45,983 nucleotides of DNA from Oceanospirillaceae bacterium (GTDB lineage: Bacteria > Pseudomonadota > Gammaproteobacteria > Pseudomonadales > Balneatricaceae): contig JABXIM010000184.1 of the NCBI GenBank assembly GCA_013373085.1, forward strand, positions 1-45,983. The letters run 5' to 3'. This document shows positions 1 through 45,983 of the stretch, piece after piece (the first letter of the stretch is position 1; every line of letters begins with the position of its first letter). The notes beneath the pieces are model-generated. The model was not told the origin of the DNA and did no database searches. It saw only the letters and a list, made by a program, of their open reading frames with translations. Both the position numbers and the translations under genes were made by a program.

Positions 1-28
1 GCGAGTTCGAGTCTCGTTTCCCGCTCCA
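1..28 (+). tRNA. 3' end of tRNA-Gly (GCC), cut by window start
   Basis: The first 28 bases match the 3' end of the E. coli-type tRNA-Gly(GCC): T-stem GCGAG, T-loop TTCGAGT, closing strand CTCGT, acceptor strand TTCCCGC, discriminator T and an encoded CCA at 26-28. The 5' part and the anticodon lie outside the window, so the isotype rests on recalled sequence similarity of this end. The gene is the apparent integration target of the island that follows. Confidence 0.88.
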
Positions 29-29
29 A
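11..29 (+). repeat. attL: 19-bp direct repeat in tRNA-Gly 3' end
   Basis: GTCTCGTTTCCCGCTCCAA covers the end of the T-loop, the acceptor strand and the CCA of tRNA-Gly, plus one base. It is repeated without mismatch at 21229-21247, and identity stops on both sides. Just downstream (41-60) is a small inverted repeat, CAGAC...GTCTG, of a kind that may belong to an integrase arm region. Confidence 0.8.
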
Positions 30-76
30 ATATTCGTCTACAGACGTCCACTGGAGTCTGTAAGTCGTTGAAAGAA

Positions 77-96
77 GGGGCGAAAGCCCCTTTTTT
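77..96 (+). terminator. Rho-independent terminator after tRNA-Gly
   Basis: GGGGC-GAAA-GCCCC followed by six T residues forms a compact GNRA-loop hairpin with a U tract, a textbook intrinsic terminator. It would end the tRNA transcript and shield the integrase remnant from it. Confidence 0.85.
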
Positions 97-254
97 CGTT
101 CCAGCGAAGTCTGCTGAAATCCACCTACGGCCAGCCTTTTTAAGGCCAGAATTGAGGCCAAACTAAAGGGGTGGCGTCAGTACCGGATTGTTGCTGGGGT
201 CGGGCGGGAGCCGTGACGAGCATAGAGCCTAAGTCTCAGCTTAGGAGCTATGAG

Positions 255-379
255 ATGGCACTCTCCGATCTGATCATCCGCCAAGCCAGGACCACTGGAA
301 AAAGCTACAACCTCCGCGATACTGACGGCCTGGGGCTAGTCGTCTCGCCAGCTGGTGGCAAGTCCTGGCACTTCCGCTA
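255..379 (+). pseudogene. Truncated P4-type tyrosine integrase (N-terminus only)
   Basis: About 42 residues remain, starting at an ATG eight bases after an AGGAG Shine-Dalgarno. The peptide (MALSDLIIRQARTTGK..., then [19 protein letters not shown]) matches the N-terminal DUF4102 arm-binding domain of P4/CP4-type integrases, which usually run to about 400 residues. Reading ends where the sequence passes into an IS5-family transposase remnant on the other strand. The catalytic R-H-R-Y domain is absent. The gene's place directly after the tRNA and attL supports its identity as the island integrase. Confidence 0.85.
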
Positions 380-765
380 CTGATTGACCTCGTCGAAGAT
401 CTGGCGTGCCAGGCCATGTTGTTCCAACAGGTGGCGGAACTTCAAAATCGTGGAGTGATCCGGGATGGCCTTGTCCAGCGATAGGCCGGCAAACAGGCGC
501 ATGGAGGCAATCTCGTATAGTGCATGTTCCATGGCCGGATCACTGATGTGTCGGACCACTGAGGTTGTACCACTGTTGCATGCAGTGAATCCGGAGCATG
601 GTCGTCAGCGGATAGGGCCGACGCCCATTACCCGCCTTTGGATAATACGGCTCGATCAGCGCTTCCAACCGCGCCCACGGGATCAGCTTGTCCATCCGGC
701 CGAGGAATTTTTCCTTGGCGCTTGTTGCTGAACTCACTGTCTGCGAATGTGAGCTGCTGATCCAT
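377..765 (-). pseudogene. IS5-family transposase remnant
   Basis: On the minus strand an ATG at 765 opens [17 protein letters not shown], then after a frameshift near 720 continues as [20 protein letters not shown] and [20 protein letters not shown]. After a second shift near 540-560 it continues as [20 protein letters not shown] and [16 protein letters not shown]. These are the N-terminal (DUF772-type) blocks of IS5 transposases. The second shift coincides with a near-duplicated 16-bp stretch (CAGTGGTCCG / CAGTGATCCG). The catalytic DDE half is missing, and the coding sequence stops at the junction with the integrase fragment. No terminal inverted repeats were found. Confidence 0.85.
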
Positions 766-826
766 GGGCGTTTCCTTGATGCAGTTGATGGCCGCAATTG
801 TCCCATGAGCCGGACTTGATCACACC

Positions 827-2470
827 TTAGATGCCCTCCAACGCCAATTGTCGAATTCGTTTCTTGTCGATCTTGCCGACACTGGTCTTGGGTATTGCCT
901 GGACGAAGTCGATATGGCTGGGTATTGCCCACTTATTGATCTTACCTTCTTGAACGAAGCCGGTCAGAAAGGCGCGGATATCGTCGTCCGTCGTTTCGCT
1001 ATTAGCTGGAACGATAAGCGCGCAGGGCCTTTCGCCCCAGTCGGCATCGGGTAAGCCGACAACTGCAACTTCTTGAACATCGGGGTGTTCGCTGATCAGG
1101 GTTTCCAGCTCCAGGGACGAGATCCACTCACCTCCGGTTTTGATGACATCCTTGATACGATCCTTGATTTCTATGAAACCCGTTGGATGGATGCAGGCAA
1201 TATCACCGGTATGGAGCCAGCCATCTTCCCAGAGCGCCTCCTGTTTATCCGGCTCCTTGATGTATCCGCGCGTCAGCCAGGGCGCCCGGACGACGACCTC
1301 GCCAACGTGGTCTCCATCATGAGGCAAGGGAGTACCATCCCCGTCGAGGATTCGAATATCGACCATGTTGACCGGCAGGCCGGTCTGGCGGCGGAACTCC
1401 AGTTGCTGCGCCGGCGCGAGCGCCAACATGTCGTCATTCAGGCTAGTGATGGCCAGCAGCGGGCAGGTTTCCGACATGCCATAGCCGGTATACAGGTGGA
1501 TTCCTTTGGCCTGCGCGCGTTCGGCAAGCCCCTGCGGCAGTGCGCTACCACCAGTAAGGATTTTCCAGTCTTGGAAGTCTGCCGAGAGACTTTCGTCGCA
1601 GCCGAGCATCATTTGCAGTAGCGTGGGTACACAATGTGAAAATGTCACCCCTTCGGTTTGCTGCAGCCTCACAAGACTGTCGGCTTCGTAGCGGCCGGGA
1701 TACACCTGCTTCACACCCAGCATCGTCGCGACATACGGAACGCCCCAAGCATGAACATGAAACATCGGGGTGATGGGCATATACACGTCGTGCGAGCGAA
1801 GTAGGGGAGCGCCTTCATACGCTGCCAGGTTGCCGACGGCGTTCAGTGTGTGCAGCACCAACTGGCGATGTGTGAAATAGACCCCCTTGGGATTTCCGGT
1901 GGTGCCGGTGGTGTAGAAAGTCGTGGCGACCGAGTTTTCGTCGAAGTCGGGAAAATGGTAGTGGCAATCGGCGCCCTCGAGCAACTCTTCGTATTCGCCG
2001 ATGAGTGGAAGTTCGGTTTCCGGACGGTTGTCGTCAGTTAGCAGGATGCACCCGCGGACGCTTTCGAGACTACCTTGAAGGTTCTCGAGCAGCGGCACGA
2101 AATCCCGGTGAGCCAGTACAAGCTGGTCCTCTGCATGGTTCATGGTATAGAGAACCTGCTCGTCCGAAAGGCGAATATTTACGTGATGCAAAACCGCGCC
2201 AATCATCGGCACCGCGAAAAAGCATTCCAGATAGCGATGGCTGTCCCAGTCAAGTACGGCGACGGTGTCCCCGGCGCGAACGCCAGCAGCGGTCAGGACG
2301 TTAGCGAGTCGGCTAACACGTTCGATGAGAGTTGGGTAGTCGTATCTAAACAGGTCGCGATAAACGATCTCATGGCCGTTATGGTGCCGCTGGGCTGACA
2401 TCAGCAGGCGTTTGATCAACAGCGGATATTCGTAGGCGGCGTCAGCTGGCTTAATAATTTTTGTATCCAT
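827..2470 (-). CDS. Acyl-CoA ligase, AlkK/FadD-like (paralogue 1)
   Basis: This 547-residue AMP-forming acyl-CoA synthetase would activate a carboxylic acid with ATP and CoA. Visible adenylate-forming motifs are the P-loop [14 protein letters not shown] near residue 195, [15 protein letters not shown], the hinge [16 protein letters not shown] and the C-terminal SVGKIDKK catalytic-lysine region. It resembles medium/long-chain ligases of the AlkK type; the substrate cannot be read from sequence. I prefer the ATG giving [20 protein letters not shown] over an upstream GTG because the paralogue at 18162 begins the same way (MNTRIIDPSAGAYQYPLLIK). The two are clearly related along their whole length. 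It is monocistronic and lies downstream of a LysR gene on the same strand. Confidence 0.93.
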
Positions 2471-2728
2471 CTGTTCACATCTCTGGTGTTTTCCAACACT
2501 GCCGTAGGACACTGCGCTTCAGTGAATCTGGTCGGGCGGCCAGGACAGTGAAAATATGATCGAAATAAAATGCGACCGCGCGGCTCGTCCAGTCCGGGCA
2601 TAGCCGCGTGGTCGCCAAGCATGGGCTTCCAGTTAATGGCGATCCTTCACCCTGGCGTCGCTTTGGGGTTGAGCATGGCGACAGGTTCAATATAGAGAAG
2701 TGCTATATATTCTTGAAGTTTATTTTAG

Positions 2729-3667
2729 TTATATTTTTGTATTCATAGTGGTGATATTTATCGGCGTTGGCGGAGTTAGGTCGAGTTGCTGTTGTAGCAA
2801 TCGCTCTCGCAGCCAGCGGTTGGCTTGATCCAGATCGGAACTCTTGTGCCAGTAAAGGTGCCACTCCAGTGACGGCATCTCGAAGGGCAACTGGAGAATG
2901 CGGGCATTGTATTGATGCGCCAGGCGTGACGGTACGGTCAGCGCGAGATCCGTTCGTAGAGCGACGAGAGGGGCGACCATATAGTGTTTGACCCTGAGCT
3001 TGATGTCCCGGGCGAGGCCGAGGTTGTTCAGCGCAGCATCGACCTGCCCCATGCCGCCGGGCCGGCTCGAAACCAGGATATGGCCAAGTGCCAGGTAGTC
3101 GTCCAGTGTCAACTCATCACCCACCACGGGATGGTCGCTACGGACCAGACAAACGTACTGGTCTGTCACTAGCGGCTGATGACAGAGCTGGGGATCGCTC
3201 ATCAGTGGTACCTCGATGGCTAGGTCGAGGGTGCCGCTGGCGAGCGCCTTGGGGGCATCCTGGCGACTGTGATAGTGGCTTTCGATACCGAGTCCCGGCG
3301 CGATGCCCTGCAGTTCCTCTTCAAGCGCCGGGAGCAGCAGGGCTTCGGGCAGGTCATTCATGCTGAGGCGGAACACCTTGTCCGAACTTTCGGGACAAAA
3401 GCGATTGCCTTCCTGCACGCTCAGATTGAGCAACTGCAGGGCTTCGCGCACCTGAACCGCGATATTGTCCGCTACCGGGGTCGGTGCCATGCCCTGAGGT
3501 GTGCGGATGAAGAGTTGATCGTCAAAGGTTTTGCGCAGTCTCGACAGTGCATTGCTGACGGCCGGTTGCGTAATCGACAGTATTTCCGCAGTACGAGTCA
3601 GGTTACGGACGCTGTAGATGGTGTCGAACACAACGAAAAGGTTCAGGTCAACTTGGGCGAGACGCAT
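2729..3667 (-). CDS. LysR-family transcriptional regulator (NodD/LeuO-like)
   Basis: The protein of about 312 residues has an N-terminal winged helix-turn-helix (LNLFVVFDTIYSVRNLTRTA, then ITQPAVSNALSRLR) and a C-terminal periplasmic-binding-protein-like effector domain. The start at 3667 (MRLAQVDLNLF) has GGAG nine bases upstream; the longer start at 3682 has none. It is divergent from the histidine phosphatase gene, with a 115-bp gap holding the palindrome TTATTCA-TAATG-TGAATAA. A related palindrome precedes the acyl-CoA dehydrogenase operon at 8826, so I infer it regulates that operon and itself. The effector is unknown; a CoA ester or the free acid of the pathway is plausible. Confidence 0.93.
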   Translation of the reverse strand: MRLAQVDLNLFVVFDTIYSVRNLTRTAEILSITQPAVSNALSRLRKTFDDQLFIRTPQGMAPTPVADNIAVQVREALQLLNLSVQEGNRFCPESSDKVFRLSMNDLPEALLLPALEEELQGIAPGLGIESHYHSRQDAPKALASGTLDLAIEVPLMSDPQLCHQPLVTDQYVCLVRSDHPVVGDELTLDDYLALGHILVSSRPGGMGQVDAALNNLGLARDIKLRVKHYMVAPLVALRTDLALTVPSRLAHQYNARILQLPFEMPSLEWHLYWHKSSDLDQANRWLRERLLQQQLDLTPPTPINITTMNTKI

Positions 3668-3690
3668 TGGGCGACACTCCATAGACGTTA

Positions 3691-3709
3691 TTATTCATAA
3701 TGTGAATAA
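3691..3709. promoter_or_regulatory. Candidate LysR operator (7-5-7 palindrome)
   Basis: TTATTCATAATGTGAATAA is a perfect inverted repeat with 7-bp arms and a 5-bp spacer, which fits the T-N11-A pattern of LysR boxes. It lies 24 bp upstream of the LysR start and about 75 bp upstream of the divergent phosphatase gene. The core ATTCA-N5-TGAAT recurs at 8826-8840. Confidence 0.6.
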
Positions 3710-3782
3710 CTTAGCATTCCAATAATAAAGTTAAAATATGTTGGCCCAGCCTATAACCTCTTGTAAAAAACTGAGGTGATCT

Positions 3783-4457
3783 ATGGCAGAACTGTACGTC
3801 GTTCGACACGGTCAGGCGTCTTTCGGGGCCGAGGACTATGACCAGCTTTCCACCCTCGGGGAGCAGCAAGCTTTGTTGCTTGGACAATACTTTGCCGAGC
3901 GGGATATTCACTTCGATCGTGTCATGACCGGCACGCTGAAACGTCATCATCAGACAGCACAAGCCATCATCGAAGGCGCGGGGTGGGCGGCACCGGTTGC
4001 CGAACACCCGGGATTCGATGAATACGACTTCAAGACGCTAGTCGCGGTAGCCTGCCGCCTTCAGCCGCAACTAAGCGCTTGGTTTGACTCTTGCGACAAG
4101 AAGAGCTTTTACAAGGGCATGCGAGCTGCCTTGTTTCTCTGGCTGGAAGGACGGCTCGACGGTGCAGCACCAGAACGCTGGAATGACTTCAAGGCGCGCG
4201 TTTGCGGTGCTCTGACCGAGGTGCGACAAAGCGGCGCCGGCCGGACGCTGGCGATCAGTTCCGGTGGCGCCATGGGACTCGCGACTCAGCAGATAGTCGG
4301 AGGGCCCGACCACCTGGCCATCGACTTGAACATGCAGCTATTCAATACCGGCGTCTGCCGCTATTTCTACAACCGTGAACGAATACGCCTTGCCACCTTC
4401 AACGGGACACCTCACTTGGAACACCCGGCAGGGACGGATCTGATCACTTACGCCTGA
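3783..4457 (+). CDS. Histidine phosphatase family protein (second His replaced)
   Basis: This 224-residue protein belongs to the phosphoglycerate-mutase/histidine-phosphatase superfamily. The phosphoacceptor motif VVRHGQAS places the catalytic His at residue 9, and TGTLKRHHQTA and PGFDEYDF follow as in the family. The usual second catalytic histidine (SHGG) is replaced by SSGG in LAISSGGAMG near residue 161, a change I also recall in some bacterial relatives. The start has a good GAGGTGAT Shine-Dalgarno. The gene is divergent from the LysR regulator. As it shares the island with a small-molecule phosphotransferase and ACAD pair, it might remove a phosphate from a pathway intermediate; that is inference. 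Confidence 0.88.
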   Translation: MAELYVVRHGQASFGAEDYDQLSTLGEQQALLLGQYFAERDIHFDRVMTGTLKRHHQTAQAIIEGAGWAAPVAEHPGFDEYDFKTLVAVACRLQPQLSAWFDSCDKKSFYKGMRAALFLWLEGRLDGAAPERWNDFKARVCGALTEVRQSGAGRTLAISSGGAMGLATQQIVGGPDHLAIDLNMQLFNTGVCRYFYNRERIRLATFNGTPHLEHPAGTDLITYA

Positions 4458-4484
4458 TCGGAGATCTGGACTGCAGGGCGCCGA

Positions 4485-5471
4485 TCAGGTGCCCTGTACC
4501 GTCAATACGACCTTGCCGATATGCTGACCGCCCTCCATCAGGCGATGCGCGTCGGCAGCCTCTGAGAGGGGGAAGGTCGTGAAAATCACCGGCTTGACCG
4601 AACCGGACGCCAGCCAGGGCCAGACCGTCTCGCGCAGCGAGGCCGCGATGCGTCCCTTCGACGCCGTCGACTGGGCCCTGATGGTCGATCCGCTCCACGT
4701 CAGTCGCTTCACCATGAAAGGCATTATGTCGACTTCGGCTTTCGCACCACCCAGCATGGCGATGGACAGCAGCCGTCCATCATTCGCCAGCGCCTGCAGG
4801 TCGCGGCCGATATAGTCGCCGCCCACCATATCCAGAATGACATCGACGCCGTTACCGTCCGTCAGGCGATCTATTTCCTGCACGAAGTCCTGCTCGCGGT
4901 AATTGACGACGTGATCGGCGCCGAACGAAGCGCAGGCGCGTGCCTTGTCTTCGGATCCCACCGTCACGAAAACTTTTGCGCCCATGGCCTTCGCCAGCTG
5001 GATCGCGGTGGTGCCGATACCGCTGCTGCCGCCATGGATCAGCAGCGATTCGCCGGCTTTCAGGTGGCCGCGATCATTGAGGTTGAACCAGACCGTGAAG
5101 AAGGTTTCCGGCAGCGCGGCCGCATCGGTAAGACTCAAACCCTCTGGTACTGGCAGGCAGCACTCCACTGGCGTCTTGACGAGCTCGGCGTAGCCGCCGC
5201 CGGGTACGAGCGCGCAGACTTTGTCGCCGGGGCTCCAGCCGGTGACTCCGGCACCCGTTGCGGCAATCTTGCCGGCTACTTCGAGGCCGAGGATTGGCGA
5301 TGCCCCGTGGGGCGGCGGGTACTTACCCTTGCGCTGTAGCAGGTCGGGGCCGTTGACCCCGGCGGCCGCGACGCGGATAAGCACTTCACCAGGACCCGGT
5401 ACGGGCTCCGGCCGTTCAGCACAAATCAGTACGTCCGGGCCACCTGGCTCCTTCATATCGATATATTTCAT
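4485..5471 (-). CDS. Zinc-free quinone oxidoreductase (QOR/PIG3-type MDR)
   Basis: This 328-residue medium-chain dehydrogenase/reductase has the N-terminal GroES-like fold (PGEVLIRVAAAGVNGPDLLQ, GLEVAGKI) and a Rossmann NADPH site (HGGSSGIGTTAIQLAKAMGA, near 145-165). The structural zinc cysteine cluster is absent, as in quinone oxidoreductases of the PIG3/TP53I3 type. Such enzymes reduce quinones or alpha,beta-unsaturated carbonyls with NADPH. It is the last gene of the minus-strand run from 8673 and starts 20 bp after the SDR stop. An enoyl-CoA or unsaturated-ketone reductase role is possible but cannot be decided from sequence. Confidence 0.92.
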   Translation of the reverse strand: MKYIDMKEPGGPDVLICAERPEPVPGPGEVLIRVAAAGVNGPDLLQRKGKYPPPHGASPILGLEVAGKIAATGAGVTGWSPGDKVCALVPGGGYAELVKTPVECCLPVPEGLSLTDAAALPETFFTVWFNLNDRGHLKAGESLLIHGGSSGIGTTAIQLAKAMGAKVFVTVGSEDKARACASFGADHVVNYREQDFVQEIDRLTDGNGVDVILDMVGGDYIGRDLQALANDGRLLSIAMLGGAKAEVDIMPFMVKRLTWSGSTIRAQSTASKGRIAASLRETVWPWLASGSVKPVIFTTFPLSEAADAHRLMEGGQHIGKVVLTVQGT

Positions 5472-5490
5472 TTTTAGGTTACCTCCGGAT

Positions 5491-6261
5491 TCAAATCAGA
5501 CGGGTGTGGTGGGCGCCATCCACTGGCAGCACCGCTCCGTTGATGAAAGAGCCTGCGTCGCTGGCGAGCAGGATGACCGGCCCAACCAGTTCGTCGAGTT
5601 GGCCCAGGCGTCGCGCGGGCATAGACCGAATGTAGGCCTGCCCCTTGTCGCTGGCGAAGAAATCCGCGTTCATTTCGGTTTCGAACCAGCCCGGGGCAAT
5701 GGCGTTGACGCGAATGCCATAGCGCATCAGGTCATTGGCGAGCGAACGGGTCAGCTGCACGACCGCGCCCTTGGAGGCGGCGTAAGCGCTGTAGCCCGGA
5801 TGGGTACCGAGGCCGAGTATCGAGGCGATATTGACGATGGAGCCGGGCTGTCCGGCTTCGACCAGGCGGCGTGCCGCTTCCTGGGACACGTGCCAGACCC
5901 CCTTGAGGTTGGTATCCAGCACAGCGTCCAGCGAGGCTTCGCCCATTTCCAGGAAGGGGGCGGGCGTGGCGATGCCGGCATTGTTGATGACGATATCGCA
6001 CAGGCCGACCTTGTCTGCCGCAGTGTCGAAGGCACTGTGAACACTGACAGGTGACGTTACGTCCAGCGCGACCGCCATCGCGGTGCCCCCGGAATCGTTG
6101 ATGGTACGGACCAGTTCTTCGAGTCGATCGACGCGGCGGGCCGCTACTACGATGGTGGCTCCGGCCTCCGCCAACCCTTGGGCGAGATGATAGCCGATGC
6201 CGCTCGAGGCGCCGGTGACGAGTGCAACTTTGCCTTCCAGGGAGAAGCGTTCTTTTGCCAT
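5491..6261 (-). CDS. SDR-family oxidoreductase (3-ketoacyl reductase-like)
   Basis: This 256-residue classical short-chain dehydrogenase has the cofactor motif TGASSGIG (16-23), the NNAG motif, the catalytic Ser in NIASILG and YAASK as the Tyr-Lys pair. AARRVDR after the second strand suggests NADP preference. In organisms with ACAD10/11-like genes, such SDRs often oxidise the 3-hydroxyacyl-CoA product; that role is inferred here. The start ATG has a weak upstream signal (GGAGAATACAAC). A 159-bp gap separates it from the phosphotransferase gene upstream, so it may have its own promoter or be an internal operon member. Confidence 0.93.
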   Translation of the reverse strand: MAKERFSLEGKVALVTGASSGIGYHLAQGLAEAGATIVVAARRVDRLEELVRTINDSGGTAMAVALDVTSPVSVHSAFDTAADKVGLCDIVINNAGIATPAPFLEMGEASLDAVLDTNLKGVWHVSQEAARRLVEAGQPGSIVNIASILGLGTHPGYSAYAASKGAVVQLTRSLANDLMRYGIRVNAIAPGWFETEMNADFFASDKGQAYIRSMPARRLGQLDELVGPVILLASDAGSFINGAVLPVDGAHHTRLI

Positions 6262-6420
6262 GTTGTATTCTCCATATGACGGGCGTCTTGAAGAGAGAAG
6301 CGCCGACCAATCCGGGTGGCTGACCTGAGGATAGACGGCGCAAAGTGAAAACGGGGACTTTATCGGCCAGGGAAGAGGCCGTTCGTTAACCCCGAGAAAA
6401 TTGCTGACAGGTGCTTGACG

Positions 6421-7449
6421 TCAGTTTCCACGTTCAATGAGGTCCATCGCCATTTCCGACAGCGGGCGGGCAAGTTCGCCGACTGCGAGCGCCCGAGTAC
6501 TTGATGCATTGCCTTCCAGGGCGCGCTTCTTCACGCCCTGGACGATGGCGGCGAGGCGGAAAAAACTGAACGCCAGGTAGAAATTCCAGTACTCGATACC
6601 ATCCAGGCCCATACGGGCGCAGTAGTCCTCGACGTATGCCGCTTCGGTCGGCAGCCCCAGGGCCCGCCGATCAAGACCGCCCAGGCCGTGCATCGTGCCC
6701 TCATGTGGCATGCGCCACTGCATACACTGGTACGCCAGGTCGGCGAATGGGTGCCCCAGCGTCGACAGCTCCCAGTCGACGACCGCAAGGATGCGCGGTT
6801 CAGTCGGGTGGAACAGGAAATTGTCCAGGCGATAGTCACCGTGGACCAGGCTGATCCGGCCGTCGTCTTCGGGCAGCTGCTGAGGCAGCCAGGCGATCAA
6901 CTGGTTCATGGCCTCGATGGATTCGGTTTCGCTGGCCAGGTACTGGCGGCTCCAGCGCGCGATCTGGCGTTCGAAATAGTTGCCGGCGCGGCCGTAATCG
7001 CCGAGGCCCACCGCGTCGACGTCGATGCAGTGCATCGCCGCCAGCACCCGGTTCATTTCGTCGTAGTAGTCGCGACGCCGGTCACGCTCGATATCGGGCA
7101 GCGCCGGGTCCCAGAACACGCGGCCTTCGACGTAGGACATCAGGTAGAAATCGCTGCCGATGATGCTGGCGTCCTCGCAGAGGTGGTAGGCCTCGGCGAC
7201 CGGCACGCCGGTTTTCCCGAGTGCCCGCATCACGCGGAATTCGCGGTCGATGGCATGGGCGGATTTCAGCAGTTCTCCGGCCGGTTTGCGACGCAGCACG
7301 TAGTCGCCGGAGCGGGTGCGCAGCCTATACGTCGGGTTGGACTGGCCGCCGGCGAACTTTTCCAGCGCTATCGGCCCCTGGAATCCCGGCAGCGCCGCTT
7401 CGAGGTAGGCCGTAAGACTACCGGTATCGATGTCCACAGTGTTCGTCAT
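6421..7449 (-). CDS. APH-fold phosphotransferase, ACAD10/LvaA-like
   Basis: The 342-residue protein has the aminoglycoside-phosphotransferase/choline-kinase fold. The Brenner motif LVHGDYRLDNFLFH carries the catalytic Asp and metal-binding Asn, and VVDWELSTLGHPFADLA carries the DFG-equivalent Asp. It resembles the kinase half of mammalian ACAD10/11 and LvaA of the levulinate pathway, which phosphorylate 4-hydroxyacyl-CoA rather than antibiotics. The start has GAGGAG upstream, made from the end of the preceding ACAD gene, only 12 bp away, so the two are translationally linked. Pairing with an ACAD is the main evidence for a catabolic role. Confidence 0.93.
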   Translation of the reverse strand: MTNTVDIDTGSLTAYLEAALPGFQGPIALEKFAGGQSNPTYRLRTRSGDYVLRRKPAGELLKSAHAIDREFRVMRALGKTGVPVAEAYHLCEDASIIGSDFYLMSYVEGRVFWDPALPDIERDRRRDYYDEMNRVLAAMHCIDVDAVGLGDYGRAGNYFERQIARWSRQYLASETESIEAMNQLIAWLPQQLPEDDGRISLVHGDYRLDNFLFHPTEPRILAVVDWELSTLGHPFADLAYQCMQWRMPHEGTMHGLGGLDRRALGLPTEAAYVEDYCARMGLDGIEYWNFYLAFSFFRLAAIVQGVKKRALEGNASSTRALAVGELARPLSEMAMDLIERGN

Positions 7450-7461
7450 GGGTGTAGCTCC

Positions 7462-8673
7462 TCAGGCCGCATAGCGTTTGATGGTCTCTTTGCCCAGCGA
7501 CGCCATATGCACCTGGTCGGGGCCATCGGCCAGACGAATGGTTCGGGCATAAGCGAAGGCTTCGGCAAGGAAGCTGTCCTGGCTCAGCCCGAGGGCGCCA
7601 TGGGCCTGGATGGCGCGGTCGATAACCCGCTGCGCCATGGTCGGGGCGGTAATCTTGATCATGGCGATCAGGTCCCGCGCCTCCTTGTAGCTGGCGCGAT
7701 CCATCTTGTCGGCCGCCTTCAGGGTCAGCAGCCGGGCTTGCTCGATGTCGCAGATCGAGCGCGCGATATCCTCACGTATCGAGCCCTGTTCACCGAGTGT
7801 CTTGCCGAACGCAACTCGTTGGTTCACTCGGGCGCACATCAGTTCCAGTGCCCGCTGCGCGCAGCCGATCAGGCGCATGCAGTGATGAATCCGGCCGGGA
7901 CCCAGGCGCCCTTGGGCGATTTTGAAGCCCTGGCCTTCGTCGCCGATCAGGTTCGTTGCCGGAACCCGCACGTTGTCGAACAGGATTTCCGCGTGGCCGT
8001 GGGGGGCATCGTCGGAGCCGAATACCCGCAGCGGACGCAGCAGCTTCACGCCCGGGGTGTTCAGCGGCACGATAACCTGCGACTGCTGCCGGTGCCGCGG
8101 TGCGTCGGGATCCGTTTTGCCCATCACGATCAGGAATTTGCACCGAGGATCCGGGGCGCCGGTAGTCCACCATTTGCGGCCGTTGATCACGTAGTCATCG
8201 CCATGCCGTTCGATCCGGCATTCAATATTGGTGGCATCGGAGGACGCCACGGCCGGTTCGGTCATCGCGAAGGCAGAGCGGATCTCGCCGTTCAGTAGCG
8301 GTTCGAGCCAGGTTCGCTTCTGTTCGTCACTGCCGAAGCGGGCTAGGACCTCCATATTGCCGGTGTCTGGGGCATTGCAGTTGAACACTTCGGGGCCGAT
8401 CAGCGAACGCCCCATGATCTCGGCCAACGGCGCGTATTCCAGATTGCTCAGCCCCGATCCGTAATCGTCGAATTCCGCCAGGAACAGGTTCCATAGCCCC
8501 TCGTGTCGGGCCCGAGCCTTGAGGTCCTCCATTATCGGCGGAATGACCCAGCGGTTGTCGGAACGCTCGATAAAGTCATGATACGCCGGCTCGGCCGGGT
8601 AGACATGATCGTCCATGAAGCGCTCGAGTCGGCCCAGGAGGTCTCGAACTTTGGGGCTGTGTTCGAAGTGCAT
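7462..8673 (-). CDS. Acyl-CoA dehydrogenase, ACAD10/11-like
   Basis: About 403 residues with the acyl-CoA dehydrogenase fold: FAD/substrate segment [69 protein letters not shown] and a C-terminal [12 protein letters not shown]. These blocks are characteristic of the ACAD10/11 (LvaC-like) branch, known to act after phosphorylation of 4-hydroxyacyl-CoA. The start at 8673 (MHFEHSPKV) is preceded by GAGGAG; a start 39 bp upstream lacks a good signal. It heads the minus-strand operon ACAD, phosphotransferase, SDR, quinone oxidoreductase and is divergent from the Liv ABC genes. The exact substrate remains open. Confidence 0.94.
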
Positions 8674-8825
8674 GGTGCAGCTCCTCATTATTATCGGGTT
8701 GATCGGTGGCACCTGATTTTCGGGATGGCGGCGCTGCGGTCCGCGTTGGCTCGGCCACTCCCGATTTGCAAAGAGCCTAGGCCATTGCTCAATATTTTTG
8801 AAATTTATTATTGTTATAGTTTTAT

Positions 8826-8840
8826 ATTCATGCTGTGAAT
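8826..8840. promoter_or_regulatory. Candidate LysR operator at ACAD operon
   Basis: ATTCA-TGCTG-TGAAT has the same arms and spacer as the core of the palindrome in front of the LysR gene at 3693-3707. It lies about 153 bp upstream of the ACAD start, a usual distance for a LysR recognition site. Confidence 0.55.
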
Positions 8841-8981
8841 CTATTTGAACGTGATGAGAGAACAGCGCCTGTCGTAAGAGCGCCGCGCCGCTGCGCTTCT
8901 CGCCGCTATCGATAGGTTTCGCCGCGGAACCCGACTACAGCAGATGGCGTAGATTCTGCAGTTCCGCAGTCGCGCCTATAT

Positions 8982-9000
8982 ATTCACGATAATTATGAAT
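8982..9000. promoter_or_regulatory. Related inverted repeat upstream of Liv ABC operon
   Basis: ATTCACGATAATTATGAAT has the ATTCA/TGAAT arms but a 9-bp spacer; read on the minus strand it is ATTCATAAT-TATC-GTGAAT, the LysR-proximal site with four extra bases. It is 134 bp upstream of the first ABC gene. Binding by the same regulator is possible but weaker because the spacing differs. Confidence 0.35.
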
Positions 9001-9134
9001 GGGCATTTAAATAATAAACTTCATTTCTATCTATAGGCTTCTTAGCATTCTCGTCACGGGTTGAAGCCTGCCGGTTCCGCCAGTCGCTTCAGCCATCCGG
9101 GCACAATAACTAGAGATTTCAACCGGAGTTTCCC

Positions 9135-9953
9135 ATGACAACCGATTACGTGCTTGAGGCGCGGGGTCTGATCAAGGCGTTCAAGGGATTCACGGCGGTG
9201 GATAACGTCAGCCTGAACGTCAGACGAGGCGACATCCATGCGTTGATAGGACCCAATGGCGCCGGCAAGACGACCGTCTTCAATCTGCTTACCAAGTTTC
9301 TGTCGCCGACCCGTGGCCAACTGCTGTTCAACGGGCGAGATATCACTTCACTGTCCCCAGACCGAATCGCCAGGATCGGCATGGTGCGATCGTTCCAGAT
9401 TTCCGCGGTTTTTCCGGACCTGTCGGTACTGGAAAACGTACGCGTCGCATTGCAACGGCATCGAGGAGACAGTTTCTTTTTCTGGCGATCGGAGACGAGC
9501 TTGGCAAGTTTGAACGGTCGTGCGCTCGAGTTGCTGGAGTCTGTCGGGTTGGCGGCATTCGCCCCGCACCGGGCGGCCGACCTGTCGTATGGGCGCAAGC
9601 GGGCGCTGGAAATTGCGACGACGCTAGCGCTCGAGCCGGAACTGCTGCTGTTGGATGAACCCACTCAGGGCATGGGTCACGAAGACATCGATGCAGTGGC
9701 TGAGCTGATCCGAAGCGTCAACCGCCAATGCACCGTGCTGATGGTGGAACACAACCTCAAGGTCGTCGCCGACCTGTCGGACCGGATCACGGTCCTGCAG
9801 CGCGGTACCGTTCTGATCGAGGGGGATTATCAAACGGTCTCGGCCGATCCCCAGGTACGGGCAGCCTATATGGGCGTTGACGAAAGTGAGGATGGCCAGA
9901 CGAGCGGAAGGCCAGCTATCGCCGCTGGAAGGATGCAGGAGATACGCGTATGA
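9135..9953 (+). CDS. Branched-chain-type ABC transporter ATPase (LivG-like)
   Basis: This 272-residue ATPase powers a Liv/HAAT-type importer at the inner membrane. It shows Walker A GPNGAGKTT (near 39-47), a Q-loop region (VRSFQISAVFPDLSVLENV), the signature-like LSYGRKRALEIA and Walker B LLLLDEPTQGM with the switch His in VEHNLKVV. Its length and the Liv-specific insertion fit LivG rather than LivF. It opens a five-gene operon (ATPase, ATPase, binding protein, two permeases) and overlaps the next ATPase gene by four bases (ATGA). The cargo is probably the acid activated by the island's ligases, not necessarily an amino acid. Confidence 0.94.
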   Translation: MTTDYVLEARGLIKAFKGFTAVDNVSLNVRRGDIHALIGPNGAGKTTVFNLLTKFLSPTRGQLLFNGRDITSLSPDRIARIGMVRSFQISAVFPDLSVLENVRVALQRHRGDSFFFWRSETSLASLNGRALELLESVGLAAFAPHRAADLSYGRKRALEIATTLALEPELLLLDEPTQGMGHEDIDAVAELIRSVNRQCTVLMVEHNLKVVADLSDRITVLQRGTVLIEGDYQTVSADPQVRAAYMGVDESEDGQTSGRPAIAAGRMQEIRV

Positions 9954-10678
9954 ATGCGGCGACCTCGGGGGCGGTGACGACCGCCAAGCTCCATATCCAG
10001 AACCTCCATGCCTACTACGGCGAGTCCCATATTCTTCACGGGCTGAGTCTCATCGTTCGTCAGGGTGAGCTGGTGACGTTACTGGGCCGCAATGGCGCCG
10101 GCCGCACCACCGCGCTGCGCGCCATCATGAACATGGTAGGGCGGCGCATCGGTACGATTCTGATTAATGGTGTCGAGACCCTGTCGATGCCGGCCCATCG
10201 AATCGCCCACCTCGGCGTCGGCTACTGCCCCGAAGAGCGTGGAATCTTTGCCAGTCTCACTGTCGAGGAAAACTTGCTGTTGCCGCCAGCCATACAGCCG
10301 GGAGGGATGAGCGTCGACGAAATCTACACCATGTTCCCGAACCTGGCGGAGCGGCGCCGTAGCCAGGGCACGCGCCTGTCCGGTGGCGAGCAGCAAATGC
10401 TGGCGTTGGCGCGCATTCTACGCACCGGCGCCGACATTCTGCTGCTGGACGAAATCACCGAGGGGCTGGCGCCGGTCATCGTAAGACGCCTCGCCGAAGT
10501 CCTGGAACAACTCAAACGTCGCGGTCTGACAATCCTGCTGGTGGAGCAAAACTTCCGCTTTGCCGCACCGCTAGCGGATCGCCATTACCTACTCGAACAC
10601 GGTCGTATCGTCGAAGAGGTCTTCGCCCACGAGCTCGATACCAAATCGTCGATGCTGAATGCATACCTGGGTGTCTGA
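9950..10678 (+). CDS. Branched-chain-type ABC transporter ATPase (LivF-like), Walker A Lys to Arg
   Basis: This 242-residue second ATPase of the importer has Walker A GRNGAGRTT (near 47-55), signature LSGGEQQMLALARIL, Walker B ILLLDEITEGLAP and switch region LLVEQNFRFA. The invariant Walker A lysine is arginine (codon CGC). I recall GR-variant Walker A motifs in a minority of LivF-like proteins, so this may be a lineage trait; it would lower ATP turnover at this site and leave LivG to do most of the hydrolysis. The gene is translationally coupled to the LivG-like gene through an ATGA overlap. Confidence 0.93.
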   Translation: MNAATSGAVTTAKLHIQNLHAYYGESHILHGLSLIVRQGELVTLLGRNGAGRTTALRAIMNMVGRRIGTILINGVETLSMPAHRIAHLGVGYCPEERGIFASLTVEENLLLPPAIQPGGMSVDEIYTMFPNLAERRRSQGTRLSGGEQQMLALARILRTGADILLLDEITEGLAPVIVRRLAEVLEQLKRRGLTILLVEQNFRFAAPLADRHYLLEHGRIVEEVFAHELDTKSSMLNAYLGV

Positions 10679-10714
10679 ACGGCACCGAACTACAACAATA
10701 ACCTGGGGTTTTTC

Positions 10715-11938
10715 ATGAAAAAATTACTGCATATTCTGGCAGCAAGCCTGATTTCCAGCGCTCCGGTTACAGGATCGACTGCTGAGGCGACAGTCTCTGA
10801 TGGCAAGGTCAAGATCGGTGTACTCGCCGACATGAGCGGCGTGTACGCCGATGCTTGTGGCCCGGGCTGCCTGGAAGCGGTGCGAATGGCCGTCGACAAC
10901 TTCGGCGGCAGCGTGCTGGGCGCACCGATCGAGGTGGTCAGTGCGGACGACCAGAACAAGCCGGACCTGGGTGCTGCCAAGGTACGTGAATGGATCGAGC
11001 AGGGGCAGGTGGACGCTGTAACCGGCCTGGTTTCCACGGCAGTGACCGGTGCGGCGACCAAGCTGCTGACGGCGAACGAGCGTATCGCTTTGATCGTCGG
11101 TGCGGCCAGCAACGCTTTCACCACTTCGGAATGTTCGCCGTTCAACGCACACTGGACGTACGATGTGGTTTCACTGGTGGCCGGCACGGTCAAGCCGATG
11201 GTCGAAAGCGGCAAGAAAAAATGGTTTTTCATCACCGCCGATTACACCTTCGGATACGATCTGGAGAAAGCGGCAACCGAGATCATTACGGCCAGTGGCG
11301 GTGAGGTCCTGGGCAGTGTTCGCGCACCGCTCGGTACCACCGACTTCTCGTCCTACGTACTTCAGGCGCAGGCGTCGGGCGCGGAAGTGATCGCGATGGC
11401 GAACTCCTCGGCGGACCTGGTAAACGCGCTCAAAGCCGCGAGCGAATTCGGCATTACCGAGATGGCGGACGTCGCCGGACTGCTGGTGGTCACAACGGCT
11501 GCCAAGGCGATGGACCCGTCAGTCGCTGCCGGCATGAATCTGACGGCGCCCTTCTACTGGGACATGGATGAGGTGACGCGGGACTGGAGCGCCCGGTTCA
11601 AGGCCCGCAGTTCGGTGTCGATTCCCACTGCACTTCACGCCAGCGCCTACTCGTCGACCCTCCATTATCTCAAGGCGATCGAAGCGGCCGGGACCGATGA
11701 GGCCAAGGCGGTGATGGCGAAGATGAAGACGATGCCGGTGAACGATGTTTTCTCGCGCAACGGTTATCTGCGTCGCGACGGCCGTCTGGTGCACGACATG
11801 TACCTTGTGCGCATCAAGGGCCCGTCCGAGCGGGAAAGCGAAAACGACATCTTCGTCGTCGAGAAAACGCTCCCGGGAGACGACGTCTACCTATCGCTCG
11901 AGGCGGGCGGGTGCAGCTTTGCGCTCAATCGACAGTAA
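10715..11938 (+). CDS. Liv-type ABC transporter substrate-binding protein
   Basis: This 407-residue periplasmic protein starts with a signal peptide (MKKLLHILAASLISSAP, cleavage after about residue 23) and belongs to the Peripla_BP_6/LivK fold. The opening KIGVLADMSGVYADACGPG and the AVRMAVDNFGGSVLGAPIEV block are typical of the ABC-type amino-acid/aromatic-acid binding proteins found beside catabolic genes. It lies 36 bp downstream of the LivF-like gene within the operon. The translation start has only a G-rich CTGGGG upstream. Ligand specificity cannot be predicted; the neighbourhood of acyl-CoA ligases favours an organic acid over leucine. Confidence 0.93.
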   Translation: MKKLLHILAASLISSAPVTGSTAEATVSDGKVKIGVLADMSGVYADACGPGCLEAVRMAVDNFGGSVLGAPIEVVSADDQNKPDLGAAKVREWIEQGQVDAVTGLVSTAVTGAATKLLTANERIALIVGAASNAFTTSECSPFNAHWTYDVVSLVAGTVKPMVESGKKKWFFITADYTFGYDLEKAATEIITASGGEVLGSVRAPLGTTDFSSYVLQAQASGAEVIAMANSSADLVNALKAASEFGITEMADVAGLLVVTTAAKAMDPSVAAGMNLTAPFYWDMDEVTRDWSARFKARSSVSIPTALHASAYSSTLHYLKAIEAAGTDEAKAVMAKMKTMPVNDVFSRNGYLRRDGRLVHDMYLVRIKGPSERESENDIFVVEKTLPGDDVYLSLEAGGCSFALNRQ

Positions 11939-11971
11939 CTGACCCGGCTAAAAAACGGAGGGCACGCTGTC

Positions 11972-12859
11972 ATGTCAATATTTCCTGAAATCAACCTCTT
12001 TGGTCTGTTCAGCCAGTTGCTGGTAGGCATGATCAACGGTTCATTTTATGCACTGCTAAGCCTTGGGCTAGCCATCATTTTCGGCCTTCTTCGCATCATC
12101 AACTTTGCCCAGGGTGCCTTTTACATGCTCGGTGCTTTCGGGGCCTGGCTCAGCCTGCAGTTCCTGGGCCTGAACTATTGGTGGGCACTGTTGCTGGTGC
12201 CCGTTGGCGTCGGCCTGCTGGGGACGCTGCTGGAGCGCACCCTGATACGGCGTATCTCCGGTGAGGGAGAGCTTTACAGCCTGCTGTTGACCTTTGGCGT
12301 CGCGCTGATCGTGCAGGGGCTCTTCAGCAAATGGTTTGGCGTATCGGGGCTTCCATACCAGGTTCCGGAACTGTTACAGGGCGGAATACGTCTGCCGGTG
12401 ATGTATCTGCCGACCTACCGGGTCTGGATACTGCTGCTGTCGCTGGGGGTCTGTCTGGCGGCCTGGCTGTTGATCGAGCGCACCCGGCTGGGGTCCTACT
12501 TGCGTGCCGGTACCGAGAATCCGCAGCTAATGAAGGCCTTCGGCATCAACGTGCCCTTGATCGTGACCTTGACCTACAGCTTTGGTGTGGCGCTGGCCGG
12601 TCTGGCAGGCGTGCTGGCAGCACCGGTCTATTCGGTGAGCCCACTGATGGGATCGAACATTCTGATCGTGGTGTTCGCCATTGTCGTGATTGGCAGTATG
12701 GGGTCGATCGGCGGTGCCATCCTGACCGGCCTTGGAATGGGCGTCATCGAAGGTCTGACCAAGTATTTTTATCCGGAGGCGTCGGCGACGGTGATTTTCC
12801 TGGTAATGGTGCTGGTGCTGATCTTCAAACCCGCCGGGCTATTCGCCCGGGCAGCTTGA
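11972..12859 (+). CDS. Liv-type ABC transporter permease (LivH-like)
   Basis: This 295-residue integral membrane protein has about eight hydrophobic helices. Family hallmarks include MINGSFYALLSLGLAIIFGL near the N-terminus, INFAQGAFYMLGAFGAW, and GSMGSIGGAILTGLGMGVIE near the C-terminus, the cytoplasmic coupling region for the ATPases. The start follows ACGGAGGG. It pairs with the LivM-like gene ten bases downstream to form the transmembrane channel of the importer. Confidence 0.94.
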   Translation: MSIFPEINLFGLFSQLLVGMINGSFYALLSLGLAIIFGLLRIINFAQGAFYMLGAFGAWLSLQFLGLNYWWALLLVPVGVGLLGTLLERTLIRRISGEGELYSLLLTFGVALIVQGLFSKWFGVSGLPYQVPELLQGGIRLPVMYLPTYRVWILLLSLGVCLAAWLLIERTRLGSYLRAGTENPQLMKAFGINVPLIVTLTYSFGVALAGLAGVLAAPVYSVSPLMGSNILIVVFAIVVIGSMGSIGGAILTGLGMGVIEGLTKYFYPEASATVIFLVMVLVLIFKPAGLFARAA

Positions 12860-12869
12860 GGAGGCATCC

Positions 12870-13823
12870 ATGAACAAACGAACCCTGTATTGTGCTCTGG
12901 TAGTACTGGCACTGCTGGCGCCCCTTGCGGTCTATCCGGTATTCCTGATGAAGGTGCTCTGTTTCGGGCTGTTCGCCTGTGCCTTCAACCTGTTGCTGGG
13001 ATTCGGCGGTCTGCTGTCCTTCGGGCATGCGGCTTTTCTGGGCACGGGAGCTTATGTCACGGGTTACGCCATGTCGACCTGGGGCCTGACGCCAGAAATC
13101 GGCCTGCTGGTCGGAACCCTGGCTTCCGCGGCGCTGGGACTGGTTTACGGGGCCCTGGCCGTCCGACGGGAGGGGATCTATTTTGCCATGGTGACGCTCG
13201 CGCTGGCGCAGCTGATGTTTTTCGTTTATCTGCAGGCGCCCTTTACCGGCGGCGAGGATGGCCTGCAGGGGATTCCGCGCGGGCAGTTGCTGGGGGTCGT
13301 CGACCTGCAGAGCAATATGGCGATGTACTACCTGGTGCTGGCGATCTTCAGTGGCGGATTCCTGCTCATTCATCGCACGATTCACTCGCCGTTCGGCCAA
13401 GTGCTGAAAGCCATCCGGGATAACGAGGCGCGCGCCATTTCCCTGGGGTACCAGGTCGATCGCTACAAGCTGCTGGTGTTCGTGATCTCCGCCGCGCTGG
13501 CCGGGCTCGCCGGCGCGACCAAGACGCTGGTGTTTCAGCTCGCCTCCCTGAACGACGTGCACTGGCTGATGTCGGGCGAGGTCGTGCTGATGACGCTGGT
13601 CGGGGGAATGGGGACCTTCCTGGGACCGCTGGTGGGTGCGGGCGTGCTGGTCAGTGTCGAGCATGCGCTGTCGTCGGGCACGCTCGGCGCTTATGTACAC
13701 GTCGCGATGGGAATGATCTTCGTCCTTTGCGTATTGCTGTTCCGGCGCGGCATCGTTGGCGAGTTTCCGCACCTCGTCAGCAAGTTGGCGAAGGGTATAC
13801 GACGCCGCTTACCCATGCGTTGA
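12870..13823 (+). CDS. Liv-type ABC transporter permease (LivM-like)
   Basis: The 317-residue second permease shows LivM blocks: LLLGFGGLLSFGHAAFLGTG near residue 45, REGIYFAMVTLALAQLMFF near 100, the coupling segment GQVLKAIRDNEARAISLGY near 180 and VGGMGTFLGPLVGAGVL near 255. The start has a strong GAGGAGG. It is the last transporter gene; a stem-loop at 13854-13879 follows, before the next SDR gene. Confidence 0.94.
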   Translation: MNKRTLYCALVVLALLAPLAVYPVFLMKVLCFGLFACAFNLLLGFGGLLSFGHAAFLGTGAYVTGYAMSTWGLTPEIGLLVGTLASAALGLVYGALAVRREGIYFAMVTLALAQLMFFVYLQAPFTGGEDGLQGIPRGQLLGVVDLQSNMAMYYLVLAIFSGGFLLIHRTIHSPFGQVLKAIRDNEARAISLGYQVDRYKLLVFVISAALAGLAGATKTLVFQLASLNDVHWLMSGEVVLMTLVGGMGTFLGPLVGAGVLVSVEHALSSGTLGAYVHVAMGMIFVLCVLLFRRGIVGEFPHLVSKLAKGIRRRLPMR

Positions 13824-13853
13824 ACGGCCACGCCGTTGCAAGGGATCCAACCT

Positions 13854-13879
13854 GCCCGACGGTTTGGTTACCGACGGGC
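13854..13879 (+). terminator. Stem-loop after Liv operon (weak terminator)
   Basis: GCCCGACGGT-TTGGTT-ACCGACGGGC forms a 10-bp stem with one A-A mismatch and a 6-nt loop. There is no continuous T tract after it, so it may be a weak terminator, an attenuator or an mRNA-stabilising hairpin between the transporter genes and the SDR. Confidence 0.45.
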
Positions 13880-13942
13880 GGACTTCTACACTTTGGATTT
13901 CCGGCAGTTGAAGCAGAAATTCCACAGACGACGGAGTGACTC

Positions 13943-14716
13943 ATGAGCAAGCGAGTATTGATTACCGGAGCCGCGTCCGGATTTGGCCGGGGTGTCGCAT
14001 TCGGACTGGCCCGACAGGGCCATGAGGTGATCGCGGGGTGCCAGATCTGGCCCCAGGTATGGGAGATGCGTCACGCGGCAGAATCCGAAGGCATTCAGAT
14101 GACCGTGATCAAGCTGGACGTGCTGAACGAAATCGATCGAGCGCACGCGTTCGCGCTGGATATCGATGTGCTGTTCAACAACGCAGGCATTATGGAGTCG
14201 GGCCCCGTCGTCGAGTTACCGATGGATGTGGTGCGCTCGGTGTTCGAGACCAACGTCTTCGCCGCCTTGATGATGGCACAGGGTTTTGCTCGCAAGATGG
14301 TCAAGCAGGGCAGGGGCAAAATCGTCTGGACGTCTTCGGTTGCGGGATTGGTGAAGGTCCCCTGGGATGGTGCCTATGCTGCCTCGAAACATGCTGTTGA
14401 AGGATTCTGCTCAGCCATGCGTGACGAGCTTGAACCCTACGGTGTACAGGTGGCGACGGTCAACCCGGGAGCATACCGTACTGGCTTCAACGACACCGGC
14501 ATGGAAGCGATGGATCAGTGGTGGGATCAGGGCGAGCGGGTGGTCGCACACTGGCCAAAACGTCCACTGGACAAGCAGCACGACCCTCAGGAGATGATTG
14601 ATGCGATGATCGAGGTCATCGCGTCGGATCATCACGCCTACCGTACCGTCAAGCCCAAAGCGGCCGAGGACATGGTAAAACAGGAGCAGTCCGAAATCTG
14701 GAAACGGCAGGTCTGA
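13943..14716 (+). CDS. SDR-family oxidoreductase
   Basis: This 257-residue short-chain dehydrogenase has the motifs TGAASGFG (8-15), LFNNAGIMESG, the catalytic Ser in VWTSSVAGL and YAASKHAVEGF. The sequence after the second strand (IAGCQIWPQVWEM) lacks a clear cofactor determinant. The C-terminal region (GMEAMDQWWDQGERVV) is typical of a subgroup annotated only as SDR, so no substrate is assigned. It follows the Liv operon by 119 bp on the same strand with a hairpin in between, so cotranscription is uncertain. It converges with the minus-strand LysR gene downstream. Confidence 0.92.
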   Translation: MSKRVLITGAASGFGRGVAFGLARQGHEVIAGCQIWPQVWEMRHAAESEGIQMTVIKLDVLNEIDRAHAFALDIDVLFNNAGIMESGPVVELPMDVVRSVFETNVFAALMMAQGFARKMVKQGRGKIVWTSSVAGLVKVPWDGAYAASKHAVEGFCSAMRDELEPYGVQVATVNPGAYRTGFNDTGMEAMDQWWDQGERVVAHWPKRPLDKQHDPQEMIDAMIEVIASDHHAYRTVKPKAAEDMVKQEQSEIWKRQV

Positions 14717-14749
14717 GCACGCTCTGTGCCTGCGCCGGGAGGTGAACGG

Positions 14750-15721
14750 TTACAGCGAGGAGCCAGTAAGGAAACAGGCGTCTTCGTCGCCTCTGAGGAC
14801 ATAACCTTCGTACAGGTTCGAGAAGTCCATTTCGCCGAAGCTATCGCCCAGAAAGTCGAGCAGATAGCGCACCGAGGGCAGCAACCCCTGACGGCTGGCG
14901 AATACCGCGTGTACCACGGCTCCCTGGGGTTGCCAGTCGGGCAATACTCGTACCAGGCTACCCTGCATTAAGTCCTTGAACACGACCAGTAGGGGCAACT
15001 GAGCAATGCCTCCTCCGTCCAAAGTTAACCGGCGTACGGTGATCAGATCGTCGGTCACGAGGCGAGGTTCGTGGCTGACCTTCGCATTGGCTCCGTCCGG
15101 TCCCTGCAATGTCCACTCGTAATGGCCGCGTACGGTCCCCCCTTCGAGACTGGGAAAACGCTGCAGGTCCTCGGGCGAAGAGGGGGCACCCTCGGTGTCG
15201 ATCAGCCAAGGGCTGGCGACGAGCTCCTGAGGGCTCTGCGACAGCGTCTTCATCACCAGGTTGCTGTCCTGCAGCGGTGGTACCCCGACGCGAAGCGCGA
15301 TATCGAACCCCTCCCGCAACACGTCGACCTCGCGATTGGTGCTTTCGACCTGCACTTTCACCCTGGGGTAGCGGATCATGAACCGGGACAGCATGCCTGC
15401 CACGACAAAGTTCAGTAGTGCGGTGGGACAACTGATGCGCACGATACCGCCGGGCTCGGCTTGGCTGCGTTCGATCAAAGCCTCGGCGGCATCGGCCGCA
15501 GTCAACATTTCCTTGCACAATTGATGATATTCGGCGCCGACATCGGTCACGGAAAACTGCCTTGCGTTGCGGTGCAACAGCCGGACCTGCAGGCGCTCCT
15601 CGAGCCGGGAAACGGCTCTGCTAAGCTTGGACTTGGGAATGTCGAGGGCACGGCTAGCGGCACTGTAGCCACTGTACTCCACGACTTGCACGAAATAGTA
15701 GAGTTCATTCAAATCGTACAT
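14750..15721 (-). CDS. LysR-family transcriptional regulator
   Basis: This 323-residue LysR protein has an N-terminal HTH (NELYYFVQVVEYSGYSAASR, IPKSKLSRAVSRLEERL) and a substrate-binding-like effector domain. The SKLSRAVSRLEERL helix is typical of the large CrgA/YhaJ-type subgroup. It is divergent from the PfpI-like gene; the 158-bp shared promoter contains the palindrome AAACGT-A-ACGTTT. Divergent LysR genes usually control their neighbour, so I infer it senses a redox or electrophile signal for the PfpI/monooxygenase operon. Confidence 0.92.
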   Translation of the reverse strand: MYDLNELYYFVQVVEYSGYSAASRALDIPKSKLSRAVSRLEERLQVRLLHRNARQFSVTDVGAEYHQLCKEMLTAADAAEALIERSQAEPGGIVRISCPTALLNFVVAGMLSRFMIRYPRVKVQVESTNREVDVLREGFDIALRVGVPPLQDSNLVMKTLSQSPQELVASPWLIDTEGAPSSPEDLQRFPSLEGGTVRGHYEWTLQGPDGANAKVSHEPRLVTDDLITVRRLTLDGGGIAQLPLLVVFKDLMQGSLVRVLPDWQPQGAVVHAVFASRQGLLPSVRYLLDFLGDSFGEMDFSNLYEGYVLRGDEDACFLTGSSL

Positions 15722-15743
15722 AGGATATATTGTTCCATTAGTG

Positions 15744-15756
15744 AAACGTAACGTTT
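15744..15756. promoter_or_regulatory. Candidate operator in LysR/PfpI divergent promoter
   Basis: AAACGTAACGTTT is a perfect palindrome with 6-bp arms around one A, 23 bp upstream of the LysR start and within an AT-rich promoter region. The arms are short for a LysR dimer site, so the assignment is tentative. Confidence 0.4.
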
Positions 15757-15879
15757 GTTTTTAGCCTATTTTAGATCTTTCGTTTCAAAATTATAGTGTC
15801 TTTCACCGCTGAGCCAAAGTTAAACCGCGGGGAGATGTTTCTCCCTTAGTTGTCTCCCACCCAACCGAAGAGGTGAAGT

Positions 15880-16560
15880 ATGAGCAAGAAAATATTGGTG
15901 GTTCTGACCAGCTTTGAAAAGTATCCGACCCTCGCGCGCGCAACCGGGCTGTGGCTTGGTGAGGCAGTCCACTTCGTCAAGAAAGTTGAAGAGGCCGGCT
16001 ATCAGGTCGATTTCGTCAGTCCCAAGGGCGGCTACACCCCGATCGATCCGCACAGCCTGGCAATGGCCGAGGAAGTGGACTGGGAGTTTTACCGTAACAA
16101 GGACTTCATGAACCGATTGGGTTCGACGCTCAAGCCCAGTGAAGTGAATCCGGATGACTACGTAGCCATCTACTACGCCGGCGGGCACGGTGTGGTCTGG
16201 GACTTCCCCGACAACGTGGAGCTGCAGGCGCTGAGCCGCAGCATCTACGAGAACGGCGGCATCGTTTCGTCGGTCTGTCATGGCGCCGTTGGACTGCTGA
16301 ACATCAAGCTGTCGGACGGGTCGCTTCTGATCAAGGATAAAAAGGTCACGGGCTTCTCTAACGAAGAGGAAAAACTGGCCGAACTCGACCAGTACGTGCC
16401 GTACCTGACCGAAACCGAAATGGTGAAGCGGGGCGCGATCTACCAGAAGGCCGATGAGCCCTGGGCCGCCTTTGCGATTGCCGATGATCGCGTCATCACC
16501 GGACAGAACCCGGCTTCCGGCGGCCCGGTCGCTGATCTGGTGCTGAAAGAGTTGGCCTGA
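15880..16560 (+). CDS. DJ-1/PfpI superfamily protein (Hsp31-like)
   Basis: This 226-residue class I glutamine-amidotransferase-like protein has the nucleophile-elbow motif SSVCHGAVGL with the catalytic Cys near residue 130, and YYAGGHGVVWDFPDN, which supplies the oxyanion and His/Asp region, as in Hsp31/HchA and fungal homologues. Members act as glyoxalase III, deglycase or stress-protection proteins; the exact activity is not readable here. The start has an AGAGGTGAAGT signal. It is first in a run with two small monooxygenase-like genes and divergent from a LysR regulator. Confidence 0.92.
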   Translation: MSKKILVVLTSFEKYPTLARATGLWLGEAVHFVKKVEEAGYQVDFVSPKGGYTPIDPHSLAMAEEVDWEFYRNKDFMNRLGSTLKPSEVNPDDYVAIYYAGGHGVVWDFPDNVELQALSRSIYENGGIVSSVCHGAVGLLNIKLSDGSLLIKDKKVTGFSNEEEKLAELDQYVPYLTETEMVKRGAIYQKADEPWAAFAIADDRVITGQNPASGGPVADLVLKELA

Positions 16561-16570
16561 CGCCTCGAAC

Positions 16571-16602
16571 GCCAACATACGCAAGGTCCGCTGCGTGTTG
16601 GC
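16571..16602 (+). other. Strong hairpin between PfpI and YdhR-like genes
   Basis: GCCAACATACGCA and TGCGTGTTGGC pair over 12 bases on the 5' arm with one bulged T and an 8-nt loop. No U tract follows. It may attenuate transcription or protect the upstream mRNA end. Confidence 0.55.
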
Positions 16603-16640
16603 AGCGGGCCGCCCGACACTCCAGGAAAGGCCGAATTCAG

Positions 16641-16952
16641 ATGATCACCACAATCGTGCAATTCAATCTACCGCAACCGCTATCCCGGGAAGCCGCCCGA
16701 GAAGTGTTCTCCGAGTCGGCCCCGGCGTACCAGGACAAGCCGGGGCTGATTCGCAAGTACTACTTGTTCTCCGAGGATGGCAGACGGGCCGGCGGCGTCT
16801 ATCTCTGGTTGTCTCGTAAGGCAGCCGAACAGCAGTACGACGCAAACTGGCACGCAATGATAAAGGCGAGGTACGGCACCGAGCCCACTGTTCTGTATTT
16901 CGATACACCCGTCATCGTCGACAACCCCGCCCGGCAGATACCCGTTGACTGA
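16641..16952 (+). CDS. YdhR-like monooxygenase family protein
   Basis: This 103-residue small protein resembles the YdhR/putative monooxygenase family of ferredoxin-like alpha+beta dimers. The segments VQFNLPQPLSREAA, YQDKPGLIRKYYLFSEDGR, GGVYLWLSRKAAEQQY and YGTEPTVLYFDTPVIV match the pattern of an N-terminal strand, a substrate-pocket helix and a conserved GGVYLW strand. The ATG follows AGGAAAG. It lies between the PfpI-like gene and an ABM-domain gene and probably belongs to their operon. The function of this family is not established. Confidence 0.88.
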   Translation: MITTIVQFNLPQPLSREAAREVFSESAPAYQDKPGLIRKYYLFSEDGRRAGGVYLWLSRKAAEQQYDANWHAMIKARYGTEPTVLYFDTPVIVDNPARQIPVD

Positions 16953-17006
16953 TTCGGCTCAGCGAGTATGCGAACAGTGCCTGTAAAACTATCGGAGGTC
17001 GCGTCG

Positions 17007-17303
17007 ATGCACCAGCCAGTTCATGTGACAGCCCGTTTCAAAGTGAAGGCCGGTTGCATCGGCGAAATGCTGGAACTGCTGGCAACTCTCGCCGCCAACA
17101 CACGGCAGGAGCCGGGATGCCGGCATTACCATTATTACCAGTCGATCGACGATTCGACCGTCTTTACATCGTTCGAGATCTGGGTCGACGCCGAAAGCGA
17201 AGCTGCCCACTGGCAGACGCAACTTCTCAAGGAAGTGGTGTCGAAAGTTCCCGCGCTTACGGATGGCCCAGTCGAAACGACCCGCTATCGCTGTGTCGTT
17301 TGA
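17007..17303 (+). CDS. ABM-domain quinol/antibiotic monooxygenase-like protein
   Basis: About 98 residues form a single antibiotic-biosynthesis-monooxygenase (ABM) domain: VHVTARFKVKAGCIGEMLEL, ANTRQEPGCRHYHYYQSIDD, FTSFEIWVDAESEAAHWQT. The EPGC...Y and E-W-x-(D/S)..H pattern matches YgiN-type quinol monooxygenases. I chose the ATG at 17007 because GGAGG sits eight bases before it; an in-frame ATG at 16968 lacks a signal and lengthens the protein beyond the family norm. It ends the small operon; the IS1182 remnant follows within 30 bp. Confidence 0.88.
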   Translation: MHQPVHVTARFKVKAGCIGEMLELLATLAANTRQEPGCRHYHYYQSIDDSTVFTSFEIWVDAESEAAHWQTQLLKEVVSKVPALTDGPVETTRYRCVV

Positions 17304-17329
17304 GCCAGGTGTAATGGCGCGATGTCAGC

Positions 17330-17891
17330 GGGCGTAATCCGTCTTGTCGGTGGCCTTAGCGACGTCCGGCGAGTCCGTTTTCGTATCGGCCAGGAAGTGC
17401 TCCGGACGATACAGCCCCTCGGGGAGCGATTGCAACTTGTCCACCGTCGGCTCGACCTGCTGCTTGTCGTTGCACGCCTGTGTTACATCGACCGCCAGGA
17501 TCTAGGCGCTCGCTTGATTTTGGCCTTGGTACCCACGATAGCAGCCAGGCGGTCTTCGCGCCGTTGGAACTCTTCGGGCTGGTTGACCCCGCCGGGCACG
17601 CTGCTCTGGTTGGCGGCTTCCGTCAGTTAGAGTTGCTGCTGGACTTCGGCCTTGAGCTGGGCCGCGATCTTACGGCTTGAGAAGGTGCCGGTCGCTTGAT
17701 CGTAGATCAGTAACCACAGCTGGTGCCGGGTGGTAAGCCGCGTCTCGCATAGACACGCTCCAGCCCCGACAGGGCCAGCCCATTGACCACATCCACGATG
17801 TAGCGCGCGAGTGCGGCTCGGGTACCTGGTCCAGTATAGAGGAAGGCAGCAGGGAATCGGTGTCGCGGTCAATCGGTCGAAAGCGGCTCAT
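17330..17891 (-). pseudogene. IS1182-family transposase remnant, internally deleted
   Basis: On the minus strand the fragment opens MSRFRPIDRDTDSLLPSS, the usual start of IS1182 transposases. It continues in other frames with LARYIVDVVNGLALSGLERV, LLIYDQATGTFSSRKI, AAQLKAEVQQQL, EEFQRREDRLAAI and QACNDKQQVEPTVDKLQS. Blocks that are far apart in an intact transposase of about 450-500 residues are joined directly, there are stops and frameshifts, and most of the catalytic domain is missing. It is a scrambled relic, now between the ABM gene and the second acyl-CoA ligase. Confidence 0.85.
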
Positions 17892-18058
17892 GTAGTGGGG
17901 CCCGGCAAAGATGTGCCGATTTACCGACAAAGGTTAGAACGTATGACAGACTGACTGAAAGCAAGAACTGGCGCCAGAGACCATCGCATGCTGTCCGAAA
18001 ATGTCAAATATTCGACTTGCTTGGTAATTTTAAACCATACCAGTCGTGCCCAAACTAC

Positions 18059-18077
18059 TGATCAGATCTGCTGATCA
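18059..18077. promoter_or_regulatory. Candidate operator upstream of ligase-thiolase operon
   Basis: TGATCAGATCTGCTGATCA is a perfect inverted repeat with 7-bp arms and a 5-bp spacer, 84 bp upstream of the ligase ATG. Its geometry equals that of the palindrome at 3691 although the arm sequence differs, so a different regulator is likely. Confidence 0.5.
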
Positions 18078-18161
18078 ATTCACAATGCTTCATGTTTCGC
18101 ATATCAGATTAATCGACAGATCCGCGATTTCGTGACCTGCAACGTCGACAGGAACACCTGC

Positions 18162-19808
18162 ATGAATACAAGAATAATCGATCCATCCGCCGGCGCTTAT
18201 CAATATCCGCTGCTGATCAAGAACCTGCTGCTTTCCGGCCGTCGCTACGGCACCGATCACGAAATCGTCTGCGGCGATCGGCGCTACGGCTACCAGAGCC
18301 TCAACGAGCGTATCGCCCGTCTGGCCAATGTACTGGCCGATGCCGGCATTGGCGCCGGCGATACGGTGGCAGTGCTGGACTGGGACAGCCACCGCTATCT
18401 GGAAGCCTATTTCGCGGTGCCGATGATCGGTGCGGTGCTGCACCATGTGAACATCCGCCTCAGTGCCGATCAGATCGGTTACACCATGCAGCATGCGGAG
18501 GACAAGCTGGTGCTGGTGCACGACGATTTCCTGCCGATCGTCGAAGCGCTCGCGGATCAGCTGCCCAGCGTCGAAGGCTATCTCCAGCTCAGCGACGAGG
18601 CCCAGGCGGCCGGTACGTCGCTGAACACCTTCGGCGAGTATGAGGCGCTGCTGGATGCGGCTGCGAGTGACTACGATTTCCCCGATTTCGACGAAAATTC
18701 GGTCGCCACCACCTTCTACACCACTGGCACCACTGGCAATCCGAAGGGGGTCTTCTTCAGTCACCGCCAGTTGGTGCTGCATACGCTGAACATGGCCACG
18801 ACCCTGGCGGCCTACGAGGGGGTGCCGCTGCTGCGCTCGGAAGACGTCTACATGCCGATGACGCCGATGTTCCACGTTCATGCCTGGGGTGTGCCCTATG
18901 TCGCGACGATGCTCGGCGTCAAGCAGGTCTACCCGGGCCGCTACGAGCCGAACCGGCTGGTGCGGCTGTACCGGGAGGAGGGGGTGACCTTCTCCCATGG
19001 CGTCCCGACAGTGCTGCAGATGGTGCTCAATTGCGACGAAGCCAGGGACACCGATCTCGGCCGCTGGAAGCTGCTGACCGGCGGGGCGGCGCCGACCGAA
19101 GGCCTGGTGCGCCAGATGGCCGAGCGCGGCATCCGTTTCTATACCGGCTACGGCATGTCCGAAACCTGTCCGCTGCTGAGCCTGACCCATCTGACGCCCG
19201 AGCAGGCGGCGCTGCCGACGACCGAGCAGATCGGCCTGCGCATGCGTACCGGCCTGCCGATCGCGCTGGTGGATCTGCGCGTGGTCGACGAAGAGGGACG
19301 GGATGTAGCGGCCGATGACGTCAGTGTGGGCGAAGTCGTGGTGCGCACGCCCTGGCTCACCCAGGGATATTACAAGGAGCCGGAGAAGGGCGCCGAGCTC
19401 TGGCACGGTGGCTGGCTGCGTACCGGCGACGTCGCCTCGGTCAATTCGCAGGGCGTGCTACAGATCCGCGATCGGATCAAGGACGTGATCAAGACCGGTG
19501 GTGAGTGGATTTCGTCGCTGCTGCTTGAAAGTCTGATCAGCCAGCACCCGGCAGTGGCCAATGTGGCCGTCGTCGGTGTCCCGGACGAGCGCTGGGACGA
19601 GCGCCCGCTGGCACTGGTGGTGCCGGCAGGGGGCCGGGACGTCGACAGCGAGGCGCTGAAGCGGCACCTGATGCAGTACGTCGAGAGCGGCGAGATCAAC
19701 AAATGGGCGATCCCGGAACAGATCAGGGTCGTTGAGTCGATCCCGGTGACCAGCGTCGGCAAGATCAACAAGAAGCTGATCCGCGAGCAACTCGCGGCAC
19801 GGCATTGA
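18162..19808 (+). CDS. Acyl-CoA ligase, AlkK/FadD-like (paralogue 2)
   Basis: This 548-residue AMP-forming acyl-CoA synthetase is paralogous to the ligase at 827-2470 and shares all motifs: [65 protein letters not shown] and SVGKINKK. The ATG at 18162 has AGGAA upstream; an in-frame GTG 30 bp earlier is less likely. It is followed after 22 bp by a thiolase on the same strand, so activation and thiolytic cleavage are coupled in one operon. Divergence in the middle region suggests the two ligases differ in substrate or regulation. Confidence 0.94.
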   Translation: MNTRIIDPSAGAYQYPLLIKNLLLSGRRYGTDHEIVCGDRRYGYQSLNERIARLANVLADAGIGAGDTVAVLDWDSHRYLEAYFAVPMIGAVLHHVNIRLSADQIGYTMQHAEDKLVLVHDDFLPIVEALADQLPSVEGYLQLSDEAQAAGTSLNTFGEYEALLDAAASDYDFPDFDENSVATTFYTTGTTGNPKGVFFSHRQLVLHTLNMATTLAAYEGVPLLRSEDVYMPMTPMFHVHAWGVPYVATMLGVKQVYPGRYEPNRLVRLYREEGVTFSHGVPTVLQMVLNCDEARDTDLGRWKLLTGGAAPTEGLVRQMAERGIRFYTGYGMSETCPLLSLTHLTPEQAALPTTEQIGLRMRTGLPIALVDLRVVDEEGRDVAADDVSVGEVVVRTPWLTQGYYKEPEKGAELWHGGWLRTGDVASVNSQGVLQIRDRIKDVIKTGGEWISSLLLESLISQHPAVANVAVVGVPDERWDERPLALVVPAGGRDVDSEALKRHLMQYVESGEINKWAIPEQIRVVESIPVTSVGKINKKLIREQLAARH

Positions 19809-19830
19809 ATGGATAGAACAGGAGGCAACC

Positions 19831-21018
19831 ATGGTACAGAAAAATGAAGTGGTGGTAGTCAGCGCTGCCCGTACGGCTATCGGCGATTTCGGGGGCAGCC
19901 TGAAGGACCAGGCGCCGAGCGAGTTGGCGGGTCGGCTGGTGGCCGAGGTGGTACGTAGTGCCGGCGTCGATCCGAAGTCGGTCGGTCAGAGCGTGTTCGG
20001 CAATGTCATTCATTCGGAGCCGGCCGATATGTATATGGGACGTGTTGCGGCGCTCAGGGGCGGGCTGTCCGAAGCGACTGCGTCGCTGACCGTCAACCGC
20101 CTGTGTGGCAGCGGCCTGCAGGCGGTCCTCACGGCGGCGCAGCAGATCGAGCTGGGTAACTGCGATGTGGCAGTCGCCGGTGGCGCCGAGTCGATGAGCC
20201 GGGCCCCGTACTGGCTGCAGACCGCGCGTTTCGGCCAGCGCATGGGCAACGGAGAAACCATCGATGCGATGACCGCGGCGCTGCACTGCCCGATGGAAAA
20301 GATCCATATGGGGGTGACCGCGGAAAACCTGGCGGAAAAATACGCGATCAGTCGCGAGGATCAGGACCGGCTGGCGGTCGAGAGCCACCTTCGTGCCCAG
20401 CGCGCGATCGAGGAGGGGCGTTTTCGCGAACAGATCCTGCCCATCGAGGTGAAGAGTCGCACCGGTATACAGTCGTTCGAGACCGATGAGCATGTACGCT
20501 TCGACGTTCAGTTGGACGATATGGCCAAGCTGAAGCCGGTGTTCAAACGGGACGGCAGCGTCACCGCGGGCAATGCATCCGGCCTCAACGATGCCGCCGC
20601 GGCGGTGCTGCTGATGGATCGCGAAAAAGCGGCCGCCGAAGGCAGAGAAGTCCTGGGCCGGCTGGTGGACTACAGTGTGGTCGGTGTCGAGCCGAAATAC
20701 ATGGGCATCGGCCCGGTGCCGGCAATCCGTGAGATCCTGGCGCGCCAGAATCTCGGCGTGGGCGATATCGACGTCTACGAGGTCAATGAAGCTTTCGCCG
20801 CCCAGGCGCTGGCCGTGGCCCGCGAGCTGGAACTGCCGCTCGATCGACTGAACCCGAACGGCAGCGGCATCGGCCTCGGCCATCCGATCGGCGCGACCGG
20901 CGCCATCGTGACCGTGAAGGCGCTGTACGAGCTCAAGCGCATCCAGGGCCGCTATGCAATGGTCAGCCTCTGCATTGGCGGCGGCCAGGGCATTGCAGCC
21001 CTGTTCGAGCGACCCTGA
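19831..21018 (+). CDS. Thiolase, acetyl-CoA acyltransferase family
   Basis: This 395-residue thiolase would cleave 3-ketoacyl-CoA with CoA, or condense acyl-CoAs. Catalytic residues are visible: Cys92 in NRLCGSGLQA, the NEAFAAQ asparagine, His in GHPIGATGA and the second Cys in LCIGGGQG. Length and motifs fit the degradative/biosynthetic BktB-PhaA-FadA group. A clear AGGAGG precedes the ATG. It is the last gene of the island, about 210 bp before attR. It would supply the final step of the acid oxidation proposed for the island. Confidence 0.94.
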   Translation: MVQKNEVVVVSAARTAIGDFGGSLKDQAPSELAGRLVAEVVRSAGVDPKSVGQSVFGNVIHSEPADMYMGRVAALRGGLSEATASLTVNRLCGSGLQAVLTAAQQIELGNCDVAVAGGAESMSRAPYWLQTARFGQRMGNGETIDAMTAALHCPMEKIHMGVTAENLAEKYAISREDQDRLAVESHLRAQRAIEEGRFREQILPIEVKSRTGIQSFETDEHVRFDVQLDDMAKLKPVFKRDGSVTAGNASGLNDAAAAVLLMDREKAAAEGREVLGRLVDYSVVGVEPKYMGIGPVPAIREILARQNLGVGDIDVYEVNEAFAAQALAVARELELPLDRLNPNGSGIGLGHPIGATGAIVTVKALYELKRIQGRYAMVSLCIGGGQGIAALFERP

Positions 21019-21228
21019 TTCCCTGCACCCGACAGGCATTCACGTCCCCTAACCGGGACTGCGCCCACCTCCACCCAAGGGGGCCTTGCAATCTTGTGTG
21101 CCAAGGATGGCACTATTTTCGCTGAATGGTGCTATGAGGCTGAGGCGGATCCTGCCATATTCTGGCCACCTTACGGTGCTGAAGCAAAAAGAAGTCATTG
21201 GGATTAACGATTTAGAGCTCTAGTGCTT

Positions 21229-21247
21229 GTCTCGTTTCCCGCTCCAA
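21229..21247 (+). repeat. attR: second copy of 19-bp tRNA-Gly repeat
   Basis: GTCTCGTTTCCCGCTCCAA is identical to bases 11-29. The sequence before it does not form a tRNA, so this is a displaced 3' tRNA fragment as expected at the far end of an integrated element. Confidence 0.8.
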
Positions 21248-21805
21248 TAATCCTCTCTTATTACTCTTAGATCGTGCTTGCCTGACGGGCGACCCGCTTT
21301 CTATGCGTCGGGGTCACGACCGGAGCGCCGGCCGGTTGTCATCCTGTCATGGCAGAACGAAATCGGGTCTGGTTCAGGGGGGCAAAGTGCGGCCATGGCG
21401 GGGAAGAGTATACGGGCGATTTGGCCACGGTCAGGCATTTACCGGCTTGTTGGTATCTGATCGACATGAATGAAACGGCGTTTTGCACGCAGTCGGTAAC
21501 AGGTCCTGAGGTATTAGGGCAGGTGTGTGCCATGCTGATACATACACGCTTGCCTGGCGGGTTGGTTGGTTCTGCCGGGGCGCGATGCCTGCCTGTTGCG
21601 ATAGTCTGGCGTGTCTGAAACGTGCGGGGATAGCCCTGCGACGCAGGGCTGGTGCCAATCAACAGGTTCATGTGATTATCCAAAGGTTTCACAACCTGTA
21701 ATACCTTGTTTCAGTGTTATTCGGTCATCTTTCCTCCCTTGGTTGCACCTGGCTGGTCGCCGCCCGGTTGTGGCGTATTGCTGCAGCCGGGCACAGCGGA
21801 ATTCT
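21248..21805. other. Gene-poor stretch after attR
   Basis: I see no gene I can support here; short open frames have no recognisable family and no good start signals. The notable element is the palindrome AGCCCTGCGACGCAGGGCT at 21632-21650. Presumably this is the original sequence downstream of tRNA-Gly plus the 3' flank of the stress-protein gene. Confidence 0.6.
21632..21650. repeat. Perfect 19-bp palindrome/hairpin
   Basis: AGCCCTGCG-A-CGCAGGGCT can fold into an 8-bp GC-rich stem with a 3-nt loop. There is no adjacent T tract, so it is not a typical intrinsic terminator. It may be an mRNA 3' hairpin for the minus-strand stress-protein operon or a protein site. Confidence 0.55.
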
Positions 21806-22663
21806 TCAGTGACTCAGCAGCAGCGGTAGGGTGCTGTGCTGCAGCAGGTGGCGGGTAACGCCGCCGAACGCCTGCTGCTGCAGGCGGTGGTGGCTGTAGG
21901 CTCCCATTACGATAAGGTCGCAATTCTCGTTTTGTGCCGCCTCTAGCAGGTCGGCGCCATCGCTGCGGCGACGGTGTTCGACCCGCTGCAATTTCGCGTC
22001 GATGCCGTGGCTGTGCAGATAGGTTTGCAACGCCTCTGGGCCCGGAACGCGATCGGAGGTGGTTCCATGGGTCAGTATCCGCACGTCACCGCAGCGCCAC
22101 AGCAGCGGCAGGGCGCTGCGCACCGCCCGTGCGGCCTCGGGACTGCCGTTCCAGGCGATGGCGATGCGTTGCGGGCCGAAGCCGGTTTGCGTCCGCGGCA
22201 TGACCAGCACCGGGCTGCCGCTCTGCAGGATGGCGGCCTCCATCGTCATGCTGATCGCATGGTCCCTGCCTTGGGGTACGATCAGCAGGTCAGCGACTCT
22301 GCCGCGGCGTGCGACCAGTTCGCTGCGCAGGCCCTGGACCTCGTGCCAGCAGGTCGACGCGCGGTCCGGCAAGTTCTCCTCGCTGATCGCGACATCGCAT
22401 TGCTCGGCCAGCTGTTCAAAGAGCTCGCGCAGTTGGCTGGCGTCTTGCCGGGCCTGGGTATCGGCGATTCGCTCAAGCTCCTGCATGAGCTGATGGGACA
22501 GGCCTGCGATTTCATGGGGCACGAGACGGCTGGGGCGGACGCTGGCATGCAGCACCTGCAGTTGCGCGTCAAAGTATTTCGCCACCGCCAGTGCCCCCTG
22601 CAGCCGTTCGGACACTTCGCCGCTGCTCGACAGCGGCATTAGCAGTATTCTCGGCGTGTTCAT
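21806..22663 (-). CDS. Universal stress protein, tandem Usp-like
   Basis: This 285-residue protein is of the two-domain UspA type. The first half (ILLMPLSSSGEVSERLQGAL...) is diverged, while the second half has RIAIAWNGSPEAARAVRSAL and DLIVMGAYSHHRLQQQAFGG ahead of HSTLPLLLSH, close to the ATP-binding G-x2-G-x9-G(S/T) motif with changes. The start has GGAGAGA upstream. It begins 12 bp after the fused TctA-TctB gene on the same strand and is probably cotranscribed with it. A link between a stress protein and a tripartite tricarboxylate transporter is unusual enough to note; any functional tie is inference. Confidence 0.9.
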   Translation of the reverse strand: MNTPRILLMPLSSSGEVSERLQGALAVAKYFDAQLQVLHASVRPSRLVPHEIAGLSHQLMQELERIADTQARQDASQLRELFEQLAEQCDVAISEENLPDRASTCWHEVQGLRSELVARRGRVADLLIVPQGRDHAISMTMEAAILQSGSPVLVMPRTQTGFGPQRIAIAWNGSPEAARAVRSALPLLWRCGDVRILTHGTTSDRVPGPEALQTYLHSHGIDAKLQRVEHRRRSDGADLLEAAQNENCDLIVMGAYSHHRLQQQAFGGVTRHLLQHSTLPLLLSH

Positions 22664-22675
22664 GACGATCTCTCC

Positions 22676-24673
22676 TCAACTCAGGGGCCAGGGCATCTGC
22701 ACCAGGTCCTGCAGCAGTCCCCGCGGCAGGTCCAGCACCATCAGGTGAGCCAGGATGACGAGGAATCCCACCGCGGCACCGGTCAGCGACAGGGTTCTTA
22801 CCAGCGAGGTGCGTGCCTTGGTCATCAGGAATGCAACGAAGAACAGGCCGATGGCGATCAGGTAGCCGAACAGGTAGCAGCCGAGCACCAGGGCGGTAAG
22901 CCAGTACAGGTAGTGCGGCAGGCGCGCCACGGTGCTGTCGCTGTCGTATCCCGCCTCGACCTCGTTGTCGAAGTTGACCGGGTCGTCGACCTGGCCGCGC
23001 AGCAGTTTGATCAGCACCGTCAGCGACAGTACCAGCATCAGGCCGCTGATGCCGGCGGTGAAAACGCCGCCAAGAAAGGAGTGCTGGAAAGCGTCGTACA
23101 GCGCGAAGGCGAAGAAGGCGACCACCGCCGCGGCGAAGGCGGCCTGCGGCTTCAGGTTGCGGGCGCGACGGCGCGGCGGTTCCTCGGTCGTCGGAGTCTC
23201 GCTGGTGTCGTCGCCGCTCTTGCGCTTGGCGCGAATCGCGAAGTAGACCGACAGCACGGTGATGAAGGCGATGATCATGACGCCGGGCTTGGTCAGGAAG
23301 GACCAACCGTCGAACTGGATTGCCTGGTACAGGTAGGTTTCCATGCCGCCGGCCAGCACGAAGCCGATCAGGAAGGCCGGGCGCGGCCAGTCGAAGCGCT
23401 TCATCAGCACGCCAAGCACGCCGATCGCCAGCAGTGCGACCAGGTCGCCAAGACTGCGGGTGGCCTGGAAGGCGGCAAAGCAGATCACCATGAGCATGAA
23501 GGGCGCCATCAGCGCGTACGGAATCAGCGTCAGGCGCGAGACCCATTTCGACAGGAACAGGCAGGAACCCGCGCCGATGACGTTGGCCAGTGCCAGCGAC
23601 CAGACGATGGTGTAGGTGGTGCCCAGTTCGGCACCGACCATGGCGGGACCGGGTTCGAGGCCGATCAGCACCATGCCGCCGAGGAACACCGCCATGCTGC
23701 CGGAGCCGGGGATGCCGAACAGCAGCGTCGGCACCAGGCCACCGCCCTCCTTGGCGTTGTTGGCGGATTCTGGCGCGATGACGCCGCGCACGTCGCCGTT
23801 GCCGAAGCGAGGTTTGTCCTTGGTGGTCTGAACGGCGTGGCCGTAGGCGATCCAGTCGACGACGCTACCGCCGAGGCCCGGCAGGGCGCCGACGAGGGTG
23901 CCGATAATCGAGCAACGGATTGCCAGCCACTTGTTGCGGACGACGTCCCGGACACCGTCAAGCCAGCCGCTGCCGAGTTCCGAGGCTTCATTGATGGCAC
24001 GGTTCTGGCGCAGCAGGTCGATGATTTCCGGAATCGCAAAGATACCCAGGCCCACGACAACCAGTGGAATACCGTCCATCAGGTAGATGTTGTCGAACGA
24101 CATGCGGTATTCGCCGGTAGCGGGTGCGGCCCCGAGGCTGCCCAGCAATACGCCGATACCGCAGGCGCTGATGCCTTTTATCAGGCTGTTGCCGGCGAGT
24201 ACGCCGACCATGCTGAGACCCAGCAGTGTCAACATGAACAGCTCGGCGGAGCCGAACGCCAGGATCAGCGGACGGGCGATCAGAACAAAGGCGGTCAGTA
24301 ACAGGGCGCCGAGCAGACCGCCCAGCAGCGAGGCGCTGAAGGCGGCGCCCAGGGCGCGGGCCGCGTGGCCCTGCTTGGCCATCGGAAAACCGTCCAGCAC
24401 GGTGGCCTGGGAGGCGCTGGAGCCGGGAATGCCCATCAGCACCGAGGTAAAGGTATCGGAGGTCGGAATAACGGCGACCAGGCCGATCAGCATGGCCAGT
24501 GCGGAGGTCGGCTCCATGCCATAGAGAAACGGCAGCAGCAGCGATAGGCCGGCGATACCGCCGAGGCCCGGGAAAATGCCGATCATCAGGCCGAGGCAGA
24601 CACCGCCGGCCAGGTAGGCGATATGCTCGATGCTGAGCACGGTCAGCAGCGAGGAAGCAATAGTCTCGATCAT
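22676..24673 (-). CDS. Tripartite tricarboxylate transporter, fused TctA-TctB
   Basis: About 665 residues. Residues 1-500 are a TctA large permease with GLMIGIFPGLGGIAGLSLLL, PTSDTFTSVLMGIPGSSASQ, GALPGLGGSVVDWIAYGHAV, ESANNAKEGGGLVPTLLFGI and about twelve hydrophobic helices. A charged linker (near 495-515, rich in RKSGDD..EEPPRRRAR) leads to a TctB-like domain of four helices (residues 520-665). Normally TctA and TctB are separate. The ATG at 24673 has AAGGTGA upstream; an in-frame GTG precedes it by nine bases. With the TctC gene upstream it forms a secondary active importer, probably for a di- or tricarboxylate. Confidence 0.93.
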   Translation of the reverse strand: MIETIASSLLTVLSIEHIAYLAGGVCLGLMIGIFPGLGGIAGLSLLLPFLYGMEPTSALAMLIGLVAVIPTSDTFTSVLMGIPGSSASQATVLDGFPMAKQGHAARALGAAFSASLLGGLLGALLLTAFVLIARPLILAFGSAELFMLTLLGLSMVGVLAGNSLIKGISACGIGVLLGSLGAAPATGEYRMSFDNIYLMDGIPLVVVGLGIFAIPEIIDLLRQNRAINEASELGSGWLDGVRDVVRNKWLAIRCSIIGTLVGALPGLGGSVVDWIAYGHAVQTTKDKPRFGNGDVRGVIAPESANNAKEGGGLVPTLLFGIPGSGSMAVFLGGMVLIGLEPGPAMVGAELGTTYTIVWSLALANVIGAGSCLFLSKWVSRLTLIPYALMAPFMLMVICFAAFQATRSLGDLVALLAIGVLGVLMKRFDWPRPAFLIGFVLAGGMETYLYQAIQFDGWSFLTKPGVMIIAFITVLSVYFAIRAKRKSGDDTSETPTTEEPPRRRARNLKPQAAFAAAVVAFFAFALYDAFQHSFLGGVFTAGISGLMLVLSLTVLIKLLRGQVDDPVNFDNEVEAGYDSDSTVARLPHYLYWLTALVLGCYLFGYLIAIGLFFVAFLMTKARTSLVRTLSLTGAAVGFLVILAHLMVLDLPRGLLQDLVQMPWPLS

Positions 24674-24754
24674 GGGAATCACCTTGGGAAGGAGCGGGCT
24701 GGACCTGGTAGGTCGCAGCCCGCAGGGTGCCTGTCAGGATCAGTGGGTGCCCGG

Positions 24755-25873
24755 TTAGAGTCCGGCGCTGTAGCGGCTGTTGAGCCAGTCGATAATCCAG
24801 GCCTTGGCGGCATCGTCGATTTTCAGCGCTTCGGCAAACATCATCTGGGCATCATCGCCGACAGCCTGCTCGTAATTGCCGAGCACGTCGTCGGCCTCTG
24901 TCTCGAAGCCCGGCTTGGCGACGACCTTCGCCACGGCTTCGCTGTAGGCCTGCACGACCTCGTCAGGCGTGCCCTTGGGCAGGAAGAGGCCTTTCTGGGC
25001 CGCATAGCCGGCGATGAAGAAGGATTTCCAGGCACGGAAAGCTTCGGAGTTCGGCGCCTGTCCGTGCACCATCTCGTAGGCTTCGACGAAATGCGGCAGG
25101 TTCGGGAAGTTCGGATCACGCTTGATCTTGCCGTCCTTGCCCAGTACGCCGTAGCTGAACAGCGGGATGGCCTTGCCTTCGTCGACCAGCGGCTGGACCT
25201 TCTTGATGAAGGCCGAGGTGGTCTGGGCGTCGATGTTGACCTCGCCGCGCTCGAACGCCAGGCGTCCCTCGCCGCGCCCCTTCATCCCGAAGACGGCTTT
25301 CACGTCCATGTCCAGCAGGTCGAGTGCGAGCAGTGTGACCAGGTCCATGCTGGTGGCGCCCTGGCTGGCGAACTTCAGATCCTGCCCCTTGAGCTTGGCG
25401 ATATCCGCGACCGAGTCGATACCCAGGTCCGCGCTGACATAGACGACCCCGCCGGTGGGCGACGCCAGTACCGCGGCCCAGTCCTTGTAGTCGTAGCGCA
25501 CGCGGCTGTCGCCGAGGATGTACGGGAACATCGTCGAGGCGGAGGAGGCGAGGACGTCGCGACCGTCCGGTTTGGCGCGCAGCTGGAACTGGTTGGCGCC
25601 ACTGGTGGAGCCGCCCCCCGGGATGTTCTTGACCACCATCACCGGGCCGCCAGGCAGCTGTTCGGCAACCAGCGGTGCATAGAAGCGGCCCCAGGTATCG
25701 GAGCCGCCGCCTTCCTTGAAGGGCATGACCATCTCGATGCGGTCGCCGGCGAAGTCGACCGCCAGCGCGGCGGATGACAGCGCCAGGGCACCGGCGCCGA
25801 GGGTGGCGGCGGCAATCGAGGTGCGCAGGGAACGTGCAACATTGGCAATCAGAGTCTGGTTCGATTTTTTCAT
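24755..25873 (-). CDS. Tripartite tricarboxylate transporter receptor (TctC/Bug)
   Basis: This 372-residue periplasmic binding protein has a long signal region (hydrophobic AAATLGAGALALSSAALA, cleavage after about residue 38) and the Bug-family fold: VMPFKEGGGSDTWGRFYAPL, VVKNIPGGGSTSGANQF, and TPDEVVQAYSEAVAKVVAKP near the C-terminus. The GGGSD...P-GG-G pattern holds the carboxylate ligand in this family. It is upstream of the TctA-TctB fusion by 81 bp and downstream of the PrpF-like gene by 122 bp, all on the minus strand. It delivers substrate to the permease. Confidence 0.93.
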   Translation of the reverse strand: MKKSNQTLIANVARSLRTSIAAATLGAGALALSSAALAVDFAGDRIEMVMPFKEGGGSDTWGRFYAPLVAEQLPGGPVMVVKNIPGGGSTSGANQFQLRAKPDGRDVLASSASTMFPYILGDSRVRYDYKDWAAVLASPTGGVVYVSADLGIDSVADIAKLKGQDLKFASQGATSMDLVTLLALDLLDMDVKAVFGMKGRGEGRLAFERGEVNIDAQTTSAFIKKVQPLVDEGKAIPLFSYGVLGKDGKIKRDPNFPNLPHFVEAYEMVHGQAPNSEAFRAWKSFFIAGYAAQKGLFLPKGTPDEVVQAYSEAVAKVVAKPGFETEADDVLGNYEQAVGDDAQMMFAEALKIDDAAKAWIIDWLNSRYSAGL

Positions 25874-25995
25874 GGTAAGGATCTCTTATTGTTCTGGACG
25901 GAAAAACTGGGAGATTCAGGTTCCGGTATGGGTCAAGGTATCCCCTGAAACTGTCATCAAGCTGTCAGTCGGATACAGATTGTAAAATTTCGTTC

Positions 25996-27096
25996 TCAGG
26001 AAACCTTGGAGTGGTGGCCGGTCCAGGTCGATCCCGGCACATAGAGCTCGCCGCGAAACAGCCGGCGGGCCGTGCGGACGACGCCGGCGCGGCGGATCTC
26101 GATGCCTTTGGCGGTCGGTGCGCTATCGAGCACGATGTCGATCTGGCCGCTCGGATGTTCCAGTCGAACCTGTCCGTTGGCGGCCACTGGAGCAGCCAGC
26201 GGCGCCGAGACTGAGCCCGGCAGCAGCACCGAGGTGCTGACGCAGATGGCGCCGGTCACGGCATGGCTGGCATGGCAGTTGTCCGGCACAAAGTAACGCG
26301 ATGTCAGGGTGCCGCCGTGGCGCGGCGCGCTGACCAGCGCGACCTTGGGAATGACCATGCCGCTGGCATCGCCGAGGCCCATTTTCCAGGCGGCGGCCAG
26401 GCGGATTTTCTCGATGCGCGCCAGCAGTTCGCTGTCGCCGTCGAGTTCGGCCTTGGATTCGGCGCCTGTCTTGCCGAGCGATGCCGCGTCGATGATCACC
26501 ATCGGCACCGCAGCGTCGATACAGGTGACCGGCACGCCCTCGACGAGGTCCCAGACGTTGCCGGTGGGCAGCAGGCGGCCGGTCTTGCTGCCGGCCACGT
26601 CGAGGAAGTTCAGCAGCACGGGCGCGGCGGTGCCCTCGACACCATCGATGCGGGTATCGCCTTCGTACTCGACCTGGCCACCGGGCGTCCGCACGCACAC
26701 CTCGATCAGCTTGTCGGTATTGACGTTGCGCACCCGTACGACGGTTTCGTCGCCGGTGGGTTTCACCAGTCCGGCGTCGATGGCGAAGGGGCCGACGCCA
26801 GCGAGGATGTTGCCGCAGGACGGTCCGATATCGACATGAAGCCGGTCGATGCCGACCTGGGCGAACAGGTAGTCGACATCGGCCGCCGGGTGGCTGGAGC
26901 GGGAGAGGATCGCGGCCTTGCTGGTCAGCGAAGTGCCGCCGCCGATACCGTCGATCTGCTGGGCGTTGGGTGAGCCCATCGCGGCCAGCAGCACCTGCTC
27001 CTGGGTGGCCCAGTCGGCCGGCAGGTCGGTGGCGAGAAAGTAGGGGCCGCGGGAAGTGCCGCCTCTCATCATGGTGCAGGGAATGGCTGTCTGCAT
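25996..27096 (-). CDS. PrpF-domain isomerase, 4-oxalomesaconate tautomerase-like
   Basis: This 366-residue protein has the double diaminopimelate-epimerase-like fold of the PrpF family. Diagnostic segments are CTMMRGGTSRGPYFLATDLP, IDGIGGGTSLTSKAAILS, DIGPSCGNILAGVGPFAID and CHASHAVTGAICVSTSVLLP; the Cys of the second half is a typical isomerase base. MRGGTSRGPYF resembles GalD (4-oxalomesaconate tautomerase, gallate pathway), but PrpF-like aconitate isomerases share it. The neighbouring tricarboxylate transporter suggests an unsaturated tricarboxylate such as an aconitate or oxalomesaconate as substrate. No other gallate or methylcitrate genes are nearby. Confidence 0.9.
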   Translation of the reverse strand: MQTAIPCTMMRGGTSRGPYFLATDLPADWATQEQVLLAAMGSPNAQQIDGIGGGTSLTSKAAILSRSSHPAADVDYLFAQVGIDRLHVDIGPSCGNILAGVGPFAIDAGLVKPTGDETVVRVRNVNTDKLIEVCVRTPGGQVEYEGDTRIDGVEGTAAPVLLNFLDVAGSKTGRLLPTGNVWDLVEGVPVTCIDAAVPMVIIDAASLGKTGAESKAELDGDSELLARIEKIRLAAAWKMGLGDASGMVIPKVALVSAPRHGGTLTSRYFVPDNCHASHAVTGAICVSTSVLLPGSVSAPLAAPVAANGQVRLEHPSGQIDIVLDSAPTAKGIEIRRAGVVRTARRLFRGELYVPGSTWTGHHSKVS

Positions 27097-27619
27097 GGTC
27101 TTGGTCTCGGTTGAACGGTCCGCTGTGGTTTAAAATTTCTAGCTCTAGAGCGGTGCTGGCTTCGTCCCTAAGCCCTGCTGATAACCAAGATACGCCTGCC
27201 AGAAAAACCGGACAAACCATATATATTTTCATTTTGGTGTAGAAAAACTAAACACAAGTGTCGACCCGAAATGCATCGGTCTAATTATCGAAAGTAAATA
27301 TAACGGTTTGAATAGACTTGATAAGGTATTCGTAGTTGCCGTCTGATTGATAATAAGATCAATAAAAACAATTTCTTAAGTTTGTTTTGTCGCCATGTTC
27401 AGCCAGGTGACAGATGTCGGCGCGGCGCCTTGATGCGGGAGCGAGCGTCCGACTTCGCAGAGCGCGGTCGAGCTTAGATGGATGTTTGTGGATGCAAGGG
27501 CTAGAATAGCTAAATATAAAATCATCGTGCGAAATCGGTTCCCGGCGTCGCTCGAACTGGCTGTCACCGGAGCATCTGGCGTTCAGATTGTTTATATTTT
27601 CTATAGTGAGGAACAGGTG
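27097..27619. other. Divergent promoter region (isomerase / LysR operon)
   Basis: This 523-bp AT-rich stretch has no supported gene. It should hold the promoters for the minus-strand isomerase-TctC-TctAB run and for the plus-strand LysR-TctDE operon. A 10-bp palindrome GCTCTAGAGC lies at 27142-27151. The plus-strand reading frame of the LysR gene stays open back to 27482, but without start signals. Confidence 0.6.
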
Positions 27620-28549
27620 ATGAGGCGAATGCCGCCGCTCAAGGCGTTGCGGACCTTCGAGGCCGCCGGCCGGCTCGAGAGCCTGAAGAAGGCCGCCGAC
27701 GAGCTGCATGTGACGACCGGCGCCGTCAGCCAGCAGATCAAGTTGCTGGAGGAGTTTATCGGCGTCGATTTGTTCAAGCGCCTGAACAAGTCCGTCCGCC
27801 TGACCGAAGCCGGGCGCGAGGCCCTGCCGTTGGTCGAGGAGGCGTTCGAACTGCTGAACCAGGCCGTGATCAAGGCGCAGGAGTTCGGCAACCAGAAGCT
27901 GATCACGGTGAGCGTCGCCCCGTCGTTCGGTGCCAAGTGGCTGTTGCCCAGGCTCGAGTTGTTCCGCCGCGGCCATCCCGACATCGACCTGCGGGTCGAC
28001 GCTTCGACGCGGCTGGTGGACTTTTCCCTCGAGGACGTGGACCTGGCGATTCGCTACGGCCCCCCGAAGGAGCGCGGGCTGCATCTGGAGCTGCTGACCG
28101 AGGAAGAACTCTTCCCGGTCTGCAGCCCACGGCTGCTGGAGCGTGGTCATCGCTTCGCGCACCCGTCGGACCTCGCCGGCCAGACGCTGCTGCATTTCGA
28201 GGGTCGCGCCGATGATCGCGACTTTCCGGGTTGGAATCAGTGGCTGTCTGTGGCCGGTATCGCGGGAATCGAGGTGGTTAACGGCCCACGCTTCAGCATG
28301 TCGAGCATGGTATTGCAGGCGGCGATGGACGCGCAGGGAATTGCCCTCGGCAGCAGCGTGCTGGCGGCTGACGACCTGCGTGCCGGGCGCCTGGTACGAT
28401 TGTTCGAGACCAGCATTCGGGCCAAACACAACTACTATCTGATATGCACACGCAATACCTTCAAGCGACCGGACATTCAGCGTTTCGTGCGCTGGATAAA
28501 GGCCGAGATGGGTGGAGACGGCCATGAGAGTCCTGATCGTCGAGGATGA
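27620..28549 (+). CDS. LysR-family transcriptional regulator (GcvA-like)
   Basis: About 309 residues with an N-terminal HTH (PPLKALRTFEAAGRLESLKK, TTGAVSQQIKLLEEFIGVDL) and the GcvA/AmpR-type effector domain (FSLEDVDLAIRYGPPKERGL). The ATG at 27620 is preceded by GAGGAA; an in-frame extension to 27482 is not typical of the family. Its 3' end overlaps the response-regulator gene by 26 bp, so both are in one operon, and it is divergent from the PrpF/Tct genes it probably controls. The locus thus has two regulatory inputs, LysR and TctDE. Confidence 0.93.
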   Translation: MRRMPPLKALRTFEAAGRLESLKKAADELHVTTGAVSQQIKLLEEFIGVDLFKRLNKSVRLTEAGREALPLVEEAFELLNQAVIKAQEFGNQKLITVSVAPSFGAKWLLPRLELFRRGHPDIDLRVDASTRLVDFSLEDVDLAIRYGPPKERGLHLELLTEEELFPVCSPRLLERGHRFAHPSDLAGQTLLHFEGRADDRDFPGWNQWLSVAGIAGIEVVNGPRFSMSSMVLQAAMDAQGIALGSSVLAADDLRAGRLVRLFETSIRAKHNYYLICTRNTFKRPDIQRFVRWIKAEMGGDGHESPDRRG

Positions 28550-29195
28550 CAGTACCCTCGGAGAAGCTATCAGTCGGCACTTGCAGAAGCAGGGGCAGGC
28601 CGCCGATTGGGTTACCGATGGGGCCTTGGCGGACCGGGTACTGGCGCAGCAGGCGTTCGATCTGATCATTCTGGATCTGAACCTGCCGGGGCTTGGCGGC
28701 GAGCGGGTGCTGGAGAAGCTGCGCCGCCGCGATGATCCCGCGCCGGTACTGATACTGACGGCGCGCGGCCAGGTCGAGGACCGTATCGCGCTGTTGAACC
28801 TCGGCGCCGACGACTACCTGACCAAGCCGTTCGATTTCGGCGAACTCGACGCCCGATGCCGGGCGCTGTTGCGCCGCAGTCAGGGGCAGGCGCAGGATCT
28901 TCTGAAACTGGGCAATACCGAGCTGGATCGCAGGGCCTGCGAGGTGCGGGTCGACGATCGACTCATCGAGCTGACGCCGCGAGAACTGCGGCTGCTGGAA
29001 GTGTTCATGAGTCACACCGGTCGGGTGCTGAGCAAGGCGGAGCTGATCGACCACCTTTACGGCTTCGACGAAACGCCCGGGGCCAACGCGATCGAGCTTT
29101 ATGTCGGCCGCCTGCGCAAGAAAATGGAGCAGAGTTCAGTGCAGATCTGCACCCTGCGGGGCCTTGGTTATGTGGTCAAACCTCCGGCGTCCTGA
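28524..29195 (+). CDS. Response regulator, TctD-like (OmpR/PhoB family)
   Basis: This 223-residue protein has a receiver domain with acidic pair D8-D9, phospho-acceptor D51 (LIILDLNLPGLGG), switch Thr in ILTARG and Lys in YLTKPFDF, then an OmpR-type winged helix with ELTPRELRLLEVFMSHTGRV, GANAIELYVGRLRKKM and TLRGLGYVV. The ATG at 28524 has GGAG upstream and overlaps the LysR gene. It is partnered with the TctE-like kinase gene, which it overlaps by 26 bp. TctD-type regulators activate tricarboxylate transporter genes, fitting the adjacent TctC/TctAB genes. Confidence 0.94.
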   Translation: MRVLIVEDDSTLGEAISRHLQKQGQAADWVTDGALADRVLAQQAFDLIILDLNLPGLGGERVLEKLRRRDDPAPVLILTARGQVEDRIALLNLGADDYLTKPFDFGELDARCRALLRRSQGQAQDLLKLGNTELDRRACEVRVDDRLIELTPRELRLLEVFMSHTGRVLSKAELIDHLYGFDETPGANAIELYVGRLRKKMEQSSVQICTLRGLGYVVKPPAS

Positions 29196-30594
29196 GCCGG
29201 CTCGCTGGTCGATCCGCCGCAAACTTCTGCTGCTGACGCTGGTGCTGCTGGGCATCATCTCGGTTATAGCGCTGCGGGCGGCACAAAGCTACAGCCAGCG
29301 CGCGGCCGGGCTTTCGTATGACAGGCTGCTGACCGGCGCGGCGCTACAGATCGCCGAGCACATCAGTCTGCGCGAAGGTCGCGTAGTGGTGGATCTGCCC
29401 CGCGCCGCCTTCGAGACCCTGGCGCTGGCGCCCGAAGACCGTGTTTTCTATCGCGTGCTCGGGCCCGGCGATGCCCATATCACCGGGTACGCCGACCTGC
29501 CGTTTCCGGCGGACGAAACGGAAGTTCCGCAGGTTGCTGCCGGCAGCTTCCGCCAGTATTTCTTCGATGCCCGCTACGGCGGCGAGCCGGTGCGCTTTCT
29601 GGTGCTCAGTCGGCTGCTGACCGAAACCGACTTCAGCGGCGCCATCCGCATTCAGCTGGGCCAGACAACGCGAGCCCGGCAGGCTCTGGCCGGTGAGATC
29701 AGCCTGCGTGCCGCGCAGCTGGTTGCCGTGCTGTTTGTGATTACTCTGCTGCTGGTGTCGGCGGGCATCTGGATGACGCTGCAACCGCTCGAGCGGCTGA
29801 ACCGGGCGCTGGCGCAAAGGTCCCCGGTGGACCTGAGCCCGTTGGAGCTGGCGGTACCGCGGGAGATCTCGCAGCTGGTGCAGACGCTGAATCACCTGAT
29901 GCAACAGCTCGGCGGTACCCTCAACCGGCTGCAGCGTTTCACCAGCGAAGCGGCGCATCAGATCCGTACGCCGCTGGCGGGCCTGCGTTCGCAGGCTCAG
30001 AATGCACGCGCCGAGGAAGACGGGGCATTACGGTGGCGACAGCTCGGTCAGGTCATCGAGTCGGCAGACCGGCTCAGCGATACCGTCGATCAACTGCTGA
30101 AGCAGGCGGTGCTGACGCACCGACTTCGAAGTGAGCTGGATGCCAGGGTCGAGCTCGACGACCTCGTGCTCGAAGTGTGCCGTGATCTGGCGGTGCCGGC
30201 ACTGGAGCGCGATGTCGAGCTGGCCTACGATGGACCGAAGGGGGTGAGGCTGCAGGGTAACCGCTTCGCCCTCCAGCAGATGATCCAGAACCTGGTCGAG
30301 AATGCCATCCGCTACAGCGAACCGGGCAGTGAAGTGCAGGTGACGTTGCAGCGGGACGGGAGCGGGGCGCGGCTCAGCGTTGCCGACCGGGGGCCGGGAA
30401 TCCCGGATGCCGAGAAACCGCTGGTGTTCGAGCGCTTCTACCGCAGTCCCGGCAACAGCCGATCCGGTTCAGGTCTCGGCCTGGCCATTGCCCAGGAAGT
30501 CGCCGGGCACCACAGGGCCAGCCTGCGCCTTAAGGACAATGTACCGCACGGCCTCGTGGTCGAGGTCCATTTTCCCTCAGGGAGGTTGTCATGA
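29170..30594 (+). CDS. Sensor histidine kinase, TctE-like
   Basis: About 474 residues: a first membrane helix (LLLLTLVLLGIISVIAL), a periplasmic 2CSK_N-type sensor domain to about residue 175, a second helix (LVAVLFVITLLLVSAGIWMT), then a HAMP-like linker. The phospho-acceptor His263 lies in FTSEAAHQIRTPLAG, followed by an ATPase domain with N-box NLVENAIRYS, DRGPGIP and GSGLGLAIAQEV. I start at the ATG at 29170, inside the regulator gene, since the earlier in-frame ATG at 29101 would add an unrelated segment. It overlaps the binding-protein gene by four bases. Confidence 0.92.
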   Translation: MWSNLRRPEPARWSIRRKLLLLTLVLLGIISVIALRAAQSYSQRAAGLSYDRLLTGAALQIAEHISLREGRVVVDLPRAAFETLALAPEDRVFYRVLGPGDAHITGYADLPFPADETEVPQVAAGSFRQYFFDARYGGEPVRFLVLSRLLTETDFSGAIRIQLGQTTRARQALAGEISLRAAQLVAVLFVITLLLVSAGIWMTLQPLERLNRALAQRSPVDLSPLELAVPREISQLVQTLNHLMQQLGGTLNRLQRFTSEAAHQIRTPLAGLRSQAQNARAEEDGALRWRQLGQVIESADRLSDTVDQLLKQAVLTHRLRSELDARVELDDLVLEVCRDLAVPALERDVELAYDGPKGVRLQGNRFALQQMIQNLVENAIRYSEPGSEVQVTLQRDGSGARLSVADRGPGIPDAEKPLVFERFYRSPGNSRSGSGLGLAIAQEVAGHHRASLRLKDNVPHGLVVEVHFPSGRLS

Positions 30595-31655
30595 AGCTGC
30601 GGGTCCTGTTCTCGCTGGCGATATTGGTCAGTTGCGCGGCCAAGGCCGCGGAGCTGCATGACCTGCCGGCCGCCGGCCAACAGACCTCGGCGCTGGAGGT
30701 TCATGCCGGTGCCGACTTCGCTGCCATCAGGCCGGCGCTCGAGGCATTTCAGCGCCGGCACCCGGGCGTTCGCCTGCGTTATCACGAATTCGGCACTCTC
30801 GAACTCTACAGCGATTTCCTCGAGCGCTACCCACAAACGCCCGATCTGGTGATGAGTTCGGCGATGGACCTGCAGGTGAAACTGGTCAACGACGGCTATG
30901 CCCAACCTTACCGCTCGCCCGAGACGGAGCGGTTGCCCGACTGGGCGCGCTGGCGCAGCGAGATCTTCGGCATCACCTATGAACCCGCGGTCTTCGTGCT
31001 CAATACCGGTTTTCTAGACAACGAGCCCGTTCCGGTTACCCGCGCCGAGTTGATCGATCTGATCAGGCGCAAGGGCGACCAGGTGCGAGGGCGTATCGGT
31101 ACCTTTGACATCGAGCGGGTCGGTATCGGATACCTGGTCTGGTCCCACGACAACCAGAGAACCGCCAGCAATGGTCGCCTGCTGGAGCTTTTCGCGACCC
31201 AGGAGGCGCGTTTGTTCACCAGCAGCGCGGCAATGCTTAGCGCTCTGGTGCGGGGAGATATCGTTATTGCCTATAACGTGCTCGGCTCCTATGCCCATGC
31301 CTGGGCCAAGCGACACCCGCTTCTGACGGTGGTGTTGGCGGAGGACTATACCACCGTCATCATGCGTACGGCCTTTGTGCCAAAAAACGCCCGCAACCCG
31401 GAGGATGCCCGCCGCTTTCTCGACTTCCTGCTGTCCAACGAGGGGCAACAGGTGCTGGCCGACGAAGCTAGCCTTTATCCGGTGCGCGGCGACATCCTCG
31501 GCGAAACCGGCGCCAGCCGGCTGCGCCTCACCTTCAACAGCCCGTTGCGGCCGATTCCGCTGGGAGTGCCGCTGCTGGTACAGACCGACGAGATGAAGCG
31601 CGAGCTGATACTGGAGGAGTGGCGCCGGGCCTTTGGTAGCCCCAACCGGCAGTAA
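30591..31655 (+). CDS. Periplasmic binding protein linked to TctDE-like system
   Basis: This 354-residue extracellular solute-binding protein has a signal peptide (MKLRVLFSLAILVSCAAKAA), then VHAGADFAAIRPALEAFQRR, PDLVMSSAMDLQVKLVNDGY, VVLAEDYTTVIMRTAFVPKN and ARRFLDFLLSNEGQQVLAD, as in type 2 binding proteins of the iron(III)/AfuA-like group. No permease or ATPase accompanies it. Its start overlaps the kinase stop (ATGA), so it is made together with the kinase. I infer that it is a sensing accessory that presents a ligand to the kinase rather than an importer part. Confidence 0.9.
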   Translation: MKLRVLFSLAILVSCAAKAAELHDLPAAGQQTSALEVHAGADFAAIRPALEAFQRRHPGVRLRYHEFGTLELYSDFLERYPQTPDLVMSSAMDLQVKLVNDGYAQPYRSPETERLPDWARWRSEIFGITYEPAVFVLNTGFLDNEPVPVTRAELIDLIRRKGDQVRGRIGTFDIERVGIGYLVWSHDNQRTASNGRLLELFATQEARLFTSSAAMLSALVRGDIVIAYNVLGSYAHAWAKRHPLLTVVLAEDYTTVIMRTAFVPKNARNPEDARRFLDFLLSNEGQQVLADEASLYPVRGDILGETGASRLRLTFNSPLRPIPLGVPLLVQTDEMKRELILEEWRRAFGSPNRQ

Positions 31656-31727
31656 GGATGGCTTCCGGTTTTAGGACTTACACTGAGGTTATCTTAAGTA
31701 TGGTGACCATGATCAGGAGGCGTCCAC

Positions 31728-33839
31728 ATGATCGCGGACAGTTTAAGGCGCCGGCTGTTGCTGTTGTTCCTGTTGGCAGTGATGCCGGTGCTGATTCTGA
31801 TTCTGGTCACCAATCTCGAACAGCGGCAGATGGCGACACAGAGCGTCCGCGCGGAAGCTCTGCGTCTGATTCAACTGACGACCAGTCAACATGAGCACTA
31901 CATCGAAGGCGCGAAGCAACTGCTGATGGCGCTGGCGCAGCTGCCGTCGGTACGCAGTCAGGATGCCGAAGCTTGCAGTACGCTTTTCAGCGACCTGTTC
32001 AAGCGTTATCCCTACTATACGACCCTGGGCGTGGCGAACCTCGAGGGTAACAGTTTTTGTAGCCCGCTGCGGGCGTCGGGGCCGGTCAATCTGCTGGACC
32101 GCGCCTACTATCAGAGCGCCCTGGAGAGGCGTGATTTCGCAATCGGTGACTATGCCGTCGGACGACGAACCGGCAAGGCATCGCTTCATTTTGGTTATCC
32201 GGTACTGGACAGGGAGGGGCAGGCACAGGGCGTTGTTTTCGCCGCCCTCGATCTGAAGTGGCTGGGCGAACTGGCGGCCGGGATGCGCCTGGCATCCGGC
32301 ACTACGCTCAGCCTGTTCGATCGCAATGGTACCTTGCTGGTACGCTATCCCGCGTTGTTGCGCTGGACCGTCGGTACGCGGGCTGCGGACAGCCCCTTGT
32401 TCCAGGCGGCACAGGCGCTTGGCGGGAGCGGTACACTCGAAGTTGCGGATCTGAACGGCGTTCCGAGCCTGTTCGCATTCGCGCCTATCAGCAGTAATCG
32501 TGGTGAGGATGTTTCGGTATATCTGGCCGTCGGTATCCCCAAGGACGCGGCCTTTGCTCCGGTCAATTTTATTTTTGTCCGTAATTTGATGGTATTCGGT
32601 GCCATAGCGGTGCTCGCCGTTGCGATTGCCTGGTGGTTCGGTCGGCGCTTTATACTGCGACCGGTCGACGCCCTGTTGCAGGCCACTAAACGGCTGCAGG
32701 AAGGGGATCTCGAGGCGCGCACCGATTTGCCGCCGGGGCAGGGAGAGCTGAACCAGTTGGCCGGGGCCTTCGACCAGATGGCCGATCGCTTACAAAGCCG
32801 GGAACAGCAGTTGCGCCGGTCCCTGGCCGAGACCACGGAACTAAAAAACTTGCTCGACAGCGTTTTCGACTCCATCGTCAGCGGCGTGTTGACGACCGAC
32901 CTGCAGGGCCGGGTCACCCTCTGCAATAGTGCCGCACTGCGTATTCTGGGTTATCGCGACTTTGCGAACCTGAGCGGGCGGAATATTGCAGAGCTGGGGT
33001 CGCCGTTGGGATCCTTGTTGTTGGCCCCTCTGTACCGGGTGGGACACGATGATGAGCCGGTCATCGGCCTCGAAGCCAGTCTCGAGATACCGCCCAGGGG
33101 GCTCGTGCACCTGCGCTTCAGCCTGTCGAGCCTGAAGGGCCAGGAAAGAACCCAGGGCGTCGCCATTGTCGTCGACGATGTCACTGAAAAGCGCCAGATG
33201 GCGGCCCAGCGGCGGTTACTGGAGCACATGGTTTCGCCGGCGATTCTGGGGCAGTTGGATCCGGAGCACCTGCAACTCGGTGGTAAACGAGCCGAAGTCA
33301 CTGCATTGTTCGCGGATATCCATGGTTTTACCTCGATCAGCGAGCAACTCAACCCGGAAGACCTGGTCGGACTGCTCAATCGCTATCTTGCCGCCATGGC
33401 GAATGCGGTGCTGGTCGAGGAGGGGACCATCGACAAGTTCCTGGGCGACGCGGTCATGGCCTGGTTCAATGCGCCCTTGGCCCAGCCGGATCATGTCATG
33501 CGGGCGGTCCGTGCGGCGCTGGCGATTCGCGATACCATCGCCGTACTGCACGCGGAAATTTCTCCGCTGTTCAGGCTGTCCTTCGGTGTGGGGCTTCATG
33601 TCGGCGAAGCGGTACTGGGGCTGGTTGGTACTCAGGAACGAATGGAGTACACGGCCATCGGCGATGACATCAATATCGCCAAGCGCATCCAGGAGCATAC
33701 CGGAGCCGGGCAGATTCTCATCAGCGCCGCCGTGTACGAAAGGGTCAAAGAACAGGTCTCGGTGAATCCGGTAACCCGCATCCAGGCAAAGGGCAAGCAG
33801 AAGCCGCTGGAAGTCTACGAACTTCTTGATTTGAAGTGA
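31728..33839 (+). CDS. Membrane class III adenylate/guanylate cyclase with dCache-HAMP-PAS
   Basis: This 703-residue sensor has a helix at about 8-27, a periplasmic Cache-like domain (NLLDRAYYQSALERRDFAIG; FAALDLKWLGELAAGM), a helix near 285-305, HAMP (RRFILRPVDALLQATKRLQE), a PAS domain (LLDSVFDSIVSGVLTTDLQG onward) and a C-terminal class III cyclase. Metal-binding Asp530 (FADIHGFT) and Asp574 (KFLGDAVMAW), base-selecting Lys570 and the transition-state Asn/Arg in DDINIAKRIQEH are all present, so it should be active and probably makes cAMP. AGGAGG precedes the ATG. It stands alone, 72 bp after the binding-protein gene. Confidence 0.93.
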   Translation: MIADSLRRRLLLLFLLAVMPVLILILVTNLEQRQMATQSVRAEALRLIQLTTSQHEHYIEGAKQLLMALAQLPSVRSQDAEACSTLFSDLFKRYPYYTTLGVANLEGNSFCSPLRASGPVNLLDRAYYQSALERRDFAIGDYAVGRRTGKASLHFGYPVLDREGQAQGVVFAALDLKWLGELAAGMRLASGTTLSLFDRNGTLLVRYPALLRWTVGTRAADSPLFQAAQALGGSGTLEVADLNGVPSLFAFAPISSNRGEDVSVYLAVGIPKDAAFAPVNFIFVRNLMVFGAIAVLAVAIAWWFGRRFILRPVDALLQATKRLQEGDLEARTDLPPGQGELNQLAGAFDQMADRLQSREQQLRRSLAETTELKNLLDSVFDSIVSGVLTTDLQGRVTLCNSAALRILGYRDFANLSGRNIAELGSPLGSLLLAPLYRVGHDDEPVIGLEASLEIPPRGLVHLRFSLSSLKGQERTQGVAIVVDDVTEKRQMAAQRRLLEHMVSPAILGQLDPEHLQLGGKRAEVTALFADIHGFTSISEQLNPEDLVGLLNRYLAAMANAVLVEEGTIDKFLGDAVMAWFNAPLAQPDHVMRAVRAALAIRDTIAVLHAEISPLFRLSFGVGLHVGEAVLGLVGTQERMEYTAIGDDINIAKRIQEHTGAGQILISAAVYERVKEQVSVNPVTRIQAKGKQKPLEVYELLDLK

Positions 33840-34014
33840 GTTTGCTGAGCTGTTTCGATGGCTGCACCGGTAGCAGTGATCGAGCGCTTGTCTATTTTAA
33901 GCTGTGATACGTTTTTGCCGGGTTTGAACAGCGGCCGCTCAGTGCCGAGACCGGTATCTGGAAGGCTCGCGCCAGATGTCTGAATCATCGACAGAGGGAC
34001 CACATCGGCCTATA

Positions 34015-34041
34015 GTAGTGTTTGGTATTACCTCTTACTAC
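34015..34041. promoter_or_regulatory. Possible autoregulatory repeat of the toxin-antitoxin operon
   Basis: GTAGT and ACTAC form 5-bp inverted arms 17 bases apart just before the Shine-Dalgarno of the antitoxin gene, where RHH antitoxins usually bind. The arms are short, so this is weak. Confidence 0.25.
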
Positions 34042-34051
34042 GGAGGCTAAC

Positions 34052-34330
34052 ATGACAACGCCAACATCCATCAAACTCGATGATGAACTAAAAAGGCGGC
34101 TTCAGCACTTGGCTGACTCTCGCCGACGCTCGGCGCACTGGCTCATGCGGGAAGCCATCGAACAGTACGTGGAGCGCGAGGAGCAGCGCGAGGCCTTCAG
34201 GCGGGACACACTCAAAGCCTGGGAGGATTTCCAGGCCACTGGCCTGCACGCGACCGCTGACGAGGTGGAGAAATGGCTCGACAGTTGGGGAGCGGATAAC
34301 GAACTGCCGGCACCGAAATGTCACAAGTGA
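34052..34330 (+). CDS. Ribbon-helix-helix antitoxin (CopG/ParD-like)
   Basis: About 92 residues. The N-terminus TSIKLDDELKRRLQHLADSR followed by SAHWLMREAIEQYVEREEQR is a classic ribbon-helix-helix DNA-binding domain, and the acidic C-terminal part (ATADEVEKWLDSWGADNEL) would wrap the toxin. The ATG at 34052 has GGAGG six bases upstream. It overlaps the toxin gene by 13 bp, the usual coupled arrangement, and probably represses its own promoter. Confidence 0.92.
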   Translation: MTTPTSIKLDDELKRRLQHLADSRRRSAHWLMREAIEQYVEREEQREAFRRDTLKAWEDFQATGLHATADEVEKWLDSWGADNELPAPKCHK

Positions 34331-34608
34331 TCTTCACCCCGGCCGCGATCCAGGATCTGGAGCGGCTGCGCGAGTTCCTGCAACCGAAGAATCCGGCAGC
34401 GGCCGAGCGAGCCGCAAAAGCCATAATACAAGGTGTCAAAGCGCTCGGCGAACACCCTCGCATCGGACGACCCGTTGACGATCTCCCCGAAGAATACCGG
34501 GACTGGCTGATCGACTTCAGCGACAGCGGATATGTGGCCCGGTACCGCAGCAACGGCGACACCATCGTGGTGCTCGCCATCCGCCACCAGAAAGAAGCCG
34601 GCTTCTAA
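34318..34608 (+). CDS. RelE/ParE-family toxin
   Basis: This 96-residue protein matches the ParE/RelE fold: VIFTPAAIQDLERLREFLQP, AAAERAAKAIIQGVKALGEH, PRIGRPVDDLPEEYRDWLID, YVARYRSNGDTIVVLAIRHQ. The RGRP-like IGRP and Y-(V/L)-x-Y-R...VLAIRHQKE pattern is that of ParE, whose members poison gyrase; RelE-type mRNA cleavage cannot be excluded. It is translationally coupled to the RHH antitoxin upstream. The pair sits between the cyclase gene and a repeat-rich gap. Confidence 0.92.
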   Translation: MSQVIFTPAAIQDLERLREFLQPKNPAAAERAAKAIIQGVKALGEHPRIGRPVDDLPEEYRDWLIDFSDSGYVARYRSNGDTIVVLAIRHQKEAGF

Positions 34609-34760
34609 CTTCTCGAGTCATGAAAAAGTGACGGTCCCGGCGCCACAATAGTGGGGGAGACTCACTCCTAGCTTCCACTCAACCGAGTATTAGACCGGAT
34701 TACCATAGGTAGTCCTTATCACCGATTCGAAGTCTTCAACGCCAGCGAACGGCCAAAAAC

Positions 34761-34780
34761 GGCCACCTGTCCAAGTGGCC
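34761..34780. repeat. Hairpin, 6-bp arms
   Basis: GGCCAC-CTGTCCAA-GTGGCC is a perfect inverted repeat. It overlaps a neighbouring GGCC-AAAAAC-GGCC unit, making a small cluster of secondary structure. There is no U tract. Confidence 0.5.
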
Positions 34781-34808
34781 AACTTGCGGAGACCATCGGC
34801 TGCTTCCC

Positions 34809-34827
34809 CCCCCTCCGGCAGAGGGGG
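34809..34827. terminator. Hairpin, 7-bp GC arms (possible terminator)
   Basis: CCCCCTC-CGGCA-GAGGGGG is a strong GC hairpin flanked by TT on one side and AAA on the other. It could end the toxin-antitoxin transcript, although the U tract is missing. Confidence 0.4.
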
Positions 34828-35070
34828 AAATGGAGGGCTATCGCTAACGGGGCGAATCAGGTGATATTGTCTGACTCAAAAACAATCTGTCTCCTATGAA
34901 CCCGGGGCGGTTCAGGTTGTAAATTACAAGAACTTTTTAAATCATGTTTTATAGTGTCACACTCCAATGGCCGGTCATGACCTACTTGGCTATAACGCCA
35001 CGAAAACAGACGTATATGCGCGGACATAATGCATAAGCGGATGGGCAGCAGAAGAAACTGCGGGTCACAC

Positions 35071-35340
35071 TCAGTGCAGTCGAGTGACGGGCTCGCCGTG
35101 CACGCCGCTTCGAATGCCGATCAACGAATTGCGTGCGGCCCTGGTATACCAAGCCGTGAATTTCTGCATGCTGATTTTGGAGCAGGCGGGCGAGGGCATA
35201 TTCTCCATGACTGGCTCGAGGTAGAAGCTGGCCGCTTTCTGGTGCGGCGGGTACCCCTGGAAGTTGGTCAGGAAATTGCCTGTGTACTGTAGTGCCGGCA
35301 CCAGGCAGTAGGCGCGACCTAGGTTCCCCAGCAGTCTGTC
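35071..35340 (-). pseudogene. Unrecognised gene remnant downstream of iacR
   Basis: On the minus strand, directly after the iacR stop, an open frame of about 90 codons reads without ATG or a Shine-Dalgarno (segments LHRTLYYDRLLGNLGRAYCL, SFYLEPVMENMPSPACSK, MQKFTAWYTRAARNSL). The composition, rich in aromatic residues and free of stops, looks like the C-terminal end of a real protein whose start was lost. I do not recognise the family. It may be chance in GC-rich DNA. Confidence 0.35.
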
Positions 35341-35363
35341 GTAGTACAGCGTCCTATGGAGGT

Positions 35364-35846
35364 TCAGTTCCTAAGCAACAGAATGTTGTCCTGTAACTGC
35401 TCCATCAGGCCATTGAGACGTTTTATCTGGGTGGAAGTAAGCCCCTGGAAGCAACGCTTGAAAATGCCGCTGAGGGATTCTCGCACCATTTCCAGGCGCT
35501 CGCGCCCCGGCTCGGTCATTGTCACCAAGGTTACCCGCCCGTCGCTTGACGATGTCGACAGTTCGATCAGACCCTGATCCCGCATGCGATAGAGGATCTT
35601 TGTGATCGTCGGGAGTTTGGCGACCGCCTGCTCGGCAATTTCCGAAATGCTGATCCGGTCCTGTTCCATGAGAATCATCATGATGCGCCAGCGCGGCACG
35701 TCCATGTCGATCCTCTTCAATACTCGCTCCATCTCCTGGGTATAGAGTGCATTGACCCGTGCGATCCAATAGAAGGGAAATTCCTGGCGGTGGAAGTTCT
35801 CGCTAAGCGGGTCGTACATGTCGGTTTTACTTTTTACGGTTGTCAT
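35364..35846 (-). CDS. iacR: MarR-family regulator of IAA catabolism (IacR)
   Basis: About 160 residues of MarR winged-helix type: FPFYWIARVNALYTQEMERV (dimer helix), VPRWRIMMILMEQDRISISE, then EQAVAKLPTITKILYRMRDQ as recognition helix and SSDGRVTLVTMTEPGRERLE as wing. The iac clusters of Pseudomonas and others carry a MarR repressor, IacR, relieved by indole-3-acetate. The frame is open further upstream; I choose the Met at 35846 (MTTVKSKTD), with 35819 (MYDPLSENF) as alternative, since family members begin there. It is divergent from iacH. A palindrome with an embedded TTGACA, 80 bp upstream, should be its own operator. Confidence 0.85.
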   Translation of the reverse strand: MTTVKSKTDMYDPLSENFHRQEFPFYWIARVNALYTQEMERVLKRIDMDVPRWRIMMILMEQDRISISEIAEQAVAKLPTITKILYRMRDQGLIELSTSSSDGRVTLVTMTEPGRERLEMVRESLSGIFKRCFQGLTSTQIKRLNGLMEQLQDNILLLRN

Positions 35847-35925
35847 CTGTGGTACGGCTCTGGCGTAACGGCATCTGGGCTTCATGTCACGATATCGACT
35901 GAAGCGGTGGATGCAAGATCGAGAA

Positions 35926-35941
35926 ACTTGAAATGTCAAGT
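35926..35941. promoter_or_regulatory. Candidate IacR operator at the iacR promoter
   Basis: ACTTGA-AATG-TCAAGT is a perfect inverted repeat. Read on the minus strand it contains TTGACA, a consensus -35 box, with TTGCAT 17 bases further as a poor -10. It starts 80 bp upstream of the iacR ATG. The same sequence, with 14 of 16 positions identical, recurs at 36332-36347. Confidence 0.65.
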
Positions 35942-36004
35942 ATAAAGCAACCATTCGCAAAAGTTTAGCCTTTCCCAGTTACCTGCACACTGTCATCTCG
36001 TCAG

Positions 36005-36027
36005 CAGCTACCCCTGAGAGGTAGCTG
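36005..36027. promoter_or_regulatory. Palindrome between iacR and iacH
   Basis: CAGCTACC-CCTGAGA-GGTAGCTG has perfect 8-bp arms and a 7-nt loop. No T tract flanks it on either strand, so an operator or structural role is likelier than a terminator. Confidence 0.45.
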
Positions 36028-36331
36028 TGCCCTTCGTATTGCCGGGGAAATTCACCTCATTCTGTTTGCTTTTATTATGTTGAAATGTCCTTTTTTGGGT
36101 TTCCAAAAATGGGATATTGATTTCCAGATGTGAGATTTCATCAAGCCGCCAGGTCACCGATGTCTGTCTGATGGGCTATGGGTGAACGATGCAATTATGC
36201 TTTTAAAGTATTGATAAATAGGTATTTAAATTCATTTTTGCGGCGATGCATCACGCTCGCTCTGATCATTCTGAATGTTTCGAATTGAGCTGTTCAGGCG
36301 TACTTGTTAGCTTGTTTATGCTTGATAAGAT

Positions 36332-36347
36332 AATTGACAATTCAAGT
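36332..36347. promoter_or_regulatory. Candidate IacR operator at the iacH promoter
   Basis: AATTGACAATTCAAGT on the plus strand is the reverse complement of ACTTGAATTGTCAATT and matches the iacR-side site at 14 of 16 positions. It ends 86 bp before the iacH ATG and overlaps a TTGACA -35 box. Confidence 0.65.
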
Positions 36348-36362
36348 GAAAAGTGAAATTCT
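36334..36362 (+). promoter_or_regulatory. Candidate sigma-70 promoter of the iac operon
   Basis: TTGACA at 36334-36339, a 17-bp spacer and AATTCT at 36357-36362. The -35 box is consensus and the -10 box is weak (3 of 6). The overlap of the -35 with the operator fits repression by IacR. Confidence 0.45.
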
Positions 36363-36433
36363 GACGCCAGGCTGGTCGAGCGGGCCAGAGCGATTTTGGT
36401 CCCGCAAAGAACAACACCAACAACGGCGAACAG

Positions 36434-37564
36434 ATGATGACGGTATTTACAGAGCGCTGTGCACTGGGTCCCGAGAAGGGTATGCGCGTGGCCATCAAGG
36501 ATTCGATCGACGTGGCGGGCATGGCGACCCGTATGGGCAGTGCCGCCTTTGCGCAGGCCGCGCCCGCTACCGCCCACGCCGAGGTGGTGGAGCGGCTGTT
36601 GGCCGCCGGTTGTCGCATGGTCGGCAAAACGGTTCTGCATGAGTTCGCCTTCGGCGTCAGCGGTATCAACCCGGCCTGCGGGACGCCGCGCAACCACCGC
36701 TATCCGGACCGGATTCCGGGTGGCTCCTCCAGCGGGTCGGCCGTTTCGGTTGCGGCGGGAGAAGCAGACATCGCGCTCGGCACCGACACCGGCGGCTCGG
36801 TGCGCATGCCGGCGACCTGCTGCGGTGTTTACGGTTTCAAGCCGACGTTCGGACGCGTCAGTCGCCGTGGCGTCTGGCCTGCCGTTACATCGCTCGATTG
36901 CGTCGGCGTCTTTGCGCCGAATCTTGAGCTGCTCGAACGCGCTGAAGCGATTATCGATCCACGCTATGAGCCGCAGGCCTTCAGTGGCGAGCTGCACATC
37001 GGGCTGGTCGAGGTCGATGCGGACGCGGCCATCGCCGATGCCATCGGCCTCTACGTCAGGACCAGCGGCTGTGACGTCGAAGCGGTCGAGCTGCCGCTGT
37101 TCGAGGCTGCATTCGAAGCCGGTCTCACCGTCATCAATGCGGAAACCTGGAGCGCTTTCGGCGCCTATCTCGAAACCGGCTGCGTCGGCAAGGATGTCGC
37201 CGAGCGCCTCGAGCGTGCCGCCGATACCGGCCCGCAGGCGGTCCTCGGAGCCGAGCGGATACGTCAGGCGTTCAGCGACCAGGTGGATGCGCTGCTCGAA
37301 CGGTACAGCGTACTGGCGCTGCCGACGCTGCCTTCATTCCCGCTGTTGTTGGACGAGGCGCTGGCCGGCAAGACCGATCTGCGCAGCACCGCGCTGGTGC
37401 GCCCGTTCAACCTTTCGGGCCATCCGGCACTCAGCATCCCGCTGGATATCGACGGTCGTCCGGCGGGGCTGCAACTGGTCGGTCGCCACGGCGACGACGC
37501 CCGGCTGCTGTCCGCCGCTCGCGAGCTCGAGCGTCTCGTGGCCACCACCAACAAAAACGACTAA
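36434..37564 (+). CDS. iacH: Amidase-signature hydrolase, IacH
   Basis: This 376-residue amidase-signature enzyme has catalytic Lys22 (RVAIKDSIDVAG), the GGSSSGS segment (96-102) with the cis-Ser, and nucleophile Ser122 in GTDTGGSVRMPA. It is first in the iac operon and is assigned IacH by order and neighbours. The role of IacH in auxin breakdown is not settled; hydrolysis of an indole-acetate amide or of a lactam intermediate has been proposed. Two adjacent ATGs (36434, 36437) lack a good Shine-Dalgarno, which may limit its translation. It ends 14 bp before iacA. Confidence 0.88.
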   Translation: MMTVFTERCALGPEKGMRVAIKDSIDVAGMATRMGSAAFAQAAPATAHAEVVERLLAAGCRMVGKTVLHEFAFGVSGINPACGTPRNHRYPDRIPGGSSSGSAVSVAAGEADIALGTDTGGSVRMPATCCGVYGFKPTFGRVSRRGVWPAVTSLDCVGVFAPNLELLERAEAIIDPRYEPQAFSGELHIGLVEVDADAAIADAIGLYVRTSGCDVEAVELPLFEAAFEAGLTVINAETWSAFGAYLETGCVGKDVAERLERAADTGPQAVLGAERIRQAFSDQVDALLERYSVLALPTLPSFPLLLDEALAGKTDLRSTALVRPFNLSGHPALSIPLDIDGRPAGLQLVGRHGDDARLLSAARELERLVATTNKND

Positions 37565-37578
37565 AGGAGCGCTTTCAG

Positions 37579-38727
37579 ATGCCCAGTAATCAGATCGACA
37601 AGTCCCTCTGGGGCGGTGAAGAGGTTTTCACTCCGCTGCTGGCGGAGATCCGTGCCCGCCGCCAGGAGTTCGAGGAGCAGAAGCATATTTCCCCGGACAT
37701 CATTGAATCCTTCAAGGCGATCGGGGTATATCGCGCGATGCTGCCCCGAGCGCTGGGCGGCGACGAGCGCAGCCCGATGCAGTTCCTGCAGATGGTCGAG
37801 GCATTGGCCGCGGCCGATGGTTCCGCCGGCTGGGTCGCCAGCTTTGGCATGAACCCGGTCTACCTGGCGGCGCTGCCGGCCGAGACCGTCGAGCAGGTCT
37901 GGGCGCACTCCCCCGACGTGGTGTTTGCCGGCGGTATCTTTCCGCTGCAGAAGGCGCGGCGCGTCGATGGCGGGTTTATCGTCAACGGCCGCTGGAGTTT
38001 CGGCAGCGGCTGCATGGGGGCATCTCTGATCGGTGTCGGCATCCAGCCCGACGACGGCGAATCGCTGCCGTTGATGGCGGTGCTGCCGCGCGAACAGGTG
38101 CGCATCGAGCCAAACTGGGATGTCGTCGGCATGGTCGGCACCGGCAGCCACGACCTGGTGGTCGAGGAGGTGTTCGTGCCCGAAGCCTGGACTTTTGTGC
38201 GCGGGGGTAAGCCGACCGTTGACGCGCCCATCTTCCGTTACCCGTCGCTGGCCTTTGCCGCCCAGGTGCTGTCGGTGACCACCGCGGGGCTGGCGCGGGA
38301 GGCGCTGGATGTGGTGCAGGCGATGGCCGCTGGCCGCAAATCCGTGACCGGTGCCCCCAATCTCGGCGAGCGCGAGTACGTGCAGATCGAGATCGCAAGG
38401 GCAGAAGCCAAGGTGCGCTCGGCACGCGCCTTCTTCTATGAGGCCACAGAGGATGCCTGGAATGCGGTCATCGCTGGCGGCACGCCGAGCGATGCCCAGA
38501 CCAACCTTGTGCGCCTGGCCACCACTAATTTGACCCACGAGTGTGCCGCCGCGATCCGCGCCGCCTACGAAGTTACCGGCATGACCGGCGCTTACAACGG
38601 TCATCCGCTGTCGCGCATCGTGCGTGACTCGATGATGTGCACCCAGCACGCTTTCATGGGTGCCGTAACGCTGAAAAATGCCGGTGCCATGTTCTTCGGC
38701 CACAAGCCGCTGCCCGGCTATCTGTAA
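37579..38727 (+). CDS. iacA: Indole-3-acetate monooxygenase, IacA
   Basis: This 382-residue flavin-dependent enzyme has the acyl-CoA-dehydrogenase-like fold of group D monooxygenases: RAMLPRALGGDERSPMQFLQ, ALAAADGSAGWVASFG, VNGRWSFGSGCMGASLIG, GMVGTGSHDLVVEEVFVP and a C-terminal region with MMCTQHAFMGAV. IacA starts IAA degradation by oxygenating the indole ring, using reduced flavin supplied by a reductase (IacG), a gene not found next to it. AAAGGAGC precedes the ATG. It follows iacH and precedes iacB, as in known iac clusters. Confidence 0.92.
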   Translation: MPSNQIDKSLWGGEEVFTPLLAEIRARRQEFEEQKHISPDIIESFKAIGVYRAMLPRALGGDERSPMQFLQMVEALAAADGSAGWVASFGMNPVYLAALPAETVEQVWAHSPDVVFAGGIFPLQKARRVDGGFIVNGRWSFGSGCMGASLIGVGIQPDDGESLPLMAVLPREQVRIEPNWDVVGMVGTGSHDLVVEEVFVPEAWTFVRGGKPTVDAPIFRYPSLAFAAQVLSVTTAGLAREALDVVQAMAAGRKSVTGAPNLGEREYVQIEIARAEAKVRSARAFFYEATEDAWNAVIAGGTPSDAQTNLVRLATTNLTHECAAAIRAAYEVTGMTGAYNGHPLSRIVRDSMMCTQHAFMGAVTLKNAGAMFFGHKPLPGYL

Positions 38728-38749
38728 TCGATCCCACGGAGAAAAAATC

Positions 38750-39112
38750 ATGAGTGACAATAAATCCCTGCGCGTTCTGTTCTGCATGGGCATCAATCAG
38801 AACTTTATGGACGCTCCGCGAGAAGAGCAGCTCGACGTCTGGGCCGCGTTCGGCGAAATGTGGAACGGCATCCATGACATGAAGGGTGTCGAGGTGATCG
38901 GCAACATGGACGACGACCAGAGCATGGTTGGCCCGTCCGCCGGCTATCCCTGGACCACTTACCTGCTGGCCGATGTCATCAACTACGACACCGTGGTGGC
39001 CTGCTGCAACCTGTTCCGCAGCACTGCTGTTGGCGAGGGTCCCTACAAGCTGTGGCGTTACGCCAAGGTTGAGGCCCGCATCGGTCGTGAACTGATCGTG
39101 CAGCGCGCCTGA
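38750..39112 (+). CDS. iacB: IacB-like protein of IAA cluster
   Basis: This 120-residue cytoplasmic protein contains LRVLFCMGINQNFMDAPREE, VWAAFGEMWNGIHDMKGVEV and YDTVVACCNLFRSTAVGEGP. I recognise it as IacB chiefly by its position between iacA and iacI and by length. Its fold looks like a small alpha+beta (dimeric ferredoxin-like) protein, and published work shows it is not needed for the IacE step in vitro. The start at 38750 has GGAG upstream (CACGGAGAAAAAATC). Function unknown. Confidence 0.85.
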   Translation: MSDNKSLRVLFCMGINQNFMDAPREEQLDVWAAFGEMWNGIHDMKGVEVIGNMDDDQSMVGPSAGYPWTTYLLADVINYDTVVACCNLFRSTAVGEGPYKLWRYAKVEARIGRELIVQRA

Positions 39113-39123
39113 GGACGGCCGGA

Positions 39124-39651
39124 ATGAGCGAAAACGGTCCGATTGGTTTTGCCGAGCTGTGTCAGCGGCTGGAGGCACTGGAAAGCGAGAAGGCCATTCG
39201 TGCCTGCCTCAATCGCTACATGGACCTGTGCGACCACCTGGGTGCGAGCACGCCGCTGGACGAGCTGGGCGAGCTGTTTACCGAAGACGCCATCTGGGAA
39301 GGCAAGGGTGCCCGCTACGCCAGCAGCTTTGGTGGCCACCGGGGACGCAAGGCGATTATGGCGATGCTGGGCAAGTACTGCGTCGAGCCTTCGCACTTCG
39401 TCCTCAACGTCCACTACCTGACCTCGGAAGTCATCGCGGTCGACGGCGACCGCGCCCATGGCAGCTGGAACATGCTGCAGGTATCGAGTTTCAGCGCTGG
39501 CGGCTCCCACCTCAACAGTGCCCGGCTGGAGGTCGATTTTCGCAGGGAAGAGAGGGTGTGGCGTATGGCCCGCTTCCAGACCCGAAACCTTTTCAGTCGC
39601 CCGGTGGATCACTGGAACAGCGAAGCCCGCTTGCCGGTTCCGGAAAAGTAG
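39124..39651 (+). CDS. iacI: SnoaL/NTF2-like protein, IacI
   Basis: This 175-residue protein has a NTF2/SnoaL-like cone fold: ALESEKAIRACLNRYMDLCD, ELGELFTEDAIWEGKG, YASSFGGHRGRKAIMAML, PSHFVLNVHYLTSEVIAVDG and RLEVDFRREERVWRMARFQT. Such proteins also form small dioxygenase subunits or isomerases. It lies 11 bp after iacB and is IacI by order. Its role in the pathway is not known with certainty. The ATG is preceded by GAGGACGGCCGGA. Confidence 0.85.
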   Translation: MSENGPIGFAELCQRLEALESEKAIRACLNRYMDLCDHLGASTPLDELGELFTEDAIWEGKGARYASSFGGHRGRKAIMAMLGKYCVEPSHFVLNVHYLTSEVIAVDGDRAHGSWNMLQVSSFSAGGSHLNSARLEVDFRREERVWRMARFQTRNLFSRPVDHWNSEARLPVPEK

Positions 39652-39701
39652 GCCGCGACCAGACTCCGACAAATAAACAGAATTCAAATTGAGAGACAGC
39701 G

Positions 39702-41012
39702 ATGAGTGACTTGATCGATATCGAAAATGTCGATGCACAGAGCATCGGCAAGCGCGCAGCCGACATGGTCGACGACGAAAAAGGGCGTGTCAAGAAAGCC
39801 CTGTACTCCGACCCCGCCATCTTCGAGGAAGAGCTCGACAAGGTATTCAACAACACCTGGGTCTTCGTCGGGCACGAGAGTGAAGTGGCCGAGGCGGGGG
39901 CCTACAAGACCGCCTTCATCGGCCGTCAGCCGGTGATCCTGGTACGCGACCGCAAGCGCAATCTGCACGTGCTGCTGAACCGCTGCCGCCACCGCGGCGC
40001 CACCGTTTGCGAAGGGCGCAAGGGCAAGACCAAGAGCTTCACCTGCCCCTACCACGGCTGGGGCTACGCCCTGGATGGCGAGCTGCGTTCGCTGCCCAAG
40101 GCCGAAGAGTACGACGGCGTCATCGACAAGTCCGAGCTGCCGCTCGAGCGCCTGCGCAGCGAAAGCTACGCCGGGATGGTGTTCGCCACGTTCCGTGACG
40201 ATATCGAACCGCTGGCGGACTTCCTCGGCGGCGCGAAAAAGTGGATCGACCTTTTCATGAAACAGGGCGGCGGCTACCCGGTGAAGGTGCTGGGCGAACA
40301 CCGCTTCAACTTCCCGGGCAACTGGAAGATCCAGCTCGAGAACACCACCGACGCCTACCACTTCCCGATCATCCACAAGTCGTTCATCTCGTCGCTGGAC
40401 GAGGCGACCGCCGACATTTTCGACTTCCTGGACGGCGAGGGCTTCGTCGAGGACCTGGGCAACGGTCACAGCGTGATGGTGATGATTCCGGAGCTGACCG
40501 ATCTCGAGGACAACCTGGAGGAGCCGATTCCGGCCCGCTTCCAGGGGCTGGCCGACGAGCTGAAGGCGGAAGGACACTCCGACGAGGAAGTGCGCCGGCT
40601 GGTGCGCGCGGTGCACGGCACCGGTTTCAACCTGAACCTGTTCCCGAACGTGTCCTGCTCGATGGCGTTCTTCCGTGTACTGCGGCCGGTGTCGGTCGGC
40701 GAGACCGAGATTCAGCACGTTGCTCTCGGTGGCGAAGGTGCGCCGGTGGCATTCAACCGCAAGCGCATGCGTCTGCACGAACACTTCCAGGGACCGATGG
40801 GTTTCGGCACGCCCGACGACGGCGAAGCCTGGGAGCGGGTGCAGAAAGGCGCGATGGCCGGTACCGACGGCTGGATCCTGGTCAACCGGGGACAAAACAA
40901 CCTGCACAGGACACCGGACGGCAATGTGGCCGGTGCCGTGTGCTCCGAGACCGGCATGCGCGGGGCCTACCGCCAGTACAAAAAAATGATGGCTGACGGC
41001 GAGGAGATTTAA
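39702..41012 (+). CDS. iacC: Rieske dioxygenase large subunit, IacC
   Basis: This 436-residue alpha subunit of a ring-hydroxylating dioxygenase has Rieske ligands C95-x-H97 and C115-x2-H118 (NRCRHRGAT ... FTCPYHGWGY). The mononuclear iron site shows D217-x2-H220-x4-H225 (TDAYHFPIIHKSF). With IacD and the reductase IacF it converts dioxindole-3-acetate to catechol. The ATG is preceded by GAGAGACAGCG. It is followed by iacD after 3 bp. Confidence 0.95.
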   Translation: MSDLIDIENVDAQSIGKRAADMVDDEKGRVKKALYSDPAIFEEELDKVFNNTWVFVGHESEVAEAGAYKTAFIGRQPVILVRDRKRNLHVLLNRCRHRGATVCEGRKGKTKSFTCPYHGWGYALDGELRSLPKAEEYDGVIDKSELPLERLRSESYAGMVFATFRDDIEPLADFLGGAKKWIDLFMKQGGGYPVKVLGEHRFNFPGNWKIQLENTTDAYHFPIIHKSFISSLDEATADIFDFLDGEGFVEDLGNGHSVMVMIPELTDLEDNLEEPIPARFQGLADELKAEGHSDEEVRRLVRAVHGTGFNLNLFPNVSCSMAFFRVLRPVSVGETEIQHVALGGEGAPVAFNRKRMRLHEHFQGPMGFGTPDDGEAWERVQKGAMAGTDGWILVNRGQNNLHRTPDGNVAGAVCSETGMRGAYRQYKKMMADGEEI

Positions 41013-41015
41013 GCG

Positions 41016-41498
41016 ATGAAAAAACCTACAGAACTGCTCAACGACGTCACCGCCTTCATCTGGCAGGAGGCGGATCTGCTTGACCACAAGGCCTATCAGT
41101 CCTGGCTCGATCTCTGGACCGACAGCGGTCTTTACATCGTGCCGTCTGAACTCGAGGCCGAAGACTACGAAAACAGCCTGAACCTGGCGCTGGACGATGC
41201 TGCGATGCGCCGCATGCGGGTGGCACGCCTGGAAAGCGGCGAGTCGGTTTCTGCCAAGGCCGCCATCAAAACGGTGCGCATGGTGTCCCGCGTGCGCGTA
41301 CTCGAGGGCGGCGAAAACCTGGTGATCGCCCGTTGCGCCCAGACCCTCAACGAGATGCGTCACGGCAAGTTGGTGACCTATCCGGCGGATATCGAGTACC
41401 AACTGCGGCCGGTGGCGGACGGCTTTCGCATCGAGCGCAAGGTGGTGAGGCTGCTTCATGCCGAGAGCTTCCTGCGGACCGTCAGCTTTATCTTTTGA
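41016..41498 (+). CDS. iacD: Dioxygenase small subunit, IacD
   Basis: This 160-residue beta subunit of the ring-hydroxylating dioxygenase has the NTF2-like fold: DVTAFIWQEADLLDHKAYQS, WLDLWTDSGLYIVPSELEAE, RVRVLEGGENLVIARCAQTL and FRIERKVVRLLHAESFLRTV. It partners IacC structurally and has no iron ligands. It starts three bases after the iacC stop and its stop overlaps the Shine-Dalgarno (GAGGAGG) of iacE, indicating tight coupling. Confidence 0.94.
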   Translation: MKKPTELLNDVTAFIWQEADLLDHKAYQSWLDLWTDSGLYIVPSELEAEDYENSLNLALDDAAMRRMRVARLESGESVSAKAAIKTVRMVSRVRVLEGGENLVIARCAQTLNEMRHGKLVTYPADIEYQLRPVADGFRIERKVVRLLHAESFLRTVSFIF

Positions 41499-41509
41499 GG
41501 AGGCAGAGT

Positions 41510-42265
41510 ATGGCTCATACAACCGAATCACCTGTCGCGCTGGTCACCGGCGCTGCCCAGGGGCTGGGTCACCGTATTGCCGCCAGGCTGCACGCGGCGG
41601 GATACCGCGTCGTGCTGAGCGATATCTCGCTGGCGGCTGCCGAGCAGGCGGCTCTGGATCTGGATGCCAGCGGCGAGACGGTGATGCCGCTGGCGCTTGA
41701 TGTCGCCCGCCGGGAAGATTTCGAAGCGGCTCTGGCAGCGACGCTCAGGCGCTGGGGCGGTCTGCAGGTGCTGGTCAACAATGCCGCCGTCACCCGCGCC
41801 ACGCCGGTGATGGAAATCTCCGCCGCGGAGTTCGCGGAGGTCGTCAATATCAATCTCGGCAGTACCTTCTCGGGCTGTCAGGTGATGGGTCGCTACATGG
41901 CCGATCAGGGCTACGGGCGCATCATCAATATGGCGTCGCTGGCCGGGCAGAACGGCGGTACTTCCACCGGGGCCCACTATGCCGCGTCGAAGGGCGGGAT
42001 CATCACCCTTACCAAGGTGTTCGCCAAGGAGCTGGCGGCGCGGGGCGTTACGGTTAACGCCATCGCACCCGGCCCGATCGATTCGCCAATGGTCAAGGCG
42101 CTGGTGCCGCCGGAGCGCCTGCCGGGCCTGCTGAACGCGATCCCTGTCGGGCGGCTTGGCGATACCGACTTTGTCGGCGATCTGGTGGTGCAACTGGCGC
42201 GTCCCGAAGCCTATTTCACTACCGGCGCCACTCTGGACATCAACGGCGGCATCTTCATGCGCTGA
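41510..42265 (+). CDS. iacE: SDR-family oxidoreductase, IacE
   Basis: This 251-residue short-chain dehydrogenase has the motifs TGAAQGLG (13-20), VLVNNAAVTRA (NNAA instead of NNAG), NMASLAGQNG and HYAASKGG. Published work on a Caballeronia enzyme shows IacE converts 2-oxoindole-3-acetate to dioxindole-3-acetate, so this gene is expected to give the substrate for IacCD. The ATG at 41510 has a strong GAGGAGG and is preferred over in-frame upstream starts that would lie inside iacD. Confidence 0.93.
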   Translation: MAHTTESPVALVTGAAQGLGHRIAARLHAAGYRVVLSDISLAAAEQAALDLDASGETVMPLALDVARREDFEAALAATLRRWGGLQVLVNNAAVTRATPVMEISAAEFAEVVNINLGSTFSGCQVMGRYMADQGYGRIINMASLAGQNGGTSTGAHYAASKGGIITLTKVFAKELAARGVTVNAIAPGPIDSPMVKALVPPERLPGLLNAIPVGRLGDTDFVGDLVVQLARPEAYFTTGATLDINGGIFMR

Positions 42266-42274
42266 GGTACAACC

Positions 42275-43240
42275 ATGAATAGCAGCATCACAGAGAACAC
42301 CATTATTGCCCACGTGCTGCGGCGCGAGGAGCAAACCGACGATATCGCGGCGTTTGAGCTTTCGGCGGCGGACGGCAGTCTGCTGCCGCCGTTCGAGGCA
42401 GGGGCTCATATCGACGTGATCCTGGATACCGGGGAGATCCGGCAGTACTCGCTCAGCAATGCGCCGGGCGACTCCGTCTACCGCCTGGGTATCCTCAACG
42501 ATCCCAATTCCCGCGGCGGCTCTCGTCAGATACACGAGAGTCTGCGCGAGGGCTGCGAGGTTCGGATCAGCGCGCCGCGCAACCACTTTCCGCTCGATCC
42601 GAAGGCCGGCCACAGCCTGCTGATCGGCGGCGGAATCGGTATCACACCGATGATCGCCATGGCCTATGCCCTCAAGGCGGCCGAGCAGTCGTTCGAGCTG
42701 CACTACTGCTGCCGCAGCGAATCCCGGGCGGCATTCCTGGAGGAGCTCAAACGCGAATTCGGGGCCCAGCTGGTGCTGCATTTCGACGATGCGGGCGAGG
42801 CCAATCTTATAGATCCCAAAGGACTGTGCCAGTCCGCAGCGGCCGGCACCCACCTGTACGTCTGCGGACCGACCGGCTTCATGGACTGGGTGATCGAGCA
42901 GGCGAAAGCCGCGGGGATGCCAAAAGGAAGCATCCATTACGAGTATTTCAGTGCCGAGGTCGAGACCGGCGGAGAGGCGTTCGAGGTGGTCGCGGCACAG
43001 AGCGGCGTCACGGTCCAGGTGGGCGCTGACCAGACCATCGCCCAGGCGCTCAAGGCGGCAGGGGTCAAGGTCGAGGTGTCCTGCGAACAGGGCGTCTGCG
43101 GCTCCTGTATCTGCGATGTGCTCGAGGGTATCCCTGATCACCGCGACCACTTCCTCTCGGAGGAGGAGCGCGAGGACAACGATCAGATCGCTCCGTGCTG
43201 TTCGCGGGCGCAGTCGTCACGCCTGGTACTGGATATCTGA
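42275..43240 (+). CDS. iacF: Ferredoxin-NAD(P) reductase of dioxygenase, IacF
   Basis: This 321-residue phthalate-dioxygenase-reductase-type protein has a flavin domain (RQYSLSNAPGDS), an NAD domain (GGGIGITPMIAMAYALKAA; YVCGPTGFMDWVI) and a C-terminal plant-type [2Fe-2S] domain with C-x4-C-x2-C (SCEQGVCGSCICDVLEG) and a fourth Cys in IAPCCSRAQ. It transfers electrons to IacC. It is the last iac gene here; the next gene on the strand belongs to a TRAP transporter rather than iacG. Confidence 0.95.
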   Translation: MNSSITENTIIAHVLRREEQTDDIAAFELSAADGSLLPPFEAGAHIDVILDTGEIRQYSLSNAPGDSVYRLGILNDPNSRGGSRQIHESLREGCEVRISAPRNHFPLDPKAGHSLLIGGGIGITPMIAMAYALKAAEQSFELHYCCRSESRAAFLEELKREFGAQLVLHFDDAGEANLIDPKGLCQSAAAGTHLYVCGPTGFMDWVIEQAKAAGMPKGSIHYEYFSAEVETGGEAFEVVAAQSGVTVQVGADQTIAQALKAAGVKVEVSCEQGVCGSCICDVLEGIPDHRDHFLSEEEREDNDQIAPCCSRAQSSRLVLDI

Positions 43241-43299
43241 GCAAGTTCCCGTCGCCGCCGGCAGGTGGCCGACTGACAATAACGATAACGGTGATAACA

Positions 43300-44322
43300 A
43301 TGAAAAAACCATTCAAGTTCTTCGCTGCACTGGCACTTTCCCTGACGGCGGCTGTTTCCCAGGCCGACACCACCAAGCTGACATTGTCGTCCTGGCTGCC
43401 GTCCGGTCACCCGCTGGTGAAGGACGTCATTGTCCCTTGGACGAAACAGGTCGAGCAGGTGACTGAAGGACGCGTCCAGGTGGTCATGCTGCCGTCGGCC
43501 CTCGGCCATCCAAAGATGCACTACGATATCGCCCGTGACGGTCAGGCGGATATTACCTACGGCGCCCACGGTTATACCCCGGGCCGTTTCAAACTCTACA
43601 AAATGGTCGAGTTCCCGTTCGGCGGCGACAGCGCCGAGGCTACCTCGATCGCCTACTGGAAGGTATACAACCAATACCTGGCGAAGGCTGGCGAGCATCG
43701 GGACGTGCAACTGCTGGGGCTGTTCACCCACGGTCCGGGGCATATCCACAACAGCCGGAAAACCGTAACCGATGCGGCTGACCTCAAGGGACTCAAGCTG
43801 CGCGTCGGCGGCGGCATCATGAACGATCTGGCTTCCGATCTCGGTGCCGTGACGCTTCAGAAACCTGCGTCCAGCATCTACGAACTGATGTCCAGCGGTG
43901 TCGCAGACGGCACCCTGTTCCCGTTGGAGTCGGTGACCGCGTTCAATATCCAGGACAAGGCCACGCACACCACGCTGGTGCCGGGCGGCCTGTACAACTT
44001 CAGCTTCTTCGTCGTGATGAACCGGGACCGCTTTGCCAGTCTTTCGCAGCAGGACCGTGACGCCATCATGTCGGTATCCGGAGAGTCGCTGGCGGGCCTG
44101 GCCGGCCAGGTCTGGGACCGCGTCGATGCCGCCGCGCTGGAAGCGCTGCAGGCCAGCGGCAACGAGATCACCAAGGCGCCGGAAGCCTTCCTCGACGAAG
44201 TCCGGGGCAGCGTGGATCCGATGATCGAGGCCTGGGAGTCGGAGGCTGCAGAACTTGGCGTCGACGGAGCTGCTGCGCTGCAGGCGTTTCGTACCGAGAG
44301 TCATGCGCCGGCGGCGCCCTGA
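43300..44322 (+). CDS. TRAP transporter substrate-binding protein (DctP)
   Basis: This 340-residue periplasmic protein has a signal peptide (MKKPFKFFAALALSLTAAVS, cut before ADTTK) and DctP blocks: LTLSSWLPSGHPLVKDVIVP, LPSALGHPKMHYDIARDGQA, DLKGLKLRVGGGIMNDLASD (with the family arginine for the carboxylate), and VPGGLYNFSFFVVMNRDRF. I start at the ATG at 43300 in place of an ORF opening inside iacF. It follows iacF by 59 bp on the same strand, so it is probably induced with the auxin genes and may import indole-3-acetate or a related aromatic acid. This is inference from context. Confidence 0.94.
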   Translation: MKKPFKFFAALALSLTAAVSQADTTKLTLSSWLPSGHPLVKDVIVPWTKQVEQVTEGRVQVVMLPSALGHPKMHYDIARDGQADITYGAHGYTPGRFKLYKMVEFPFGGDSAEATSIAYWKVYNQYLAKAGEHRDVQLLGLFTHGPGHIHNSRKTVTDAADLKGLKLRVGGGIMNDLASDLGAVTLQKPASSIYELMSSGVADGTLFPLESVTAFNIQDKATHTTLVPGGLYNFSFFVVMNRDRFASLSQQDRDAIMSVSGESLAGLAGQVWDRVDAAALEALQASGNEITKAPEAFLDEVRGSVDPMIEAWESEAAELGVDGAAALQAFRTESHAPAAP

Positions 44323-44330
44323 GGTGATGC

Positions 44331-44837
44331 ATGGATACCGTAACTTCCGAAGGTGTGGTGCGCTGGTTTGACCGGCTGGTCAACCGGCCGCTGCAGGGCA
44401 TCGCCATGGTGGTCATGTTCCTGATGATGGCGATAACGCTGGTTGACGTGATGGGGCGTTACCTGCTCGACGCGCCGCTGAAGGGGGCCTTCGAGCTCAC
44501 CGAACTGATGCTGGCGGCGGTCATATTTCTGGGGCTGCCGCTGATCACCGCGGAAAACGGCCACATCGCCGTGGACCTGCTGGATTCGCTGATGCCGGCC
44601 CGGCTGCAGCGCTGGCTGGTCGGATTGGTCAATGTGCTGGCATTCGGCATCTTCGCCTGGGTGCTCTGGGACAAGGCATTCAAGGTGCTGCGCTACGAGG
44701 ATACGACAGCCGTGCTGCAGATTCCCTATGCCTGGCTCTGCTTTCTGATGGCCGCGACCACGACTCTGTCGGCACTGGCGCTGCTGCTGATGTTGTTTAT
44801 CAAGGGTGACCGTCTGGTGGCCCGGGGAGGTCACTGA
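44331..44837 (+). CDS. TRAP transporter small permease (DctQ)
   Basis: This 168-residue membrane protein has four hydrophobic helices and DctQ hallmarks: PLQGIAMVVMFLMMAITLVD, VMGRYLLDAPLKGAFELTEL, LPLITAENGHIAVDLLDSLM and PYAWLCFLMAATTTL. It lies 8 bp after dctP; its stop overlaps the dctM start (TGATG). It joins DctM to form the sodium-driven translocator. Confidence 0.94.
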   Translation: MDTVTSEGVVRWFDRLVNRPLQGIAMVVMFLMMAITLVDVMGRYLLDAPLKGAFELTELMLAAVIFLGLPLITAENGHIAVDLLDSLMPARLQRWLVGLVNVLAFGIFAWVLWDKAFKVLRYEDTTAVLQIPYAWLCFLMAATTTLSALALLLMLFIKGDRLVARGGH

Positions 44838-45983
44838 TGGAAGCCAGTTTGATCGGTTTTGCGGTGCTGATGGTGCTGATACTGGCGCGGATTCCACTCG
44901 GGGTCGCGATGGGCGTGGTCGGTGTCATCGGCTTCGCACTGACGCAGGAGTTCGAATACGGCAATCCGCGTGGATGGGATGCGGCACTGACCATGATCGG
45001 TTCGACCGCCTTTGATACCGGGCTGGCTTATGGGCTGTCGGTCGTGCCGCTGTTCCTGCTGATGGGGAACCTTATCACCGAGTCGGGGATGTCGCGCGAA
45101 CTCTACCGGGCCGCCAACGCCTTTCTTGGTCACTTCAAGGGCGGACTGGCGCTGGCAACCGTGGTTTCGTGCGGCGCCTTTTCCGCTGTCTGCGGCAGCT
45201 CCATGGCAACTGCGGCGACAATGTCGAAGGTAGCGATGCCGTCGATGCGGGAATACCGTTATGCGGACAGTCTGGCGACCGGCGCCATCGCCGCCGGTGG
45301 CACGCTGGGGATTCTGATTCCACCCAGTGTCATCCTGGTCATTTATGGCCTGATGACCGAAACGGATATCGGCAAGCTGTTCGTGGCGGGACTGTTGCCT
45401 GGCCTGTTGGGCGTGCTGCTCTATATGTCCGCGGTTGCGGTCGCGGTGCGACTCAAGCCCGAAATCGGACCGGCGGGAAAGCGCGCCGATTGGGGCGAAC
45501 GGCGCGAAGCTCTGAAAGGTGTCTGGGGTATCGGCGTTATCTTCATCATCGTGATGGGAGGGATCTACGCCGGCATCTTCACGCCGACCGAAGCTGCAGG
45601 CATCGGTGCATCGGGCGCCTTCCTGCTCGCGCTGCTAAGCGGTCGGATCGGCGTTGACGGTATCCGCCGTTCCCTGACCAATGGTGCACGTACCACGGCG
45701 ATGCTGTTCTTCCTGGTGATCGGCGCCGTGATTTTTTCCAACTTCATCAACCTGACCGGGTTGCCGATGATGCTGCGTGACTGGGTCATGGCGCAGGGCT
45801 TTGGGCTGCTGACCGTGATCCTGGTGCTGGTGGCGATCTACCTGCTGCTCGGCTGTGTACTCGAAAGCATGTCGATGATCCTGCTGACAGTGCCTGTGTT
45901 CTATCCGATGGTCCAGGCCATGGGGATGGACCTGATCTGGTTCGGCATCCTGGTGGTGGTGGTCACCGAGATCAGCCTGATCA
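44837..45983 (+). CDS. TRAP transporter large permease (DctM), partial at window end
   Basis: About 382 codons are visible before the window ends, of a usual 430-440. DctM features are clear: MEASLIGFAVLMVLILARIP, SVVPLFLLMGNLITESGMS, FSAVCGSSMATAATM, AGGTLGILIPPSVILVIYGL and GIFTPTEAAGIGASGAF, and multiple helices. The start overlaps the DctQ stop by one base. It completes the importer adjacent to the iac genes. Confidence 0.95.
   Translation, partial: MEASLIGFAVLMVLILARIPLGVAMGVVGVIGFALTQEFEYGNPRGWDAALTMIGSTAFDTGLAYGLSVVPLFLLMGNLITESGMSRELYRAANAFLGHFKGGLALATVVSCGAFSAVCGSSMATAATMSKVAMPSMREYRYADSLATGAIAAGGTLGILIPPSVILVIYGLMTETDIGKLFVAGLLPGLLGVLLYMSAVAVAVRLKPEIGPAGKRADWGERREALKGVWGIGVIFIIVMGGIYAGIFTPTEAAGIGASGAFLLALLSGRIGVDGIRRSLTNGARTTAMLFFLVIGAVIFSNFINLTGLPMMLRDWVMAQGFGLLTVILVLVAIYLLLGCVLESMSMILLTVPVFYPMVQAMGMDLIWFGILVVVVTEISLI

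Follow-up and report, generated by a model that had tools for sequence, protein, structure and literature searches.

The window, by which we mean the whole 45,983-base stretch of DNA analyzed here, is the entire contig G000:C80 and opens inside a tRNA gene. Its positions 1–28 are identical to the final 28 nt of the 76-nt tRNA-Gly(GCC) genes on C175 (two copies) and C97 of the same genome (G000), the first 48 tRNA bases being absent from the window. ARAGORN reported no tRNA in the window because the contig start cuts the gene, and an Rfam scan of the window gave no match at the gathering score. The tRNA end is followed by an integrase fragment, an IS relic and an acyl-CoA catabolic gene set, all three of which had been claimed in the earlier note and are present as described (Table 1). 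The IS relic matches DUF772 weakly, with an E-value of 7.5e-5 that lies right on the Pfam threshold. The truncation of the integrase, P4-like as in ICEclc, falls at this relic.

Table 1. Features of the tRNA-Gly-bounded island (window coordinates).
Feature	Position	Strand	Evidence
tRNA-Gly(GCC) 3' end, cut by contig start	1–28	+	identity to tRNA-Gly copies of own genome
attL, 18 bp (base 29 also common to the right copy)	11–28	+	exact repeat; ICEclc attL/attR sequence as printed
Left end of element family; hairpin and T-run (about 70–97) just after tRNA	29–254	+	85–91% to relatives
P4-like integrase, first 42 codons, then stop/truncation	255–380	+	intact 610-aa homologs in G002, G003, G004
Transposase relic (DUF772), broken frames	381–826	-	71–77% to C61, C85 of own genome
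Acyl-CoA synthetase ligA	827–2512	-	AMP-binding; NF004837 subfamily
LysR regulator lysR1	2729–3682	-	
Histidine phosphatase-family protein	3783–4457	+	
PIG3-type NAD(P)H quinone/enoyl reductase	4485–5471	-	TIGR02824
Short-chain dehydrogenase sdrA	5491–6261	-	
APH-fold kinase, ACAD11 kinase-domain ortholog	6421–7449	-	1.2e-85 to 8v3v; HGD..LDN motif aligned
ACAD10/11-LvaC type acyl-CoA dehydrogenase	7462–8712	-	7.3e-134 to 8v3u; GRLGPGR-HHCMR and catalytic Asp conserved
Branched-chain-amino-acid-type ABC importer: two ATPases, binding protein, two permeases	9135–13823	+	
Short-chain dehydrogenase sdrB	13943–14716	+	NF006776 over cut-off
LysR regulator lysR2	14750–15721	-	
DJ-1/PfpI, YdhR-like, ABM-domain and one further small protein	15880–17630	+	
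Acyl-CoA synthetase ligB and BktB-like thiolase	18132–21018	+	82% to pair in G002 ICE
Right inner arm ATTAACGATTTAGAGCTCTAGTG plus 3 bases	21203–21228	+	4/7 genus genomes
attR, 18 bp	21229–21246	+	exact repeat
Displaced tRNA-Gly 3' flank, about 110-bp unit including 18-mer	21247–21337	+	79–83% to three C175 units

The tRNA-Gly(GCC) 3' end recurs exactly 21.2 kb away, as proposed earlier: positions 11–29 and 21229–21247 share the 19-bp repeat GTCTCGTTTCCCGCTCCAA, and the bases adjoining the two copies differ on each side, which bears out the claim of sharp borders. This is the only pair of exact repeats of at least 19 bases in the window, where base composition predicts about 0.007 such pairs. 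The first 18 bases of GTCTCGTTTCCCGCTCCAA equal, letter for letter, the attachment site printed for ICEclc of Pseudomonas knackmussii B13, and this 18-mer occurs eight times in G000 (reversed control: none). As the printed ICEclc site comprises 18 bp, the 19th repeat base is, on this comparison, a shared flank, and the unit between the crossovers would be 21,218 bp.

The DNA inside the two att copies belongs to ends that recur in relatives. The left end is 85–91% identical to DNA of G002, G003, G004, G005 and G006, in each case directly 3' of tRNA-Gly, with the hairpin, which was read by eye, kept in the alignment. Beside a tRNA-Gly 3' end it is found in six of seven genus genomes (own included) and in none of the 109 other family genomes. 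The right arm ATTAACGATTTAGAGCTCTAGTG always lies 3 bases ahead of the 18-mer where it occurs. That the repeat arose by chance in ordinary chromosome is a reading to which the small difference in G+C content (59.5% vs 61.8%) lends some color, but the expected repeat number, the identity to the att site as published and the recurrence of both ends at tRNA-Gly in relatives make it extremely improbable; native chromosome is ruled out by the recurrent ends together with the pattern of listed matches to the island DNA.

We then compared filled and empty sites. In the sister species G001, two tRNA-Gly arrays are empty where other genomes (G002, G003 and G004) are filled: G001/G003 homology ends exactly at att (G001 local 16738 = G003:C121:1880), and G001/G002 homology breaks off at 170607 and picks up again at 392165. 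For the island itself, the prediction was that relatives would join base 29 directly to base 21248. No such join was found, and no exact empty site of this locus was detected in 57 genomes with window positions 20600–23600 as query, because the right-hand neighborhood is not tRNA-linked in relatives. The Usp-TctA neighborhood does not adjoin tRNA-Gly in G001–G006, and its usual upstream neighbors, sought in G000 and G005, turned up elsewhere, on C120 and C11, which means that this neighborhood is rearranged; positions 21338–21582 have no match outside G000 in the 57 genomes. What does speak for the prediction is the empty/filled contrast of the sister elements and the likeness of 21247–21337 to the 3' flanks of other tRNA-Gly genes of G000 (74–75 of 94–95 columns alike). 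The longest match listed to positions 1000–20990 outside G000 is 4,650 bp among 116 family genomes, and thus no relative was seen in which the 21 kb are collinear.

The most complete relative is an element of about 200 kb in G002, bounded by left and right ends and encoding an intact 610-aa integrase together with conjugation functions of the ICEclc/PFGI-1 class, including a VirB4-like TIGR03744 protein at 314 kb; its right arm lies at 371213 and its att at 371239. Nine of ten further ORFs scanned fall in named families, seven in families linked with ICEs or conjugation (MobH/TIGR03760, TIGR03752, TIGR03749, TIGR03746, TraD, ParB TIGR03764 and PFL_4669), the remaining two being topB and STY4528. 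Aligned from end to end, the ICE-family integrase is 59.8% identical to its counterpart in the P. putida record NZ_AP015030, which we take to be pKF715A/ICEbph-sal. Both ends of the window island are common to this complete element and have the same orientation. Directly behind the ICE, G002 holds a second, integrase-less element of about 21 kb with acyl-CoA genes and no detectable right att, a tandem that is as expected for mobilization in cis.

An ICEclc-family ICE has an intact integrase beside attL; in the window, 42 of about 610 codons remain. No conjugation gene (relaxase, coupling protein or T4SS) was recognized in the 20 island ORFs scanned. The assembled G000 has no match to TIGR03744 (VirB4-like) and no intact integrase, the sole other integrase match being 136 residues on C67. 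A full ICE or an autonomous IME is ruled out by the integrase length and the lack of recognized conjugation genes. Since both ends are kept, the integrase is reduced to 42 codons and no conjugation gene was recognized, we consider it likely that the island descends by decay from the ICEclc-type ICE family of the genus and is now CIME-like. Points against this are that no exact empty site was found, that the right flank beyond 21582 does not adjoin tRNA-Gly in relatives, that the first 48 tRNA bases lie outside the window, and that no right att was detected for the second G002 element. Of the earlier picture of a transferred unit in tRNA-Gly, the inserted element bounded by attL and attR stands, but not its independence, as the unit would be derived from such an ICE rather than free-standing. 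A small island (IME) that is still mobile with the help of a trans-acting integrase would fit the two intact att sites and the abundance of ICE relatives in the genus; given the state of its own integrase, the 136-residue match as the only other one in the assembled genome, and the lack there of a TIGR03744-class VirB4 and of a recognized relaxase among the ORFs scanned, we regard this as quite improbable.

A third reading, in which two unrelated ICE-family remnants flank chromosomal genes caught by tandem insertions and deletions, as in Bordetella petrii, turns on the cargo. The ABC importer and the ligB-thl pair have relatives throughout the family (116 genomes), and some of the cargo may therefore stem from local DNA; inside the island no ICE core gene was recognized, and tandem clc-like islands are described, in the part of PMC2717098 drawn on, as taking up core genome. 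Against this, (i) the two ends are oriented as in the G002 ICE, (ii) positions 2471–9127 have no DNA match at E ≤ 1e-100 among the matches listed in 116 family genomes, and (iii) the closest ligB-thl relative among the matches listed lies inside the G002 ICE (348948–351848; 82%). We therefore hold this reading to be unlikely, if less so than the trans-mobilized island. The earlier claim of base-exact limits is right for the element ends, but the cargo, judged by these matches, looks composite.

Returning to the decayed ICE derivative, comparison with the relatives indicates that an ICEclc-type ICE entered the tRNA-Gly(GCC) 3' end via integrase recombination at the 18-bp site, and that the island later lost most of the integrase beside the IS relic while both ends and the catabolic cargo were kept. 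As judged by its gene content, the island lacks the means to move itself, but an incoming related ICE that inserts at this att site could cut it out and carry it along in cis. CIMEs, such as those related to ICESt1 in Streptococcus thermophilus, are described in the portion of PMC5704250 consulted as having lost integration and transfer genes and kept attL and attR. The island is alike on both counts, but differs in its ICEclc-type ends and its gammaproteobacterial group. Whereas full ICEclc-family relatives in the genus have a PFGI-1-class relaxase, T4SS, ParB and topB, the window copy is 21 kb long with a 42-codon integrase and no recognized conjugation gene, and whereas ICEclc carries chlorocatechol genes, its cargo is the acyl-CoA set. 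The GI1–GI3 islands of B. petrii, clc-like tandem islands at tRNA-Gly that share repeats (PMC2717098, in part), are comparable to the G002 tandem; GI1–GI3 excise, whereas the window copy has no working integrase. We also drew on parts of PMC12440821, PMC11342911, PMC6563109, PMC8704644, PMC13393423, PMC9298801, PMC6050381, PMC10732049, PMC9960961 and PMC7466150. Among the literature matches listed, none on CIMEs names ICEclc, and none treats ACAD11 or LvaC together with an island or ICE.

The earlier note had left the acid handled by the cargo unnamed, which can now be amended. The island kinase and dehydrogenase are split orthologs of the ACAD11 domains and have the key residues reported in the excerpts consulted; on this orthology and residue conservation, 4-hydroxy acids are the likeliest substrates. 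ACAD10/ACAD11 and LvaA/LvaC of the 4-hydroxy acid pathway resemble the island pair in combining a kinase with an ACAD-type enzyme, and in the HCMR motif, the Arg and the catalytic Asp of each part. Compared with ACAD11, the island has one gene for each of the two activities, the bacterial arrangement, with no recognized lvaB and with an ABC importer in the same island; the pair is a bacterial version of the mammalian one for 4-hydroxy fatty acid breakdown. An organic acid would probably be imported by the ABC importer and activated by the acyl-CoA synthetases; a 4-hydroxyl, if carried, would be phosphorylated by the APH-fold kinase, and the ACAD11/LvaC-type enzyme would remove the phosphate to give a 2-enoyl-CoA, presumably destined for β-oxidation and thiolysis. 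No hydratase gene was recognized in the island, so the host would supply the hydration step. It is less likely, though still appreciably probable, that the cargo acts on an acid without a 4-hydroxyl and that the kinase/ACAD pair is incidental or serves another substrate. The presence of two ligases and two regulators, together with separate transcription units, points to two or more gene blocks, and no lvaB-like (levulinate-type) partner was recognized in the island; yet the residues reported as required for 4-phosphoacyl-CoA handling are conserved in the pair, and of the 80 named loci kept, 40 have the kinase next to this ACAD.

These results link a catabolic island that had no annotation with the most thoroughly studied family of catabolic ICEs, name ICE relatives that could move it and propose a definite class of substrates for its enzymes. 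A bolder reading, less likely than not, is that it is an ICEclc-kind CIME with a complete 4-hydroxy-acid route (importer, ligase, kinase, ACAD and thiolase), one of a genus-wide set of integrase-less acyl-CoA elements of about 21 kb that follow large ICEs through accretion at tRNA-Gly, with the tRNA-3'-end repeat units downstream as extra landing sites. If so, the decayed catabolic islands of the genus would be transferable cargo for any incoming ICE.

As to the source of the ACAD, the nearest relatives among the 80 loci kept, out of 589 in the named collection, are two Sneathiella MAG loci, at 80% and 76%. Of the other 19 island genes these loci share lysR1 alone; Sneathiella was thus rejected as donor, and no donor block is identified or claimed. 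ACAD relatives at E ≤ 1e-100 are found in 4 of the 116 family genomes, own included, and on 123 plasmid records, which means that finding such genes on mobile DNA is, by itself, no novelty.

The earlier note had proposed an island inserted in tRNA-Gly between exact 19-bp repeats, and the repeat stands: apart from its two copies, no exact repeat as long as this occurs in the window, with ~0.007 expected. The window, one whole contig, starts inside the tRNA, and the first 18 bases of the repeat are the last 18 of tRNA-Gly(GCC) in its own genome. This 18-mer occurs there in eight copies, all exact with one mismatch permitted (reversed control, 0), and in 43 copies across the seven genus genomes (control, 0). 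The identical 18-mer is printed as attL/attR of ICEclc in passages of PMC9960961 and PMC10732049, and tRNA-Gly with the GCC anticodon is named as the ICEclc target in a passage of PMC6563109.

Features of the window, its genome (G000) and the related genome G002
Feature	Location	Remark
att copies	window 11-29, 21229-21247	19 bp
Left end	window 11-379	
lysR1 (LysR regulator)	window 2729-3682	
Kinase (APH fold)	window 6421-7449	
ACAD (acyl-CoA dehydrogenase)	window 7462-8712	
Importer	window 9.1-13.8 kb	
ligB-thl (acyl-CoA synthetase, thiolase)	window 18.1-21.0 kb	
Right flank	window 21247-21337	75/95, 74/95, 74/94 columns with C175 units
Further flank	window 21338-21582	no match beyond own genome in 57 genomes
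Universal stress protein, TctA/TctC	window 21806-25873	position varies among genus species
Short repeat	window 34750-34917	78%, at C67 56897-57082 and 60962-61067
Second catabolic cluster	window 39124-44837	outside island
Tandem ~110-bp units	C175 60-828	after tRNA-Gly
Second remnant	C67 13861-14011, 44303-44812	ICEclc-type element family
First G002 element, left end	170589	
First G002 element, right arm and att	371213-371256	
Second G002 element	C1 371257-392165	

The left end recurs at 85-91% in G002, G003, G004, G005 and G006, directly behind a tRNA-Gly 3' end, so that six of seven genus genomes (own included) carry it, and none of the other 109 family genomes in the search does; the G004 copy has the first base of the 18-mer altered, and in G003 the contig start truncates the tRNA. 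The right arm, ATTAACGATTTAGAGCTCTARTG, is present in four of the seven, one copy apiece (two mismatches in G002), always three bases ahead of the 18-mer (4/4 genomes). In the search of genus genomes both ends were absent from G001, where tRNA-Gly of array 1, an empty site, is directly joined to GATCACTCCGTAC; in G003 this sequence comes behind right arm and att, and in G004 its variant GATCATTCCGTAC does. Homology between G001 and G003 starts at exactly the att base, and a 400-base global alignment gives 313/411 identical columns; with G004 the same alignment is weak (253/477), and the BLAST alignment ends ~340 bp before att. At array 2, homology between G001 and G002 extends to G002:170607 and resumes at 392165, and ~221.6 kb are therefore inserted in G002, as two tandem elements, the second left end beginning on the right att of the first.

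The first G002 element (~200 kb) has an intact integrase of 610 aa and a TIGR03744 ATPase at 314 kb, and 9 of 10 further scanned ORFs could be assigned to named families, including MobH/TIGR03760 relaxase, TraD, TIGR03746, TIGR03749, TIGR03752, PFL_4669 and PFGI-1 ParB. Judged by this gene content, it is an integrative and conjugative element (ICE) of the ICEclc/PFGI-1 class. The integrase is also intact in G003 and G004, split over two frames in G005 and interrupted by three stops in G006; 136 residues remain on contig C67 of the window's genome, and G001 has only a distant relative (33%). The closest integrases in plasmid records are from Aeromonas caviae (64%), P. veronii (61%) and P. putida NZ_AP015030 (60%), over 99-100% of the length.

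The second G002 element, immediately preceded by this ICE, is ~21 kb long and integrase-less, its left end breaking off after the first ~12 bases of the integrase gene. A search for a right att at ≤4 edits gave none, and the element's right border therefore rests on the G001 comparison. Of nine scanned ORFs, two encode acyl-CoA dehydrogenases; nitronate monooxygenase, porin, DctM (transporter) and NMT1 are the other families, and three ORFs had no match. The element parallels the window copy in its lost integrase, ~21-kb size and acyl-CoA genes, and the tandem is the arrangement that accretion would give.

In the window copy, both ends are present in correct order and orientation, the integrase is reduced to 42 codons terminating at a transposase relic, and none of 20 scanned ORFs is a conjugation gene; TIGR03744 has no match in the 249-contig draft of this genome. 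The copy fits the definition of a cis-mobilizable element as worded in a passage of PMC5704250. The island probably derives, in decayed form and with catabolic genes, from an ICE of the ICEclc type, and the likely substrate class of its cargo can be named. Elements of this sort are not unusual; this one is well resolved.

Importer and ligB-thl have DNA relatives throughout the family, some DNA match at E≤1e-100 occurring in 67 of 116 genomes; among the matches listed, the closest relative of ligB-thl (82%) is a pair within the G002 ICE, and no listed match at that threshold falls in 2471-9127. ACAD protein relatives (E≤1e-100) occur in 4/116, own included. Among the 80 named loci kept of 589, the nearest ACADs are from Sneathiella MAGs (80% and 76%); at ≤2.5 kb from ACAD, 40 of these loci have a kinase relative and 19 a histidine phosphatase relative, and 12 have a lysR1 relative at ≤4.5 kb.

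The kinase matches one half of mouse ACAD11 and the dehydrogenase the other (8v3u, 8v3v). Arg, His and Arg in the GRLGPGR-HHCMR stretch, the ACAD catalytic Asp, and Asp and Asn of the kinase, which a passage of PMC12440821 names, are all kept in the window proteins, and mammalian domains are described as replaceable by bacterial orthologs in a part of PMC11342911. Because of this match, the kept residues and the replacement, we propose a 4-hydroxy acid route: the acid would be imported, activated with CoA and phosphorylated at position 4, phosphate removal would yield the 2-enoyl-CoA, and beta-oxidation with host enzymes and thiolysis would follow.

Tandem ~110-bp units also follow tRNA-Gly in G005:C3, G006:C3, G009:C21 and G024:C14; most begin with the 18-bp tRNA 3' end, and they look like extra attachment sites. 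Contig C175 has three unit starts after tRNA-Gly genes, one altered, and the likeness of the right flank to its units shows better than anything else at hand how the empty site would look. The Usp-TctA locus sits elsewhere in relatives, and the exact empty junction predicted in the earlier note was not found in a relative. The left end of the C67 remnant comes after a repeat unit, not a tRNA body, and is parted from the integrase fragment by ~30 kb containing an ABC importer 70-73% like that of the window. The second catabolic cluster encodes the alpha and beta subunits of a Rieske ring-hydroxylating dioxygenase together with a reductase, a SnoaL-like protein and DctP/DctQ transport proteins.
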